Below are positions 1-64,000 of a DNA stretch of 64,000 nucleotides, in pieces. Positions within the stretch are counted from its first letter, which is position 1. Each line of letters starts with the position of its first letter. The position numbers and the translations under genes are program-made. Source of the stretch: Prevotella illustrans (lineage in GTDB: Bacteria > Bacteroidota > Bacteroidia > Bacteroidales > Bacteroidaceae); contig NZ_JAERMS010000003.1 of assembly GCF_017426725.1 (NCBI RefSeq), forward strand, positions 1 to 64,000. Reading direction: 5' to 3'. The notes under the pieces are model-generated. The model did not search any database. It was not told the origin of the DNA and saw nothing but the letters and a program-made list of their open reading frames with translations.

Positions 1-78
1 TGACCCGATATTATTGATACTTGTAAACCTGTCCCCATTAATTTTCTACTGAGCCGAACTATGACACGGAAAGGTAAA

Positions 79-122
79 CCAAAAGATAAAAAGAAAGGCC
101 GCCAACTGATGTTAGCGACCTT
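79..122 (-). terminator. Rho-independent terminator of the ribosomal array
   Basis: On the minus strand a 12-bp stem (111-122 with 95-106, one G-U pair) closes a 4-base loop at 107-110. It is followed leftward by a T-rich run read from 79-94. It lies 34 bases past the rplQ stop and is the natural end of the long minus-strand ribosomal operon. The bases to its left (1-78) hold no gene I can support. Confidence 0.9.
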
Positions 123-155
123 TACTATTGATGAGAATTGAATGAATTAGCTAAT

Positions 156-656
156 TTATTCCGCCTTTGCTTCTTCAGCAGTGGGAGCCTCTGCCACCTG
201 TGCTTCAGCTACGGGAACCTCGACAGCCTCTTCCTTCTTGGTGGAACGGCGGCTACGACGAGTCTTCTTCTCTGCCTTCGGAGCCTTTGCCATGTTCTCG
301 TCGAAGTCTACAAGCTCGATGAAAGCAATGGGAGCAGCGTCACCACGACGGGTACCCAGCTTGATTACACGGGTATAGCCACCCGGGCGGTCAGCCACCT
401 TCGCAGCCACCTCGCCGAAGAGTTCCTTAATGGCTTCCTTGTTCTGAAGATAGCGGAAAACAACACGGCGGCTGTTAGTGTCATCTTTCTTTGAACGGGT
501 CAAAAGGGGCTCTACATACTTCTTCAAGGCTTTTGCCTTAGCGAGGGTCGTAGTGATTCTTTTGTGCATAATCAACGACACGGCCATGTTGGCAAGCATG
601 GCGTCGCGATGAGATGCAGTACGACCCAGATGGTTGAATTTTTTATTATGTCTCAT
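156..656 (-). CDS. rplQ: 50S ribosomal protein L17
   Basis: L17 is a large-subunit protein bound near the peptide exit tunnel. The N-terminus ([17 protein letters not shown]) and the following [11 protein letters not shown] block are diagnostic. At 166 aa it is longer than the roughly 120-aa enterobacterial form. After about residue 125 comes a charged Lys/Arg stretch and then an Ala/Glu/Val-rich tail, a disordered extension of the kind seen in Bacteroidetes L17. It is the last gene of the array, 86 bases after rpoA, as in the classical alpha operon, with a strong terminator just downstream. Confidence 0.98.
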
Positions 657-742
657 TTTGTTTTTAATTGTTATGGATATTCACCCTCCAGATAATTGTA
701 GTCGTGAGAAATCATCTTACCGGCTACAAGCTATATTTCAGA

Positions 743-1735
743 TTACTCCTTATCCAGTTTATACTTTGAAATGTCGGTTCCAAACGACAGATTCAGACTC
801 TCGAGCAAATCATCAAGCTCAGAAAGCGATTTCTTACCAAAGTTGCGGAACTTGAGAAGGTCGGTCTTGTTATATTGTACAAGATCGCCAAGTGTCTCGA
901 CATCGGCAGCCTTCAGACAATTAAGCGCACGGACAGAAAGATTCATGTCGACAAGCTTGGTCTTGAGCAACTGACGCATGTGCAGAACCTCTTCATCAAA
1001 CTCCTGATTGTTTTCTGCGTCAGGACTCTCCAATGTTATCTTCTCGTCGGAGAAGAGCATGAAGTGATAAATCAGTATCTTGGCTGCTTCCTTGAGCGCA
1101 TCCTTGGGGGATATGGAACCATCGGTCGTAACTTCGATAACCAGTTTGTCATAGTCGGTCTTCTGCTCGACACGATAAGGCTCTACTGAATATTTAACGT
1201 TACGAATAGGGGTGTAGATAGAATCGATTGGAATTACGTTGACATCTGTACAAAACTCACGATTCTCATCGGACGGAACATAGCCGCGACCTTTGTTGAT
1301 CGTAAGATCTATTTGCATAGAAGCTTTGGCATCTATATGACAAATCACCAAATCAGGGTTTAACACTTCAAATCCAGTCAGATACTTGCCGATATCACCA
1401 GCTTTGAATTCTGTGGAATTCTCTACGGTGATACTAACTTTCTCGTTCTCGAATTCTTCTACTACTTGCTTGAATCTTACTTGCTTCAAATTCAAGATAA
1501 TGTTAGTTACATCCTCCTTTACACCGGGAACGGAAGAGAACTCATGCTCAACACCCGCGATACGCAGAGTATTGATAGCATAACCTTCCAGCGATGAAAG
1601 AAGAATGCGGCGCAATGCGTTACCGATAGTAACACCAAAGCCCGGCTCAAGAGGACGGAATTCGAACTTGCCGAATTTGTCATTGGCCTCCAACATTACA
1701 ACTTTATCAGGTTTTTGAAATGCTAATATCGCCAT
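743..1735 (-). CDS. rpoA: DNA-directed RNA polymerase subunit alpha
   Basis: The alpha subunit dimerises to nucleate RNA polymerase assembly and contacts upstream promoter DNA. The 330-aa protein has the N-terminal dimerisation domain (about 1-230, with [15 protein letters not shown] near residue 30) and, after a linker, the helix-hairpin-helix C-terminal domain (about 255-320, with [10 protein letters not shown] and FGKKSLSEL). Length is normal. It lies 12 bases after rpsD and before rplQ in the alpha-operon arrangement, so it is co-transcribed with ribosomal proteins. Confidence 0.99.
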
Positions 1736-1747
1736 TAACTTAATGAT

Positions 1748-2353
1748 TTATTTAGAGTACAACTCAACGATTAACTGCTCCTTGATGTTTTCCGGAATGT
1801 CGGCACGCTCCGGCTTGTGCAGGAACTTACCGCTCTTAGAAGTCTCGTCCCACTCTATCCATGGGTACTTGCTGTGATTGAAACCTGCAAGCGCAGTCTG
1901 GATAACTTCGAGAGACTTCGCTTTCTCACGAACACCAACGATCTGGCCAGGCTTAACTGCATAAGAAGGAATATTAACAACCTTGCCATCGACAACGATG
2001 TGCTTGTGACCTACCAGCTGACGGGCAGCGGCACGGGTCGGGGCTATGCCCAAACGGAACACTACATTGTCGAGACGGCTTTCCAAGTTCTGAAGGAGAA
2101 CCTCACCGGTAATACCATCAGCCTTAGCAGCTTTTTCAAACATATTACGGAACTGACGCTCAAGAACACCATAAGTGTACTTAGCTTTCTGCTTCTCTGC
2201 CAACATGACACCGTACTCGGACATTTTCCGGCGACGGTTGTTGCCATGCTGTCCAGGAGGGAAGTTTCTCTTGGACAAAACTTTGTCGGCGCCAAAGATG
2301 GGTTCACCAAAGCGACGCGCAATTTTAGATTTCGGGCCTATATATCTTGCCAT
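1748..2353 (-). CDS. rpsD: 30S ribosomal protein S4
   Basis: S4 nucleates assembly of the 30S body by binding the 5' domain of 16S rRNA. The 201-aa protein starts [17 protein letters not shown] and has the S4 RNA-binding domain at about 92-155 ([22 protein letters not shown]). Length is normal. It sits between rpsK and rpoA. In E. coli S4 is the translational repressor of this operon; the 35-base gap to rpsK is too short to judge a regulatory fold here. Confidence 0.98.
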
Positions 2354-2388
2354 AATATAAAAATAATCTTGTAATTTGTATTTAAGAA

Positions 2389-2778
2389 TTAAACCTTACG
2401 ACGCTTGGGAGGACGGCAGCCGTTGTGTGGTAACGGAGTTACGTCAACGATTTCTGTAACCTCGATACCTGCGCCATGCACGGCACGAATAGCTGATTCA
2501 CGACCATTGCCTGGACCCTTTACATAAGCTTTAACCTTACGAAGACCAAGATCGAAAGCTACTTTAGCACAATCCTCACCTGCCATCTGAGCAGCGTAAG
2601 GAGTATTCTTCTTTGAGCCACGGAAGCCCATCTTACCAGCAGAAGACCAAGAAATAATCTGACCTTCGCTGTTTGCTAAAGAAACGATGATATTATTGAA
2701 TGAACTATGTACGTGGAGTTGACCAACTGCGTCAACGCGCACATTTCTTTTCTTGGATGTTGCTTTTGTTTTTGCCAT
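2389..2778 (-). CDS. rpsK: 30S ribosomal protein S11
   Basis: S11 forms part of the platform of the small subunit near the mRNA exit. The 129-aa sequence carries [12 protein letters not shown] and the C-terminal [10 protein letters not shown] ending typical of S11. Unlike most genes here it has a clear Shine-Dalgarno sequence: GGAGG read from 2787-2791 on the minus strand, 8 bases before the ATG. It follows rpsM by 17 bases. Confidence 0.98.
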
Positions 2779-2795
2779 AATAATTACCTCCTTAA

Positions 2796-3176
2796 TTACT
2801 TAGTAGCCTTTTTCTTATTAGCAACAGTCTTCTTCTTTCCCTTACGGGTACGAGCATTGTTCTTAGTACTTTGACCGCGAACAGGAAGACCATTACGATG
2901 TCTAACACCACGATAGCAACCAATATCCATCAAGCGCTTAATGTTCATTTGGACCTCAGAACGGAGATCACCTTCTACTTTAAATTCAGCGCCGATAATT
3001 TCACGGATTTTAGCTGCTTGGTCATCAGACCACTCGCTGACCTTCAGGTCACGATTAACGCCGGCTTTATCCAATATCTTTGCTGAACTACTTCGACCAA
3101 TACCATAGATGTAGGTCAATGCGATTTCGCCACGCTTATTTTGGGGCAAATCTACTCCAACAATTCTTATTGCCAT
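2796..3176 (-). CDS. rpsM: 30S ribosomal protein S13
   Basis: S13 sits in the head of the small subunit and contacts the P-site tRNA and the 50S subunit. The 126-aa protein begins [15 protein letters not shown], has the helix-two-turn-helix region, and ends in the basic [17 protein letters not shown] tail that reaches toward the tRNA. It begins the alpha-operon group (rpsM-rpsK-rpsD-rpoA-rplQ). An apparent internal promoter lies 55 bases upstream, so this group can probably also be transcribed on its own. Confidence 0.98.
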
Positions 3177-3230
3177 TTGTAAATTGAATAAAAATAATAA
3201 AAAAATGTTTGATTCTCGTTAAAGAGCATG

Positions 3231-3265
3231 CAAAGTTAATCATTAATTTAGCAACGAATGATTAA
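3231..3265 (-). promoter_or_regulatory. Internal promoter -7 box with inverted repeat upstream of rpsM
   Basis: Read on the minus strand, 3238-3231 is TAACTTTG, a match to the Bacteroidetes -7 consensus TAnnTTTG. A perfect 9-bp inverted repeat (3236-3244 with 3257-3265) overlaps its upstream edge and could be an operator or a small hairpin. I see no TTTG at the proper -33 distance, so the promoter call rests on the -7 box and on the 105-base gap. Confidence 0.5.
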
Positions 3266-3281
3266 TTACAAATCTTTAACA

Positions 3282-3398
3282 TCAACCCTGACGCATTTTG
3301 TACTTAGGGTTCTTTTTGTTGATAACGAACAGCCGACCTTTACGACGAACAATCTTACAGTCGGGTGTACGCTTCTTTAATGATGCTCTTGTCTTCAT
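3282..3398 (-). CDS. rpmJ: 50S ribosomal protein L36, zinc-free form
   Basis: This 38-aa protein ([13 protein letters not shown]... ending KMRQG) is L36, a small component of the large subunit near the base of the L7/L12 stalk. The zinc-ribbon form has three Cys and one His. Only one Cys remains here, and the others are replaced, so this is a C-minus form that should not bind zinc. It lies between infA and rpsM, the usual position. Confidence 0.95.
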
Positions 3399-3411
3399 AT
3401 CTATAATTGAA

Positions 3412-3630
3412 TTATTTGTATCTGAATACGATTCTTCCTTTGGTCAAATCGTACGGACTCATCTCGACCTTCACCTTATCACCGGGAAGAATCTTAATAT
3501 AGTGCATACGCATCTTACCTGAAATATGAGCTATAATCTGCACACCGTTTTCCAACTCAACACGAAACATCGCATTTGAGAGGGATTCTACGATTGTGCC
3601 ATCTTGTTCAATAGCTGATTGCTTTGCCAT
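3412..3630 (-). CDS. infA: Translation initiation factor IF-1
   Basis: IF-1 binds the A site of the 30S subunit during initiation. The 72-aa protein is a single OB fold with the typical [18 protein letters not shown] and HISGKMR segments and the C-terminal [13 protein letters not shown]. It lies 13 bases before rpmJ. The gene upstream is secY, separated by a 262-base spacer where many Bacteroidales have map. Confidence 0.98.
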
Positions 3631-3892
3631 AATAAATGTTTTGCGCTTCTAATTTAAATTGTCTATACGTAAATTTCCTTGCGACAGGAATTGTTGATAT
3701 TCCCCCAAATAGAAATCTTTACTACCTACATCACAAATATCTTTACTACCTACATCACAAATAAGAATATCAGGATAGAGGAACGAAATCATATCCATTT
3801 GGAGGATGACCAAAGCAGGAATCGCATCCTGTAATTGCAAGTCTATAAGTAATTGTAAATGCTAACAGAAATTGACTGATAAATACAAAGTC
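3631..3892 (-). other. infA-secY spacer without map
   Basis: This 262-base gap interrupts an otherwise tight operon. A 63-codon minus-strand frame is open at 3649-3840 (starting MQLQDAIPALVILQ), but it resembles no family I know. It contains the translated 24-bp duplication and shows none of the methionine aminopeptidase metal-binding residues. Methionine aminopeptidase is the gene usually found here in many Bacteroidales. I regard the frame as probably non-coding, or at most an unrecognised small protein. Confidence 0.5.
3715..3762. repeat. 24-bp perfect tandem duplication
   Basis: Two perfect head-to-tail copies, 3715-3738 and 3739-3762, each beginning ATCTTTACTACC. The unit length is a multiple of three, so the small minus-strand frame stays open through it. 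It looks like a recent slippage or recombination event in the spacer that replaces map. Confidence 0.95.
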
Positions 3893-5230
3893 TTAGTAAG
3901 CAGATACTCCACCCTTACGTGTACGACCAGAATTGAGAAGACCATCATAATGGCGCATCATCAGATGACTTTCCACCTGCTGGAGTGTATCTATAACCAC
4001 ACCTACCAAAATTAACAGAGAAGTTCCTCCAAAAAATTGAGAGAAAGAATCCTGAACATTAAGAAGATGAGCTAACGAAGGCATTACAGCAATGAAAGCA
4101 ATAAATAATGAACCTGGCAAAGTAATACGAGACATGATGGTATCAATATACTCCGCGGTATCCTTACCTGGCTTGACACCAGGAATAAAACCATTGTTAC
4201 GCTTCATATCTTCTGCCATCTGAGTTGGATTAAGCGTAATAGCCGTATAGAAATATGTGAAAGCAATGATCAGCCCCACATAAATGACATTATACAGTAG
4301 ACTACGGTTGTCCATCAAAGAACGCATCAGCCAAGAAGAATTCTCTGCCTGGAAACGAACAATTACCAATGGAATGAACATCAATGCCTGAGCAAAGATG
4401 ATAGGCATTACATTGGCAGCAAAAAGTTTCAAAGGAATATATTGACGTGCACCACCATACTGCTGATTGCCAACCAGACGCTTTGCATATTGTACAGGAA
4501 CTTTGCGAGTACCTTGCACCAATAGAATAGATGCGCATACAACCGCATAGAGAATGAGAATCTCAACGATAAACATTACCAGTCCACCACCGGAAATGGC
4601 AGTAAAACGCGAACCGATTTCCTGCACGAAAGCCTGAGGCAGACGAGCAATAATACCGATCATAATGATTAATGAGATACCATTTCCTACTCCCTTATCA
4701 GTTATACGCTCACCCAGCCAAAGAATAAACATACTACCTGCGGCAAGAATGATGGTAGCAGGTATCATGAACACCGTCCAAGATATACCTGAAGCCAAAG
4801 CTTGACTTGCCTGAGCCTTCAAGTTAAGAAGGTAAGCAGGAGCCTGGAACAGCAAGATGGCCACAGTAAGCCATCTTGTGTACCAGTTTATTTTCTTATG
4901 GCCGCTTTCGCCTTCACGCTGCATCTTTTGGAAATAAGGAACAGCGACAGCGAGGAGCTGCATAACGATAGAAGCTGAGATGTAAGGCATAATTCCAAGT
5001 GCAAACATGGATGCATTGGAAAATGCACCACCAGAGAACATGTCCAAAAGCGACATAAGGCCGCCTGAGGTTTGCGACTGAAGTTTGTCCAACATGCTCG
5101 GGTTGATACCAGGAAGGACAACGAACGAGCCAAAACGGTAGATAGCCGTAAATAGAAGTACTACGAGGAGACGCTGACGCAAATCCTCAATCTTCCAACA
5201 GTTCTTTAGTGTCTCAATAAACTTTTTCAT
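3893..5230 (-). CDS. secY: Preprotein translocase subunit SecY
   Basis: SecY is the channel of the Sec translocon in the inner membrane, working with SecE (57.0 kb here) and SecA. The 445-aa protein has about ten hydrophobic segments, the N-terminal LRQRLLVVLLFTAIYRFGSF region, and the conserved cytosolic loop with VPVQYAKR near residue 245. Length is normal. It follows rplO by 4 bases in the spc operon, the standard place. Confidence 0.99.
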   Translation of the reverse strand: MKKFIETLKNCWKIEDLRQRLLVVLLFTAIYRFGSFVVLPGINPSMLDKLQSQTSGGLMSLLDMFSGGAFSNASMFALGIMPYISASIVMQLLAVAVPYFQKMQREGESGHKKINWYTRWLTVAILLFQAPAYLLNLKAQASQALASGISWTVFMIPATIILAAGSMFILWLGERITDKGVGNGISLIIMIGIIARLPQAFVQEIGSRFTAISGGGLVMFIVEILILYAVVCASILLVQGTRKVPVQYAKRLVGNQQYGGARQYIPLKLFAANVMPIIFAQALMFIPLVIVRFQAENSSWLMRSLMDNRSLLYNVIYVGLIIAFTYFYTAITLNPTQMAEDMKRNNGFIPGVKPGKDTAEYIDTIMSRITLPGSLFIAFIAVMPSLAHLLNVQDSFSQFFGGTSLLILVGVVIDTLQQVESHLMMRHYDGLLNSGRTRKGGVSAY

Positions 5231-5234
5231 TTAC

Positions 5235-5684
5235 TTAGATTATAGTTGCATTTCCACCCACTGCTTTGATAGCCTCTTCAGCAGTCTTTGAGAATGCATT
5301 CGCTTCAACATCAATTTTTGCTTTCAACTTGCCATCGCCAAGAATCTTAACAAGACCCTTACCTTTGGCGAGGCCGGCAGCCTGCAACTCAACAAGTCCG
5401 ATTTTAGTCAAACTCTTTGACTCTGCCAAAGACTGAAGATCTGAAAGATTAACAACGATGTATTCCTTATGATTGATGTTTTTGAACCCAAACTTAGGAA
5501 CACGACGCTGCAGTGGCATCTGACCACCTTCGAAACCAATCTTTCTCTTGTAACCAGAACGAGCCTTGGCACCTTTGTGACCACGGGTAGAAGTTCCACC
5601 GAGTCCTGAACCAGGACCACGACCAATACGTCGTTTAGAATGTGTAGCTCCTTTAGCCGGTTTCAAATTATGTAAATTCATCAT
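5235..5684 (-). CDS. rplO: 50S ribosomal protein L15
   Basis: L15 is a late-assembly large-subunit protein that binds 23S rRNA. The 149-aa protein has the diagnostic Gly/Arg-rich N-terminus (RRIGRGPGSGLGGTS, RGHKGAKARSG) and the C-terminal L15e/L18e-like fold. Two consecutive ATG codons begin the frame (5684 and 5681); either may be used. It lies between rpmD and secY. Confidence 0.98.
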   Translation of the reverse strand: MMNLHNLKPAKGATHSKRRIGRGPGSGLGGTSTRGHKGAKARSGYKRKIGFEGGQMPLQRRVPKFGFKNINHKEYIVVNLSDLQSLAESKSLTKIGLVELQAAGLAKGKGLVKILGDGKLKAKIDVEANAFSKTAEEAIKAVGGNATII

Positions 5685-5704
5685 CGATTCGATTTAAAAA
5701 TTAA

Positions 5705-5881
5705 TTATTCAACTACGGTTACCAAGTGATGAACCTTACGGATCATACCACGAACACTGGGACTATCCTCTACTTCAACAACTTGAGAAATCTTGCGAAG
5801 GCCCAAAGAGCGAAGTGTACGCTTCTGGTCTATAGGATAACCGATCTTGCTTTTAATCTGCTTGATTTTAATTGTTGCCAT
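5705..5881 (-). CDS. rpmD: 50S ribosomal protein L30
   Basis: A 58-aa frame ([15 protein letters not shown]..., with [10 protein letters not shown] and [11 protein letters not shown]) is the short bacterial L30, which binds 23S rRNA. The two motifs are the family signature. It fills the gap between rpsE and rplO exactly as in other spc operons, with a GGAG-type ribosome binding site about 10 bases before the ATG. Confidence 0.96.
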
Positions 5882-5896
5882 TGTTATGATCTCCTA

Positions 5897-6409
5897 TTAG
5901 CCGTTAAATACTTTATCCATACTGATACCACGACAGCCAGCAACAGTATAGGCATCACGCATTTCACTGAGGGCCAAGATGGTTGCCTTTACGAGGTTAT
6001 GAGGATTGGAAGAGCCCTTAGACTTTGCAATCACGTCAGATACACCGGCGCTCTCAAGCACTGCACGCATAGCGCCACCCGCCTTCAGACCGGTACCGGC
6101 TGCTGCAGGTTTCAAAAGGACCTGTGCGCCACCGAATGAGCATTCTACTTCATGAGGAACGGTACCTTTAAGAACAGAGACCTTAACAAGATTCTTCTTA
6201 GCTGACTCAACGCCCTTAGAGATAGCAGCCGTAACTTCGCCAGCCTTTCCAAGGCCCCAGCCGATTACACCCTTACCATCACCAACAACGACGATAGCAG
6301 CGAAAGTGAATGTACGACCTCCCTTTGTAACCTTTGTTACGCGGTTGATTGCAACCAGACGGTCTTTCAATTCAACATCACTATTAACTTTTACTTTATT
6401 CATTGCCAT
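5897..6409 (-). CDS. rpsE: 30S ribosomal protein S5
   Basis: S5 shapes the mRNA entry channel and affects decoding accuracy. The 170-aa protein has the double-stranded-RNA-binding-like N-terminal domain ([24 protein letters not shown]) and the C-terminal domain with [12 protein letters not shown]. Length is normal. It follows rplR by 6 bases. Confidence 0.98.
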
Positions 6410-6415
6410 AATCGT

Positions 6416-6760
6416 TTAAAATTTAAGACCGCCCTTACGAGCACCATCAGCCAATTCCTTAACACGACCGTGATAGAGATAGCCGTTACGGTCGAAAACA
6501 ACTGATTCTACACCAACTGCCTTTGCCTTTTCAGCAATCAATTCACCAACTTTGCCAGCCTGCTCACATTTAGCCATTTTTTCCAAGCCAAGTGAAGAAG
6601 CAGAAGCCAGCGTGTTGCCGGTCAGATCGTTAATAACCTGAGCATAAATCTGCTTATTAGAGCGGAATACGCTTAGGCGTGGACGCTCTGCTGTTCCGTT
6701 AACACTCTTGCGAATGCGAAACTTTATTTTAATTCGTCTTTCAACTTTCTTTGTTGTCAT
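6416..6760 (-). CDS. rplR: 50S ribosomal protein L18
   Basis: L18 binds 5S rRNA together with L5 and helps seat it in the central protuberance. The 114-aa protein shows [18 protein letters not shown] and [20 protein letters not shown], both typical of bacterial L18. It lies between rplF and rpsE in the spc operon. Confidence 0.98.
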
Positions 6761-6780
6761 AATTGTAAATTCAATTAAAA

Positions 6781-7353
6781 TTACTTAGCTGCAGCTGTCT
6801 TACCAGACTTTCTGCGAATAACTTCACCCTGGAACAAGATACCCTTGCCCTTATAAGGTTCAGGCTTACGGAAAGAACGAATTTTTGCACAGATAAGACC
6901 AAGCAAAGCCTTGTCGCAAGACTCCAACATGATAATTGGATTCTGGTTTCTTTCAGACTTCGTCTCAACCTTTACCTCCTTCGGAAGTTGCAAAAAGATA
7001 GGATGGGTATAACCCAAAGAGAATTCTACAAGATTCCCTTGATTTGAAACACGATAACCTACACCGACAAGCTCTAAAGTCTTCTTATAACCCTCACTTA
7101 CACCAACAACCATGTTATTGACAAGTGAACGATAAAGACCATGGAAAGCCTGCTTCTGTTTCACGTTTACCGGGCTATTCTCATCTACTTCAAACGTTAT
7201 CTGACCATCTTGATTAGTAAACTTAATAGAAGGATCAATCTTCTGAACAAGTTCGCCTTTAGGGCCTTTAACAGAAACTACATTTGTACTCTTGTCAAAG
7301 TTCACTGAAACTCCGGCAGGAACAATAATTGGCAATTTTCCTATTCTTGACAT
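6781..7353 (-). CDS. rplF: 50S ribosomal protein L6
   Basis: L6 lies near the factor-binding centre of the 50S subunit. From the ATG at 7353 the protein is 190 aa, starting [15 protein letters not shown], the family's usual start. An upstream in-frame ATG at 7383 would overlap rpsH and add ten unrelated residues. A GGAGG Shine-Dalgarno (7361-7365) 7 bases before 7353 settles the choice. The paired L6 repeats and the PEPYKGKGI segment are present. Confidence 0.97.
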
Positions 7354-7367
7354 ATTCAATCCTCCAA

Positions 7368-7763
7368 TTAATAAACGTAGCAAAGAACTTCACCGCCAAT
7401 CTTAAGATCAGCAGCTTCCTTGTTTGTCATTACACCCTTAGACGTGGATAAGATAGCAATACCCAGTCCATTAATTACTCGCGGCATGTCTTTATAGCCA
7501 GTATACTGGCGAAGACCTGGAGTAGATACGCGCTTCAAACATTTGATCGCGTTTTGCTTTGTTTCAGGGTTATACTTCAAAGCTACTTTGATAGTACCCT
7601 GAGGTCCATCCTCGATGAATTTGTAATTGAGAATGTAACCCTTCTCGAAGAGGATCTTCGTGATCTCTTTCTTCAAGTTTGACGCAGGAACCTCAACAAC
7701 ACGGTGATGTGCCATGATCGCGTTTCTGAGTCGAGTCAGATAATCTGCTATTGGATCTGTCAT
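7368..7763 (-). CDS. rpsH: 30S ribosomal protein S8
   Basis: S8 binds the central domain of 16S rRNA. The 131-aa protein starts MTDPIADYLTRLRNA and ends with STSKGVMTNKEA and a C-terminal GGEVLCYVY, both classical. In E. coli S8 represses the spc operon by binding mRNA near rplE. Here a structured 131-base spacer lies directly upstream of rpsH itself and may serve such a role (inference). Confidence 0.98.
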   Translation of the reverse strand: MTDPIADYLTRLRNAIMAHHRVVEVPASNLKKEITKILFEKGYILNYKFIEDGPQGTIKVALKYNPETKQNAIKCLKRVSTPGLRQYTGYKDMPRVINGLGIAILSTSKGVMTNKEAADLKIGGEVLCYVY

Positions 7764-7894
7764 AAAATATAAATGTTTAATTAATCGGGACTACCCCGAC
7801 AATATTAAAAAGTCTATTTGTGCAACTCACAATAATTAGTGAATAGCGCGGAAAGTCACTTCGTAGCTAATCACTAACAATTGCGTATTGGCTT
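7764..7894 (-). promoter_or_regulatory. Structured spacer before rpsH, candidate cis-regulatory RNA
   Basis: Gaps in this part of the operon are otherwise about 2-30 bases, but this one is 131. The minus-strand RNA can form a long hairpin: a 7-bp stem (7836-7842 with 7869-7875) continues past a U-U mismatch into a 4-bp TAGC/GCTA stem and outward to a CAAT/ATTG pairing. A second hairpin, TCGGG/CCCGA with a 5-base loop, sits about 20 bases before the rpsH start. A ribosomal-protein binding site or processing site is inference. Confidence 0.5.
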
Positions 7895-8197
7895 TTACCA
7901 GCTTGCCTTCTTAACACCAGGAATGAGACCCTGTGAAGCCATCTCACGGAACTGGATACGTGAAAGACCAAACTGACGGATATATCCTTTTGGACGTCCC
8001 GTGATCTTACAACGATTGTGAAGACGGATAGGGTTGGCATTCTTTGGGAATGACTGGAGCTTACGAGCAGCCTCGTATGCCTCAGCCGGATCCTCTGCGG
8101 TAGCTATAACCTTTTTAAGAGCTGCGCGCTTCTCAGCGTAACGAGCAACAAGCTTTGCGCGCTTCACTTCGCGAGCTTTCATTGATTCTTTTGCCAT
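7895..8197 (-). CDS. rpsN: 30S ribosomal protein S14, zinc-free long form
   Basis: S14 lies in the 30S head near the A site. This 100-aa protein is the long form: it has [20 protein letters not shown] and ends [11 protein letters not shown], but lacks the CxxC pairs of the short zinc-binding form. Together with the Cys-poor L36 in the same operon it suggests zinc-sparing ribosomal paralogues. It lies 5 bases after rplE. Confidence 0.98.
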
Positions 8198-8202
8198 AAT
8201 GC

Positions 8203-8757
8203 TTAATCGTTTTTAGCGTTCTTGAAAGGAAGGCCGAAAGCCTTGAGGAGAGCAAAACCTTCTTCGTCAGTCTTAGCTGTAGTTACGAAAGTGATGTTCA
8301 TACCCTGGATGCGGTCTATCTCATCAATGTTAATTTCAGGGAAAATAATTTGTTCGGTGATACCCAAGGTGTAATTACCACGACCGTCAAATTTACTTTC
8401 AATACCCTTAAAGTCACGGATACGGGGCAAAGCGACACGAACAAGTTTCTCAAGGAACTCATACATACGCTCACGACGCAATGTTACCATAACGCCAATA
8501 GGCATCTTCTTACGAAGCTTGAAATTAGCGATATCCTTCTTTGAATAGGTAGCAACAGCCTTCTGACCGGTGATAGTCGTTATTTCATTAACGGCCACAT
8601 CAACAATCTTCTTGTCTTGTGTTGCGTCACCCAAACCTTGGTTGATAACAATCTTCTGCAGTACAGGTATCTGCATAACTGAAGAGTAGTTGAATTGTTT
8701 CTGCAACGCAGGTGCAATCACCTCTTTATATTGCTTCTTTAACTGTGCTGTTTCCAT
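8203..8757 (-). CDS. rplE: 50S ribosomal protein L5
   Basis: L5 binds 5S rRNA and forms part of the bridge to the 30S head. The 184-aa protein has [20 protein letters not shown] and the [21 protein letters not shown] block near residues 85-105, both typical. Its ATG overlaps the rplX stop by one base (TAATG), implying translational coupling. Confidence 0.98.
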
Positions 8758-9074
8758 TACTTAATTTCCTTCCCAGACTTTTTAGCGATACGAATCACGT
8801 TCTTGCCCTCGTGCTTGATAGCAACACGCGTAGGCTTACCGCTCTTAGGATCAATTAAACTCAAATTAGAAATATGGATTGGAGCCTCCTGCTTTACAAT
8901 ACCTCCCTGAGGATTCTTAGCCGATGGCTTCGTGCTCTTTGAAACAAGATTCACGCCTTCTACGATGGCACGGTTCTTTTCAACCAACACCGTGAGCACC
9001 TTACCAGTCTTGCCCTTATCGCCACCGGCAAGGACAACTACTGTATCGTCTTTCCTTATATGTAATTTACTCAT
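8757..9074 (-). CDS. rplX: 50S ribosomal protein L24
   Basis: L24 is an early-assembly large-subunit protein near the exit tunnel. The 105-aa protein begins with a KOW motif ([20 protein letters not shown]) followed by the [18 protein letters not shown] segment. It is coupled to rplE through a TAATG overlap and follows rplN by 19 bases. Confidence 0.98.
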
Positions 9075-9093
9075 TACTTTTAAAATTAAATCA

Positions 9094-9459
9094 TTAAAGA
9101 ACCTCAGGTGCCAAAGAAACGACCTTCATGTTCACTGCACGGAGCTCACGAGCAACAGGACCAAAGATACGGCTTCCACGAAGCTCACCTGCGTTGTTGA
9201 GCAGTACGCAAGCATTGTCGTCAAAACGGATATATGAGCCGTCTGCACGACGAATCTCCTTCTTTGTACGTACAATCAAAGCTTTAGATACCGCACCTTT
9301 TTTCAAATCACTTGATGGGATAACGTTCTTGACTGCAACGACAATCACGTCACCAACACTTGCATAACGGCGGCCTGTACCTCCAAGTACACGAATGCAA
9401 AGCGCTTCGCGTGCACCGCTGTTATCACATACTGTAAGTCTTGATTCTGCTTGTATCAT
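9094..9459 (-). CDS. rplN: 50S ribosomal protein L14
   Basis: L14 forms inter-subunit bridges with 16S rRNA helix 14. The 121-aa protein starts [16 protein letters not shown] and has [18 protein letters not shown] and [13 protein letters not shown], the family signature. Length is exactly typical. It is 2 bases after rpsQ. Confidence 0.98.
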
Positions 9460-9461
9460 AA

Positions 9462-9728
9462 TTACTTAGCTTTTTCAACAATTTGAACTAATCTCCATCT
9501 TTTTGTCTTCGACAAAGGACGGGTTTCCATAATGAGAACGGTATCGCCTATATTAGCTTCGTTCTTTTCATCATGAGCATGGTACTTCTTTGTCTTCTGG
9601 ACAAACTTACCATAAATAGGGTGCTTTTCTTTGAACTTAGATGCAATAACAATGGTTTTATCCATTTTGTTGCTGATGACAACACCCTGTCTTACTTTTC
9701 TTAAATTTCTTGTTTCCATCTGGACCAT
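9462..9728 (-). CDS. rpsQ: 30S ribosomal protein S17
   Basis: S17 binds the 5' domain of 16S rRNA. The 88-aa OB-fold protein carries [16 protein letters not shown] and [18 protein letters not shown], both diagnostic. It lies 2 bases after rpmC within the S10/spc run. Confidence 0.98.
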
Positions 9729-9730
9729 TA

Positions 9731-9925
9731 TTATTTATTAAGTTCTCTCTGACGAAGTTCGGTTTTCATGCGGGCGATGTCACGACGAGCGGCCTTAATC
9801 TGAGATGGATTCTCAAGAGGAGCGATTGTGTGATTCAGCTTCATCTGATTCAGCTTTTCCTGTTCCAGCTCCAACTTCTCAACCAAGTCCTTGGTTTCGA
9901 ATTCTTTTACTTCTTTAATCTTCAT
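9731..9925 (-). CDS. rpmC: 50S ribosomal protein L29
   Basis: A 64-aa two-helix protein at the exit tunnel, near where trigger factor and SRP dock. The C-terminal [20 protein letters not shown] segment identifies L29. It lies 2 bases after rplP, as in nearly all bacterial S10 operons. Confidence 0.97.
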
Positions 9926-9927
9926 AA

Positions 9928-10356
9928 TTAAGCGTTTTTATCGAAATCACGTCTTACAACAAACTTTGTCTTAACTGGCAGCTTCTGAGCAGCAAGGCGA
10001 AGGGCCTCTTTTGCTATATCGAAACTTACACCTTCTACTTCAAAGAGGATGCGGCCTGGCGTAACCGGTGCAACCCATCCGGCAACATCACCTTTACCCT
10101 TACCCATACGTACGTCAGCAGGCTTACGTGTGATTGGCTTATCAGGGAAAATACGGATCCAAACCTGACCTTCACGGTTCATGTAGCGGTTCACAGCTAC
10201 ACGGGCTGCTTCTATCTGGCGGCTGTCAATCCATTTAGCCTCAAGTGTCTTGATACCGAATGAACCAAAAGCCAGTTGTGTTCCTCTGTGGGCGTTGCCT
10301 TTATTGCCGCGCCCGTCTTGAGGTCTTCTATATTTTACTCTTTTTGGCTGTAACAT
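9928..10356 (-). CDS. rplP: 50S ribosomal protein L16
   Basis: L16 helps organise the A-site region of the 50S subunit. The 142-aa protein starts [13 protein letters not shown] and contains [20 protein letters not shown] and [17 protein letters not shown], the conserved loop near the peptidyl transferase centre. It lies 15 bases after rpsC. Confidence 0.98.
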
Positions 10357-10371
10357 GATAGCTTCTTACTT

Positions 10372-11103
10372 TTAACGGTTATTGTTTCTCTTGCGATTAC
10401 CACGGCCACTACGGCCACCATTGTTAGAACGGCCACCATTCTGCTTCTCCTGGGCAAAGTTAGGTGTTAAGTCACGCTTTCCGTAAACTTCACCACGGCA
10501 AATCCATACCTTAATACCCAGCAGACCCACCTTCGTGAGGGCTTCAGCCTGACAGTAATCAATGTCTGCGCGGAAAGTATGCAACGGGGTACGACCTTCC
10601 TTAAACATTTCCTTACGAGCCATTTCTGCGCCATTCAGACGACCGGTAATCTGGACCTTAATACCTTCAGCACCTGCACGCATCGTGTTCTGAACAGCCA
10701 TCTTGATGGCACGGCGATATGAAATCTTGCCTTCCACCTGGCGAGCGATGTTGTTACCTACGATACTGGCATCAAGTTCAGGTTTCTTTACCTCAAAGAT
10801 ATTAATCTGAATGTCCTTCTTATAGAGCTTCTTCAGCTCTTCTTTCAATTTGTCAACGTCTTGACCACCTTTACCAATGACGATACCCGGACGGGCAGTA
10901 CAAATAGTGATGGTGACGAGCTTCAATGTACGCTCAATGACAATGCGGGAAACACTGGCTTTAGCCAAGCGCTCGTTCAGATACTTGCGGATTTTCCGAT
11001 CCTCTACGAGGTTGTCTCCGAAGTCCTTGCCACCGAACCAATTTGAATCCCAACCACGGATAATACCAAGTCGGTTTGCTATTGGATTAACTTTCTGTCC
11101 CAT
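10372..11103 (-). CDS. rpsC: 30S ribosomal protein S3
   Basis: S3 forms part of the mRNA entry channel with helicase activity alongside S4 and S5. The 243-aa protein has the N-terminal [14 protein letters not shown], a KH domain with [16 protein letters not shown] (about 70-85), and the S3 C-terminal domain. The last 25 residues are an Asn/Gly/Arg-rich tail, a short disordered basic extension. Confidence 0.98.
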
Positions 11104-11111
11104 TCTATTTA

Positions 11112-11516
11112 TTATTTTTCGTCATTAGTTTTGGCATCTACAAAAAGAGTTACGTGGTTAGAACGCTTACGGATTCTGTAGCCACGACCTTGTGGTGCCG
11201 GTCTCATACGTTTCATTGTAACACCTTCGTCAACGAAGACTTTGCTTATAAAAAGCTCACCGTCTTCAGCCTTACGGTCATTTTTGGTTTCCCAGTTAGC
11301 AATAGCCGAACGCAGAAGTTTCTCAACATCTGCCGCTGCCTGCTTCTTCGAGAACTTAAGTACTCCGAGGGCGCGGTTTACCTCAAGGCCACGAATCATG
11401 TCTACTACGTAGCGCATTTTACGTGGAGAGGAAGGAACGCCATTGAGCTTAGCGAAGTACAGATTTTTGCGTGCTTCCTTTAATTTTTCAGCAACGATAT
11501 GTTTTCTTGCTCCCAT
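11112..11516 (-). CDS. rplV: 50S ribosomal protein L22
   Basis: L22 extends a beta-hairpin into the exit tunnel. The 134-aa protein has the expected [15 protein letters not shown] (about 29-43), [10 protein letters not shown], and the hairpin end [20 protein letters not shown]. It lies 8 bases upstream of rpsC. Confidence 0.98.
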
Positions 11517-11550
11517 TATTAATTCTTAATTTTAAATGGTTTAAACCCGC

Positions 11551-11820
11551 TTACCTCTTATTGTTACCTGCGTGACCACCAAAGCGGCGTGTGGGAGAAA
11601 ACTCTCCGAGCTTATGGCCTACCATATTTTCAGTAATGTAAACGGGGATAAATTTATTTCCGTTATGAACTGCAACAGTGTGTCCCACAAAATCAGGGGA
11701 AATCATTGATGCTCTGGCCCATGTCTTAACGACATTCTTCTTACCACTTTCATTCATGGCAAGAATCTTCTTCTCGAGAGATACGTTGATATATGGACCT
11801 TTTTTAAGTGAACGACTCAT
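11551..11820 (-). CDS. rpsS: 30S ribosomal protein S19
   Basis: S19 is in the 30S head beside S13. The 89-aa protein starts [18 protein letters not shown] and has the signature [22 protein letters not shown] and GEFSPTRRF. It lies 10 bases after rplB. Confidence 0.98.
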
Positions 11821-11830
11821 AATTTACTCT

Positions 11831-12661
11831 TTATTTTTTCTTGTTTGCTCTTTCAATAATATACTTGTTAGAAAGCTTCTTAGGTGCACGAGTCTTGAGA
11901 CCCTTAGCGTACAAGCCCTTACGTGAACGTGGGTGTCCACCAGACTGACGGCCTTCACCACCACCCATCGGGTGATCAACAGGATTCATTACAACACCAC
12001 GGTTGTGAGGACGACGGCCCAACCAGCGAGAACGGCCGGCCTTACCTGACTGTTCCAAAGCATGATCAGAGTTGCCCACACTACCTACAGTAGCTTTACA
12101 AGCAGAGAGAATCTGACGAGTCTCACCTGAAGGGAGCTTGATGATACAATAGCTACCTTCACGAGAAGTCAACTGAGCAAAATTACCAGCCGAACGAACG
12201 AGCAACGCACCCTGTCCCGGACGCAATTCAATATTATGAATTACAGTACCTACAGGAATGTTGGCCAAAGGAAGGGCATTACCAACTTCAGGAGCAGCGT
12301 CTGCACCCGACATCAATGTAGCGCCTACTTGCAGTCCGTTAGGAGCAATAATATAACGTTTTTCACCATCAGCGTAGAAAAGCAAAGCAATGCGAGCAGA
12401 CCTGTTAGGATCATACTCGATTGTCTTAACTACAGCTGGAACACCATCTTTCTCACGTTTGAAGTCGATCAGACGATACTTCTTCTTATGGCCACCGCCA
12501 ATATAGCGAACGGTCATCTTACCGGTGTTGTTTCGACCACCGGTAGAACGCTTACCGTAAACGAGAGACTTTTCTGGCACGGATGCAGTAATTTCCTCGA
12601 ACGTGCCAATAACCTTGTGTCTTTGTCCCGGGGTTACCGGTTTTAATTTACGTACTGCCAT
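11831..12661 (-). CDS. rplB: 50S ribosomal protein L2
   Basis: L2 is essential for subunit association and peptidyl transfer. The 276-aa protein has the OB-like N-terminal and SH3-like C-terminal domains, with the invariant [20 protein letters not shown] near residues 225-245 and [11 protein letters not shown] just before it. Length is normal. It lies between rplW and rpsS. Confidence 0.99.
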
Positions 12662-12668
12662 TTTTTAT

Positions 12669-12962
12669 TTAAATATTGCTGTAAAAATCAATTGTTTCGC
12701 CATCCTTAATTGTTACGATGGCCTTCTTGAACGCATTTCTTTGTCCCTTCACGAGACCTGCCTTGGTATAGCGGCTTGAGCGCTTGCCGGCATAACGAAG
12801 TGTGTTCACGTCTTCAACTGTAACGTTATACAGACCCTCGACCTCTTTCTTAATCTGGAGTTTGTTAGCCTCAGGACGAACGACAAAACCATAACGGTTT
12901 GGCTTCTTTTCTGTTATTTTGGTCATCTTCTCAGTGACCAGAGGTTTAATGATAAATCCCAT
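12669..12962 (-). CDS. rplW: 50S ribosomal protein L23
   Basis: L23 is the main docking site for trigger factor and SRP at the exit tunnel. The 97-aa protein starts MGFIIKPLVTEKMTK and has RYGFVVRPEANKLQIKKEVE, typical of L23. It lies between rplD and rplB. Confidence 0.98.
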   Translation of the reverse strand: MGFIIKPLVTEKMTKITEKKPNRYGFVVRPEANKLQIKKEVEGLYNVTVEDVNTLRYAGKRSSRYTKAGLVKGQRNAFKKAIVTIKDGETIDFYSNI

Positions 12963-12979
12963 ATCTAAATTCTCCTTAA

Positions 12980-13609
12980 TTATTTAGTTAAGACAGCATC
13001 GATTGCCTTCAAAGAACCTTCTGCTATGACAAGAACATCCGCATTCAAAACTTTATAAGTATTGAGTGTAGATGCGGCCATAACTTCAGCTCCCTGTAAG
13101 TTACGAGCGGACAAATATACATTTTTATTTGGTTCTGGCAAAAGGACAAGAATTTTCTTGCCTTCGACTTTAAGATTTTTAGTGATATTTATAAAATCTT
13201 TTGTCTTGGGAGCTTCCAAAGTGAAGTCTTCAACAACAACAATACCGTTGTCCTGAGCCTTGTAGGAAAGAGCTGACTTACGAGCAAGAACCTTAACTTT
13301 CTTGTTCAACTTGAAGTCATAGTTGCGAGGCTTCGGGCCGAATACGCGACCACCACCTACAAGAACCGGAGAGTTGATATCACCACGGCGGGCACCACCG
13401 CCACCTTTTTGGCGACCAAGCTTGCGAGTAGAACCACTTACCTCACTTCTCTCTTTTGACTTAGCTGTACCCTGACGCTGTGCTGCGAGATACTGCTTTA
13501 CATCAAGCCAGAGAACGTGATCGTTAGGCTCAATTCCGAAGATAGCCTCATTCAGGGTTACCTTTCTTCCGGTCTCCTGACCGTTGATATTTAAAACGCT
13601 AACTTCCAT
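12980..13609 (-). CDS. rplD: 50S ribosomal protein L4
   Basis: L4 lines the exit tunnel with an extended loop. The 209-aa protein has the loop motif [19 protein letters not shown] near residues 60-80, and [16 protein letters not shown] after it. In E. coli L4 also represses the S10 operon at its leader. Its ATG overlaps the rplC stop by one base (TAATG). Confidence 0.98.
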
Positions 13610-14223
13610 TATTTCTCAATTAAAACAGTTGAACCATTGCATCCAGCGAAAGAACCTTTTACAATGAGAAGATTCTGTTCTGGAATTACTTTTAACACCT
13701 GGAGATTCTGAGTCGTAACTCTGTCACCTCCCATTTGGCCCGCCATGCGCATGCCCTTGAACACCTTTGCGGGGTAAGAACAAGCTCCGATAGAACCCGG
13801 CTTACGAGCACGGTCATCCTGACCATGAGTAGACTGACCTACACCACCGAATCCGTGACGCTTAATTACGCCTTGGAAGCCTTTACCTTTAGATGTACCT
13901 ACAACGTCAACGAACTTTGTGTCATTGAAAAGTTCTACTGTAAGCGTGTCACCGAGGTTATACTCCTCATCAAACTTGAACTCGGCCAAGTGCTTCTTAG
14001 GTGTTGTGCCGGCCTTCTTGAAGGTTCCCATCAAAGGCTTAGAAGTATTTTTCTCCTTCGTCTCGCCGAAACCAAGCTGAACAGCCTTGTAACCATCTTT
14101 CTCTACGGTTTTAACCTGGGTTACAACACAAGGACCTGCTTCGATAACAGTGCACGGTACATTCTTACCGTCGGCACTGAAAACGGATGTCATTCCGATT
14201 TTTCTTCCAATTAATCCTGGCAT
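13609..14223 (-). CDS. rplC: 50S ribosomal protein L3
   Basis: L3 reaches the peptidyl transferase centre. The 204-aa protein starts [19 protein letters not shown] and has the conserved [14 protein letters not shown] (about 113-126) and [23 protein letters not shown]. Length is normal. Coupled to rplD through a one-base overlap. Confidence 0.98.
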
Positions 14224-14265
14224 TTCAATATAATTTAAAAATTAAAAATCCGATTTTTTACTTCA

Positions 14266-14571
14266 TTAAACCTTGATTTCAACTTCAACACCTGAAGGCA
14301 ATTCAAGTTTCATCAGCGCGTCAACAGTCTTAGCGGTAGAGCTGTAGATGTCGATGAGACGCTTGAAATCAGAGAGCTGGAATTGCTCGCGAGATTTCTT
14401 GTTAACGAAAGTACTACGGTTTACTGTAAAAATACGCTTGTGAGTTGGCAATGGGATAGGACCGCTAACGATAGCGCCTGTAGCCTTCACAGCTTTTACA
14501 ATCTTTTCAGCTGACTTATCAACCAGTTGATGGTCATAAGACTTCAGCTTGATTCTGATTTTCTGACTCAT
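14266..14571 (-). CDS. rpsJ: 30S ribosomal protein S10
   Basis: S10 lies in the 30S head and also acts with NusB in transcription antitermination. The 101-aa protein starts [20 protein letters not shown] and has [29 protein letters not shown], both diagnostic. It opens the S10 group, 104 bases after fusA, where a gap with alternative hairpins lies. Confidence 0.98.
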
Positions 14572-14617
14572 AATTAATTAAATGTATTGTAATTTAAAAT
14601 TTATAGTGAAAGAAGGG

Positions 14618-14657
14618 AGAGACTCTACTTAAGAGTCATTCGCTAAACAGAGTCTCT
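14618..14657 (-). promoter_or_regulatory. Alternative hairpins between fusA and rpsJ
   Basis: A perfect 9-bp inverted repeat (14618-14626 with 14649-14657) surrounds a second, incompatible 6-bp hairpin (14621-14626 with 14632-14637). Both use the arm at 14621-14626, so only one can form. On the minus strand the sequence beyond is CCCTTCTTTCAC, only weakly U-rich. An attenuator or partial terminator between str and S10 groups is inference. Confidence 0.55.
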
Positions 14658-14675
14658 TTTCCTTTTTTTATTCAA

Positions 14676-16790
14676 TTAGAGAAGTTCGGAATGACCTTTT
14701 ACTTCATCCAACACAGTCTTGGCAATGCTTGAAGACAATGGTTCATGATGATCATATTCCATTGTACTGGTCGCACGACCTGACGTAATGGTACGAAGAG
14801 CGGTTACGTAACCGAACATTTCTGCCAGCGGAACCATGGCCTTAACGATACGGGCGCCACTACGAGCCTCTTCCATACCCTGTACCATACCGCGGCGCTT
14901 GTTCAAGTCACCGATAACGTCACCCATGTTCTCTTCCGGCGTAACAACCTCTACCTTCATGATAGGCTCCATCAGTACGGGCTTGGCTTTCGGACAAAGC
15001 ACTCTGAATGCTTGATGAGCTACCAATTCGAAAGACAACTGGTCAGAGTCTACGGGGTGGAAGCTACCGTCGGTAAGCGTTACCTTCATACCGGTCATTG
15101 GGAAACCACCGAGTACACCGTTCTTCAGACAATCCTGGAAGCCTTTCTGTACTGATGGGATGAATTCCTTAGGCACGTTACCTCCCTTAACCTCGTTGAT
15201 AAACTGCAAATCGCCTTCTGTGTAATCCTCGTCCTTAGGACTGATCGTTACATCAATACAAGCAAACTTACCGCGACCACCAGACTGCTTCTTATAAGTT
15301 TCACGGCTCTGGGCAGTACCCATGATGGCTTCCTTGTAGTTAACCTGTGGCTTACCCTGATTACATTCTACCTTGAACTCTCTCTTCAGACGGTCGATGA
15401 TGATGTCCAAGTGAAGCTCACCCATACCCGAGATAATGGTTTGACCACTCTGCTCGTCGGTACGCACGGTGAAAGTAGGATCTTCCTCGGCCAATTTGGC
15501 AAGACCGTTATCCAACTTGGTGATATCAGCCTGACTCTTCGGCTCTACCGCAATAGAAATCACGGTGTCGGGGAATGTCATGGATTCGAGCACGATAGGA
15601 TGGTTCTCGTCGCAAAGCGTATCGCCGGTACGGATATCCTTGAATCCTACACCGGCACCGATATCGCCGGCGTCAATCGAATCCATAGGGATTTCCTGCT
15701 TCGAGTTCATCTGGAACAAGCGACTGATACGCTCTTTCCTGCCCGAACGAGGATTATAAACGTAAGAACCGGCGGTAATCTTTCCTGAGTAAACGCGGAA
15801 GAATACCAAACGACCCATGAATGGATCGGTAGCGATCTTAAACGCAAGAGCCGATGTAGGCTCTGCCTCAGAAGGCTTACGATCTTCCTCTTCTTCTGTA
15901 TCAGGATTGGTTCCTACAATCGCTTCGGTATCCAAAGGTGAAGGCAGGAATGCGCAAACATAGTCGAGCAATGGCTGAACACCTTTGTTCTTATAAGAAG
16001 AACCTAATGTCATAGGAGTCAAGTCCATAGAGATAGTGCCCTTACGGATCGCCGCGATCAGCAATTCCTCGGGAATATCTTTGCCTTCAAGATACAGCTC
16101 CATCAACTCATCGTCAAAATTAGCCGCGTTCTCTACCATCTTGTCTCTCCACTCATTTGCCTCGTCTACCAGGTCAGCGGGGATTTCCTCTACATCGTAT
16201 TCCGCGCCCATCGTTTCATCGTGCCACAGAATCGCTTTCATCTTGATCAGGTCAACAATGCCCTTGAAGTTTTCTTCAGCGCCGATTGGAATCTGAACAG
16301 GACAGGGATTAGCGCCCAGGATATCCTTCATCTGCTGTACCGTTTCAAAGAAGTCCGCGCCGGAGCGGTCCATCTTATTAACGTAGCCGATGCGAGGTAC
16401 GTTGTATTTGTCAGCCTGACGCCATACAGTTTCCGACTGCGGCTGCACACCGTCGGCAGCAGAATAAGTAGCCACGGCGCCATCGAGCACACGGAGAGAA
16501 CGTTCTACCTCAGCGGTAAAGTCAACGTGCCCCGGAGTGTCGATCAAGTTTATCTTATAAGAGTTACCCTGATAATTCCAATTACAGGTTGTAGCTGCAG
16601 AAGTAATCGTAATACCACGCTCCTGCTCTTGGGCCATCCAGTCCATGGTTGCAGCCCCATCGTGTACCTCACCTATCTTATGAGTCTTGCCCGTATAAAA
16701 CAGAATACGCTCAGAAGTCGTTGTCTTACCGGCATCAATGTGAGCCATAATACCGATATTACGAGTCAAATGTAAATCGCGATTTGCCAT
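14676..16790 (-). CDS. fusA: Translation elongation factor G
   Basis: EF-G is the GTPase that drives translocation and, with RRF, ribosome recycling. The 704-aa protein has the P-loop AHIDAGKT at residues 16-23, the G3 motif DTPGHVDF, the G4 motif NKMD, and the domain IV-V region ending in the [16 protein letters not shown] tail. Length is normal for a full five-domain EF-G. It follows rpsG by 20 bases in the classical str operon order. Confidence 0.99.
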
Positions 16791-16810
16791 TTTCTTTTTA
16801 CCTTATTTAA

Positions 16811-17287
16811 TTAGAATCTGAAATGAGCGAACGCGCGGTTAGCCTCGGCCATGCGATGCATGTCCTCCTTACGTTTGAACGCGCCACCCTGATTGTTGTA
16901 AGCGTCCATGATCTCTGCGGCAAGCTTGTCTGCCATCGATTTACCACTGCGCTTACGGGCAAAAGCAATAAGATTCTTCATCGAAATACTTTCCTTACGA
17001 TCCGGACGGATTTCTGTCGGAACCTGGAAAGTTGCGCCACCGATACGGCGACTCTTCACTTCCACCTGAGGAGTGATGTTGTCCAAGGCCTGCTTCCAGA
17101 TTTCAAGAGGCGACTTCTCTTCTTTTTCCATCTTTCCTTTAACGACATCAAGAGCGTTATAGAAAATCTGGTAAGAGATGGTCTTCTTGCCATCATACAT
17201 CAAGTGATTCACGAACTTAGAGACCTTCTGGTCGTTGAACACGGGATCCGGCAGGACCACCCGCTTCTTTGGTTTTGCTTTTCTCAT
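16811..17287 (-). CDS. rpsG: 30S ribosomal protein S7
   Basis: S7 nucleates the 30S head and contacts E-site tRNA. From the ATG at 17287 the protein is 158 aa, starting [15 protein letters not shown], the usual family start. The frame is open upstream to an ATG at 17341, but the 18 extra residues have no S7 character. The [20 protein letters not shown] region (about 80-100) is typical. In E. coli S7 represses the str operon; no such site is evident here. Confidence 0.97.
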
Positions 17288-17419
17288 TTTAAAATAAAAA
17301 ATTTGTAGTCTGCGGAGGCTGTAATAATGTTTTGTCTTCAACGTTCGCTCCCGAACATTTACTCAACCCGTTTAACAATTCTCCAGCAAAACAACTGTAA
17401 ATATAAAATAAAGATGTAG

Positions 17420-17466
17420 AGCTCCCAGCCCTCAGCCTTATGGCTCTCGGCTCTCAGCTCTCAGCT
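17420..17466 (-). repeat. 7-nt-period tandem repeat after rpsL
   Basis: The + strand reads as degenerate heptads: AGCTCCC, AGCCCTC, AGCCTTA, then one extra T, then GGCTCTC, GGCTCTC, AGCTCTC and AGCT. It lies 4 bases past the rpsL stop within the rpsL-rpsG gap. Slippage at such a tract could change spacing in the str transcript. No coding sense is apparent. Confidence 0.85.
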
Positions 17467-17469
17467 AAA

Positions 17470-17853
17470 TTACTTCTTAGCTGCCTTTGGACGTTTAGCG
17501 CCATACTTGGAGCGGCGCTGTGTACGGTTGGCCACGCCGGCGGTATCCAATGTTCCACGGACGATATGATAACGTACACCAGGCAGGTCCTTTACACGAC
17601 CACCACGCACCAGCACGATTGAGTGCTCCTGCAAGTTGTGGCCTTCTCCCGGAATATAGGAGTTGACTTCTTTCTGATTTGTTAAACGAACACGGGCAAC
17701 CTTACGCATTGCCGAATTAGGCTTTTTAGGAGTGGTTGTGTAAACACGAACACAAACGCCACGACGCTGAGGACATGAGTCCAAAGCCGGCGACTTGCTC
17801 TTGTCTACCAAGACTCTTCTGCCTTTTCTTACCAATTGTTGAATTGTAGGCAT
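17470..17853 (-). CDS. rpsL: 30S ribosomal protein S12
   Basis: S12 sits at the decoding centre and is the classic streptomycin target. The 127-aa protein starts [13 protein letters not shown] and contains [16 protein letters not shown] with Lys43 in the PKKPNS loop and [25 protein letters not shown] around residue 88. The usual sensitive-type Lys residues are present at both places. It is the first gene of the minus-strand array. Confidence 0.99.
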
Positions 17854-17937
17854 AATTTTACTTTTAAAATTTATATATTTATTTTGTTTATAATCAGAGA
17901 ATTACAGAAACAGGTATAATATCCCCATTTCGGGCTG

Positions 17938-17945
17938 CAAAGGTA
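17938..17945 (-). promoter_or_regulatory. Promoter -7 box for the rpsL operon
   Basis: On the minus strand this is TACCTTTG, followed by CAGCC, 85 bases before the rpsL ATG. The same CTTTGCAGCC start region appears at the rpsU, tRNA and FadL-like promoters. I find no TTTG at the -33 position, so only the -7 half is supported. This is the likely main promoter for the whole minus-strand ribosomal run. Confidence 0.6.
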
Positions 17946-18239
17946 ATAAGTTTTTTTGAGACTGCCTAATTAATAGAACTATAAACAAATAATCAAGTAG
18001 ATTATTTAACATAATATAAGCATTATTTAATATCGCAATCTGACAAATCATGATATGATCACCCCATTATGCTCCCATCTGAATGGACAAATGTCAATCG
18101 TTTATGGGAGGGCGGACAGGCGTCCCGGTGACGAAGGTTCCTGTCTCATCACTTGTAAGCCCATCCTGACTCCATGATTTTGTTAGAAAAAACTACCTGA
18201 TTTTAACACTTCCGCAACATGTCATCTAAGTGCCGGCAC

Positions 18240-18541
18240 GCTGAAAAAGCCCTTCGGTTTGTCGATTTTGACCCCCTTTTATGCTCAAAGCTATCCTTTT
18301 ATCGGCTAAAAGCATAGCGATGACGCCGCTAAAGCATAGCTTTCAGCCGATGAAAGAGCCGCGATGACGGCCTAAAAGCATAGCTATTGAGGGTAAAAAA
18401 GCGAAGAAAAAATACCATAAAAAACGCAACATGCTAATAATCAGTATTTTATAAACTTGCTCTAAAATCGCTTATTTTCGCCCATCTCTTTTCTTTTTCA
18501 GAATAATGCCACTTTTTTGATGGTGTATGTAAAGATAATTC
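18240..18541. repeat. Intergenic repeat locus A (GCATAGC family)
   Basis: The 840-base gap between rpsL and guaD holds three exact copies of AAAGCATAGC (18309-18318, 18331-18340, 18375-18384), two GCGATGACG-type repeats between them, and about 50 bases on a box whose minus strand reads CTGATTATTAGC (near 18434-18446). A 14-mer, TGTAAAGATAATTC (18528-18541), is shared with locus C. It lies downstream of the guaD stop. The rest of the gap holds the rpsL leader and no supported gene. Confidence 0.75.
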
Positions 18542-18691
18542 AGGGCTTAATAGAGTCTTCGTGAGGAACAAATGTCTATGCAGCCACAGTCTCCTCAATC
18601 TGTTTTTTGACATGATTTGACGTTTGACAGGGAGAGGGCAGGCCACCCGTATCGGCGGAGAATCTCTCCGCGTTCTCCACTATATTCTATT

Positions 18692-19159
18692 TTAATATTC
18701 CGTTTTGTTGCTCTTTTGTTCCCACATCCGGAAAGCTTTCTTACCTTCTTCGGGCAGCAACACCTGCATCGGTTTATAGCGATCTGCCGGCCGGCGTTCT
18801 ATCTCCTGATAGATAAAATCGTCGTCGAAGCCGATATCGGCCGCGTCTTGGCGGTTGTTGGCGTAATAGATACGGTTGATGCGCGCCCAGTAGATGGCGC
18901 CTAAGCACATCGGGCAGGGTTCGCAAGAAGTATAAATATCACATCCTGTCAAGTCGAATGTTTTAAGCAGTCGTGTAGCCATACGGATGGCATTGACCTC
19001 CGCGTGCGCAGTTGGGTCGTTGTCGAGTGTCACGCTGTTAGAAGCCTCCGCGATGACATGTCCATCTTTCACGATGACGGCGCCAAAAGGGCCGCCTCCT
19101 TTGCTGACACTTTCTTCTGATAATTGGATGGCACGGCGCATCCATGTTTCTTTTCTCAT
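18692..19159 (-). CDS. guaD: Guanine deaminase (cytidine-deaminase fold)
   Basis: A 155-aa zinc-dependent nucleobase deaminase that converts guanine to xanthine in purine salvage. The zinc site is HAE at residues 52-54 and PCPMC at 81-85. The C-terminal features AIYWARI..., DDDFIYQEI and a final EY match the GuaD branch rather than tRNA adenosine deaminase. Length is typical. It is a single gene, convergent with nothing and read toward repeat locus A. Related deaminases of other specificity are possible. Confidence 0.88.
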   Translation of the reverse strand: MRKETWMRRAIQLSEESVSKGGGPFGAVIVKDGHVIAEASNSVTLDNDPTAHAEVNAIRMATRLLKTFDLTGCDIYTSCEPCPMCLGAIYWARINRIYYANNRQDAADIGFDDDFIYQEIERRPADRYKPMQVLLPEEGKKAFRMWEQKSNKTEY

Positions 19160-19206
19160 ATTGTGATGATTATAAATTTGTGAATCACGCTATCTTTTAG
19201 CTGTCG

Positions 19207-19214
19207 CAAATATA
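19207..19214 (-). promoter_or_regulatory. Promoter -7 box for guaD
   Basis: The minus strand reads TATATTTG, matching TAnnTTTG, 48 bases before the guaD ATG. No good -33 TTTG is seen at 19-21 bases. Confidence 0.5.
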
Positions 19215-19288
19215 CTCATTCTTTTGCCAAATCGCTCTCTTTTCTGTCTCAAAATGGCGCAACGTGGTGATTATAAGGAGAAAAGTGG

Positions 19289-19296
19289 TATCTTTG
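19289..19296 (+). promoter_or_regulatory. Promoter -7 box deciding the next gene's start
   Basis: TATCTTTG ends 4 bases before the ATG at 19301. The expected transcription start lies at or just past that ATG, so either the message is leaderless or translation begins at the second in-frame ATG, 19319. Confidence 0.55.
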
Positions 19297-19318
19297 CACG
19301 ATGTTTTTAAGAATCCGA

Positions 19319-19876
19319 ATGTTTCTTGTCTGGCTACGCCGTATCGGCAAGTGCCGGGGATTTGGCGTACATTCGCCTTCGGCCTACCGTTTTATCCGTC
19401 AGGTCATCAGTTGTCATACGCCTTATCCGGCCTATTCCGTCTTGGAAAAAAATCAAAAACCGAATCCCGTTGAGCGAAAACTGGGCCGTCTGCTTTACCG
19501 CCTTTCTCGCGAAGTGGGGCAGGCCTCATGGCATGTGCTTCTGCGGTCGTCATGCGTTCCTTATTATATAAGGTGTATCGAGCATGGATGCGCTACATCT
19601 GACGTGACAGCCATGATAAGCGATAAGTCTGAAGGTCATCGTATATTGCTCATTGACGGCGGATTGACGAGGCGCGCCACGATCGATACGTTCATGGCCG
19701 GTGCCCGCGAAGGTGATTTGTTGGTCATGCGGGGCATTCATGCCAATCGGTCTAATCGCGACGAATGGCTTCGATGGGCCGCCGACCGGCGCTGCAGCGT
19801 CGGTTTTGACCTCTATTATTGTGGTATTTTGTTCTTCGACAAACGTTTCAAGCAGACGTATATCGTTAATTTTTGA
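19319..19876 (+). CDS. Methyltransferase-like conserved Bacteroidetes protein
   Basis: From the ATG at 19319 this is 185 aa. It has the GFGVHSPSAYRFI segment near the N-terminus and ends with a FDLYYCGILFFDKRFKQTYIVNF region, a pattern I associate with a Bacteroidetes family usually described as class I SAM-dependent methyltransferase-like. A classical glycine-rich SAM loop is not obvious, and the protein is shorter than typical members, so activity is uncertain. An ATG at 19301 would add six residues but sits almost on the promoter. The gene stands alone, divergent from guaD. Confidence 0.7.
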   Translation: MFLVWLRRIGKCRGFGVHSPSAYRFIRQVISCHTPYPAYSVLEKNQKPNPVERKLGRLLYRLSREVGQASWHVLLRSSCVPYYIRCIEHGCATSDVTAMISDKSEGHRILLIDGGLTRRATIDTFMAGAREGDLLVMRGIHANRSNRDEWLRWAADRRCSVGFDLYYCGILFFDKRFKQTYIVNF

Positions 19877-19946
19877 CGATAAGTGCTTGATTTTGCTTAT
19901 TTTACTTAATTTGCTATTGACACGATGAAAAATAGCAGATGAATTA

Positions 19947-19977
19947 TTTGCGATTATAATTTATTTTGCTATTTTTG
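19947..19977 (+). promoter_or_regulatory. Promoter of the DUF2795 gene
   Basis: TTTG at 19947-19950 and TATTTTTG at 19970-19977 are separated by 19 bases, a full match to the Bacteroidetes promoter. The ATG follows 35 bases later. Confidence 0.75.
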
Positions 19978-20011
19978 CACGCAAAATTGTAATTACTAAA
20001 TTCATTAAACT

Positions 20012-20233
20012 ATGTATTGGACACTTGAACTTGCGTCGAAACTGGAAGATGCGCCTTGGCCTGCTACAAAAGAAGAGTTGATCGATTATGCCATCCGCTC
20101 GGGAGCTCCGCTTGAGGTGCTTGAGAACTTGCAGGAGATTGAGGATGAGGGTGACGTGTATGAAAGTATCGAAGATATATGGCCTGACTACCCCTCGAAA
20201 GATGATTTCCTTTGGAATGATGATGAGTATTGA
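20012..20233 (+). CDS. DUF2795 family small acidic protein
   Basis: A 73-aa acidic protein (MYWTLELASKLEDAPWPATKEELIDYAIRSG...) recognisable as a Bacteroidetes DUF2795 member; function unknown. The ATKEELIDYA and LENLQEIEDEG segments are the conserved core, and the C-terminus is strongly acidic. It has its own promoter and its own terminator, so it is a single-gene unit, placed just before the T9SS cluster. Confidence 0.85.
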   Translation: MYWTLELASKLEDAPWPATKEELIDYAIRSGAPLEVLENLQEIEDEGDVYESIEDIWPDYPSKDDFLWNDDEY

Positions 20234-20262
20234 TCCCGGCCGGATCAGCCACAAAAATACCT

Positions 20263-20294
20263 AAGACCGTTGCCGTAAGACAACGGTCTTTTGG
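20263..20294 (+). terminator. Rho-independent terminator after the DUF2795 gene
   Basis: A perfect 10-bp stem (20263-20272 with 20281-20290), 8-base loop, then TTTTGG. It separates the DUF2795 gene from porP and makes a TTG start at 20295 for porP unlikely. Confidence 0.9.
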
Positions 20295-20336
20295 TTGTGT
20301 CGTATAATATTTTCAATCCTTTGGCGTTATCTATTC

Positions 20337-21278
20337 GTGAATAACGTAAAATCTTTCCTGACGATGATGGTAGGCTTGTGTGTTTGCCAGCAAGTTTCGG
20401 CGCAGTATGACGTGTCGTTCAGCCATTATTTTGATATGGAAACATCGTTCAATCCCGCTGCGGCAGGCAGACTGGATAAGCTGAATTTTACGGCAGCCTT
20501 TGCCATGGATCTGGCTGGTTTTCAGCATAATCCGCAAACAGTCTATGCTTCGGTCGACATGCCGTTCTATTTCTTGCGGAGCCATCATGGTGGTGGCGTT
20601 CTGCTCATGAATGACAAAATAGGACTTTTCACGCATCAGCGCGTAGAGGGGCAGTATGCCTTGAAGCAGAAGTTGTTAGGCGGTGTCTTGGCCGTGGGCG
20701 TGCAAGCCGGGATGATCAGCGAAAAGTTTGACGGAACGAAACTCGATGTGGAAGAAGCCAATGATCCGGCTTTCCCAACGTCGCAGGTCAATGGCACCGG
20801 CTTTGATCTTAGTGTTGGCCTACGCTATACAGCCCGCAGCTGGTATATTGGCGCGTCGGCGGTCCACCTTAATGCTCCGGTTGTTAATTTGGGGTCGACT
20901 AATGAACTTTCGATAGATCCTACTTATTATTTCGCAACAGGATGCAATATTAAGTTGAGAAATCCGTTTCTAACAATAAAGCCTTCAGCGCTCTTCCGCA
21001 CGGACGGCGTTGCCTACCGGGCTGATGTGACCGGGCGGCTGGTCTATACGCACGACGACAAGATGATGTATGGCGGATTGGCCTACAGTCCTACTAATTC
21101 CTTCACTGTATTATTAGGTGGTAAGGTGCATGGTGTCATCTTGGGTTATAGCTACGAGGTCTATACTTCGGCCATCAATCCCGGCAATGGTAGTCATGAG
21201 TTTTTTGTTGGCTACCAGCTTGACATCCATCTGGCGAAGAAAGGGCGTAACAGGCACAAGAGTGTCCGCTTGTTGTAG
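20337..21278 (+). CDS. porP: PorP/SprF family T9SS outer-membrane protein
   Basis: PorP/SprF proteins are outer-membrane components tied to the type IX secretion system. From the GTG at 20337 the protein is 313 aa with a signal peptide (VNNVKSFLTMMVG... cut after VSAQ). The mature start YDVSFSHYFDMETSFNPAAAG matches the SQYM..NPAYAG opening of the family, followed by repeated amphipathic strands. An in-frame TTG at 20295 abuts a terminator and an ATG at 20364 gives a very short signal peptide. It heads the porP-gldK-gldL-gldM-gldN unit, 42 bases before gldK. Confidence 0.88.
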   Translation: MNNVKSFLTMMVGLCVCQQVSAQYDVSFSHYFDMETSFNPAAAGRLDKLNFTAAFAMDLAGFQHNPQTVYASVDMPFYFLRSHHGGGVLLMNDKIGLFTHQRVEGQYALKQKLLGGVLAVGVQAGMISEKFDGTKLDVEEANDPAFPTSQVNGTGFDLSVGLRYTARSWYIGASAVHLNAPVVNLGSTNELSIDPTYYFATGCNIKLRNPFLTIKPSALFRTDGVAYRADVTGRLVYTHDDKMMYGGLAYSPTNSFTVLLGGKVHGVILGYSYEVYTSAINPGNGSHEFFVGYQLDIHLAKKGRNRHKSVRLL

Positions 21279-21320
21279 CGGTCTCTTTTGAAATGATTAT
21301 AAAAAAGAACAATCGATAAT

Positions 21321-22772
21321 ATGAGAAAATCAATGATACGGCTTTGCGCCTTGATGGTCCTGGCCCTGCTTACGGGGTGTCTGGGCAGCAAGAGTCTGTC
21401 GCAGTCGGGACGTGGCGGTGAAGTTGTAGGCGTAGGCGGAAGCCGGAGTTTTACGGAGCCGACACCCTATGGTATGGTAAAGGTAAACCGTGGCTATCTG
21501 CACATGGGACTGGATAGCATCGACTCGCTTTGGGGGCGTAAGAGCGTTGCGAAGGATATATCCGTCGATGGTTTCTGGATGGATGAAACCGAAGTGACCA
21601 ATTCCAAGTACAAACAGTTTGTTATGTGGGTGCGCGATAGTATTCTCCGCACGCGTTTGGCCGACCCTGCTTATGCCGGCGACGAGAGTTATCTTATCAC
21701 GGAAGATAAAAACGGCGAAGCTATTACGCCTCGTGTCAACTGGAAGAAACCTTTGCCACGCAAACCCAACGAGGATGAGCAGCGAGCTATCGAGAGTTTA
21801 TACGTCACCAATCCCGTGACGGGCGAGAAGTTGCTTGATTGGCGCCAGATGAATTATAAGTATGAAATCTACGATTATACGGCTGCCGCCCTTCGTCGTA
21901 ATCGTCTGAATCCGGAGGAACGCCAGCTCAACACCGATGTTACCGTAGATCCCAATGAGGTTGTGATGATTTCTAAAGATACGGCTTATATTAACGACGA
22001 GGGCAAGATTGTGTCGGAGACGATTGATCGACAGCTCACCGGCCCGTGGGATTTCCTTAATACTTACATCGTTAATATCTATCCCGACACGACATGTTGG
22101 GTCAACGACTTTACCAATTCGGATAATGAGATGTATCTGCGCAACTATTTCAGCAACGATGCTTATAATGATTATCCCGTTGTCGGTGTTACGTGGGAGC
22201 AGGCCAACGCTTTCTGTGCTTGGCGCACCAATTATTTGTTGGCCGGTTTGGGGCCTGAAGCTCGCTTCGTACAGCGCTATCGCCTGCCCACCGAAGCCGA
22301 GTGGGAATATGCGGCTCGTGGTAAAGAAGGTACCGAGTTCCCATGGGACAATAAGGATATGAAGAATGGGAAAGGTTGTTTCTATGCCAACTTCAAGCCC
22401 GATCGTGGCAATTATACCGAAGATGGTAATCTGATTACAAGCAAAGTGGGTACTTATGGTGCCAATAGTAACGGCCTTTTCGACATGGCGGGCAATGTAG
22501 CAGAGTGGACAAGTACCATTTTCACCGAGTCAGGTCTACAGGCCATGAACGACCTTAACCCAACATTGCAGTACAATGCCGCCAAGGAAGATCCTTATCG
22601 GTTGAAGAAAAAGAGCGTGAGAGGTGGTTCGTGGAAAGATCCCGAAAGCTATATCCGCAGCGCCTGGCGCACGTGGGAATATCAGAATCAGCCCCGTTCC
22701 TTTGTAGGTTTCCGCTGTGTGCGCAGCATGGCAAGTTCAATGACCGGTAAACAACCCAAAAGCAAAAAATAA
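21321..22772 (+). CDS. gldK: T9SS ring lipoprotein GldK/PorK
   Basis: GldK/PorK forms, with GldN/PorN, the large periplasmic ring of the type IX secretion system. The 483-aa protein has a lipobox LTGC with the lipidated Cys at residue 20, then an FGE-sulfatase-like fold: WMDETEVTNSKYKQF, VTWEQANAFCAWR, RLPTEAEWEYAARG, GLFDMAGNVAEWTS and VRGGSWKDP. The fold is used structurally here; enzymatic activity is not expected. It is followed by gldL after 5 bases. Confidence 0.95.
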   Translation: MRKSMIRLCALMVLALLTGCLGSKSLSQSGRGGEVVGVGGSRSFTEPTPYGMVKVNRGYLHMGLDSIDSLWGRKSVAKDISVDGFWMDETEVTNSKYKQFVMWVRDSILRTRLADPAYAGDESYLITEDKNGEAITPRVNWKKPLPRKPNEDEQRAIESLYVTNPVTGEKLLDWRQMNYKYEIYDYTAAALRRNRLNPEERQLNTDVTVDPNEVVMISKDTAYINDEGKIVSETIDRQLTGPWDFLNTYIVNIYPDTTCWVNDFTNSDNEMYLRNYFSNDAYNDYPVVGVTWEQANAFCAWRTNYLLAGLGPEARFVQRYRLPTEAEWEYAARGKEGTEFPWDNKDMKNGKGCFYANFKPDRGNYTEDGNLITSKVGTYGANSNGLFDMAGNVAEWTSTIFTESGLQAMNDLNPTLQYNAAKEDPYRLKKKSVRGGSWKDPESYIRSAWRTWEYQNQPRSFVGFRCVRSMASSMTGKQPKSKK

Positions 22773-22777
22773 ACGAT

Positions 22778-23566
22778 ATGACAAGATATAGTAAATTCAA
22801 TATAGTCTATCATTTACAGAAATGGATGGACAGCGTGCCCGGTCAGACTTTTCTCAACTATGCTTACAGTTGGGGTGCGGCCATCGTTATTTTTGGTACG
22901 CTTTGTAAGCTGACTCATATTCCCGGAGCTAACTTCTGGCTCTTCCTGGGTATGGGTACAGAGGTGGTTGTTTTCTTCCTTTCGGCTTTCGATCGGCCAT
23001 TTGATAAGACAGCCGAGGGGCGCGAACTGCCCATGCATCTTGGTGTTGCGGAAGGAGAAAGCGAGGATATGGTTGCTTCGCAATCAGCTGTTGTTCGACC
23101 TGTAACCAAGCAGGCTGCGGACTATTCGGCAGTCATTCTGTCGCAACAGTCTGCTGCTGAAGCTCAGGTAGCGGCTGTTCAGTCTGCCGTTGCGCCGTCT
23201 ATGGCTGCGCCTTCTTCAAATCTGGAGATGGCAGAGGCCCAGAAGAATTATGTAGAAGAGTTGCAGAAGCTTACGGTTGTATTGAGTAAGGTGGGTGAAC
23301 AGAGCAGCCGATTGACTCGTGATAGCGAAGAGATGGAAAATCTGAATCGTACGTTGACCGGCATTTGCAAAGTTTATGAGATGCAACTCAAGAGTGCCAG
23401 CCAGCAGATTGGTACCATCGACCAGATCAATGAGCAAAGCAAGATGATGGCACAGCATATCGAGCAGTTGAATAAAATTTACACCCGTATGATTGAGGCC
23501 ATGACGATTAATATGCGATCGGCGGCACCCGGTATGACCGGCACGGGACAGCAAAATGGTTTCTGA
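22778..23566 (+). CDS. gldL: T9SS/gliding motor protein GldL/PorL
   Basis: GldL and GldM form the inner-membrane, proton-driven motor that powers T9SS. The 262-aa protein has two membrane segments at about 20-65 (LNYAYSWGAAIVIFGTLCKL and FWLFLGMGTEVVVFFLSAF) with a Glu in the second, then a long cytosolic region that becomes helical (about 135-240, with many Gln/Glu/Met). An Ala/Ser/Val/Gln-rich stretch at about 100-150 links the two. Confidence 0.95.
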   Translation: MTRYSKFNIVYHLQKWMDSVPGQTFLNYAYSWGAAIVIFGTLCKLTHIPGANFWLFLGMGTEVVVFFLSAFDRPFDKTAEGRELPMHLGVAEGESEDMVASQSAVVRPVTKQAADYSAVILSQQSAAEAQVAAVQSAVAPSMAAPSSNLEMAEAQKNYVEELQKLTVVLSKVGEQSSRLTRDSEEMENLNRTLTGICKVYEMQLKSASQQIGTIDQINEQSKMMAQHIEQLNKIYTRMIEAMTINMRSAAPGMTGTGQQNGF

Positions 23567-23621
23567 GGCGTTGTGTAATGCTGATTGACGCGCCTGCAAC
23601 TTTATTTTAAGATGAAACACA

Positions 23622-25175
23622 ATGGCTATTAAAAAACGCCCGATATCTCCTCGCCAAAAGATGATCAACCTGATGTACGTTGTCTTGATGGCTATGTTGG
23701 CACTTAACGTGTCGACAGAAGTGCTTGACGGCTTTTCGCTCGTAGAAGACAGCATCAATCGTACGACGGGTAACTCTTCAACAGAGAATTCCGCTATCTA
23801 CGAAAACTTTGCTTTGCAGATGAAAAGCAATCCGCAGAAAGTGAAGGAGTGGTTCGATAAGGCTACGACCGTGAAGCGGATGAGCGACTCGCTCTATCTG
23901 TTCGCACAGCAACTGAAGGAGGAAATCGTGAAAGAAGCTGACGGACCGGATGGCGATGTGCATAATATTCGGCATAAAGACGACTTGGAAGCAGCCAGTC
24001 AGGTGATGCTTTCTCCCCTCACCGGGCAGGGAGGGAAACTCTATCGGGCCATCAACGCTTATCGTGAACGTATTCTTTCGATGGTCACTAATCCGATGCA
24101 ACGCAGAATTATTGCCAGTAACCTCTCGACAAAACTGCCCCGTCAGCGTCGCACCGTGGGTCGCAACTGGCAGCAATATATGTTTGAAGACATGCCAGTA
24201 GCCGCTGCGGTTACGCTACTTTCAAAACTTCAGAGCGACGTGCGCTACGCTGAAGGCGAGGTACTCCATACGCTTGTGGCCAATATTGACGTGAAAGATA
24301 TCCGTGTCAACAAGCTTAACGCATTTGTAATTCCTGAAAAGACGACGCTCTATCCGGGCGAAACGTTTTCGGCCAGCATTGTGATGGCGGCTGTCGACAC
24401 GACGTTGCAGCCACAGATTTTTATCAATGGCAGCCGTGTTAATATCCGTGGCAGCAAGTATAGCTTCGCGGCGGGTGGCGTAGGACAACACTCTTTCGGT
24501 GGTTATATCTTGATGCAAAACGGCGCCGGTGAAGTATTGCGTCGCAATTTTACGCAGAAATATGAGGTAATTCCTCAACCCAGTGGCGCCACCGTGGCAG
24601 CCGATATGATGAATGTGTTGTATGCCGGCTATCAGAATCCTGTTAGTATTAGTGTGCCGGGCGTACCGCAGAATGCCATTCACGTATCGATGACCGGTGG
24701 AAGTTTGACGGCGAAAGGCAACGGACGCTTTACGGCGGTACCGGCGGCTGTCGGCAAGGAAGTTACTTTTCATGTTTCGGCCACCGATAAAGGGCGGACG
24801 CGCCAGATGGGAAGTTACGCCTTCAAGGTGCGAAAGCTGCCCGATCCGACTCCTTATCTGGCTTTGGGTGGCGATCGGTTTAAAGGTGGTCCGCTGGCCA
24901 AAGGCTCGTTGCTGTCGCTTCACCACGTGAATGCGGCCATTGATGACGGATTGCTCGATATAGAATTTCGTGTTTTGAATTTTGAAACGGTGTTTTATGA
25001 CAATATGGGCAACGCTGTTCCCATGGTGAGCAATGGTGCCAGTTTCTCCGATCGGCAGATAGAGGCTTTTCGTAAGTTGTCACGCAATCGTCGATTTTAT
25101 ATAAAAGTAACGGCGCAAGGGCCTGATGGCATTGTCCGAAAGTTGCCCGGAGCCATGGAAGTGATAGTAAGATAA
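23622..25175 (+). CDS. gldM: T9SS/gliding motor protein GldM/PorM
   Basis: GldM spans the inner membrane once and projects a long periplasmic rod toward the GldKN ring. The 517-aa protein starts MAIKKRPISPRQKMINLMYVV with the membrane segment at about 16-35 and EVLDGF just after it, the family signature. A helical domain and then beta-sandwich domains follow to the end. It lies 55 bases after gldL and 10 before gldN, so all four are co-transcribed. Confidence 0.95.
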   Translation: MAIKKRPISPRQKMINLMYVVLMAMLALNVSTEVLDGFSLVEDSINRTTGNSSTENSAIYENFALQMKSNPQKVKEWFDKATTVKRMSDSLYLFAQQLKEEIVKEADGPDGDVHNIRHKDDLEAASQVMLSPLTGQGGKLYRAINAYRERILSMVTNPMQRRIIASNLSTKLPRQRRTVGRNWQQYMFEDMPVAAAVTLLSKLQSDVRYAEGEVLHTLVANIDVKDIRVNKLNAFVIPEKTTLYPGETFSASIVMAAVDTTLQPQIFINGSRVNIRGSKYSFAAGGVGQHSFGGYILMQNGAGEVLRRNFTQKYEVIPQPSGATVAADMMNVLYAGYQNPVSISVPGVPQNAIHVSMTGGSLTAKGNGRFTAVPAAVGKEVTFHVSATDKGRTRQMGSYAFKVRKLPDPTPYLALGGDRFKGGPLAKGSLLSLHHVNAAIDDGLLDIEFRVLNFETVFYDNMGNAVPMVSNGASFSDRQIEAFRKLSRNRRFYIKVTAQGPDGIVRKLPGAMEVIVR

Positions 25176-25185
25176 ATCAATTGAT

Positions 25186-26232
25186 ATGAGACAAATATTC
25201 TTGATGATATGTGTGTGCTGTCTTGTACAGACAGCTGCCGCACAATCCCCCAAGCGACGGGCGGAGCAAGCTGCTAAATCGCGGAACACCACGGGTGATA
25301 AGGTGACTGTCCGTTCACAAATCGCGTTCCCCGTACAGCCTAAGATGGAGGAGGATGTTGTGTGGCGGCGCGACATCTATCGTGAAATCAAACTGACCGA
25401 TGACGCCAATGGTGGCCTTTATTTCCCTGTTGAACCACAAAATGGTAAAGTCAATCTCTTTACTTATATCTTTAAGCTGATGCTGCGACGTGCCATTACC
25501 GTCTACAATTACAATATGGACGGCAATGAGGATTTCTCCGACTCGTCGGCTGTCAAGCCTTTGCATCTCCTCGACAATTATCAGATACTTTATAAGCGCA
25601 CAGATCGCGGCATCCGTATTGACGATAGTGATATTCCTTCGCGCGAAGTGAAAGCGTATTATATCAAGGAAACTTCTTACTACGACCAGCGTTCGGCCAC
25701 GTTCCATACAAAAGTGCTGGCACTTTGCCCTGTGATGGAGCGCGAAGATGACTTTGGTGACGGCGTTCAGAAGTATCCCTTGTTTTGGGTAAAGTATGAT
25801 GACTTGGCTCCCTATCTGGCTCGTCAGACCGTGATGGGCAGTAGCTTGAACAATGCTTCCGAAATGAGCGCCGATGATTATTTCGCCATGCGTCTTTATA
25901 AAGGTTCTATTTATAAAACCAATAATATGCTGGGCAAAACGCTGGCTCAGTATTGTGCCAATGACACCGCTATGGCACAGGAGCAGAAACGTATTGAGGC
26001 CGAGTTGGCCGCGTTTGAAAACCGTCTTTGGGGAGACCATTCTGCCAAGGATTCTCTTGTCGTTGCCAATACCGAAAAGGCACCCAAGAAGCAGAAAACA
26101 TTAGCCCGCAACCGCCGTGCGGTTCGCCCGAGCAGTCTTGGAAAGGCTTCTAAGAGCGGCGCAGCCTCAAAGCCGGCCGCAACCGAACGGAGTTCCTCTG
26201 CCCGTGTCACAGTGCGTCGTCAGCGTCATTGA
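25186..26232 (+). CDS. gldN: T9SS ring protein GldN/PorN with a basic tail
   Basis: GldN/PorN partners GldK in the periplasmic ring. The 348-aa protein has a signal peptide (MRQIFLMICVCCLVQTAAAQ) and the conserved body with DVVWRRDIYREIKL and ENRLWGDHSAKDSL. After about residue 295 comes a roughly 50-residue tail rich in Lys, Arg, Ala and Ser and nearly free of acidic residues, which I take as a disordered lineage-specific addition. Confidence 0.94.
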   Translation: MRQIFLMICVCCLVQTAAAQSPKRRAEQAAKSRNTTGDKVTVRSQIAFPVQPKMEEDVVWRRDIYREIKLTDDANGGLYFPVEPQNGKVNLFTYIFKLMLRRAITVYNYNMDGNEDFSDSSAVKPLHLLDNYQILYKRTDRGIRIDDSDIPSREVKAYYIKETSYYDQRSATFHTKVLALCPVMEREDDFGDGVQKYPLFWVKYDDLAPYLARQTVMGSSLNNASEMSADDYFAMRLYKGSIYKTNNMLGKTLAQYCANDTAMAQEQKRIEAELAAFENRLWGDHSAKDSLVVANTEKAPKKQKTLARNRRAVRPSSLGKASKSGAASKPAATERSSSARVTVRRQRH

Positions 26233-26263
26233 TTATTTTATTTTCATTTAAATAATAGAGAGT

Positions 26264-26893
26264 ATGAAAAAATCCTTTTTCTTATTGATGACAGCCATGT
26301 TGCTGTTGTGTTCTGCCGGTGCGCAGGCACAGATTAAGTTGGGCGTTCAAGGTGGTGTGGATTTGACTAAGCTGACGCTTAAGCCGAAGAGCTTTGACGC
26401 GTCCGACCATCTGGGATTCTACATTGGCCCTACGGTAAAGTTCGCTATTCCTGTCAGTGGACTGGCTGCAGATATATCAGCACTCTATGATGTACAGTCT
26501 TCCAAGATTGATGGCGTGAAAATCGAGCGGAAGTATGTGAATGTTCCTTTGAACCTGCGTGCGGGATTGGACATGGGCGACTCGTTCAGTCTGTTTGGCT
26601 TTGTTGGTCCGCAGTTTAGCTTCAATGTAGGTGACGACTCCTTTTCATGGGGCAGTGCCGAAAGCTATAAGAGCACTTTCCAGTTGAAGAAGTCACTCTT
26701 TAGCACGAATTTGGGAGGAGGTATTCTGGTAAAGCATATTCAGATAACGGTCAAGTATAACATACCCGTTGGACGCACAGGCGATCTCACCATCTCAGAT
26801 GTTGTCGATACGGCCCGTAAAAACTTGAAGGCAGGGTCTGTTAAAGTGGAATCAGATAACACCTGGCAGCTGGGAGTCACTTACTTCTTTTAG
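26264..26893 (+). CDS. PorT-like outer-membrane beta-barrel protein
   Basis: A 209-aa secreted protein with a clear signal peptide (MKKSFFLLMTAMLLLCSAGAQA) and a small barrel pattern: alternating strands, GVQGGVDLTKLTL at the start and a final WQLGVTYFF with terminal Phe, as expected for BamA-inserted barrels. It resembles the PorT-type outer-membrane family (OMP_b-brl_2). It lies 31 bases after gldN and may be part of the same transcript; a link to T9SS is inference from position. Confidence 0.8.
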   Translation: MKKSFFLLMTAMLLLCSAGAQAQIKLGVQGGVDLTKLTLKPKSFDASDHLGFYIGPTVKFAIPVSGLAADISALYDVQSSKIDGVKIERKYVNVPLNLRAGLDMGDSFSLFGFVGPQFSFNVGDDSFSWGSAESYKSTFQLKKSLFSTNLGGGILVKHIQITVKYNIPVGRTGDLTISDVVDTARKNLKAGSVKVESDNTWQLGVTYFF

Positions 26894-26905
26894 TAAGAAG
26901 TTCTT

Positions 26906-29176
26906 ATGAGTTTTGTTGATGTCATTCTGCCGTTGCCCCTCGACGGCTTATTTACCTATGCCATACCCGGTTTGATGCGTGATCGCGTCAAGCCGGGTAT
27001 GCGCTTACTCGTTCCACTTGGCAAGAGTAAGACCTACACGGGCATAGCGATGCGGTTGCATGACACCAAACCCGACTTCGAGGTCAGAGAAGTGATGGAG
27101 GTGCTCGATAGCACTTCTGTGCTTCTGCCGCAGCAACTGAAGCTGTGGCAATGGATTTCTGATTATTATCTTTCGCCGATTGGCGACGTTTACAAGGCGG
27201 CTTTGCCATCCGGATTGAAGGCCGAAGAAGGCTTCCGGCCCAAGACAGAGACCTATGTCGCGTTGTCTGAACCTTGCCGAAACGAACAAACACTCCATGC
27301 CTGTCTCAACATGCTGGCACGGGCAACCAAGCAACTCCAGACGTTTACCACCTTTTTAACGCTCTCGCATTGGGACTCTCTCTCGGGAACCGTTCCCGAT
27401 AGGCCCATTATAGAGGTCACCCGTGAGGAACTGATGAACGCGAGTCATTGCACGGCAGCCGTTATGAAGGCACTCATTGACAGACGTTTTCTCTTTACTT
27501 ACGAAAAGACCGTGGGCCGACTCAACGTGGGGGGCGAGCCGCAACTCGAATCTATCCAACCGCTCAGCCAACCGCAGCAGGACGCTTATAATCAGATTGT
27601 CTTTCAGTTTCTCAAGAAACCGGTCGTATTGTTCCACGGTGTTACGTCGAGTGGCAAGACCGAGGTGTATATTCATTTGATCAAGAAAGCGCTGGATGAG
27701 CATCAGCAGGTGCTCTATCTGCTACCCGAGATAGCGCTGACCATACAGATAACGACCCGATTGCAACGGATTTTTGGCAATCGGATGGCAGTTTATCACA
27801 GCAAGTACAGCGATGCCGAGCGGGTGGAGATATGGAACAAGCAGCTGTCGGACACTCCCTACGACATCATTCTGGGCGCACGCAGCGCCGTGTTTCTGCC
27901 TTTCCGCAATTTGGGACTCGTGCTTGTCGACGAAGAACACGAAACATCTTTCAAGCAACAAGACCCCGCGCCCCGCTATCATGCCCGAAGCGCGGCCATT
28001 ATGTTGGCCCAAATGTATGGCGCCAAGACGCTATTGGGCACCGCCACGCCGTCGATGGAAAGCTATTACAACGCTCGGCAGGGCAAGTACGGCCTTGTCA
28101 GCCTGATGACGCGCTATCGCGACATTCAGTTGCCCGAGATACGCGTGGTGGATATCAAGGACTTGCAGCGACGGAAGATGATGAACGGGCCGTTCTCGCC
28201 CGACTTGTTACAGGCTGTTCGACACGCTTTGCACGATGGCAAGCAGGTGATTCTGTTCCAAAATCGTCGTGGCTTCGCGCCGATGATTGAGTGTCGGACG
28301 TGCGGATGGGTGCCCAAGTGCGGCAACTGTGACGTTTCGCTCACGCTGCACAAGCGATTGAACCAGCTCACCTGCCACTATTGCGGGTTTACTTATCCCG
28401 TGCCGGCCGTGTGTCCTAACTGCGGTGGCAGCGAATTGCAGGGCCGTGGTTATGGCACAGAGAAGATAGAAGACTATATTCGTGAACTTTTCCCCGAGGC
28501 GCGTGTGGCTCGCATGGATCTTGATACCACCCGTACCCGCAATGCTTACGAACGGCTTATCGGCGATTTCTCGCGCGGCAAGACCAATCTGCTCATCGGG
28601 ACGCAGATGATTAGCAAGGGGCTTGACTTCGACAAGGTAAGCGTCGTGGGCATTTTGAATGCCGATTCCATGCTCAACTATCCCGATTTCCGGGCCTACG
28701 AACACGCTTTTATGATGATGAGTCAGGTGAGCGGACGGGCAGGGCGCAAGGGCGACCGTGGCCTGGTGATTCTTCAGACCAAGAGTGCCGACCTTCCTGT
28801 CATTGGTCAGGTGGTGACGAATGATTATGAGGGCTTCTACGCCGACCTGCTTGAGGAACGCCGGCTTTTCCATTATCCGCCGTTCCATCATCTGGTCTAT
28901 GTTTTTCTGAAACATAAATACGAAGGCATGGCTGAAACAGCTGCCCAGGAGCTGGGCAGCCGGTTGCGACAGTATTTCGGCGGACGTGTGTTGGGGCCCG
29001 ACAAGCCCGCCATAGCCCGCGTAAAAACCCTGCATATCCGCAAGTTGGTGCTGAAGTTGGAGAACGGCATCAACCTCAGCCAAGCGCGTGAGGCCCTTCG
29101 CTACGTACAGAAACAGATGGCGCAGGACAAGCGTTATGCCGCCTTACAGATTTATTATGACGTAGATCCGCTTTGA
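26906..29176 (+). CDS. priA: Primosomal protein N' (replication restart helicase)
   Basis: PriA recognises stalled forks and reloads the replisome. The 756-aa protein has the N-terminal DNA-binding domain, Walker A GVTSSGKTEVY (about residue 245), the DEEH box LVDEEHETSF, and four zinc-binding Cys pairs between about 465 and 512 (CRTCGW, CGNC, CHYC, CPNC). Helicase motifs V-VI (GTQMISKGLDF, SQVSGRAGRKG) are intact. It begins 12 bases after the barrel gene. Confidence 0.97.
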   Translation: MSFVDVILPLPLDGLFTYAIPGLMRDRVKPGMRLLVPLGKSKTYTGIAMRLHDTKPDFEVREVMEVLDSTSVLLPQQLKLWQWISDYYLSPIGDVYKAALPSGLKAEEGFRPKTETYVALSEPCRNEQTLHACLNMLARATKQLQTFTTFLTLSHWDSLSGTVPDRPIIEVTREELMNASHCTAAVMKALIDRRFLFTYEKTVGRLNVGGEPQLESIQPLSQPQQDAYNQIVFQFLKKPVVLFHGVTSSGKTEVYIHLIKKALDEHQQVLYLLPEIALTIQITTRLQRIFGNRMAVYHSKYSDAERVEIWNKQLSDTPYDIILGARSAVFLPFRNLGLVLVDEEHETSFKQQDPAPRYHARSAAIMLAQMYGAKTLLGTATPSMESYYNARQGKYGLVSLMTRYRDIQLPEIRVVDIKDLQRRKMMNGPFSPDLLQAVRHALHDGKQVILFQNRRGFAPMIECRTCGWVPKCGNCDVSLTLHKRLNQLTCHYCGFTYPVPAVCPNCGGSELQGRGYGTEKIEDYIRELFPEARVARMDLDTTRTRNAYERLIGDFSRGKTNLLIGTQMISKGLDFDKVSVVGILNADSMLNYPDFRAYEHAFMMMSQVSGRAGRKGDRGLVILQTKSADLPVIGQVVTNDYEGFYADLLEERRLFHYPPFHHLVYVFLKHKYEGMAETAAQELGSRLRQYFGGRVLGPDKPAIARVKTLHIRKLVLKLENGINLSQAREALRYVQKQMAQDKRYAALQIYYDVDPL

Positions 29177-29313
29177 GATTCGTTCGCTTGTCAAGCATAT
29201 CAATTTTCTCCTATATATTTATTCCATTCTTGAAATAGAGAGTAATATCATCAAATACCCTAAACTGACTGATATGCAAACTACTCAAATACATGTTTCT
29301 ATAATTTCTTGTT

Positions 29314-30444
29314 TTATACAAACTCCAAATAATTCTCCCTGTTCACCACATGGAACTCGGCATGGGGATAGGCTTCTTGAAACACTTTCGGAACAGTGGG
29401 CATTTTGTTTCCCCATTTGAACTCCAGAGCGGTCAGACTGTCGGCACATTCCTCAATCAAATCGATTTCCTGTTTATCATAGGTGCGCCAGAAATAGAAC
29501 TCCTTATGCAATCTTTCATTGAAACTCGCCTTGCGTCTCTCCCCAATGATGTAGTTTTCCCACAGTGCTCCGACATCCTGTCGAATAGCCAATGGTGAAA
29601 AAGCTCCTATAATCGCATTGCGAATGCCATTATCGTAGAAATACCACTTCCCGGCTTTCGTCACCTCCTTACGAAGATTGCGTGAGTAAGCCCCAAGACG
29701 ATATATAACGAAGACTTTCTCCAAGAGGTCAAGGTATTTTTCAACCGTTGTTTTGCTCATGCCGAGTTGTTTACCTAACTCTTCGTAAGAAACTTCGCTG
29801 CCCAACTGAAAAGCTATCAATCGTAGCAGATCGCGCATCTTGCTTGAATTTTTTAAGCCGTCAATCGCCAAGATATCTTTAAGCAGGTATGCACCTACAA
29901 TATCGCGTAGATAGTCTGTTTTACGTTCATAGTTCTCCATCATTACTACTTCAGGATATGATCCGTAAATTAAACGGGCTTCGAGATTCTGACGAGTTTC
30001 AAAGGGAGTTTCTATTTGTGCTATTTCCCGTTGTGAAAAAGGAGTAAGTAAGAATTGCGTACTGCGACCAACCAACGGCTCACCGGTCTTATTCAGTAAA
30101 TCGAATGACGAAGAACCACTTGCCAAGACGCTTATTCCCGGTATTTCATCAACTATCAACTTCAGAATACTACCGATTTGTGGTATGTTCTGAGCCTCAT
30201 CAATAGCCAGCAAATCAATACCATCCAATAAATGCTGATAATTGGCGATTGAGCGGTTCTCCAGCAGTGCTAATGTATCGTAGTCTTCGCCGTTGAGCAT
30301 CATCGTCCTACCTGAATAGTTGTCCACAATTTTACGCATCATTACCGTTTTACCAACACGGCGAGCACCAAAAATCAATACTGCTTTATTGGGCGCGATT
30401 CGTGCGGTAATCTTCTCTTGAAGCATTCTATTTACTGTTTCCAT
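29314..30444 (-). CDS. DUF4143-family AAA ATPase
   Basis: A 376-aa ATPase of the AAA_14/DUF4143 type. Walker A is GARRVGKTVMM near residue 26 and Walker B is LLAIDEAQ near 77. The C-terminal half has the winged-helix and DUF4143 region (ELGKQLGMSKTTVEKYLDLLEKVFV, RKEVTKAGKWYFYDNGIRNA, FYFWRTYDKQEIDLI). Families like this are abundant and poorly understood in Bacteroidales. It is a single gene in AT-rich surroundings, unlike its neighbours, and may be an acquisition. Substrate unknown. Confidence 0.88.
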   Translation of the reverse strand: METVNRMLQEKITARIAPNKAVLIFGARRVGKTVMMRKIVDNYSGRTMMLNGEDYDTLALLENRSIANYQHLLDGIDLLAIDEAQNIPQIGSILKLIVDEIPGISVLASGSSSFDLLNKTGEPLVGRSTQFLLTPFSQREIAQIETPFETRQNLEARLIYGSYPEVVMMENYERKTDYLRDIVGAYLLKDILAIDGLKNSSKMRDLLRLIAFQLGSEVSYEELGKQLGMSKTTVEKYLDLLEKVFVIYRLGAYSRNLRKEVTKAGKWYFYDNGIRNAIIGAFSPLAIRQDVGALWENYIIGERRKASFNERLHKEFYFWRTYDKQEIDLIEECADSLTALEFKWGNKMPTVPKVFQEAYPHAEFHVVNRENYLEFV

Positions 30445-30463
30445 ACCTTGATAAATTATGGTA

Positions 30464-30553
30464 CAAAGATAATCATAATTTTTTAATTGGCGAATTTTAC
30501 ATAAAAAACAGATTGTAGAATGGCGATTTTTACTGCTTTAATCTTAAAGCAGT
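30464..30553 (-). promoter_or_regulatory. Promoter -7 box and upstream palindrome of the ATPase gene
   Basis: The minus strand has TATCTTTG at 30471-30464, 20 bases before the ATG, with TTCG (one off TTTG) 19 bases upstream. A perfect 10-bp inverted repeat, 30532-30541 with 30544-30553 around 2 bases, lies about 60-80 bases upstream and could be an operator. Regulation is inference. Confidence 0.5.
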
Positions 30554-30804
30554 TGTTTCATCGTTCGTAGTAATTATAAATGTTAATAGTACTAATGGCT
30601 CTATTATTTACCAGACATAATGTTTGATAAATTATCATTTATTATTTCAGACGAGTCAGTCGATAAAACTTGCTTCGCAGTTTTTTGATATTTTGTAAAG
30701 AAAGTAGTAAGAAAAACGGCCTCTGAAAAAGTTTCATTTAGATCAAAAAATAAGGATGAAAGGGTGTTTTCTGCCTCTATGCCATGCCGTTTTTAGCTCA
30801 TTTC

Positions 30805-30851
30805 GAGGTCAAAGCATAGCTTTTACACGCTAAAAGCTATGCTTTGACCTC
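30805..30851. repeat. Repeat locus B: perfect 21-bp inverted repeat
   Basis: Arms 30805-30825 and 30831-30851 are perfectly complementary around the 5-base loop CACGC. Each arm holds the family core AAAGCATAGC (30811-30820) or its complement GCTATGCTTT (30836-30845), and another GCTATGCTTT follows at 30858-30867. Positions 30804-30831 are identical to 42443-42470 in locus C. It lies downstream of the FadL-like gene. The rest of 30445-31157 holds no gene I can support. Confidence 0.95.
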
Positions 30852-30942
30852 CTTATCGCTATGCTTTTATCGGCCCGAAAGGCTGCTTTCAGGTGGCTAT
30901 TTTCAAAGTTTCAGGCTGTTTTTGATAGGTATGAACTTCATA

Positions 30943-30983
30943 AAAACAAATAAATCGCTGATTATCAGCGATTTATTTGTTTT
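30943..30983. repeat. Repeat locus B: perfect 20-bp palindrome
   Basis: Arms 30943-30962 and 30964-30983 are perfectly complementary around a single central base. The centre is GCTGATTATCAGC, the same box found imperfectly in loci A, C and D. It may act as a terminator for the FadL-like gene (174 bases after its stop), a protein-binding site or a cruciform. Confidence 0.95.
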
Positions 30984-31157
30984 GCGGAAACGTTCGAAAT
31001 TTCGGGCTTTTGGTCACGAACTTCTTCCTTGAAGTATATTTTGACAACGATTTGTATATTTTTTCGGAAAAATCAAGAAGAAACAAGGAGAGGCCTATGG
31101 CTTTCAGGTGAGTCGTAATGCCTGCCTGCTTTTTTCCGAAGAACGATAGTTGTCTTA

Positions 31158-32696
31158 TTAAAAGTCGATATCAACACCGGCGCCGAACACGTTGTTGTTG
31201 CGTGTGAAGTCGGCCTTGTAGTTCAAAGTGTTGCCACCGAGTTGCGAAGGCGTATCGGTTTTGTAGTGCTTGTAGAACGTGTGGAAGTAAGCCAGGTTGA
31301 GTTTCACCTTCTTACTGATATTCACTTTCATGCCGCAAGCCACCGAGTTGGAACTGGTAACGAACGACTTGTCGTCCATATACTCGTCGGAGAGACCGTA
31401 GCCGGTGTTCTGCCATCCGGCACTGACGGTTATCAGTTTGCTGGCGTCGTATTCTACGCCCGCGTTCCATTCCATCGTGCCGCGTTTCAACAGGTCTTCG
31501 CGGTGGTTATGGGCCGTCGCCTGCTTGTCGAAGAAATAGTGAAAGCCCGCGTTGACACGCAGTGGGTCGATCGGATTGTAGCTCACGCCCACGGCGAGGT
31601 AGGCCGGAATGTCGGCGGCAATCTTCTTGCCATCCTCGTATTCGCCGATGGCCGCGCCGAGCTTGCTGTCGAACTGCTGTTTGATGGCCTGCATGTTGCC
31701 TGCCACGGCGGGTGCCGTCAGTACGGTCTGTGCCTGTGCCTGTGTCATTCCGGCCTGTACCATCTGCTTAGCCAGATTGCCGGGCAGGTTGCCGATGCTG
31801 GGAATCGAGTTCACACTCTCGTTCTTCAGTCGCATACGCGTCTTAAACTCATACTTGGCGGCGAAGTTCCAGCGCCCCAGTTTGTAGTCGACACCAAGGA
31901 TGGGAGTGAAGCCGGCGCCTGTCTGGTCGCAGTTCAGTTCGATATCGGCGGAGTTGGTGCGCGACGGATCGAGCACGGTGTAGAGCGGAACGCGGCCCAC
32001 TTTGATGTCGCGCACGTAGCCGTAGTAGTTGCTCATGGCATAAACACCGCGTACACCGGCATAAGCGCTCAGGTTGGCGTTGAGCTTATAGGCCGCTCCC
32101 AGCGAGAAACTATAGTAGTATTGGCGTCCGCGCATGAAACTGTTGTAGCTGTAGCTGCCGGTCTTGCCGAACATGTTGTCGCCGGTAAACGTCTCCCGGC
32201 CCATGGCCTTATCGATAGCGCCGGCCAAGGCTGACGCCCCCATGGCTGTTTCGGCTACTATTTTCTCGAAAGAACCCAGTCCGTTGTCGAAGGTGGATTT
32301 GCCACCACCGCCCGTGATACCGAACATAGCCTGGAAAGAGAACCCTTTCCAGTTGTAAGCGGCCTGTATCGAAGGCAATACCGGAGCGAAAGCCGTACCA
32401 CGGAATTTGCGGGTGGCGGCATTGTCATTTTGATTTCTCGCGAAGAGCGGATATTCGTTTCGGATGGTGCGGCTCTGGAATACGAGCTGCCAGTTGAGTG
32501 AGAGGTGGAGACCGTCGCTAAGGAAGGCCACGCCGGCGGGGTTGGCATAAACGCCGTCTATGCCAATGGCACCGTCACGGCTCAGCATTCTGTCGAAAGC
32601 AACGTTTTGATTAGTGTTTGTTAGCAGTCCGCCTGCCCAAACCGAAGGGGTCGCTGTCATTGCAAGTGCAATGATTGCGAATTTTACTTTATTCAT
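31158..32696 (-). CDS. FadL/OmpP1-like outer-membrane protein
   Basis: From the ATG at 32696 this is 512 aa with a signal peptide (MNKVKFAIIALAMTATPSVWAG). The mature start GLLTNTNQNVAFDRMLSRDGAIGIDGVYANPAGVA matches the hatch region of FadL-type channels, which take up hydrophobic compounds, and the chain ends VFGAGVDIDF with terminal Phe. An ATG at 32738 would add 14 residues not resembling a signal peptide and lie upstream of the promoter. Substrate unknown. Confidence 0.82.
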   Translation of the reverse strand: MNKVKFAIIALAMTATPSVWAGGLLTNTNQNVAFDRMLSRDGAIGIDGVYANPAGVAFLSDGLHLSLNWQLVFQSRTIRNEYPLFARNQNDNAATRKFRGTAFAPVLPSIQAAYNWKGFSFQAMFGITGGGGKSTFDNGLGSFEKIVAETAMGASALAGAIDKAMGRETFTGDNMFGKTGSYSYNSFMRGRQYYYSFSLGAAYKLNANLSAYAGVRGVYAMSNYYGYVRDIKVGRVPLYTVLDPSRTNSADIELNCDQTGAGFTPILGVDYKLGRWNFAAKYEFKTRMRLKNESVNSIPSIGNLPGNLAKQMVQAGMTQAQAQTVLTAPAVAGNMQAIKQQFDSKLGAAIGEYEDGKKIAADIPAYLAVGVSYNPIDPLRVNAGFHYFFDKQATAHNHREDLLKRGTMEWNAGVEYDASKLITVSAGWQNTGYGLSDEYMDDKSFVTSSNSVACGMKVNISKKVKLNLAYFHTFYKHYKTDTPSQLGGNTLNYKADFTRNNNVFGAGVDIDF

Positions 32697-32723
32697 CTTA
32701 ATTACCTTAAATAAATTTGGCTG

Positions 32724-32731
32724 CAAAGTTA
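32724..32731 (-). promoter_or_regulatory. Promoter -7 box for the FadL-like gene
   Basis: The minus strand reads TAACTTTG followed by CAGCC, the same start region as the rpsL, rpsU and tRNA promoters. It sits 28 bases before the 32696 ATG and supports that start. Confidence 0.65.
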
Positions 32732-32797
32732 GAATCATTGTTCTATATTTCGGAAAAGAAGCGCTTTTATTTAAAATCCGTTAACTATAAAAGCGTG

Positions 32798-32866
32798 TTT
32801 TTCTGCACAAAAAAATGTTTTTGTGCAGAAAAATTGGCACAAATAGGCTTACTTTTGTGCAGAAAA
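32798..32866. repeat. Three TTTTGTGCAGAAAA elements, one inverted
   Basis: A perfect 16-bp inverted repeat (32798-32813 with 32818-32833) around AATG, plus a third copy in direct orientation at 32853-32866. All share TTTTGTGCAGAAAA. They lie upstream of the FadL-like promoter and beyond the 3' end of the 7TM-HD gene. A regulator binding array is one reading; no known motif is matched. Confidence 0.8.
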
Positions 32867-32897
32867 GGAGGACGTTTTTGGAGGTTCTGCTATGCCA

Positions 32898-32941
32898 ATG
32901 AGCCAACAAGCCTACTATGACGAATGGACTTGTTGGCTCAT
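32898..32941 (-). terminator. Hairpin after the 7TM-HD gene
   Basis: A perfect 13-bp inverted repeat (32898-32910 with 32929-32941), 18-base loop, begins 8 bases past the stop of the minus-strand gene. The T-run is poor, so it may stabilise or only weakly terminate the transcript. Confidence 0.65.
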
Positions 32942-32949
32942 CGGACGTT

Positions 32950-35019
32950 TTATTCCGCTTCGGCGATTTTGTTGGCGCCTTTCAGTTCAGGATAAGATAT
33001 GCGGGTGTGATAAATAGCTTTGAGTCGTTCGATCAGAATCAGCTTGGCCTGGGCAATATCACGGAAGGTGATAGGGCAATCCGTGAAGTAGCCGTTGGCC
33101 ACCTGCTCGTCGATAAGCTTGTTGACGAGGTTGCTGATACTCTCTTCCGTATATTCGGGAAGCGAGCGCGAGGCGGCTTCTACCGTGTCGGCCATCATCA
33201 ATATGGCTTGCTCTCGGGTAAAAGGATTGGGGCCGGGATAACTGAACAATTTTTTATCGACCTCTTCGTCGGGGTGCTCGTTCTGGTATTTAATGTAGAA
33301 ATACTTCGTAATGCCCAGTCCGTGATGCGTCAGAATGAAGTCTTTGATGAAGGCCGGAAGATTATATTTCTCGGCCATCTTGACACCTTCGGTAACGTGA
33401 CGGATGATGATACGTGCGCTTTCGGTGTAGGGCATGTTCTTGTGCGGGTCGACACCCACCTGGTTTTCGGTGAAGAAAACGGGATTCTCCATCTTTCCGA
33501 TGTCGTGATAGAGCGCGCCGGTGCGCACCAGCAGACTGTTGGCTCCAATCCTATTGGCGATTTCCGCGGCCAGGTTGCCCACCGTAATACTGTGTTGGAA
33601 GGTGCCGGGCGCAATTTCGCTCATGTCGCGCAGTAGCCCTTTGTTGGTGTTGGAAAGCTCAAAAAGCGTCACGTTGGAAGTGAATCCGAACGTCCTTTCA
33701 ATCAGATACATCAGCGGATAGGCCAGCAGTAACAGCACGCCATTGACCGCGAAGTGGTAGTACATCGACTGGTCCATCTTCATCAGATCGTAGTTTTGCA
33801 TCATCTGAAGGGAGAAGTAGACCAGGCAGGAACTTACGGTCACGAACAGAGCGGTCTTGAACAGCTGTGCCCGCTTCGACAATTCACGCAGCGAATAGAT
33901 GGCCACCAGCCCGGCTACCAGCTGTATGATGATGAATTCGTATTGATATTTAACCGTTGCCGCGCAGATGAGAATCATCACCGCGTGGGCGATAAAAGCC
34001 GTTCGTGTATCCATGAACACACGAATGAATATGGGAACAATGGCGAAAGGCACGATGTAGACGCTAAAGAAGTTGTGTTGCATCATCTCGGAAACGATGA
34101 TGGGGAAGAGTGTAATCAGTGAATAAAGCATTAAGATGCTGCGGGAGTCGTCGAAATAATCCTTGCGGAAGAGGGTCAGGAAGGCGGTGAAGAGCGACAC
34201 GAGAATCGTGACGTAGAGCAGTTGTCCGATCACCGTGTTGGTGATGGTGGTCTTGTTGGCGTCGCGTCGTTGCAGTTCCCGGTCCAGCGAGTTCAGCACC
34301 CGATAAGTGTAATCGTTGATGATTTCGCCCCGATCGATGATCTTCTGGCCGCTCATCACCATGCCGCTGGCGATGGGAATGCTGCTCATGAGGTCGTTTT
34401 GCTCTGCTTCCGACCGGTCCTTGTCGTAGATGAGGTTGGCTGCGATGTAATTTGTCAGGTTCATTCGCTGTAGAACGTGACGCTCTTTGGCCAAAATTTC
34501 GTCGTTGAAAAGCATCTCGTAGGCCGACATGGTGGAGTAGATGCAGTTGATTTGCAGACTTGATGCCCGTTTGCCGTTCACCACCCGCACCATGCTCGTC
34601 GAGTCTTTGGCCAGATTGTTGTACTCCGGCGTGTTGATGATACCGGCTTGGTAGAGCCTGTGCAGTCGGTCGATGATGACACGCAGGTAGCCTGTGGGCA
34701 GGTTTTCGAATCCGTCTTTGAAATCACGTTTGAACTTGGCGATTTCCTGTGCTTCAACTTTCGCGTTATAATTATAATAAGGTTGAAACTGTTTTATCAC
34801 GGAGTCTTGCTCCGCTTTGATGGTTTCGTCGGTTTTGTAGATGGGGAAATCGAAATTAGCGATGAAAGAACCGTACATCCATGGTTTTCCTACGTCGTAT
34901 CTAAACTGTTGCTTTTCGTTGCGCGGCATGAACCAAACGATCAGTGCCACGGTGATGATAACTACGGCGAGGCGGGTTGCCAAATTGCGCCAGTAGTGCT
35001 CTTCTTGTCTAATTCTCAT
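32950..35019 (-). CDS. 7TM-HD family phosphodiesterase (PgpH type)
   Basis: The 689-aa membrane protein has one N-terminal membrane segment (about 15-32), a large extracytoplasmic 7TMR-HDED domain (about 50-265), seven membrane segments (about 275-450) and a C-terminal HD domain. The HD domain shows HSITVGNLA, YHDIGK near residue 500, and THHG. The family's best-known member, PgpH, hydrolyses c-di-AMP; the same role here is inferred. It is divergent from gltX. Confidence 0.9.
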   Translation of the reverse strand: MRIRQEEHYWRNLATRLAVVIITVALIVWFMPRNEKQQFRYDVGKPWMYGSFIANFDFPIYKTDETIKAEQDSVIKQFQPYYNYNAKVEAQEIAKFKRDFKDGFENLPTGYLRVIIDRLHRLYQAGIINTPEYNNLAKDSTSMVRVVNGKRASSLQINCIYSTMSAYEMLFNDEILAKERHVLQRMNLTNYIAANLIYDKDRSEAEQNDLMSSIPIASGMVMSGQKIIDRGEIINDYTYRVLNSLDRELQRRDANKTTITNTVIGQLLYVTILVSLFTAFLTLFRKDYFDDSRSILMLYSLITLFPIIVSEMMQHNFFSVYIVPFAIVPIFIRVFMDTRTAFIAHAVMILICAATVKYQYEFIIIQLVAGLVAIYSLRELSKRAQLFKTALFVTVSSCLVYFSLQMMQNYDLMKMDQSMYYHFAVNGVLLLLAYPLMYLIERTFGFTSNVTLFELSNTNKGLLRDMSEIAPGTFQHSITVGNLAAEIANRIGANSLLVRTGALYHDIGKMENPVFFTENQVGVDPHKNMPYTESARIIIRHVTEGVKMAEKYNLPAFIKDFILTHHGLGITKYFYIKYQNEHPDEEVDKKLFSYPGPNPFTREQAILMMADTVEAASRSLPEYTEESISNLVNKLIDEQVANGYFTDCPITFRDIAQAKLILIERLKAIYHTRISYPELKGANKIAEAE

Positions 35020-35094
35020 GATGTAATACGCTTCGGATACCTATTATATATGCGAAATTACAAAAAAATATATGCAATAGTCGAGAAATTGTAT

Positions 35095-35102
35095 TAATTT
35101 TG
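35095..35102 (+). promoter_or_regulatory. Promoter -7 box for gltX
   Basis: TAATTTTG, matching TAnnTTTG, 31 bases before the ATG. No proper -33 box is seen. Confidence 0.5.
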
Positions 35103-35133
35103 CAAAAAATATATCTTACATTATCCTATCAGA

Positions 35134-36651
35134 ATGACAGAAAGAAAGGTACGGGTGCGCTTCGCCCCCAGTCCGACGGGCGCGTTGCATATCGGTGGTG
35201 TCCGCACGGCATTATATAACTATCTGTTTGCCCGCCAGCATGGAGGCGAGCTTATCTTTAGAATTGAAGATACGGACTCCCACCGTTTTGTTCCGGGAGC
35301 CGAAGAATATATCATAGAATCGTTCCGCTGGCTCGGTATCAAGTTTGATGAAGGCGTCGGCTTCGGTGGCAGTCACGGGCCCTACAGGCAGAGCGAGCGC
35401 CGAGATATCTACAAGGAGTATGTCACGCGGTTGCTCGACGCGGGCAAGGCATACATCGCTTTCGATACGCCCGAGGAGCTGGAAGCCAAGCGTAACGAAA
35501 TTCAGAACTTCCAATACGATTCCCATACGCGTCTGCAGATGCGCAATTCACTCACGCTTTCCAAGGAAGACGTCGACCGGCTCATCGCCGACGGCGCGCA
35601 ATATACGGTTCGTTTCAAGATTGAACCGGGTATGGAGGTACGTGTGGACGACATGATTCGTGGCGAGGTGGTCGTCAAGAGCGACATCCTCGACGACAAG
35701 GTGCTCTACAAAAGTGCCGACGAATTGCCCACTTATCACTTGGCCAACATCGTTGACGACCATCTGATGGAAATCACCCACGTCATCCGCGGCGAGGAAT
35801 GGCTGCCCAGCGCGCCGCTCCATGTGCTGCTCTATCAGGCTTTCGGCTGGACCGATACCATGCCGAAGTTCGCTCACTTGCCTTTGCTTCTGAAGCCCGA
35901 AGGCAAAGGAAAGCTCAGTAAGCGCGACGGAGACCGCCTTGGTTTCCCCGTGTTTCCGCTGGAATGGCACGATCCCAAGACGGGAGAAGTGTCGTCGGGC
36001 TACCGTGAAAGCGGTTATTTTCCAGAGGCCGTGGTCAACTTCCTGGCATTGTTGGGGTGGAATCCGGGCACCGATCAGGAACTCTTTACGCTTGATCAGC
36101 TCGTCGAGGCCTTTGATATCACCAAGTGTTCGCTCCATGGCGCCAAGTTCGACTACCAGAAAGGAATATGGTTCAATCATGAGTATATCCTGCAAAAGAG
36201 CGACGACGAGATTGCCGGACTCTTTGCGCCGATTGTCGCCAACAATGGCATTGACGAGTCGATGGAGCGCGTTACGCAGGTCGTTCACATGATGAAAGAC
36301 CGTGTGAGCTTCGTCAAGGAGTTGTGGCCGCTGTGCTCTTTCTTCTTCGTCGCGCCTACAGAATACGACGAAAAGACCGTCAAGAAGCGCTGGAAGGAGT
36401 ATTCGGCCCGGCAGATGACGGAGCTTGCGGAAGTGCTTGAGGGCATAGAAGATTTCTCTATCGAGGGCCAGGAGACCGTCGTTATGAAGTGGGTGGAAGA
36501 CAAGGGCTATAAACTTGGCGACGTGATGAATGCCTTCCGCTTGGCTTTGGTCGGTATAGGAAAGGGTCCCGGCATGTTCGACATCACAGCTTTCTTAGGC
36601 AAGGAGGAGACCTTACGCCGTCTTCATGCCGCCATCGACCTGTTGAAATAA
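35134..36651 (+). CDS. gltX: Glutamyl-tRNA synthetase
   Basis: Class I aminoacyl-tRNA synthetase charging tRNA-Glu. The 505-aa protein has the HIGH-type signature [12 protein letters not shown] near residue 18 and the KMSKS-type GKLSKRDG near 258, with the anticodon-binding domain C-terminal. Length is normal for the Bacteroidetes enzyme. A terminator follows. Confidence 0.97.
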
Positions 36652-36658
36652 ACTCATC

Positions 36659-36703
36659 ATTCGGAAACCGCTTTCCATTCGAGGTGGTTTCTGAATATTT
36701 TTT
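36659..36703 (+). terminator. Terminator after gltX
   Basis: An 11-bp stem with one G-T pair (36659-36669 with 36686-36696), then a T-run at 36698-36703. waaA starts 22 bases later, so it is either reached by read-through or has a promoter inside this terminator. Confidence 0.8.
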
Positions 36704-36724
36704 GTACAGTCAAAATCCAAAAGC

Positions 36725-37948
36725 GTGTATCAAATCGTCATTTATCTGTATCTGTTTGGCGTTGCCATAGCGAGTCTTTTTAACAAGAAAGTTAAGAAGA
36801 TGTGGGCCGGCGAACGCCGGGCTATTCGCGTTTTGAAAGAGAAAGTGGATCCTGAAGCACGCTATATTTGGTTCCATGCGGCTTCTTTGGGCGAGTTTGA
36901 GCAGGGCCGTCCGCTCATCGAAAGCATTCGTTCGCGTTATCCCGCGTACAAGATACTGCTCACGTTTTTTTCTCCTTCGGGCTATGAGGTGAGAAAAAAC
37001 TACGAGGGAGCTGACATAATCTGTTATCTTCCATTGGATACGATACGCAACGCACGCCGTTTCCTGCGGGCGGTAAGGCCCGAAATGGCCTTTTTCATCA
37101 AATACGAGTTTTGGTATAACTATCTTCATATCCTCAAACATCGCAATATTCCCGTCTATAGCGTGAGCAGTATCTTCCGTCCCGACCAGGTATTCTTCCG
37201 TTGGTATGGCACGCAATACGCCCGAGTGTTGAAGTGTTTCACGCATTTCTTCGTGCAGAACGAGGAGAGCAGGGAGCTTTTGGCCCGTTTGGGTATCACC
37301 GAGGTCGACGTTGTGGGTGACACCCGCTTCGACCGTGTGCTGCAAATCAAGGACGCCAGTAAGCGGTTGCCGCCGGTGGAGCGGTTTGTCAAGGACGCTC
37401 CCAAGGTGTTTGTGGCCGGTTCTTCATGGCCTCCCGATGAGGAAATCTTCATTCATTACTTCCTGAAACACCCTGACTGGAAGCTCATCGTGGCTCCCCA
37501 CGTCATCGGTGAAAGCCATCTGACCCAGATTCAAAGCCTTCTGAAAGGGCGAAAGGTCGTCCGCTATACGCGAGCGACCCTCGAACAAGTGGCCGAAGCC
37601 GACGTCCTGATTATCGATTGCTTCGGTCTGTTGTCGTCCATCTACCATTATGCCACCGTGGCGTACGTGGGTGGCGGCTTCGGTGTGGGTATTCACAATG
37701 TGCTGGAGGCCGCCGTGTGGAACATTCCCGTGCTTTTCGGCCCCAACAACAAGCGTTTTCAGGAAGCCCAAGGCCTGTTGCGGGCCGGTGGAGGCTTTGA
37801 GGTTGCCGACGCACGATCGTTTGCCGATTTGATGCAAGCGTTTGAAGCCGACGCCGACTATATGAAAACAGCCGGCGATGAAGCCGGCCGTTATGTTCTC
37901 GGCCGTGCGGGAGCGTCGGCCAAAATTCTTTCAAAGATTACTTTGTAG
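36725..37948 (+). CDS. waaA: 3-deoxy-D-manno-octulosonic acid transferase
   Basis: WaaA (KdtA, GT30) adds Kdo to lipid A precursor at the cytoplasmic face of the inner membrane. The 407-aa protein begins at a GTG, has an N-terminal anchor, and shows WFHAASLGEFEQG, TFFSPSGYEVRKNY, VVGDTRFDRV, VAGSSWPPDEE and YVGGGFGVGIHNVLEAA, all conserved. Its 3' end overlaps the acyltransferase by 11 bases in convergent orientation. Confidence 0.95.
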   Translation: MYQIVIYLYLFGVAIASLFNKKVKKMWAGERRAIRVLKEKVDPEARYIWFHAASLGEFEQGRPLIESIRSRYPAYKILLTFFSPSGYEVRKNYEGADIICYLPLDTIRNARRFLRAVRPEMAFFIKYEFWYNYLHILKHRNIPVYSVSSIFRPDQVFFRWYGTQYARVLKCFTHFFVQNEESRELLARLGITEVDVVGDTRFDRVLQIKDASKRLPPVERFVKDAPKVFVAGSSWPPDEEIFIHYFLKHPDWKLIVAPHVIGESHLTQIQSLLKGRKVVRYTRATLEQVAEADVLIIDCFGLLSSIYHYATVAYVGGGFGVGIHNVLEAAVWNIPVLFGPNNKRFQEAQGLLRAGGGFEVADARSFADLMQAFEADADYMKTAGDEAGRYVLGRAGASAKILSKITL

Positions 37949-39104
37949 TGGTCTTCCGGTTGAGCCATTTGCGAACCGGAAGATCGAAAAACCTAAACAG
38001 CAAGTAGGCCAGAGCGATGTTTCCGGCCATCACGACGACCGAAAGCCAGGGGCATGCACTGAAAGTGTAGACCTCGTGGCGTATCATCCACGCGTAGAAA
38101 AGATACATGAACGGATAGTGGATGATGTACAGCGGGAACGAAATGTCGCCCAAGAACCGGCATATCCGTGTGGAACGGCGGTCGGTCGTCGTGCCCGAAG
38201 CGCCTATCCACACGATGGCGGGAAACACAAGGATGATGCAGGCAGCCTCGAACAGGCCGTTCCGGCAGAAAGGTTCGTTCCCATTGATGTAGGGAACGGC
38301 AAAGAGCAGCAGCATGACAAGCGAGCAAAGCCAGAACGCGCCACGCGTTTTCACGGGCCTGAACACCCGCGAAAGCAGCATGCCCGCCGTATAGGGGAAC
38401 ATCATTCGCAGCATGCCGCCCCAGAAATTCAGGCCGTCGAGCGTCCAACCCACGCCGAACGATCCCGTGCCGGTCGCGTCGCTCATCGTGAACCATGCCA
38501 GCAATAAGCCCAGTACGGCAGTGAGCACCGCCAACACCTTGGTTGACAACTTGTGAATGAACAGCGCGTAGAGAATATTGCCGATGTATTCGAAGAACAG
38601 CGACCACGCCGGCCCGTTCAATGAGAACATTTCGGCATTGCCCCGCACGTCGTAACTGCTGCCCGGAGCGGCCGGAATCATGAATAGCGTGCACAGCAAT
38701 GCCAGCATGCTGAGCGACAGCGGCACCGACGTTCCATCCCATCTGACGCTGCCTTGCAGCAGAAACGTCGCCAGGCCGATGACCGCTCCCATGACCACCA
38801 TGGGGTGCAGGCGAATCAATCGGCGGCGGAAGAACTCCCGTTTGGTGAATCCTCGCTGCCAGCGGTCGTCGTAGGCGTAACCGATGACAAAGCCCGAGAG
38901 GATGAAGAAGAAGTCCACCGCCAGATAACCGTGGTTGAACTGCACGACGCTACCGTCGCTTACGCCGTTCACGTAGCCCGCAAAGCCGAAGCCTTCGTTC
39001 ACGTGATACCATAAAACCAACAGGGCGGCGACGCCTCGAAGGCCGTCGAGCAGTTGATAGTGGGGCTTGCTGTCGGCAAACACCACGGCTGAATGAGATT
39101 CCAT
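37938..39104 (-). CDS. Acyltransferase family 3 membrane protein
   Basis: A 388-aa integral membrane protein of the acyltransferase-3 family, which adds acyl groups to sugars on surface polysaccharides or lipids. The N-terminal LDGLRGVAALLVLWYHV is the hallmark, with the catalytic His at its end, and DFFFILSGFVIGYAYDDR follows. About ten hydrophobic segments span the rest. The acceptor cannot be read from sequence. It converges on waaA, which may hint at an envelope role, but they are not co-transcribed. Confidence 0.9.
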   Translation of the reverse strand: MESHSAVVFADSKPHYQLLDGLRGVAALLVLWYHVNEGFGFAGYVNGVSDGSVVQFNHGYLAVDFFFILSGFVIGYAYDDRWQRGFTKREFFRRRLIRLHPMVVMGAVIGLATFLLQGSVRWDGTSVPLSLSMLALLCTLFMIPAAPGSSYDVRGNAEMFSLNGPAWSLFFEYIGNILYALFIHKLSTKVLAVLTAVLGLLLAWFTMSDATGTGSFGVGWTLDGLNFWGGMLRMMFPYTAGMLLSRVFRPVKTRGAFWLCSLVMLLLFAVPYINGNEPFCRNGLFEAACIILVFPAIVWIGASGTTTDRRSTRICRFLGDISFPLYIIHYPFMYLFYAWMIRHEVYTFSACPWLSVVVMAGNIALAYLLFRFFDLPVRKWLNRKTTTK

Positions 39105-39188
39105 TGTGTTCTGTTTCGTTTAAAGAGATACTTGCGAGAAAAGTCTGTCATCCGTTTCGCGACAGCTTTCTCAACCCGCTTGAGAGGG

Positions 39189-39196
39189 CAAAGATA
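39189..39196 (-). promoter_or_regulatory. Promoter -7 box for the acyltransferase gene
   Basis: The minus strand reads TATCTTTG, 85 bases before the ATG, in the 215-base divergent gap with the M16 peptidase gene. Confidence 0.5.
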
Positions 39197-39271
39197 CAAT
39201 CTTTTTAGCCAAAAATGTATAAAAACGAATTGAAAAACCTGTCTTTTAGCGTCACATTGTCATAATTATGC

Positions 39272-39279
39272 TACTTTTG
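39272..39279 (+). promoter_or_regulatory. Promoter -7 box for the M16 peptidase gene
   Basis: TACTTTTG, matching TAnnTTTG, 41 bases before the ATG at 39320. No clear -33 element. Confidence 0.5.
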
Positions 39280-39319
39280 ATACGGCTTGTTTCCATTGAC
39301 TAATCAATTTTCTTGATTT

Positions 39320-42205
39320 ATGAAACGCATTCTTCTTTTTTCCTTTTTGTGCCTGACTATCGGTCGGTCGTGGGCAAATGCCCCCCAATCCCTGCGCGTC
39401 ATCGAAAAAAACTTGGCCAACGGACTGACCGTTTGGCTCAATCCCGACGACAGCCAAGCTAAGGTCATCGGCTATGTTGTCGTGCGGGCCGGTGCCCGAG
39501 ACTGCCCCAATACGGGCATAGCTCATTACTTCGAGCATATCATGTTCAAAGGCACGCAGACCATCGGCACGACCGATTACGCTAAGGAAAAGCCTTTCCT
39601 CGACCAAATCGCACGGCAATATGACGCCCTCTCGCGCACGACCGATTTACAGCAGCGTCGACATATTCAGCAGGAAATCAACCAACTGAATCGTCAGGCG
39701 GCCGTTTACGCTATTCCCAATGAGTTCTCCAAACTGCTCACCCATTACGGGGGCAGTCGCGTCAACGCCTTTACGAGCCTTGATGAAACCGTCTATCACA
39801 GCGAGTTTGCTCCCCAATACCTGCGCCAGTGGTGTGCTCTCAACAGCGAACGCTTCCTGCAGCCCGTCTTTCGGCTGTTTCAGAGCGAGCTTGAAACGGT
39901 ATATGAAGAGAAAAACCGGGCCGCCGACGATTTCGGACGCAGCCTGATGGAACGCGCTCAGGAGCTTATTTTCAGAGGCAGTAGCTATGGTTATCCGGTT
40001 ATCGGCAGCACAGAGAATCTGAAGAATCCCCGTCTTTCCGATATGGAAGCCTTTTTCAGAAAGTATTATGTGGCCAATAACATGGCGCTGATTCTGTGTG
40101 GTAAGTTCGACGCAGATTCCGTTATGCCGCTGCTTGAACAGACTTTCGGCCGTATTCGCAGCGGTGCGGTGCCCCATAGGGCCGACATCGGTCTGGCTCC
40201 TTTCAGTCCCAAGAAGGCGTTGAGCCTGAAAATACCCTTCCCGTTGGTCAAGGCTACAGCCTTGGTGTTTCGTGGTCCGAAGCCTTATAGCCCCGATTAT
40301 CTGACTGCCCAATTAGCGATGGGCCTCTTGAGCAACCGCAATGGCAGTGGGCTGGTAGACTCGCTGATGAGCCATCACAAGCTGATGTACGCCATGGCGG
40401 CGGCCGATCCTATCACGTTTACCAAGGAAGCGGGGCTGATGGGGTTGCTGGCAGTGCCCAGAATACCCTTTGGAACGAAGCGGAAGGCCGAGCTGCTGCT
40501 GTGGGAGCAAATCAATAAGCTTCGCAACGGACAGTTTTCAGAGGAGGCTTTGGCTGCGTCTAAACTCGAATACCAAAAGGAACTGGCCCAACGGCTGGAG
40601 AAACTCGACAGGCGCATCAATGCCATGGCCGACGTCTATTCGGGAGGAACGAGTTGGCATGCTTATTTGCAGGCCGTGGAACGTTTGCCGCAGTTGACCA
40701 AAGCGGACGTTGTGGCATTTTGCCGGCAGTATTTTGCCGACCAATATCTTGTCATCCACAAGAAATTCGGCCATTATAAGAAAGACCGAATCGCCAAGCC
40801 ACCCTATCAGCCTGTGCAGACAGCGGACGAAAACCAGTCGTCGGCTTTCACCAAACAGCTGGCTCTGTTGCCCACACAGGAGCTTTCGCCTCGCTTCGTC
40901 GATTTCCAAACCGACGTAGACCGTGCGAGCTTGCCCCCCAACGGCATGCTTTATACTACGCCTAATCCGCTGAACGACATTTTTGAGCTGACTCTCACTT
41001 GGCATCAGCTGCATGGCGATAAGCCCATTCATCAGATGAATGACCTCTTCGACTATCTCGGTACGACGTCGCTTGGCAAGCAGGCCTTTGCCAAACTGCT
41101 GCAAGGTCAGGGCACAACGCTTACCGGGAGTTACGACTACCGAAAGATGACACTGCGGCTGACAGGACTCGACCATAATCTGGAAGCCTCGTTGAGGCTC
41201 TTGTCCGACCTGTTGGCGCATCCTAAGACCGAAGCCCGGTTTATGGAAGCGGCTCGCAAGGATGCCCGTTTGGGCGATAAATACTTCGGTCGCGATATGA
41301 ACGACATCGTGACAGCTATGTTGCTGCGCATCGGGAAGGGAGAGAAGGCGCTGCTGTCGTATGGCATGCGCACGGCCGAATTGAGCAGGCTGAAGAATGC
41401 CGATATGGAAATGGCGTTCAAACAAGCGCAGCAGGGCCGGCTGACGGCCTGTTATACGGGGCGTCTTTCGACCGATTCGGTGGCGCGAATGTTGCGCCGA
41501 TTCTTGCCGGCTACTGACCGCACGGCCTACGAAGAAGATGATTTCGACGCCATGCCGGTGACCACGCCCATTGTCTATGTTTACGACAAACCCGATGCCC
41601 GACAGACCATGGTGGGCACATACGCGGTGTTGCCGCCGCTGTCATCAACGGAAACAGAGGCGAAATTTACTGTTTGGCAGAACTATTTCAGCAACGGTGG
41701 CCTCAATTCGGTGCTCTTCCGTGAGCTGCGCGACCTGCGTTCGTTGGTCTATTCGAGTCAGGGAATAACGCTCAAGCGTGCCCACAAGTCTTCGGAAGAT
41801 AAGCCCTTCGCTTTCTTTACGCTTGCTGGTACGCAGACAGACAAGGCAATGACGACATTACTGCTCATCGATAGTCTCCAGACCCACATGCCTTGGAACG
41901 AGCAAGACCTGCTGACGGCGCGCCAGTCGTGCGTGAATGCTGTCAACAACGCTTGTCCCAATTTCCGTGAGCGCCCTGCGTACGTGGGCGGACAGGAACT
42001 TTGCGGCTATACGCAAGACCCCGATAGCGCACTGACGGAGGCCATTCGCCGCATCACACCTGCAGCCGTTCGCGACTATTACGATGCTTCCGTGAAGGTG
42101 GCACCCCGTTCCTACTTTGTTATCGGTAATCTCAAAGCCATCGACCGCACGGCATTGCGTAGGCTGGGGCGTGTCGTAGAGTGGAAAAAGGAGGATATAA
42201 GGTGA
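39320..42205 (+). CDS. M16 family zinc metallopeptidase, two-module, secreted
   Basis: The 961-aa protein has a signal peptide (MKRILLFSFLCLTIGRSWA) and two M16 modules. The first carries the inverted zinc motif HYFEH at residues 69-73 and the downstream ELETVYEEKNRA with the third ligand Glu near 190-197. The second module (about 520-950) lacks HxxEH and should be the inactive, substrate-clamping half. A periplasmic peptide-degrading role is family-based inference. Confidence 0.92.
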   Translation: MKRILLFSFLCLTIGRSWANAPQSLRVIEKNLANGLTVWLNPDDSQAKVIGYVVVRAGARDCPNTGIAHYFEHIMFKGTQTIGTTDYAKEKPFLDQIARQYDALSRTTDLQQRRHIQQEINQLNRQAAVYAIPNEFSKLLTHYGGSRVNAFTSLDETVYHSEFAPQYLRQWCALNSERFLQPVFRLFQSELETVYEEKNRAADDFGRSLMERAQELIFRGSSYGYPVIGSTENLKNPRLSDMEAFFRKYYVANNMALILCGKFDADSVMPLLEQTFGRIRSGAVPHRADIGLAPFSPKKALSLKIPFPLVKATALVFRGPKPYSPDYLTAQLAMGLLSNRNGSGLVDSLMSHHKLMYAMAAADPITFTKEAGLMGLLAVPRIPFGTKRKAELLLWEQINKLRNGQFSEEALAASKLEYQKELAQRLEKLDRRINAMADVYSGGTSWHAYLQAVERLPQLTKADVVAFCRQYFADQYLVIHKKFGHYKKDRIAKPPYQPVQTADENQSSAFTKQLALLPTQELSPRFVDFQTDVDRASLPPNGMLYTTPNPLNDIFELTLTWHQLHGDKPIHQMNDLFDYLGTTSLGKQAFAKLLQGQGTTLTGSYDYRKMTLRLTGLDHNLEASLRLLSDLLAHPKTEARFMEAARKDARLGDKYFGRDMNDIVTAMLLRIGKGEKALLSYGMRTAELSRLKNADMEMAFKQAQQGRLTACYTGRLSTDSVARMLRRFLPATDRTAYEEDDFDAMPVTTPIVYVYDKPDARQTMVGTYAVLPPLSSTETEAKFTVWQNYFSNGGLNSVLFRELRDLRSLVYSSQGITLKRAHKSSEDKPFAFFTLAGTQTDKAMTTLLLIDSLQTHMPWNEQDLLTARQSCVNAVNNACPNFRERPAYVGGQELCGYTQDPDSALTEAIRRITPAAVRDYYDASVKVAPRSYFVIGNLKAIDRTALRRLGRVVEWKKEDIR

Positions 42206-42255
42206 AAGTGGGCTTAAAAACCAGAATCGGAACGTGATGAGTCGTGCCCACTTTC
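42204..42255 (+). terminator. Hairpin overlapping the M16 stop codon
   Basis: A perfect 10-bp inverted repeat (42204-42213 with 42246-42255) whose left arm includes the last two bases of the TGA stop, followed by TTTCC. The loop is 32 bases, and the T-run is modest. Confidence 0.6.
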
Positions 42256-42420
42256 TTTCCGCGCCATTCATCCCCTTGCATATCACTTTGTCGCCTTTGT
42301 TTATTCAAAAGCCGGGTAATTTGTAAACTTTTGTTCACTAAAAAGCGATCTTTTTTTTCGCACCATTTAGCGTTTGAAATCTCGTTTTTGTGAGATAAAA
42401 TCTCGCAAAAAAGGATACTG

Positions 42421-42682
42421 GTACGTCAAAGCATAACTTTTGCGAGGTCAAAGCATAGCTTTTACACGCTCAAAGGGCTGCTTTTACATGCCGAAAAGGC
42501 TGCGATGATAGGCAAAAAGCAGGCTAAAATGAGGGTTTTAGAAGCTGAAATGGAGGGTGAAAAAAGAGAAATGATTGATTATCAGCATGTTATTAAAAAC
42601 GCAAATAATCGGCTTTTTTCGAGTCAATCGCCGATTATTTTGAAATAACGCAGCCAGTAAAGGCCTTTTGTAAAGATAATTC
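42421..42682. repeat. Intergenic repeat locus C (GCATAGC family)
   Basis: In the convergent 496-base gap between the M16 and transporter genes. It has AAAGCATAGC at 42450-42459, an AAAGCATAAC variant at 42428-42437, AAAGGGCTGCTTT at 42472-42484 (shared with locus D), and a TGATTATCAGC box near 42576. Positions 42443-42470 are identical to 30804-30831. An 11-bp hairpin (42603-42613 with 42630-42640) and TGTAAAGATAATTC at 42669-42682 (shared with locus A) complete it. Confidence 0.8.
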
Positions 42683-42701
42683 CGAGTTGCCGGGGCGTGG
42701 T

Positions 42702-44015
42702 TTATGCCCGCGCCCGTTGCCATGTTCTGGCACCATACCAGCATACCACGGCGAAGCAAAGCAACGGCAGCAGGAACGAAACATTGACGGCAGGCAGGCC
42801 GAAGACGATGCCTTGATCGATGATGGCAGCTTGGGCGGGGGGGAGTACCGAACCGCCGAGGATGCTCATGATGAGGCCCGCGGCCCCGAATTTGGCATCA
42901 TCTCCCAGTCCGGTGAGCGCAATGCCGTAGATGGTGGGGAACATCAGCGACATGCAGGCTGATACGGCCACGAGGCAATAGAGCCCTCGGATGTCCTGAA
43001 AGACAATGACGCCCACGGTGAGCAGTCCGCCTAAGCCGGCCAAGAGCGCCAGCAGTTTGCCGGGATTAATGAACCGCAGGAGGTAGGTACACACGAAACG
43101 ACTGCTGCAGAAGAGCACCATGGCCACAATGTTGTATTGCTGCGAGAGCACCTCGGCGCCCTTTTCGTCCATGCCTTGGTTCATGAAAATGCGGGTGCCG
43201 TACTGGATAATGAAAGTCCAACACATGATTTGGGCACCCACATAGAAGAATTGGGCCACCACGCCTTCCCTGTATTTCGGAATGGAAAGTACGTTTCGGA
43301 TAGATTGTCTGACGCTAATTTTCTTGTCGGTGTCGCCTAAGCGGGGCATGCGTGTAAAACTGAAAAACAGCAGCATGACCAGTATCATTGCGCCGATGAA
43401 GACGTATGGGGCGATGAGGACGGCCAGATCGGAGGTCTTCATGGCCTCAAACTCGGAGTTGGAGAGTGTGGCTCGAGTGCCCGAGTCCATCGGGTTGAGG
43501 CGTGCCTGAATAAAGTGCATGGCCACGTACATGCCTAAGAGCGACCCGATGGGGTTGAACGACTGCGCCAGATTGAGCCGACGGGTGGCCGTTTCTTCGG
43601 GCCCCATCTGCAAGATGTAAGGGTTTGCGCTTGTTTCGAGGAACGACAGGCCGCAGGTAAGGATGAAGTAAGCCAGCAGGAAGGGGTAGTAGCTGCCGCT
43701 CATCTTGGCCGGATAGAACAGCAGCGCGCCCATGGCGTAGAGTGCCAGCCCCAACATGATACCCGCCTTGTAAGAGTGGCGGCGGATAAAGAGGGCTGCC
43801 GGCAGGGCCATAGCGAAGTAGCCGCCGTAAAAAGCCAGTTGGACGAGGGCTCCATCGGTTACGCTCATGCGGAAAATCTTGGAAAAAGCCTTCACCATAG
43901 GGTTGGTGATGTCGTTGGCGAAGCCCCATAGGGCGAAACAAGTGGTGACCAGAATAAAAGGAATCAGGTAGCTGATTCCGTCTTTTGTGAGCAGTGTTTT
44001 CTTGCTTTCTTTCAT
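42702..44015 (-). CDS. FucP-type sugar MFS transporter
   Basis: The 437-aa inner-membrane protein belongs to the FHS (fucose-galactose-glucose:H+ symporter) branch of the major facilitator superfamily. Diagnostic stretches are CFALWGFANDITNPMVKAF (about 21-39), FLETSANPYILQMGP and ALTGLGDDAKFGAAGL. Twelve membrane segments are expected. I take the ATG at 44015 (MKESKKTLL), because an ATG at 44108 lies on the promoter. Sugar specificity is unknown. Confidence 0.92.
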   Translation of the reverse strand: MKESKKTLLTKDGISYLIPFILVTTCFALWGFANDITNPMVKAFSKIFRMSVTDGALVQLAFYGGYFAMALPAALFIRRHSYKAGIMLGLALYAMGALLFYPAKMSGSYYPFLLAYFILTCGLSFLETSANPYILQMGPEETATRRLNLAQSFNPIGSLLGMYVAMHFIQARLNPMDSGTRATLSNSEFEAMKTSDLAVLIAPYVFIGAMILVMLLFFSFTRMPRLGDTDKKISVRQSIRNVLSIPKYREGVVAQFFYVGAQIMCWTFIIQYGTRIFMNQGMDEKGAEVLSQQYNIVAMVLFCSSRFVCTYLLRFINPGKLLALLAGLGGLLTVGVIVFQDIRGLYCLVAVSACMSLMFPTIYGIALTGLGDDAKFGAAGLIMSILGGSVLPPAQAAIIDQGIVFGLPAVNVSFLLPLLCFAVVCWYGARTWQRARA

Positions 44016-44105
44016 TTTTGACAGTGTGCTAAGGGATTCCTTTCTCCTCTCAAAATAAGAGATATAAACCAGTAAAAAGCGGAATCCTTTAGTGATTATG
44101 TGTTG

Positions 44106-44113
44106 CAAAAGTA
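44106..44113 (-). promoter_or_regulatory. Promoter -7 box for the sugar transporter
   Basis: The minus strand reads TACTTTTG. It overlaps the upstream ATG at 44108, which argues for the 44015 start. Confidence 0.55.
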
Positions 44114-44302
44114 GGAAAAATGATGCTTTGGTGGTCTCGTTTTACGTATATTAACACTGCGTGCGCCCTTTTTCCGCATGTTTTCTATGGCTGTCGTGGG
44201 GGAAAAGACTGCCGTTTCCGTCATTAACGGTAGGAAGTGACGGGGCGGACGGAGGGCTTTCGCCCTGCCGCCACATGAACATACTCTGATAAAATATGAA
44301 TA

Positions 44303-45052
44303 ATGAAGCATAAATCGTGTTTTTCAACCTTGGTATTGTCGGCGTTTTTGATGATGACAGGGCTGCTGCCGTGCGGCGCGCAGTCGATGAATCTGGACTC
44401 TCTGACGCGTGTCAACAACCGGCATGACCCATTGCCGAAGCTCTCTGCCACGTTGCAGGCGGGCTTTAACGTAAGTTCCGATGCCAGTGTCGCCTGGGAA
44501 TTGGGCGCGGCTTGGTATCCCATGACCTACGCGGGTTTGAGTCTGTCGCTGGAGTTGGACGACAACAAGGGTAAAAAAGGCCTGTTGGTGAGTACGGATA
44601 ATGGCCGTGAGGAGTATGATTCCGAACGCGTCATACGGCTCAACCTGCATCCTTCGCTCGCTTTTCGTACGCCACGGCTGTGGATAGGACGCCGTCGTAG
44701 CGTGGGCGTGATGTTGGAATGCAATCCCGGATTGGTCCTTTCGTTTCCCCGTAACGACAGCAAGTGGGTCGATTCGTGGCCTTTTGGTGAAGAAGTAACG
44801 GAGATAAACGGCAGGAAAGCATACAGACGCCGCCACCTGAAGAACCGTGATGGCGAGTGGCTGGCCTGGCGGGTGCGCACCGCTTTGAGTTTTTGTACCG
44901 ACGATGGCGCCATCTCCATTGGTTACAGCGTGTCTAACTACGACATCAATTCGTGTCGGAACAACCTCTATTATCAAGGTAAACGGGTGGGAGGCGTTGA
45001 CCATTTGAGCATGACTCGCTCGCTCTTTATCTCTCTTTCGGCCTTTTTCTGA
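44303..45052 (+). CDS. Predicted small outer-membrane barrel, unknown
   Basis: A 249-aa protein I do not recognise by name. It has a signal peptide (MKHKSCFSTLVLSAFLMMTGLLPCGA), alternating amphipathic strands and a last residue Phe (LFISLSAFF), the pattern of an outer-membrane barrel. The Arg/Lys-rich mid-section (RRRHLKNRDGEWL) would be a loop. It is a single gene followed by a strong hairpin, between the transporter and the DUF3737 gene. Confidence 0.65.
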   Translation: MKHKSCFSTLVLSAFLMMTGLLPCGAQSMNLDSLTRVNNRHDPLPKLSATLQAGFNVSSDASVAWELGAAWYPMTYAGLSLSLELDDNKGKKGLLVSTDNGREEYDSERVIRLNLHPSLAFRTPRLWIGRRRSVGVMLECNPGLVLSFPRNDSKWVDSWPFGEEVTEINGRKAYRRRHLKNRDGEWLAWRVRTALSFCTDDGAISIGYSVSNYDINSCRNNLYYQGKRVGGVDHLSMTRSLFISLSAFF

Positions 45053-45112
45053 CGTTATGATGGCGACGCGACGCGATCGATCGTGGCGTTTCATTTACTT
45101 CGTTGTCATTCT

Positions 45113-45144
45113 GCCGGATTGCGTCAGCCATGGCGCAATCCGGC
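45113..45144 (+). terminator. Hairpin after the barrel gene
   Basis: A perfect 11-bp, GC-rich stem (45113-45123 with 45134-45144) around a 10-base loop, about 60 bases past the stop. T-content beyond it is moderate. Confidence 0.7.
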
Positions 45145-45156
45145 CGTTGTTTGTTG

Positions 45157-45183
45157 TTGTTTGGCATGTTTTTTGTACTTTTG
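45157..45183 (+). promoter_or_regulatory. Promoter of the DUF3737 gene
   Basis: TACTTTTG at 45176-45183 matches the -7 box. The nearest suitably spaced -33 element is a GTTG about 19 bases upstream, in a T/G-rich run, so that half is weak. Confidence 0.5.
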
Positions 45184-45235
45184 CTATTCATAATGAAAGG
45201 ATGATTTTTTAATTAAAGATTTATGTAACTCAAAA

Positions 45236-46114
45236 ATGGAGATAATTAAGAATCAGGAGTTTGGCGGTGAACGTCCACTCTTTGGGATAACAGACACGCG
45301 TTTAGAGCATATAACCATCGTAGATGGTGAGTCGGGCGTCAAATGTTGTAAGAATTTGGAGTGTGATTCTTCCGAGTTCTATGGCAAATACCCTTGGTGG
45401 CATGTAGACGGATCGGTCATTACGAACTGCTATTTTGCGCCCGAAAGCCGGTCGGCCATCTGGTATAGCGACAATATGGTGATGAAAGACTGCGTGATCG
45501 ACGGCCCGAAGTTCTTCCGAGAGATGAAGAATCTGGAGTTGGAAAACGTGAAGATAACCGATGCCGACGAAACCTTCTGGAAGGTGGATGGGCTGAAACT
45601 GAAGAACGTAGAACTGCATGAGGGCACTTATCCTTTCATGTTTTCAAAGAATATTTATGTAGACGGGCTGGTGAGTGACGCTAAATACGTGTTTCAGTAT
45701 TGTGAAAACGTAGAGGTGCATCATGCCAAGATTACGACGAAAGATAGTTTTTGGGAGTGCGAAAACGTGACGGTGTACGATTCGGAACTCGACGGTGAGT
45801 ATCTGGCGTGGCACTCTAAGAACGTGAAACTGGTGCGTTGCCACATCAGCGGTGAGCAACCTTTGTGCTATCTTGATAGTATCACGCTGGAGGATTGCAC
45901 CTTCGATGCTGCCTGCGACCGTACTTTTGAGGATTGTCGCAATATCAACGCGACCATTCGTGGCAAGATAACGGAGATAAAGAACCCCATCAGTGGGCGT
46001 ATCGTGGCCGATGAAGTAGGTCGGATAACCTATGATGCCTTTGCCAAGGGCAGGGATTGCGAGATTGTAAGCCGTAGCTGCTCCTCCCAAGAGTCGTCAA
46101 GTCTGGCGGAATAA
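45236..46114 (+). CDS. DUF3737 family beta-helix protein
   Basis: A 292-aa cytosolic protein, matching DUF3737, with repeated turns of about 20 residues rich in aromatic and Asp/Asn positions (CKNLECDSSEFYGKYPWWHV, VDGLKLKNVELHEGTYPF, CENVTVYDSELDGEYLAWH). This pattern suggests a right-handed beta-helix. Molecular function is unknown. It is followed 57 bases later by a MalY-type enzyme, and the pairing may be an operon. Confidence 0.85.
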   Translation: MEIIKNQEFGGERPLFGITDTRLEHITIVDGESGVKCCKNLECDSSEFYGKYPWWHVDGSVITNCYFAPESRSAIWYSDNMVMKDCVIDGPKFFREMKNLELENVKITDADETFWKVDGLKLKNVELHEGTYPFMFSKNIYVDGLVSDAKYVFQYCENVEVHHAKITTKDSFWECENVTVYDSELDGEYLAWHSKNVKLVRCHISGEQPLCYLDSITLEDCTFDAACDRTFEDCRNINATIRGKITEIKNPISGRIVADEVGRITYDAFAKGRDCEIVSRSCSSQESSSLAE

Positions 46115-46171
46115 AGCAGACGAAAGGTGGGGATACTTGCACATTGAATATTTGATACTTTACATCATATT

Positions 46172-47371
46172 ATGGTAAAATACGATTTTGATAAACTGAC
46201 AGAGCGTCGGGGCACCAATTCTTACAAGTGGGATGTGCTCGACGACGCGGATGTGCTGCCGATGTGGGTGGCTGATATGGACTTCGAGGTGGCTCCTGCC
46301 ATCACGAAAGCGTTGCAGGAGCGTGTGGTACAAGGCATTTTCGGCTATACGAAGGTGCCCGATAGCTATTATGAAGCCATCGTTGGCTGGTTCAAACGTC
46401 GTCACGACTGGACGATAGAGCGCGACTGGATTCTTTATACCACCGGTGTGGTGCCTGCGGTCAGCTGTACGCTCAAGGCATTGACGCTGCCGGGCGAGAA
46501 AGTTTTGTTGCAGACGCCGGCCTATAACTGCTTTTTCTCTTCGATAACCAACAGCGGTTGCCAGCTTGCGGAGAACGAGTTGATCTATGAGAACGGTACT
46601 TATCATATCGATTTCGATGATTTCGAGCGCAAGTGTGCCGACGAAAAGACGACTGTTTTTCTGCTTTGCAATCCTCATAATCCTGCCGGTAGGGTGTGGA
46701 AGCGTGAAGAGTTGGAGCGGATGAACGCCATCTGCCTGAAGCACGGTGTGAAAGTGGTGTCGGACGAGATACACTGCGAACTGGTCATGCCGGGCTTCCG
46801 GTTTGTTCCTTTTGCGTCGGTGTCGGACGCGTGTCGTGACAACTGCGTCGTTCTGAACTCACCATCGAAGTCTTTCAACATAGCGGGGCTACAGATAGCC
46901 AATATCATTTGTGCCGACAGGGCTGTGCGTCGCCGTATTGAAAGGGCTATTAATATCAATGAGGTGTGCGATGTCAATCCGTTTGGCGTGCTGGCCTTGC
47001 AAGCTGCTTACAATGAAGGCGGGGAGTGGTTGGACCAACTCAATGCTTACATTCATGGCAACTATGAACTCGTGAAAGAGTTTGTGGCAACGGAAATGCC
47101 GAAGTTGAAGGTGGTTAGAATGGAGGGAACCTACCTCATTTGGCTTGATGTGTTGGGGCTGGAATTTACTTCGGACGAACTGACGGCCAAACTCTTGAAG
47201 GAAGCTAAGGTGATGGTGAACAGCGGAACGATGTATGGGCAGCGTGCCGGTCAGGGCTTTATTCGCCTTAATATCGCCTGTCCGAGGGCGCGATTGCTCG
47301 AAGCTTTGAAGCGTATGGGTCGTTGTTTGGCCGAATACATGATAGATGAAGCGCACGGATGTCCGCTCTAA
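46172..47371 (+). CDS. MalY/PatB-type PLP-dependent C-S lyase
   Basis: A 399-aa fold-type I PLP enzyme of the MalY/PatB branch, which cleaves the C-S bond of cystathionine or cysteine conjugates. The PLP lysine is Lys233 in SPSKSFNIAGLQ, with Asp198 in VVSDEIH holding the ring nitrogen and the CNPHNPAGR motif at 166-174. MPMWVADMDFEVAPAI near residue 30 is specific for this branch. Use as cystathionine beta-lyase or cysteine desulfhydrase (H2S release) is inference. Confidence 0.9.
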   Translation: MVKYDFDKLTERRGTNSYKWDVLDDADVLPMWVADMDFEVAPAITKALQERVVQGIFGYTKVPDSYYEAIVGWFKRRHDWTIERDWILYTTGVVPAVSCTLKALTLPGEKVLLQTPAYNCFFSSITNSGCQLAENELIYENGTYHIDFDDFERKCADEKTTVFLLCNPHNPAGRVWKREELERMNAICLKHGVKVVSDEIHCELVMPGFRFVPFASVSDACRDNCVVLNSPSKSFNIAGLQIANIICADRAVRRRIERAININEVCDVNPFGVLALQAAYNEGGEWLDQLNAYIHGNYELVKEFVATEMPKLKVVRMEGTYLIWLDVLGLEFTSDELTAKLLKEAKVMVNSGTMYGQRAGQGFIRLNIACPRARLLEALKRMGRCLAEYMIDEAHGCPL

Positions 47372-47403
47372 CGGGAACCGATTTTTAGAAAAGAAAACAA
47401 TAA

Positions 47404-47453
47404 AAGCAAAGAGGCTGACAACGTATCATGACGCGTTGTCAGCCTCTTTGCTT
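47404..47453. terminator. Bidirectional 20-bp terminator hairpin
   Basis: A perfect 20-bp inverted repeat (47404-47423 with 47434-47453), 10-base loop, between two convergent genes. Its stem core AGAGGCTGA also occurs in the terminator of mdh at 49841. Confidence 0.95.
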
Positions 47454-47469
47454 GAATAGAATAAGGTGT

Positions 47470-49764
47470 TTAGAGCTGAGGCGTTCCCCAGTATTTCACC
47501 TGTACCTCTTTGCCTTGGGCATTGTAGACGTGCAACCGCAGCTGTCCGCCGTTGTGATCGAAGAATTTTACCTCGATGGGATGTAAACCGGCTTTCATCG
47601 CGTGTTGACCTATGATCTCGCGAGGAGAGTGCTCTCCGTCGTTGTCTACAACCATCTGATGGTCGATTTTCAGCGTACTGCCGTCGTCGGAAAGTAGCGC
47701 AAAGGTGTAGATACCATCCTCCGGCACCTGAATATAACCGGTGATGATAAGTCCGATATTGCCTTTCACGCTGTCGGGAATCATCACTCCATTTACAGTA
47801 TAGCAGCCGTTGACGGGCGCGGCTTCGATTCCGGCACAGTCGGCACCGGTGTATTCGTGCCATTCCGCACTGAGACCTTCTGACAAATCAGCCACTTCGA
47901 TAGCCTCGCTTGGCGTTTCCTTGCGGTAGGAAACTTTGACGAAAGCGTCCTTTCGACCATCGGTGGCAAACGAACGGAAGATAAAATCAGTGTTGCGGTC
48001 GATCTCGAAGGGGCCCGTATAGCGTTTAGAATGTTCGTTGGGCAGTGTTCCGTCGGTGGTATAGCGTATCACCGCCTGCGGATCTTGGCAGTTGACGCTG
48101 ACCGTTCCTCGGTCTCCCGTGAAGACATTGGTGGTGTGGAAGCCGGTCAGATCGGGCAGACGATAGGTGACGCCCAACTTCTGAAGGCGCGTGTAATGCT
48201 TGATGAGGCGGCAGTTGAAGTCCTCGAACTTCGCGTTCGCGGGCTTACCCCAACCCAATTCGGCCACGGCCAGCATGCGGGGGAATGCCATATACATCAT
48301 GCGGTTGCGCGATGGCACCCATTCTGTCCACAAATTACCCTGCACACCCAGTATAAGCGCTTTCTCAGTAGTCGTCAAATTGTCGGGTTGTGGGTTGAAA
48401 GCATAGAGGTTGATGAGCGATTTACCACCCTCATCGTAGTCTAAATAGAACGGAACGTTGGGCGTACAGATGAACTTATTGCCGTGACTGGTGGTCTGTT
48501 TCATGGCATTGGGTGCCCAAGTGCGCCACCACATGACGGTAGAAGTCGCGCCGAGGCCGCCTTCTATGATTTCATCCCAGCCGATCATGGTACGTCCGTG
48601 CTGGTTGAAGAACCGTTCCATCTCGTGATTGAACCACGATTGCAGTTGCGATTCGGTCTTCAACCGGTGCGATTCCATGCGTTTCTGGCAGTCGGGGCAC
48701 TGCTTCCAGTTCTTCATATCCACTTCGTCGCCGCCTATGTGTACGTATTCATAGGGGAAAAGGTCGAAAACCTCGCTCCATACATCCTTACAGAACTGTA
48801 GCATCTTATCCTTTCCGGGACACATCGGGGTTGTAAAGACGGTGCCCCAGCCGGTCTGTGGGAAGCACGAAAGGCCGTCGTAGTTGGCGATGGCAGCCAA
48901 ACTGTGGCCCGGCATGTCGATTTCGGGAATGACATCAATGCCCCGTATTTTGGCGTAGGCTACGATATCGCGCACCTGTGCCTGTGTATAGAAGCCGCCA
49001 TATTCCTGCTGCCCCTGCCCATTCGTGCGAATCTTGTCCGCGGGAAGATTGAAATCGGGATTGTCTTCGGCCACGGCCCGCCGCATGCAGACCGAGTCCT
49101 GGTTGTTGAACGTGCGCCAGCCGCCGCGTTGCGTGAGCAGAGGATATTTCTTTATTTCGATTCTCCAGCCTTGATCGTCGGTCAGGTGCCAGTGGAACTT
49201 GTCTATTTTATAGAGCGCCAGCACGTCGAGCAATTCTTTCACCTCGTCTACCGAGAAGAAATGGCGCGAGCAGTCGAGCTCCATTCCACGCCATTCGAAG
49301 CGGGGTTGGTCGGTAATGTTGACATAGGGTAGGGTCCATCGGCGGACGTCGACAGCCTGACGGGACTCGATGTCGTCGGGAAAAAGCTGGCGTAAGGTTG
49401 CTATTCCGTTAATGACGCCACGATAGTCGTTGCCCGTGATGGCCACGCCTTGCGCGTCAACACGCAACCGGTAGCCTCCGGCGGCACCCTGTCCGGTCAT
49501 GGAAAGGCGAATTCGGCCCTTGCCGTTGTTCTTTACCTTAACCTGACAGCCCGTCGGCCGGGCCAGCATGGCGGCCAGATAGTCGGCCGCGGGATGCAGT
49601 TGCGCGCTGCTACAGCCAATGGTGATTTGCCCGGAGGGTAGGGTGTAGGTGCCCGAAGCCCAGCTCACGCTGCTTGGAACGGGGATGATGGCCGGTTGTT
49701 GAGCCGCGGCTACCATGCCTAAAGCCAGCAGGCAGAGCGTGAAAAATGTTCGGATTGTTTTCAT
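47470..49764 (-). CDS. GH20 beta-N-acetylhexosaminidase with PA14 domain
   Basis: The 764-aa secreted enzyme (signal peptide MKTIRTFFTLCLLALGMVAAAQ) removes terminal GlcNAc or GalNAc from glycans. An N-terminal GH20b domain (about 22-150) precedes the TIM barrel with HWHLTDDQGW and the catalytic pair Asp346-Glu347 in HIGGDEVD. After about residue 545 comes a chitobiase C-terminal-like sandwich (YTTDGTLPNEHSKRYTGPF) and then a PA14 domain (about 630-760, with GYIQVPEDGIYTFALLSDDG), often glycan-binding. Host or mucin glycans are likely targets by inference. Confidence 0.95.
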   Translation of the reverse strand: MKTIRTFFTLCLLALGMVAAAQQPAIIPVPSSVSWASGTYTLPSGQITIGCSSAQLHPAADYLAAMLARPTGCQVKVKNNGKGRIRLSMTGQGAAGGYRLRVDAQGVAITGNDYRGVINGIATLRQLFPDDIESRQAVDVRRWTLPYVNITDQPRFEWRGMELDCSRHFFSVDEVKELLDVLALYKIDKFHWHLTDDQGWRIEIKKYPLLTQRGGWRTFNNQDSVCMRRAVAEDNPDFNLPADKIRTNGQGQQEYGGFYTQAQVRDIVAYAKIRGIDVIPEIDMPGHSLAAIANYDGLSCFPQTGWGTVFTTPMCPGKDKMLQFCKDVWSEVFDLFPYEYVHIGGDEVDMKNWKQCPDCQKRMESHRLKTESQLQSWFNHEMERFFNQHGRTMIGWDEIIEGGLGATSTVMWWRTWAPNAMKQTTSHGNKFICTPNVPFYLDYDEGGKSLINLYAFNPQPDNLTTTEKALILGVQGNLWTEWVPSRNRMMYMAFPRMLAVAELGWGKPANAKFEDFNCRLIKHYTRLQKLGVTYRLPDLTGFHTTNVFTGDRGTVSVNCQDPQAVIRYTTDGTLPNEHSKRYTGPFEIDRNTDFIFRSFATDGRKDAFVKVSYRKETPSEAIEVADLSEGLSAEWHEYTGADCAGIEAAPVNGCYTVNGVMIPDSVKGNIGLIITGYIQVPEDGIYTFALLSDDGSTLKIDHQMVVDNDGEHSPREIIGQHAMKAGLHPIEVKFFDHNGGQLRLHVYNAQGKEVQVKYWGTPQL

Positions 49765-49792
49765 TTAGAGTCTATTTGATGGATTGTTGCCA

Positions 49793-49823
49793 CAAAAGTA
49801 CGGTTTATTTTGCTTATTTCCAA
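49793..49823 (-). promoter_or_regulatory. Promoter of the GH20 gene
   Basis: The minus strand has TACTTTTG at 49800-49793 and a TTG at 49823-49821, 20 bases upstream, a good Bacteroidetes promoter match. Confidence 0.6.
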
Positions 49824-49840
49824 CCGATTGGAGCAAAAAG

Positions 49841-49873
49841 AAGAGGCTGAACCTTCAACGGATTCAGCCTCTT
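49841..49873 (-). terminator. Terminator of mdh
   Basis: A perfect 11-bp stem (49841-49851 with 49863-49873) with an 11-base loop. On the minus strand it is followed by CTTTTTG. It is 28 bases past the mdh stop. Confidence 0.9.
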
Positions 49874-49900
49874 GCTTATCATTGTGTTTGATAGAGCTGC

Positions 49901-50893
49901 TTAGAGATTGGGATTCATTTCCTTCCACTGGTCAACCGGAGGAACGATTCCGAGCGCGACAATCTCGTCGCGCATCTTGCAAAGGTGCTCGTAAGACTTC
50001 TGCAAACCGGCCAGTTCCTCTTCGGTTCCTGTAGGCTCCGTGAAGTGGACACCCGTCTTGTCGATGGTCGTCGGCATAGCCATCATGACGTTTTTGAAGC
50101 CCAGCTTTTCGTTGCAAACATAGCAACCTGCGGGCAAGGTGAACGTTGCGCCACCCATGGCAGCCTCGATCATCTTCACGGCGTTATAGGCCGGACTTTG
50201 GAAAGAGCTGCGACCGCGCAGTTTGATGATGTTGGAACCGCCCTGAACAGTGTGGTGTTTAATTTCTTCCCAACGCTCGTCGCTGAGGCCCATCTCTGCC
50301 AATGGCTTACCGTCAACCTTCACCTGCGAGGCGAAAACAGCCATCTGCTCGCCGTGGCCACCGTAAGTGTGGGCACCGGTAACCGTGTCCTGTTGTACGC
50401 CGAACTCTTCAGCCAAAGCCTGTTGTAGGCGGGTAGAGTCGAGAGCGGCCAACGAAGTCAGCTGGTTGGGCTTCAAACCGGAGTGAATCAAGGTGGTGAG
50501 AGCGGTAACATCGGCCGGGTTGAAGATCACAACCACGTGCTCTACTTCGGGGCAATACTTCTTGATGTTGTCACCAAACTCGGCGGCAATCTTACAGTTA
50601 CCTTTCAACAGGTCTTCACGAGTCATGCCTTCCTTGCGAGGAGCGCCACCCGAAGAGATGATATACTTGGCACCCGTGAACGCCTTTTCAGGGTCAGTGG
50701 TCCAGCTGAGCTTAGCGCCCGGGAACGCGCATTGTGCCATCTCGTCGTAAACGCCGTGCACACCCGGCTCAAAGATATCGTAGAGACAAATGTTGGGAGT
50801 AAGACCGAGCATTAAGGCGCTCTGTACCATGTTGGAACCGATCATGCCGCCTGCGCCGACGATGACCAGTTTGTCATTCGTTAAATAATTCAT
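49901..50893 (-). CDS. mdh: Malate dehydrogenase
   Basis: A 330-aa NAD(P)-dependent enzyme that interconverts malate and oxaloacetate, part of the reductive branch used by succinate-producing Bacteroidales. The Rossmann motif GAGGMIGSNM is at residues 13-22, the SSGGAPRKEGMTR loop near 80-92 contacts substrate, and the proton relay His is in GAHTYGGHGEQM (about 173-184). Length is normal for the Bacteroidales form. Own promoter and terminator. Confidence 0.95.
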   Translation of the reverse strand: MNYLTNDKLVIVGAGGMIGSNMVQSALMLGLTPNICLYDIFEPGVHGVYDEMAQCAFPGAKLSWTTDPEKAFTGAKYIISSGGAPRKEGMTREDLLKGNCKIAAEFGDNIKKYCPEVEHVVVIFNPADVTALTTLIHSGLKPNQLTSLAALDSTRLQQALAEEFGVQQDTVTGAHTYGGHGEQMAVFASQVKVDGKPLAEMGLSDERWEEIKHHTVQGGSNIIKLRGRSSFQSPAYNAVKMIEAAMGGATFTLPAGCYVCNEKLGFKNVMMAMPTTIDKTGVHFTEPTGTEEELAGLQKSYEHLCKMRDEIVALGIVPPVDQWKEMNPNL

Positions 50894-51041
50894 AACTGTA
50901 AACTTATTATTAATTTAAATATGTATGGATGCACAAACAGCGTTGAAACGAAATCTTTAGGTTTCGATTCTTTTGTAAAGATAGTGCCAGTGAGCGCAAT
51001 GAAAGCTTGCTTTCAAATTGCCGAGCGCCGCCTATCTTCTG

Positions 51042-51049
51042 CAAAGATA
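51042..51049 (-). promoter_or_regulatory. Promoter -7 box for mdh
   Basis: The minus strand reads TATCTTTG, 149 bases before the ATG, implying a long leader. A related TATCTTTA lies nearer (about 50975) and could be an alternative. Confidence 0.45.
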
Positions 51050-51088
51050 ATAAAAAAAGCGTATCGTTTTCATTTATGCCGTCTTTAA

Positions 51089-51120
51089 TTTGTTGTTAAT
51101 TCTTAAAAAGAATATCTTTG
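51089..51120 (+). promoter_or_regulatory. Promoter of pepP
   Basis: TTTG at 51089-51092 and TATCTTTG at 51113-51120 are separated by 20 bases, a full consensus match, 24 bases before the ATG. Confidence 0.8.
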
Positions 51121-51144
51121 TAAAGTCTATATTACAAAATAAAG

Positions 51145-52944
51145 ATGAAAGAGCAAATACGTCAACGATTGGCAGCCCTGCGCTCACTGATGAGCCGCGA
51201 AAAGATGGCTGCGTTTATTTTTCCCAGTACAGACGCGCATAACAGCGAATATGTGGCCGACCATTGGAAGATCCGCGAGTGGATTTCGGGTTTCGACGGC
51301 TCAGCCGGCACCGTTGTCGTGACGATGAATGAGGCCGCTCTATGGACCGATTCGCGCTATTTTCTGGCTGCCGAAAAGCAGTTGGAGGGCACGGGAATCG
51401 TGCTGATGCGCCTGAAAATGCCCGGTACGCCCACCATTGCCGAATGGCTGGGACGGGTCTTGGCCGACTCCGAGAGCAAGGAAGTGGGGTTAGACGGATG
51501 GGTGAACAGCGCCGCCGAGGTAGACGCGCTTACGCAAGAGCTGCGCAAACAAGGCGGACTGACCCTGCGTGTGAACCTCGACCCGATGCGGACGCTGTGG
51601 ATCGATAGGCCGCCCATCCCGCAAAATCCTGTCGAGGTGCAGCCCATAGAGCTGGCCGGCGAAACCGCCGCGTCCAAACTAGCGCGCGTACGCGAGGCGC
51701 TGCGTGCGCAACACTGCGACGGCATGCTCATGTCGGCCCTCGACGACATCGCATGGACGCTCAACCTGCGTGGCACCGACGTGCATTGCAACCCCGTCTT
51801 CGTGGCCTATCTCGTGGTGGAACCCGAACGGACGACTCTCTTTGTGCAGCCCGAGAAGCTGACGGATGAGGTAAGGGATTACCTGACGACACAGGGCGTG
51901 GCGGTAAGAGACTACAGCGACGTGGCCGACTACCTGCGGCACGACTATTTCGCCTACAACATCCTGATGGATGAGAACGAAACCAACAGCTATCTGATGG
52001 CCTGTATGAAGGACAACCGGGCGCAGGTGGTGCGACGGCCGTCGCCCGTTCCGCAGATGAAAGCCGTGAAGAACGAAGCCGAAATCGACGGTTTCCGGCG
52101 AGCCATGACCCGTGACGGCGTGGCCATGGTGAAGTTTCTGAAATGGCTGCGCCCTGCCGTTGAGGCCGGAGACGTGACCGAAATGACCGTCGCCGATAAG
52201 CTGCTGGCCCTGCGCAGGGAACAACCGCTCTTCCGAGATATATCCTTCGACACGATAGCGGGCTACGCGGCCCACGGTGCCATCGTGCATTACGAGGCTA
52301 CACCGCAGACCGACGTGGCGTTGAAGCCTTGCGGGTTCGTGCTTATCGACAGTGGAGCGCAGTATCAAGATGGCACCACCGACATCACTCGTACCGTGGC
52401 CTTGGGGCCCGTGACCGAGGAAGAGAAACGTGTCTATACGCTCGTGCTGAAAGGTCATATACAACTGGAGTTGGCCAAGTTTCCCGAGAACGTCAGCGGC
52501 ACGCAGCTCGACGCCCTGGCCCGTGAGGCGATGTGGCGAGAGGGGATGAACTATCTCCACGGTACGGGCCATGGCGTGGGAAGTTATCTCAACGTGCACG
52601 AAGGCCCGCACCAGATCCGGATGGAGTACAAACCGGCGCCATTGCGGGCCGGTATGACCGTGACCGACGAACCGGGAATCTATTTGGCCGGCCGTTTCGG
52701 CGTGCGCATCGAGAATACTTTGCTCATTTGCCCCTATCTGGAAACCGAGTTCGGCCGTTTTCTCCAAATGGAATCGCTCACCCTTTGTCCCATTGATACG
52801 GTCCCCATTGCCCGCGAACTGCTGACCGACGAGGAAATAGCGTGGCTCAACGACTACCATCAGCTCGTCTACGACCGCCTCTCGCCGTTGCTCAATGCCG
52901 ATGAACAGGCTTGGCTGCGCGAAGCTACCCAGCCGTTGGCGTGA
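51145..52944 (+). CDS. pepP: M24 Xaa-Pro aminopeptidase
   Basis: The 599-aa cytosolic enzyme removes an N-terminal residue that precedes proline. It has two creatinase N-terminal-like domains (about 1-310) and a C-terminal pita-bread domain. The metal ligands are Asp in DSGAQYQDGTTD (two Asp), His in GTGHGVGSYLNVHEG, and Glu in TDEPGIY and RIENTL, all present between about 410 and 535. The three-domain length matches the larger APP1-like aminopeptidase P. Confidence 0.94.
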   Translation: MKEQIRQRLAALRSLMSREKMAAFIFPSTDAHNSEYVADHWKIREWISGFDGSAGTVVVTMNEAALWTDSRYFLAAEKQLEGTGIVLMRLKMPGTPTIAEWLGRVLADSESKEVGLDGWVNSAAEVDALTQELRKQGGLTLRVNLDPMRTLWIDRPPIPQNPVEVQPIELAGETAASKLARVREALRAQHCDGMLMSALDDIAWTLNLRGTDVHCNPVFVAYLVVEPERTTLFVQPEKLTDEVRDYLTTQGVAVRDYSDVADYLRHDYFAYNILMDENETNSYLMACMKDNRAQVVRRPSPVPQMKAVKNEAEIDGFRRAMTRDGVAMVKFLKWLRPAVEAGDVTEMTVADKLLALRREQPLFRDISFDTIAGYAAHGAIVHYEATPQTDVALKPCGFVLIDSGAQYQDGTTDITRTVALGPVTEEEKRVYTLVLKGHIQLELAKFPENVSGTQLDALAREAMWREGMNYLHGTGHGVGSYLNVHEGPHQIRMEYKPAPLRAGMTVTDEPGIYLAGRFGVRIENTLLICPYLETEFGRFLQMESLTLCPIDTVPIARELLTDEEIAWLNDYHQLVYDRLSPLLNADEQAWLREATQPLA

Positions 52945-52946
52945 AC

Positions 52947-53012
52947 AGATGACAGCTTCAGGCCGGTGCGTTGTCCGGACCGGAAAAGTGTTAAAGACTG
53001 TCATCTTTTTTG
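52947..53012 (+). terminator. First terminator after pepP
   Basis: A perfect 9-bp stem (52947-52955 with 52998-53006) with an inner CCGG-type pairing in the loop, followed directly by a T-run at 53006-53011, beginning 2 bases after the stop. Confidence 0.8.
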
Positions 53013-53030
53013 ACATCATCTCCCAAATGA

Positions 53031-53090
53031 CGCTCTTATTTTCGTTCAAGTCCATCCTTTGTCGGTTTTAAACGAAAATAAGGGCGTTTT
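53031..53090 (+). terminator. Second, 16-bp hairpin after pepP
   Basis: A 16-bp stem with one G-T pair (53031-53046 with 53071-53086), 24-base loop, then TTTTG. It lies 19 bases after the first terminator, and starts the repeat locus D region. Confidence 0.8.
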
Positions 53091-53097
53091 GTTATAT

Positions 53098-53290
53098 TGT
53101 TGATAATCAGCTTGTTGAGTGCGTATTTTTGTAAAATGACAGTGTTTGCTGTCAGCAAAATGCCTGTTTTTGGCCTCCATTTGCAGCTCTTTTGCAACGC
53201 AAAAGGGCTGCTTTGACTTGCTCATCGCTGTGCTTTTAGCTCCTGAAAGCATAGCTTTGACAATTTTAGGAGCGTTTTCTATGCTTTTCA
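53098..53290. repeat. Intergenic repeat locus D (GCATAGC family)
   Basis: In the 690-base gap between pepP and rpsU. It has a TTGATAATCAGC box near 53100-53111, AAAGGGCTGCTTT at 53202-53214 (shared with locus C), the core AAAGCATAGC at 53246-53255 and degenerate relatives such as GCTGTGCTTT and CTATGCTTTT. Beyond it, 53300-53510 holds no supported gene; a 7-bp GGAAGTG/CACTTCC repeat lies at 53441-53456. Confidence 0.7.
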
Positions 53291-53513
53291 AAGCTGATAT
53301 ATCGGTTTTTGAAAGCTATTTGCGTGTCTGTTCAAGTGTTAAGAAACGCTCCGCTTTCTTTACATCGTTTGACGTATATATCGTTTTGTCTTGACCGTTG
53401 GGGAATAAATAACCTGCTGTTGTAAGGAGAAAAAACGTAAGGAAGTGGACACTTCCCGCTTCATGAAGAACTGACATATATTATAATTAAGGAGAAGGAA
53501 ATTGGCTAAATAA

Positions 53514-53545
53514 TTTGGTAATTGCTTAAAAATCATGTAACTTTG
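53514..53545 (+). promoter_or_regulatory. Promoter of rpsU
   Basis: TTTG at 53514-53517, 20 bases, then TAACTTTG at 53538-53545, followed by CAGCC. A full consensus promoter with a leader of about 85 bases, likely driving rpsU-xerC-hpf. Confidence 0.85.
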
Positions 53546-53634
53546 CAGCCGCTTATCGTGGTATTGTGTCCGATTTGGGGCTAACCGGTTGAGCTTTAGG
53601 TAAATAAATAACAATTTTAAATTCAAAACGAAAA

Positions 53635-53826
53635 ATGATTATTGTACCCGTAAAAGATGGTGAAAACATCGAGAGAGCTCTCAAGAAGTTCAAGAGAAAA
53701 TTCGAAAAGACAGGTGTTGTAAAGGAGCTTCGCGCTCGTCAGCAGTACAACAAGCCGTCGGTCTTGAAGAGACTCAAGATGGAGCATGCCATTTACGTGC
53801 AGCAGTTGCGCACGAACGAGGAATAA
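53635..53826 (+). CDS. rpsU: 30S ribosomal protein S21
   Basis: S21 binds near the anti-Shine-Dalgarno end of 16S rRNA. The 63-aa protein (MIIVPVKDGENIERALKKFKRKFEKTG...) is a typical short Bacteroidetes S21 with a basic centre. In Bacteroidetes, S21 and neighbours help hide the anti-SD sequence, which fits the scarcity of SD sequences here (established for the group, not shown by this sequence). Confidence 0.96.
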   Translation: MIIVPVKDGENIERALKKFKRKFEKTGVVKELRARQQYNKPSVLKRLKMEHAIYVQQLRTNEE

Positions 53827-53906
53827 TTGCGTAAATTCCCGTTAAAAGTTTGGTAGTTTAAAATTATTTCCGTATATTCGTTGCCAAAAGAAAGTCTTAG
53901 CAACGC

Positions 53907-54791
53907 ATGATGACGATAGCAGATTTTTTGAACTACTTGCAGTATGAGCGCAATCGCTCGGTGCTGACAGTAAAAAGCTATACGGAGGATTTGAGTGCCT
54001 TCGAAGCCTATTTCAAGAATTTGAGTGGTCATCTCTCTTGGGAGTCGGTCGACTCTGATGTGATCCGTGACTGGATGGAGAGCATGATAGATAAGGGGAA
54101 TAGTGCAACCTCAGTAAACAGACGTCTGAGCGCATTACGTTCCTTTTATCGTTTTGCCCTTTCGCGAGGATGGGTCGAAAAAGACCCGGCAAGGCAAGTG
54201 AGCAGTCCGAAAAAGGAGAAGCCTTTGCCGCAATTCGTGAAAGAAAATGATATCGACCGACTTTTGGAGCCGTCAATGTGGGGAGATTCTTATAAGGATG
54301 TACGCGCGCGTACTATTATAATGCTCTTCTACGAAACCGGTATTCGCCTTTCGGAGCTTACGGGCTTGGATAATTCCGCGGTGGATTTTATCAACAGGCA
54401 GATAAAGGTGACGGGCAAAAGAAATAAACAACGTATCGTTCCTTTTGGCGAAGAGCTTGATCGGCAGCTGAAAGCCTATATGAAACTTCGTGAAGAGAAG
54501 ATTGTCGGCGACAGACAGGCGCTTTTCCTGACGGAGAAAGGAGAACGCATGACGGCTGTGCAGGTCAGGTATGAAGTTCAGAAAAACTTGGAACGGACGT
54601 GTACGTTGAAGAAACGTACGCCCCATGTGCTAAGACATTCCTTTGCCACGGCGATGTTGAACCATCGCGCCGGTTTGGAAAGCGTGAAGAAGCTGCTCGG
54701 ACATGAAAGTCTCTCTACGACGGAGATTTATACACACACAACTTTTGAGCAGTTGAAACAAGTTTATACTGAAGCCCATCCCAGGGCGTAA
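53907..54791 (+). CDS. xerC: Tyrosine recombinase, XerC/XerD type
   Basis: A 294-aa integrase-family recombinase expected to resolve chromosome dimers at dif. An N-terminal SAM-like core-binding domain (about 1-85) is followed by the catalytic domain with Arg147, Lys171, His240, Arg243, His266 and nucleophile Tyr275, all in place. No dif-like site was identified. It is the chromosomal type rather than a mobile integrase: it lies between rpsU and hpf, a position kept in related genomes. XerC or XerD cannot be told apart with certainty. Confidence 0.9.
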   Translation: MMTIADFLNYLQYERNRSVLTVKSYTEDLSAFEAYFKNLSGHLSWESVDSDVIRDWMESMIDKGNSATSVNRRLSALRSFYRFALSRGWVEKDPARQVSSPKKEKPLPQFVKENDIDRLLEPSMWGDSYKDVRARTIIMLFYETGIRLSELTGLDNSAVDFINRQIKVTGKRNKQRIVPFGEELDRQLKAYMKLREEKIVGDRQALFLTEKGERMTAVQVRYEVQKNLERTCTLKKRTPHVLRHSFATAMLNHRAGLESVKKLLGHESLSTTEIYTHTTFEQLKQVYTEAHPRA

Positions 54792-54814
54792 CCTTATTAA
54801 AATTGGAGGTCACT

Positions 54815-55114
54815 ATGGAAGTAATGATTAAGTCGATTCACTTCGACACTACCGAGAAGTTACAGGCGTTTATCGAAAAGAAAGTCGCCAAGTTAGGAAA
54901 AACTTACGAAGATATACAGAAAGTAGAGGTGCAATTAAAAGTCGTAAAGCCGGCGACAGCCATGAACAAGAACGTAAGCATTACGGTGAATGTGGCAGGC
55001 AAGGCTCTTTTTGCCGAGAAGACGTGTGATACTTTTGAAGAGGGTGTAGATCAAGTGGTAGACTCCTTGAAAGTGCAACTGACGAAATTTAAGGAAAAAG
55101 TGCGCAACCGGTAA
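54815..55114 (+). CDS. hpf: Ribosome hibernation-promoting factor (HPF/RaiA family)
   Basis: A 99-aa short-form HPF/RaiA protein that binds the 30S subunit and inactivates ribosomes in stationary phase. FDTTEKLQAFIEKKVAKLGKTY and VNVAGKALFAEKTCDTFEEGVDQVVDSL fit the fold. An upstream in-frame TTG (54803) is not credible, because a GGAGG Shine-Dalgarno at 54805-54809 points to the ATG at 54815. It ends 99 bases before the tRNA cluster. Confidence 0.93.
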   Translation: MEVMIKSIHFDTTEKLQAFIEKKVAKLGKTYEDIQKVEVQLKVVKPATAMNKNVSITVNVAGKALFAEKTCDTFEEGVDQVVDSLKVQLTKFKEKVRNR

Positions 55115-55130
55115 AAAAAAACGGAAAAGT

Positions 55131-55161
55131 TTTGGAATATAAAAAATAAGTCGTATCTTTG
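55131..55161 (+). promoter_or_regulatory. Promoter of the tRNA-tuf cluster
   Basis: TTTG at 55131-55134, 19 bases, then TATCTTTG at 55154-55161, followed by CAGCC. A full consensus match, 53 bases before the first tRNA. Confidence 0.88.
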
Positions 55162-55213
55162 CAGCCGTTTTACAACACGTCTATTTAAGGCCGTTAAGCG
55201 GCTGCGAAGACAT

Positions 55214-55287
55214 GCCTCTTTAGCTCAGTTGGCCAGAGCACGTGATTTGTAATCTCGGGGTCGTTGGTTCGAATCCGACAAGAGGCT
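55214..55287 (+). tRNA. tRNA-Thr (anticodon TGT)
   Basis: Acceptor GCCTCTT/AAGAGGC, D arm GCTC/GAGC, T arm GTTGG/CCGAC with TTCGAAT loop. The anticodon loop TTTGTAA gives TGT, reading ACA. The anticodon stem has one T-T mismatch. CCA is not encoded. Confidence 0.95.
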
Positions 55288-55333
55288 CAGGGGAATCTTG
55301 TAAAAAGAAGAAACTTCTGCGCGAACATAATAA

Positions 55334-55415
55334 GGGTAGTTTCCAGAGTGGCCAAATGGGGCAGACTGTAAATCTGCTGCTTCTTGCTTCGGTGGTTCGA
55401 ATCCATCACTACCCA
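55334..55415 (+). tRNA. tRNA-Tyr (anticodon GTA)
   Basis: Acceptor GGGTAGT/ACTACCC, a long variable arm (class II), and the anticodon loop with GTA. Discriminator A. CCA is not encoded. Second gene of the cluster. Confidence 0.95.
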
Positions 55416-55480
55416 CATCGGAAAAGTGAACGTTTCAGAGACTATATAATATATTAAGGTGTAGTCAAAAAACAATATAT

Positions 55481-55553
55481 GCGGAAATAGCTCAGTTGAT
55501 AGAGCACTAGCCTTCCAAGCTGGGGGTCGCGGGTTTGAGCCCCGTTTTCCGCT
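55481..55553 (+). tRNA. tRNA-Gly (anticodon TCC)
   Basis: Acceptor GCGGAAA/TTTCCGC, D arm GCTC/GAGC, anticodon loop CTTCCAA giving TCC (GGA/GGG). The T loop reads TTTGAGC. CCA is not encoded. Confidence 0.95.
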
Positions 55554-55559
55554 CTCTTT

Positions 55560-55631
<72 letters not shown>

Positions 55632-55706
55632 CTCGCTTCCGATTCTGGATGATAGATGAAGAAAACAAAGATTATTCAATATAATTGCAAATAAAATTTT
55701 TAAGCT

Positions 55707-56897
55707 ATGGCTAAAGAGACATTCCAGCGTACCAAGCCGCATGTTAACATTGGTACTATCGGTCACGTAGACCACGGTAAGACAACTTTGACAGCTGCCA
55801 TTTCTAAGACTCTTCACGATAAGGGTTTCGGTAATGAAGATGTTAAGTCTTTTGATCAGATTGACAACGCTCCTGAAGAAAAAGAGCGTGGTATTACCAT
55901 TAACTCTGCTCATATTGAGTATGAAACAGCAAAGCGTCACTACGCGCACGTAGACTGCCCGGGTCACGCCGACTATGTGAAGAACATGGTTACCGGTGCT
56001 GCCCAGATGGACGGTGCTATCTTGGTTGTAGCTGCTACTGATGGTCCTATGCCTCAGACACGTGAGCACGTTCTTTTGGCTCGTCAGGTAAACGTACCCC
56101 GTTTGGTTGTATTCCTGAACAAGTGCGATATGGTTGAAGACGAGGAAATGCTTGAACTCGTTGAGATGGAGGTTCGCGAAATCCTTGAGCAGTATGACTT
56201 CGAGGAAGATACTCCTATCATCCGCGGTTCAGCACTCGGTGCTTTGAACGGTGTAGAGAAATGGGTTGACCGTGTAATGGACCTCATGAATACCGTTGAT
56301 GAGTGGATTCAGGAGCCTCCTCGCGCTACTGATAAGCCGTTCTTGATGCCTATCGAGGATGTATTCTCAATCACAGGTCGTGGTACCGTAGCTACCGGTC
56401 GTATCGAGACAGGTGTTATCCACGTAGGTGATGAAGTAGAATTGCTCGGTCTCGGTGAGGACAAGAAGTCTGTTGTAACAGGTGTTGAAATGTTCCGTAA
56501 GATTTTGGACGAAGGTCAGGCCGGTGATAACGTAGGTTTGTTGCTCCGTGGTATCGATAAGAACGAAATTAAGCGTGGTATGGTACTTTGCCATCCCGGA
56601 CAGATCAAACCGTTCAAGAAGTTCAAGGCTTCTATCTATGTACTGAAGAAGGAAGAAGGTGGTCGTCATACTCCATTCGGAAACAAGTATCGTCCACAGT
56701 TCTACCTCCGTACAATGGACTGCACAGGTGAAATCACATTGCCCGAAGGCGTAGACATGGTTATGCCCGGTGATAACGTTGAAATCACTGTAGAGTTGAT
56801 CTACGCTGTTGCTTTGAACCAAGGTCTCCGTTTCGCTATCCGCGAAGGTGGTCGTACGGTTGGTTCCGGTCAGATTACAGAAGTATACGAAGACTAA
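55707..56897 (+). CDS. tuf: Translation elongation factor Tu
   Basis: EF-Tu delivers aminoacyl-tRNA to the A site. The 396-aa protein has P-loop GHVDHGKT at 19-26, DCPGHADY near residue 81, NKCD near 136, and domains II-III after about 210. Length is normal. It is the sole tuf seen in this window and is located after the tRNA cluster rather than behind fusA, the usual Bacteroidetes arrangement. Confidence 0.99.
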
Positions 56898-56916
56898 TAT
56901 CGTCTAACGATATAGA

Positions 56917-56949
56917 AGTTCCCGCTACTGCGGTGGCGGGAACTTTTTT
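56917..56949 (+). terminator. Terminator between tuf and tRNA-Trp
   Basis: A perfect 9-bp stem (56917-56925 with 56936-56944), 10-base loop, then six Ts. The tRNA-Trp gene begins at the very next base, so either read-through or partial termination supplies tRNA-Trp and secE. Confidence 0.9.
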
Positions 56950-57025
56950 ACGGGTTTAGCTCAGTTGGTAGAGCACTGGTCTCCAAAACCAGGTGTCGGG
57001 GGTTCGAGCCCTCCAACCCGTGCCA
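56950..57025 (+). tRNA. tRNA-Trp (anticodon CCA) with encoded CCA end
   Basis: Acceptor ACGGGTT/AACCCGT, D arm GCTC/GAGC, anticodon stem CTGGT/ACCAG with loop CTCCAAA giving CCA (UGG). Discriminator G at 57022, then CCA at 57023-57025. It is the only one of the five tRNAs here with an encoded CCA. Confidence 0.95.
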
Positions 57026-57038
57026 ATCAGAAGATAAT

Positions 57039-57227
57039 ATGAATAAGATCGTAAATTATTGCAAAGCTTGTTATCAAGAGCTTGCTCATAGAACAACTTG
57101 GCCTACACGTGCCGAACTGACCCACAGCGCAATGGTTGTATTATCTGCTACCCTTGTCATTGCGCTTGTAGTGTTCTGCATGGATAGTGTGTTTAAATTT
57201 GTGATGAGCATGATTTACCCTAATTAA
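57039..57227 (+). CDS. secE: Preprotein translocase subunit SecE
   Basis: A 62-aa single-span SecE that clamps SecY in the Sec translocon. It has the amphipathic [21 protein letters not shown] region before a membrane segment (about 30-52). Located 14 bases after tRNA-Trp and before nusG, the common bacterial order. Confidence 0.95.
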
Positions 57228-57235
57228 ACAAGGAC

Positions 57236-57781
57236 ATGGCTGGTTCAAAAAAGAATTGGTATGTAGTAAAAGCCGTTAGTGGAAAAGAGGCTAAACTCAA
57301 AGAATACATTGAGGCCGAAATGAAGCATAACGACTTGTTGGCTGCCAATGTTTATCAAGTGCTGATTCCTGTAGAGAAGCATGCTTCTCTCAGAAATGGC
57401 AAACGTGTAGTCAAGGAGAAAGTTTCTCTTCCTGGCTATGTTTTTGTTGAAGCGAACTTAATTGGCGATGTGGCTCATACATTGCGCTTTATGCCTAATT
57501 GTCTGGGCTTCTTAGGTGGACTTGATAATCCGTCTCCGGTTCCTCTGTCGGATATAAACCGTATGTTGGGTACAGCCGAGGAGACCGAGATTGAAGATAC
57601 GGTCACGATCCCTTATGTAGTGGATGAGACTGTGAAAGTAACGGATGGTCCGTTCAGCGGGTTCAGCGGCGTTATCGAAGAAGTGAATGCGGAAAAGCAT
57701 AAACTCAAGGTAATGGTGAAGATATTCGGTCGCAAAACTCCGTTGGAACTTGGTTTCATGCAAGTAGAAAAAGAAGGATAA
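57236..57781 (+). CDS. nusG: Transcription termination/antitermination protein NusG
   Basis: NusG binds RNA polymerase and couples it to ribosomes or Rho. The 181-aa protein has the NGN domain ([22 protein letters not shown] at the start, [11 protein letters not shown] near 60) and a C-terminal KOW domain ([16 protein letters not shown], about 135-150). Length is normal. 8 bases after secE. Confidence 0.98.
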
Positions 57782-57872
57782 AATTTATTGTTACGTTATT
57801 TTATCCAAACAAGCTGGAGTAGCTTCCATTCTTTCAGCTGATATATAAAACAATTAATTATTAACAAAAGAA
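57782..57872 (+). other. nusG-rplK leader, little structure
   Basis: This 91-base gap is longer than neighbouring gaps. It has short AGCTGG/CAGCT pairing possibilities but no strong hairpin or promoter box. An L1 or L11 regulatory site here is possible but not shown. Confidence 0.3.
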
Positions 57873-58313
57873 ATGGCTAAAGAAGTTGCTGGATTAATCA
57901 AATTACAGATTAAAGGTGGCGCTGCGAATCCTTCTCCTCCTGTAGGACCTGCACTTGGTTCTAAGGGTATCAATATCATGGGATTCTGTAAGGAGTTCAA
58001 TGCCCGCACCCAGGATAAGGCAGGAAAGATTCTTCCTGTTGTTATCACTTACTATACCGACAAGTCATTCAGCTTCGAGATCAAGACTTCTCCCGCAGCG
58101 GTTCAGCTGAAAGAAGCAGCCAAGGTCAAGAGCGGCTCCGGCGAGCCCAACCGTAAGAAGGTTGGTTCCGTTACTTGGGAACAGGTACGGGTCATCGCTG
58201 AGGACAAGTTGAAGGATCTTAACTGTTTCACAGTAGAGTCAGCTATGAAGCTTGTAGCCGGTACAGCCCGTAGTATGGGTATCACTGTAAAAGGGGACTT
58301 CCCTGGTAAATAA
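57873..58313 (+). CDS. rplK: 50S ribosomal protein L11
   Basis: L11 is part of the GTPase-associated centre and needed for the stringent response. The 146-aa protein shows [22 protein letters not shown] with the Pro-rich switch, [12 protein letters not shown], and the C-terminal GTARSMGI loop. Length is normal. Confidence 0.98.
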
Positions 58314-58333
58314 AAAAAACTTCAATTAAGAAA

Positions 58334-59026
58334 ATGAGTAAACTGACAAAAAATCAAAAATCAGTAGCAGAGAAGGTTGAAGCAGGGAAGACATACACAT
58401 TGAAGGAAGCTACAGAGCTGGTTAAGGAAATTACCACAACTAAGTTTGAAGCTTCTGTCGATATGGATGTCCGTCTTGGTGTAGACCCTCGTAAGGCCAA
58501 TCAGATGGTTCGCGGTGTTGTCTCATTGCCGAACGGTACCGGTAAGGTTACACGAGTTCTTGCTCTCTGTACTCCTGACCAGGAGGCTGCTGCTAAGGAA
58601 GCAGGTGCTGATTATGTTGGTCTTGATGAATATGTCGAGAAGATCAAAGGTGGTTGGACAGACATTGACGTCATTATCACCATGCCGTCTTGCATGGGCA
58701 AGCTTGGACCTTTGGGCCGTGTTCTCGGTCCTCGCGGTTTGATGCCAAACCCTAAGAGCGGAACTGTAACGATGGATGTTGCTAAGGCAGTTAAGGAAGT
58801 AAAGCAAGGTAAGATTGACTTTAAGGTTGACAAGGCTGGTATTATCCACACGTCAATTGGCAAGGTGAGTATGACCGCTGAACAGCTTTTTGGTAATGCT
58901 AAGGAGTTTATCTCTACGGTTGTCAAGCTGAAGCCTGCTGCCGCAAAAGGTACATATATCAAGAGTATCTTTATTTCGAGCACAATGAGTAAGGGTATCA
59001 AGATTGATCCTAAATCAGTTGAATAA
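58334..59026 (+). CDS. rplA: 50S ribosomal protein L1
   Basis: L1 forms the mobile stalk at the E site. The 230-aa protein has the two-domain L1 fold with [19 protein letters not shown] near residue 130-148, the family signature. It follows rplK by 20 bases; in E. coli L1 represses this pair. Confidence 0.98.
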
Positions 59027-59044
59027 CTCTAAAAGTTTTGTAAA

Positions 59045-59563
59045 ATGAAGAAAGAAGTAAAAGATACTGTTATTGTAGAGCTTGGACAGAAGATGAAGGA
59101 GTACGCTCACTTCTATCTGGTAGATGTTACCGGATTGAATGCTGAGGCAACTTCCAATCTCCGTCGCAAGTGTTTCCAGAAGGAGATCAAGATGGTCGTT
59201 GTAAAGAACAACCTTCTTCACAAGGCTTTTGAGGCTTCTGATGTGGATTATGAACCTATTTACACCGCTCTCAAGGGAAATACGGCTGTTTTATTCTCTA
59301 ATACAGCGAATGTTCCGGCTAAGCTGCTGAAAGAATATGTTAAGGAAGGTATTCCTGCATTGAAGGCTGCTTATGCGGAAGAAAGCATCTATGTTGGTGC
59401 TGACAAACTTGATGAGCTTGCTGCTCTCAAGAGCAAGAACGAAGTTATCGCAGAGATTGTTGCTTTGCTCCAGTCTCCGACGAAGAACGTTGTTTCTGCT
59501 CTTCAGTCAGGCGCAAACACCATCCATGGTGTGCTCAAGACTTTAGGCGAGCGTCCTGAATAA
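59045..59563 (+). CDS. rplJ: 50S ribosomal protein L10
   Basis: L10 anchors the L7/L12 stalk. The 172-aa protein has the VVDVTGLNAEATSNLRRKC-like RNA-binding region (about 23-43), KVVKNNLL and a C-terminal helix (about 130-170) that binds L7/L12 dimers. No long leader precedes it, unlike E. coli. Confidence 0.97.
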   Translation: MKKEVKDTVIVELGQKMKEYAHFYLVDVTGLNAEATSNLRRKCFQKEIKMVVVKNNLLHKAFEASDVDYEPIYTALKGNTAVLFSNTANVPAKLLKEYVKEGIPALKAAYAEESIYVGADKLDELAALKSKNEVIAEIVALLQSPTKNVVSALQSGANTIHGVLKTLGERPE

Positions 59564-59618
59564 TACACACTTAAAGTCAATTAATTTTTTTAAGAACAAA
59601 TTAAAATTATAAAATAAA

Positions 59619-59996
59619 ATGGCAGACGTAAAAGCTATTGCAGAAGAATTAGTAAATCTTACTGTTAAGGAAGTTAATGAGTTGGCAACAGTCCTGAAGG
59701 ACGAGTATGGTATTGAGCCTGCTGCTGCAGCTGTTGCTGTAGCTGCTGGTCCTGCTACCGCAGGTGCTGCTGCAGCTGAGGAGAAGTCATCTTTCGATGT
59801 AGTCCTCACAGAGGTTGGTGCTACAAAGCTCCAGGTTGTTAAGGCTGTTAAGGAAGCTTGTGGTCTCGGCTTGAAAGAAGCTAAGGATCTCGTAGACGGA
59901 GCTCCCGCTACCGTTAAGGAAGGTCTTTCTAAGGAAGAGGCTGCGAACCTGAAGAAGGCTATCGAAGAAGCCGGCGCTAAGGTTGAGCTTAAGTAA
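59619..59996 (+). CDS. rplL: 50S ribosomal protein L7/L12
   Basis: The multicopy stalk protein that recruits translational GTPases. The 125-aa protein has the N-terminal dimerisation domain (1-33), an Ala-rich hinge (about 33-53) and the C-terminal domain with [24 protein letters not shown]. It lies 55 bases after rplJ. Confidence 0.98.
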
Positions 59997-60021
59997 TTAA
60001 ACCTTTAAACTTTTCGAATAT

Positions 60022-60059
60022 GGTTAGGATCTACTAAGTAGGTGGGTCCTAACCTTTTT
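60022..60059 (+). terminator. Attenuator-type hairpin between rplL and rpoB
   Basis: A perfect 8-bp stem (60022-60029 with 60047-60054) followed by five Ts, 26 bases past rplL. This position matches the known rplL-rpoB attenuator in other bacteria, which lowers rpoB relative to ribosomal genes. Confidence 0.8.
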
Positions 60060-60117
60060 GTGTCTTTTATCATAATTAGCTGCCGCGCTTGGGTGGCAGC
60101 CAATTAAAAAATAATTT

Positions 60118-63100
60118 ATGGCTACAAACATTGTTGATAACAGAGTAAATTTCGCCAGCGTGCATAATCCGTTTCCTTATCCGGATTTTCTCGATGTGCA
60201 GTTGAAGTCGTTTAAGGACTTCTTACAGTTGGATACTCCACCTGAGGAACGCAAGAATGACGGTTTGTATAAGGTTTTCGCCGAGAACTTCCCTATCACC
60301 GACACACGTAATAATTTCGTTCTTGAGTTCTTGGATTACTATATTGATCCGCCTCGTTACACGATTGATGAGTGTCTTGAGCGTGGACTCACTTATAGCG
60401 TACCTCTTAAGGCCAAGATGAAACTGTATTGCACCGATCCCGATCATGAGGATTTCGGTACATTTATTCAGGATGTATTTCTGGGTACAATTCCTTATAT
60501 GACTAAGAATGGCACTTTCGTTATCAATGGTGCAGAACGTGTCGTCGTTTCGCAGTTACACCGTTCACCCGGCGTGTTCTTCGGACAAGGCGTGCATGCC
60601 AATGGTACAGTGCTTTACAGTGCTCGTATAATCCCGTTCAAGGGTTCATGGATTGAGTTTGCTACTGATATTAATAATGTGATGTATGCTTACATCGATC
60701 GTAAGAAGAAGTTGCCTGTAACAACCTTGCTTCGTGCCATGGGCTTTGAGCAGGATAAGGATATTCTTCAGATATTCGATCTCGCCGAGGAAGTGAAGGT
60801 GAACAAGAAGAATATGAAGGCTTCTATCGGTCGTAAGCTTGCGGCACGTGTATTGAAGAGCTGGAATGAAGACTTTGTTGATGAGGATACAGGCGAAGTT
60901 GTATCTATCGAGCGCAATGAGGTTATCATGGAGCGCGAGACAGAACTGACCGAAGAAAATGTCGGTGAAATTCTTGATAGCGGCGCTTCAACGATTCTTC
61001 TCCATAAGGATGCTGAAGCCGCGAATAAATTCACGATTGTTTTCAACACGCTTGCTAAGGATCCGAGCAATTCGGAGAAAGAAGCTGTCAACTACATCTA
61101 TCGTCAGTTGCGTAATGCCGATCCTGCTGATGACGCCAGTGCCCGTGAGGTATTCCAGAATTTGTTCTTCTCAGACAAGCGTTATGATTTGGGAGAAGTA
61201 GGCCGTTATCGTATTAATAAGAAATTAGGTCTCGATACCGATATGGATGTCCGTGTGTTGACAAAGGACGATATCATCGAGATTATCAAATATTTGATTC
61301 AATTGGTTAATTCCAACGCTACCGTTGATGATATTGACCACTTGAGCAATCGTCGTGTCCGTACGGTAGGTGAGCAATTGAGCAATCAGTTTGCTATCGG
61401 CCTTGCCCGTATGAGCCGTACCATCCGTGAGCGCATGAATGTTCGTGATAACGAAGTGTTCACACCGACAGATTTGATTAACGCCAAGACCATTTCAAGT
61501 GTAATCAACTCTTTCTTTGGTACGAATCCTCTGAGCCAATTTATGGACCAGACCAATCCGCTTGCCGAGGTAACGCACAAGCGTCGTCTCTCTGCGCTTG
61601 GTCCCGGTGGTTTGTCTCGTGAACGTGCCGGCTTCGAGGTTCGTGACGTTCACTATACACACTATGGTCGTTTGTGTCCTATTGAGAGTCCTGAAGGTCC
61701 TAACATCGGTCTTATCTCTTCTCTCTGTGTATACGCTAAGATTAATGACCTTGGCTTCATCGTCACTCCTTACCGCGATGTTCGCGATTCCAAGGTGGAT
61801 ATGGACAACAAGGATGTTGTTTATCTGACGGCCGAAGAGGAGGAAGATAAGATTATCGGCCAGGGTAACGCCCCGTTACAGGTTGATGGCTCATTTATCC
61901 GTGAGACCGTTAAGTGTCGTCAGGATGCTGATTACCCCGTTGTTGCCCCTGATCAGGTAGATTTGGTTGACGTGTCTCCACAGCAGATCGCGTCTGTTTC
62001 CGCTGCCCTGATTCCTTTCTTGGAGCATGACGACGGTCACCGTGCGCTGATGGGATGTAACATGATGCGTCAGGCCGTTCCATTGCTTCACAACGACGCG
62101 CCAATTGTTGGTACAGGTCTTGAGAAGCAGGTTTGTGAGGATTCTCGCACCATGATAATTGCCGAAGGCGAAGGTGTTATCGAGTATGTTGACGCGACAA
62201 CCATCCGTGTTCTTTATGATCGCACCGAAGAAGAAGAGTTCGTCAGCTTCGAGCCGGCTTTGAAAGAATACCGTATTCCGAAGTTCCGTCGTACCAATCA
62301 GAATATGACCATCGACCTTCGTCCGATCTGTACTAAGGGACAGCGCGTGAAGAATGGTGATATCCTTACGGAAGGTTATGCTACAGAGAACGGTGAATTG
62401 GCTTTGGGCCGTAATCTTCTCGTTGCGTACATTCCTTGGAAGGGTTATAACTATGAGGACGCCGTTGTTATTTCAGAGCGTATGGTACGTGATGACGTAC
62501 TCACTTCTGTTCACGTGGATGAGTATTCACTTGATGTTCGTGAGACCAAGCGCGGTGTCGAAGAGTTTACGGCGGATATTCCTAATGTCAGTGAGGAGGC
62601 AACTAAAGACCTCGATGATAATGGTATCATTCGCGTCGGCGCTCGTGTAGAGCCGGGCGACATCCTCATTGGTAAGATTTCGCCTAAGGGTGAAAGCGAT
62701 CCTTCACCGGAAGAGAAGTTGCTTCGTGCCATCTTTGGCGACAAGGCCGGTGACGTGAAAGATTCGTCTTTGAAGGCTAATCCGTCATTGAGTGGTGTCG
62801 TTATCGACAAGAAACTCTTCTCACGTGCGGTAAAGACACGCGACTCCAAGAAGCAGGATAAGATCATTCTTGCCAAAATCGATGAAGAGTATGAGGCCAA
62901 GAACAATGACTTGAAAGATATTCTTGTCGACAAACTTCTTGAGCTGACAGAAGATAAGACTTGCCAAGGCGTGAAGGATTACACCGGGGCTGAGATTGTA
63001 ACGAAGGGTAGCAAGTTTACCGCTACCGTTCTGAAGAATCTCGAATATGATGGTATCCAGAGTAATGACTGGACGGAAGATGAGCATGTCAACAGCTTGG

Positions 63101-63930
63101 TTCAGCAGCTCATCATGAATTACATCCGTAAGTACAAGCAGCTCGATGCAGAATTGAAGCGTCGCAAGTTTGCTATCTCTATCGGTGATGAACTGCCTTC
63201 GGGTATTATCCAGATGGCTAAAGTCTATGTAGCCAAGAAACGTAAGATTCAGGTTGGTGATAAGCTGGCCGGTCGCCATGGTAATAAGGGTATTGTTTCT
63301 AAGGTTGTGCGCATGGAAGACATGCCATTCTTGGAAGACGGACGCCCGGTTGATTTGGTATTGAACCCCATGGGTGTGCCTTCCCGTATGAACCTTGGAC
63401 AGATTTTCGAAGCGATCTTGGGCGCTGCCGGCCGTAAGTTGGGATGTAAGTTTGCTACACCGATCTTCGACGGAGCTAAACTTGACGACCTCTCGGAATG
63501 GACAGACAAAGCCGGTCTGCCGCGTCTCTGCTCAACTTATATCTATGATGGTGAAACCGGTGAGAAGTTTGACCAACCTGCTACCGTAGGTGTCACCTAC
63601 TTCTTGAAACTCGGCCACATGGTTGAAGACAAGATGCACGCCCGTTCTATCGGTCCGTACTCACTCATTACGCAACAGCCGCTCGGTGGTAAGGCGCAAT
63701 TTGGTGGACAACGTTTCGGGGAAATGGAAGTTTGGGCCATCGAGGCCTTTGGCGCAAGCCACATACTTCAGGAAATCCTGACCATCAAGTCTGACGACAC
63801 CGTAGGTCGCAGCAAGGCTTATGAAGCTATCGTCAAGGGCGATCCTATGCCAACACCCGGAATCCCGGAGTCTCTCAACGTTTTGTTGCATGAGCTTCGT
63901 GGTCTCGGTCTAAGTATTAAACTCGATTAA
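60118..63930 (+). CDS. rpoB: DNA-directed RNA polymerase subunit beta
   Basis: The 1270-aa beta subunit forms one jaw of RNA polymerase and holds the rifampicin site: [33 protein letters not shown] (about 462-495) is intact with Asp, His and Ser at the usual places, so a sensitive type is predicted. C-terminal [18 protein letters not shown] is conserved. Length is typical of Bacteroidetes. rpoC begins 12 bases later. Confidence 0.99.
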
Positions 63931-63942
63931 AGTGTAAGAAAC

Positions 63943-64000
63943 ATGGCTTTTAAAAAAGATATAAAGGTAAAAAATAATTTTACGAAGATAACCATCGGTC
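63943..64000 (+). CDS. rpoC: RNA polymerase subunit beta', 5' end only
   Basis: An ATG at 63943 opens MAFKKDIKVKNNFTKITIG, running off the window edge. The start and position 12 bases after rpoB identify it as the first 19 codons of rpoC. Confidence 0.93.
   Translation, partial: MAFKKDIKVKNNFTKITIG

What the first reader, a model, noticed from the sequence alone, without database searches (positions are those of the whole stretch)
18280..53290. Dispersed intergenic repeat family: GCATAGC clusters plus a TGATAATCA box, always beyond a gene 3' end
Four separate gaps (18.28-18.46, 30.80-30.99, 42.42-42.64, 53.10-53.29 kb) hold exact copies of AAAGCATAGC or its complement: three in A, three in B, one in C, one in D. 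Eight in about 64 kb compares with roughly 0.1 expected by chance. Each locus also has a near-palindromic box around TGATAATCA. Read from the nearest gene 3' end (guaD, FadL-like, transporter, pepP) the order is the same each time: stop codon, 110-240 bases, box, then cluster. I noticed no exact 10-mer inside a coding region. Possible roles are 3'-end stabilisers or terminators, nucleoid-protein sites, or a non-autonomous mobile repeat.
Basis: seen in the sequence. Interest (0 to 1): 0.85.

Follow-up and report, generated by a model that had tools for sequence, protein, structure and literature searches.

The report
Spaced-out intergenic palindrome arrays
The repeats are parts of short arrays of 22-base palindromes that sit between genes around the chromosome of many Prevotella-type bacteria, most likely landing pads for an unknown chromosome-organising protein whose recognition letters differ between lineages.

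Summary
The eight 10-mers are real (0.19 expected) but are fragments of a larger object. The real unit is a 22-bp palindrome, frame AAAG-N5-CTTT, repeated in register, usually 4-5 times. 858 kb of this genome hold 62 arrays, 0 in the reversed control, none in a called ORF. Gene context is that of any long gap (13 of 58 lie between two gene starts), so "beyond a 3' end" is no rule. The TGATAATCA box sits in register but is lineage-specific (37 of 62 here, 3 of 59 and 2 of 21 in two relatives). The strict two-unit frame occurs in 112 of 398 genomes of the genus and 9 outside it in a draw of 393 from the order; its 5-bp core differs between lineages. There is no base-pair covariation, against RNA stabilisers or terminators. 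Arrays are predicted curved and avoid each other (2 intervals under 6 kb, 13.6 expected). Best reading: phased multi-dimer sites for an unidentified architectural DNA-binding protein. About 40% of arrays here ride on a recently dispersed 370-bp repeat. No protein was found. Main rival: a selfish MITE-like repeat.

The parts
18284..18393 (.). Locus A: array of 5 palindromic 22-bp units
   Evidence: PWM scan; R1 match E 4.1e-20
18175..18543 (+). Locus A: class A dispersed 370-bp element that contains the array and box
   Evidence: blastn to the typed consensus, 91.6% identity over positions 2-370
18435..18443 (+). Locus A: box (TAATAATCA), 41 nt from the array
30808..30895 (.). Locus B: array of 4 units; a 21-bp perfect inverted repeat (30805-30851) covers the first two
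30943..30983 (+). Locus B: box (TGATTATCA, 30959-30967) at the centre of a hairpin with 20-bp arms
   Evidence: fold z -8.4
42425..42512 (.). Locus C: array of 4 units, with further degenerate 22-nt registers up to the box
42576..42584 (+). Locus C: box (TGATTATCA), 63 nt from the array
42603..42640 (+). Locus C: stem-loop beyond the box
   Evidence: fold (z -2.4)
53155..53264 (.). Locus D: array of 5 units
53101..53109 (+). Locus D: box (TGATAATCA), 45 nt from the array
53030..53087 (+). Locus D: terminator-like hairpin downstream of pepP, aligned in G316 with some paired changes (by eye)
   Evidence: z -5.9

Best explanation
Each locus is an array of usually 4-5 palindromic sites (frame STAAAAG-N5-CTTTTAS, period 22 bp, about two helical turns). 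The arrays lie between transcription units, on average 14 kb apart in the sample. Shown: the array and its phasing, its intergenic place in this genome, its short-range avoidance of other arrays, its presence in many genomes of one genus, and a 5-bp core that differs between lineages inside a constant A/T-tract frame. Inferred: dimers of one sequence-specific protein bind successive palindromes on one face of an already curved helix, oligomerise or wrap the DNA, and make a nucleoprotein node that helps organise or insulate the chromosome. The core would be the part read specifically and would change with the protein. In this genome some arrays have also been spread as cargo of a 370-bp dispersed repeat (class A).
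For: Array statistics: 62 arrays in 858 kb, reversed control 0, units 3:7, 4:15, 5:38, 6:2, none in a called ORF. A core-blind PWM finds 62 in G000, 59 in 949 kb of G316 and 21 in 400 kb of G374, reversed control 0 each. Strict two-unit frame in 112 of 398 genus genomes, with differing cores. At one locus with both flanks orthologous in G316, 15 of 20 core bases but 1 of 32 frame bases differ (4 of 60 in the left flank). Spacing: CV 0.51 versus 0.84 +/- 0.10 in a length-matched draw of gaps (0 of 5000), intervals under 6 kb 2 versus 13.6. The avoidance holds between unlike subfamilies with 55% mean array identity. Predicted curvature 83 versus 36 degrees in shuffles. No pairing covariation. 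A triple-unit pattern with GC-NNN-GC core lies in 2 of about 2.9 million viral contigs.
Against: No binding protein was found and none could be proposed by co-occurrence. With only gaps of 400 or 500 bp and over as the null the spacing CV is not unusual (P 0.18 and 0.54), although most of those gaps (49 of 68, 46 of 58) hold an array and may be long for that reason; intervals under 4 kb stay low there (0 versus 2.8 and 2.1; P 0.008 and 0.02). As a CV it did not replicate in G316 (0.80, n=55; gap-based P 0.99 at thresholds 150-300 and 0.02 at 400). In G316 29 of 62 arrays overlap ORFs of my crude caller (broken down in the report). Of 9 arrays with collinear flanks in G316, 4 have no array there. 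Only 112 of 398 genus genomes hold the strict frame, so it is not needed throughout the genus. G316 has arrays of up to 19 units. Class A behaves like a mobile repeat. The curvature table was recalled, not fetched.
Confidence: 0.45

Rival explanations
1. Selfish, non-autonomous dispersed repeat (MITE-like, as BrickBuilt): the array is the set of transposase-binding sites, spread by an unknown transposase; target immunity or selection keeps copies apart, and copying makes cores alike within a genome.
For: Class A: 25 near unit-length copies, 86-92% to consensus, no hit in 949 kb of the close relative G316. Two class A sites (C51:201227, C51:209764) have no array in G316. Identical two-unit blocks recur in G155, G169 and G371 (places listed).
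Against: No terminal inverted repeats or clear target duplications in 25 copies (by eye). The 201227 difference (877 bp) lies between short direct repeats and does not match the element ends. Frame and register persist at orthologous sites: 5 of 9 arrays with collinear flanks have an array in G316. Class A not found in the plasmid and phage collections.
Confidence: 0.3
2. Site-specific recombination or rearrangement sites: arms AAAAG/CTTTT with an asymmetric 5-bp overlap alike within a genome, used by a tyrosine recombinase to shuffle array-bounded segments.
For: The 11-kb segment C51:18418-29661, with arrays beyond both ends in G000, lies in G316 between the two arrays at locus C. 5 of 10 breakpoints hold an array in G000 and 12 of 20 sides in G316 have one within 1.5 kb, one array counted twice.
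Against: 53 of 103 gaps of 250 bp and over hold arrays anyway, so 5 of 10 is no excess over long gaps. Two junctions without an array in G000 have arrays on both sides in G316. Several sides lie near contig ends. Tandem 22-bp sites are unlike known crossover sites (recalled).
Confidence: 0.1
3. RNA-level 3' element: transcribed hairpins that terminate or stabilise messages.
For: Arrays fold better than shuffles (mean z -3.5, 76 folds), as palindromes must. Box side faces a 3' end in 11 of 13 non-class-A cases. Hairpin at locus D aligned in G316 with paired changes. In G374 cores are near-palindromic, so units there could pair almost fully.
Against: Pairs in A1: 69.4% versus 69.5% shuffled, covariation score 0.137 versus 0.139. 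Neighbouring cores are the same more often than complementary (43 versus 31 in G000, 69 versus 29 in G316). 13 of 58 arrays lie between two gene starts.
Confidence: 0.08
4. REP/RAYT system.
For: Abundant intergenic palindromes with lineage-typical sequence. Y1 transposase genes (PF01797) are present in 5 of the 11 array-rich genomes searched.
Against: PF01797 has no match in the other 6 of 11 array-rich genomes (G000, G374, G402, G101, G062, G341), and is present in 4 of 7 genomes without the frame.
Confidence: 0.02

Closest known systems
BrickBuilt MITE (Porphyromonas gingivalis, PMC4596501; abstract, passages and sections 5, 8, 9 seen)
   Same: Strictly intergenic, tandem imperfect short units with conserved and variable positions, leader and tail sequence, same bacterial order (recalled).
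   Different: There: 23-nt unit, 1 to 22.8 units, 19 copies, IS5-like inverted ends GAGACCTTCGCA, found in P. gingivalis and P. gulae, with only weak tail hits in two Prevotella species. Here: 22-nt unit, mostly 4-5 units, about 165-225 copies, no such ends near arrays, a frame found in many genomes of the genus with differing cores.
Noc and SlmA binding sites (nucleoid occlusion; passages of PMC4726725 seen)
   Same: Dispersed palindromic chromosomal sites for a dimeric protein.
   Different: Single palindromes (14 bp for Noc), about 70 and 24-52 per genome, depleted in the terminus. Here tandem arrays, more numerous, no terminus depletion seen in G374 (21 arrays), no protein known.
REP elements with RAYT transposases (abstract and passages of PMC3733652 seen)
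   Same: Many short intergenic palindromes, some families species-specific.
   Different: No Y1 transposase in 6 of 11 array-rich genomes; strict 22-bp tandem phasing.
Plasmid iterons and phased operators (recalled)
   Same: About 22-bp tandem sites on one face of the helix.
   Different: Hundreds of chromosomal copies between ordinary genes.

Membership tests
BrickBuilt | 23-nt tandem unit | tested here: not met
   Unit is 22 nt in G000, G316 and G374
BrickBuilt | IS5-like terminal inverted repeat | tested here: not met
   0 such 12-mers in 858 kb G000; 7 in 949 kb G316, none within 600 bp of an array
BrickBuilt | Intergenic location | tested here: met
   0 of 62 arrays in a called ORF in G000; unclear in G316
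BrickBuilt | Unit sequence homology | not testable with these tools
   Unit is given only as a figure in the paper
MITE | Terminal inverted repeats and target-site duplications | tested here: not met
   25 class A copies compared at both ends, none evident by eye
MITE | Precise empty sites in relatives | tested here: inconclusive
   One absent site differs by 877 bp between short direct repeats, not at element ends
REP/RAYT | Y1 (HUH) transposase in the genome | tested here: not met
   None in G000 and in 5 more of 11 array-rich genomes; present in the other 5
REP/RAYT | GTAG or CGTC tag beside the palindrome | not tested
   -
Nucleoid-occlusion type sites | Dispersed palindromic sites | tested here: met
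Nucleoid-occlusion type sites | Depletion around the terminus | tested here: not met
   G374: arrays present near the maximum of cumulative GC skew; small sample (21 arrays in 20 stretches)
Nucleoid-occlusion type sites | Bound by a dedicated protein | not testable with these tools
   -
Structured RNA or terminator | Compensatory base changes | tested here: not met
   (not informative in G374)
Structured RNA or terminator | Match to a known RNA family | tested here: not met
   Only tRNAs in the window at gathering thresholds

The most novel reading that the evidence does not exclude
A chromosome-organising system of a whole genus: arrays of about five phased palindromes act as spaced architectural nodes. 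Their A/T-tract frame is fixed by DNA shape and helical phase. The 5-bp core is a fast-evolving address that the arrays of a genome follow as the specificity of one unknown protein drifts.
Probability: 0.3. Interest if true: 0.92.

Novelty: new variant of a known kind. Interest (0 to 1): 0.72.

Why it matters
Little is known of how Bacteroidota chromosomes are folded and kept from the division site (recalled). More than 150 marked places per chromosome with a built-in natural experiment, the same frame with a different core in different lineages, would let the protein be fished out and its specificity tracked. If it is selfish DNA instead, it is an unusual one: phased, mutually avoiding, and with cores alike within a genome.

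Tried and rejected
Taking the 10-mer as the family signature: in 60 relatives it is near control level in most (raised in G006, G010, G013), because cores differ. RNA hairpin per unit and between neighbours: no covariation; fold z-scores are what palindromes give. Box as a defining part: rare near G316 and G374 arrays. Always 3': background orientation. REP/RAYT. BrickBuilt ends. Deletion between like repeats as the cause of avoidance: unlike subfamilies also avoid each other (against an exponential expectation). Phage or plasmid cargo; most matches are 34-36 bases long (about 25-base spacing) and were not pursued. Rfam: only tRNAs at gathering thresholds. Gap-based spacing test in G316 is not reliable because 29 of 62 arrays fall in ORFs of my caller. 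Literature: the listings showed nothing on such arrays in Prevotella (of 15 papers all were listed; of 38; sequence strings gave 69 papers, the 20 listed are on unrelated subjects).
Full report
WHAT IS THERE. In the whole genome there are 309, against 7 for the reversed pattern. Among the first 100 listed, close neighbours on one strand lie 22, 44, 66 or 88 bases apart and close opposite-strand neighbours at distances such as 19, 25, 41 or 47, which is what a 22-base register of palindromes gives. A position weight matrix grown from these sites is a 19-bp palindrome, S-T-A-A-A-A-G-C-NNN-G-C-T-T-T-T-A-S, plus 3 bases, repeated every 22 bases. The 10-mer is one common form of it. The four window loci are arrays of 5, 4, 4 and 5 such units.

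HOW MANY AND WHERE. In 858 kb of this genome (28% of 3.09 Mb) there are 62 arrays and none in the same sequence read backwards. Units per array: 3 in 7, 4 in 15, 5 in 38, 6 in 2. None lies in a called ORF. Orientation of neighbours: ++21, --13, divergent 13, convergent 11, and 4 at stretch edges left out. The contigs were picked from listings of matches, most stretches running from a contig's first base, two (C9, C41) set around listed sites; the sample is therefore rich, holding 116 of 309 10-mers and 55 of 152 strict two-unit frames in 27.8% of the bases. Scaling by these gives about 165-171 arrays in the genome, by length 223. Of 103 gaps of 250 bp or more, 53 hold an array. Arrays between two gene starts are 13 of 58, as expected from 22 of 103 such gaps. 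So the 3'-end rule seen at four loci is background. My gene calls are a simple longest-ORF rule (90 codons or more).

IN G316 the same crude caller puts 29 of 62 arrays over an ORF (G316 sample GC 54%, G000 48%). By my reading of that list 10 are in ORFs under 140 codons, 13 in the first part of an ORF, where the start is uncertain, and 6 elsewhere. Of these 6, Pfam finds nothing in four, a LuxR-type domain in one whose last 62 bases overlap the array, and a SpoU methylase in one around a weak array call. So intergenic placement is firm in G000 and only probable in G316. In G374 1 of 21 arrays is over an ORF.

THE BOX. TGATAATCA or a near form lies 41-45 or 62-66 nt from the array edge, two or three further 22-base registers, in 34 of the 37 distances found. 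It occurs within 110 nt of 37 of 62 arrays in this genome (4% expected), of 3 of 59 in G316 and of 2 of 21 in G374. It is therefore an accessory of this lineage. Outside class A the box side faces a gene 3' end in 11 of 13 cases; in class A in 12 of 20. At B it is the centre of a 20-bp hairpin, and at D it lies beside a terminator-like hairpin that aligns in G316 with paired changes. This part may well be tied to transcription ends.

CLASS A. Locus A belongs to a 370-bp dispersed element: 25 copies of at least 340 bp, 86-92% to the consensus, in 858 kb of G000 and no hit in 949 kb of G316. G316 is 80-90% identical in the main DNA blocks. The ends are sharp to a few bases, without inverted ends or evident target duplications; some copies share further flanking repeats. 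So about 40% of the arrays here (25 of 62) are cargo of a recently spread repeat.

THE FAMILY ACROSS SPECIES. 70 arrays were scored in the 109 loci, 44 of them with 4 units. A pattern that ignores the core, AAAG-N5-CTTT-N9-AAAG-N5-CTTT, occurs in 112 of 398 genomes of the genus, with up to 526 copies; 49 have ten or more by my count, G367 left out because its control is as high (154 versus 143). The reversed control is 3 or more in ten genomes (G017, G117, G264, G326, G333, G354, G362, G367, G384, G386) and 0-2 in the rest. In a draw of 393 genomes of the order it occurs in 11, two of them of the same genus; outside the genus only G580 (16) and G749 (7) have more than one. A sequence model of the array gave 184 of 398 in the genus at E up to 0.001 and 19 of 393 in the order, two of those in the genus and the other 17 weak; only nine candidates per genome were scored, so those counts are not densities.

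CONSTANT FRAME, VARIABLE CORE. Cores differ between lineages: CATAG and GGCTG here, CAGCC, CACAG and CTGCC in G316, TTCAA and TGCCA in G374, and, from at most ten places listed per genome, CTTAC in G341, GTCAG in G334, CGGCT in G016 and G107, ATGCC in G402. Some genomes share one: G099 and G273 also have CATAG. Within a genome two or three cores dominate but others occur. With the core positions set to zero the matrix still finds 62, 59 and 21 arrays with no control hit. At C51:204914 flanks and register match G316 C14:6247, yet 15 of 20 core bases and only 1 of 32 frame bases differ. At C51:233473, also with flanks found on both sides, the figures are 11 of 20 and 4 of 32 in the better register. 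C51:245741 is nearly identical to G316 C6:13785 including its cores, which looks like recent transfer or contamination. Two loci are few; the core spectra carry the claim. Of 9 G000 arrays with collinear flanks in the G316 sample, 5 have an array there and 4 (30808, 201227, 209764, 252092) do not; of 6 G316 arrays looked up in G000, 5 do.

DNA OR RNA. Within units, pairing equals that of shuffled columns (69.4 versus 69.5%, covariation 0.137 versus 0.139). Neighbouring cores are not preferentially complementary in G000 and G316; in G374 most cores are near-palindromic and the test says nothing. I conclude that selection acts on the DNA. The frame puts A and T tracts every 11 bp, and a wedge model predicts 83 degrees of bend over 88 bp against 36 in shuffles (93% of 56 arrays above the 95th percentile); in G316 67 against 39 (35% of 51), with an AA-only model 78 against 30 and 69 against 33.

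SPACING. Arrays are further apart than chance. Mean interval is 14 kb and CV 0.51 (49 intervals); drawing gaps matched for contig and length, with 300 bp taken off gaps that hold an array, gives 0.84 +/- 0.10 (0 of 5000), and intervals under 4 or 6 kb number 1 and 2 against 10.2 and 13.6. Avoidance holds between class A and others (2 under 6 kb, 8.6 expected if exponential) and among others (0, 7.2 expected), whose arrays are 55% identical on average, so loss by recombination between like repeats does not explain it easily. Against this: with only gaps of 400 or 500 bp and more as the null the CV is not unusual (P 0.18, 0.54), though intervals under 4 kb remain scarce. In G316 the CV is 0.80, with one 116-kb interval; 2 of 55 intervals are under 4 kb, but gap-based tests there are unreliable.

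REARRANGEMENTS. Between G000 and G316 the four window loci are all places of difference: a synteny break at A (near contig ends in G316), 1.97 kb present only here at B, a translocated 11-kb segment at C, 3 kb more in G316 at D. Of ten breakpoints found in 175 kb of aligned blocks, five hold an array in G000, and 12 of 20 sides in G316 have one within 1.5 kb. Since half of all long gaps hold arrays, this does not show that arrays cause the breaks.

MECHANISM. Palindromic sites two helical turns apart on one face of a curved helix, usually four or five, are the layout expected for cooperative binding by dimers of one protein (inference). Dispersed, mutually avoiding placement between genes, near absence from viral contigs (for one core type) and lineage-typical cores fit an architectural or chromosome-organising role with protein and site evolving together (inference). 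No protein is identified. A selfish repeat with its own binding sites and target immunity would explain several of the same facts and is the main rival.

NOVELTY. The library listings showed nothing on such arrays in Prevotella. BrickBuilt is the nearest described thing and fails on unit length and ends. I call it a new variant of a known kind (dispersed intergenic repeat arrays), with a bolder reading open.

Noticed in passing
window 50969-51059: Another dispersed repeat between two gene starts: about 45 matches listed in G010, some in tandem 66-77 bases apart, and several in G316. It holds an imperfect palindrome around AATGAAAGCTTGCTTTCAAATT.
   Followed up: partly
L216, C51:245741-245828 with 90-bp flanks: About 265 bases nearly identical (one mismatch) to G316 C6:13785 while most shared DNA is 80-90% identical: recent transfer or contamination, with G316-type cores.
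   Followed up: no
L406 (G580) and L405 (G749): Two genomes outside the genus hold the frame with their own cores (16 and 7 matches), G580 in runs of at least three units; the Prevotella-trained matrix did not score them.
   Followed up: partly
L365-L384 (G374): 16 of 21 arrays have GTATATTTA or its complement in the flanks, perhaps a lineage-specific accessory like the box here.
   Followed up: no
window 18529-18541 and right ends of other elements: The right-end motif GTAAAGATAATTC, read backwards, resembles a Bacteroidota -7 element (TAnnTTTG, recalled), so the element may be transcribed inward or carry a promoter.
   Followed up: no
G316 C2:34847-35263 (L261): One array in G316 has 19 units, two have 10, unlike the 3-6 in G000.
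   Followed up: no
G316 C2:156308-156440 (L267): A weak six-unit array call lies inside an ORF with a SpoU methylase domain matched in two stretches: chance, or an in-frame insertion.
   Followed up: partly
window 19-56 region and flanks of several class A copies: A further dispersed sequence, TTGATACTTGTAAACCTGTCCCC, on the right side of many class A copies and also away from arrays.
   Followed up: no
window 53907-54791: A XerC-like tyrosine recombinase gene (PF00589) is the next gene beyond locus D; probably the housekeeping recombinase.
   Followed up: no
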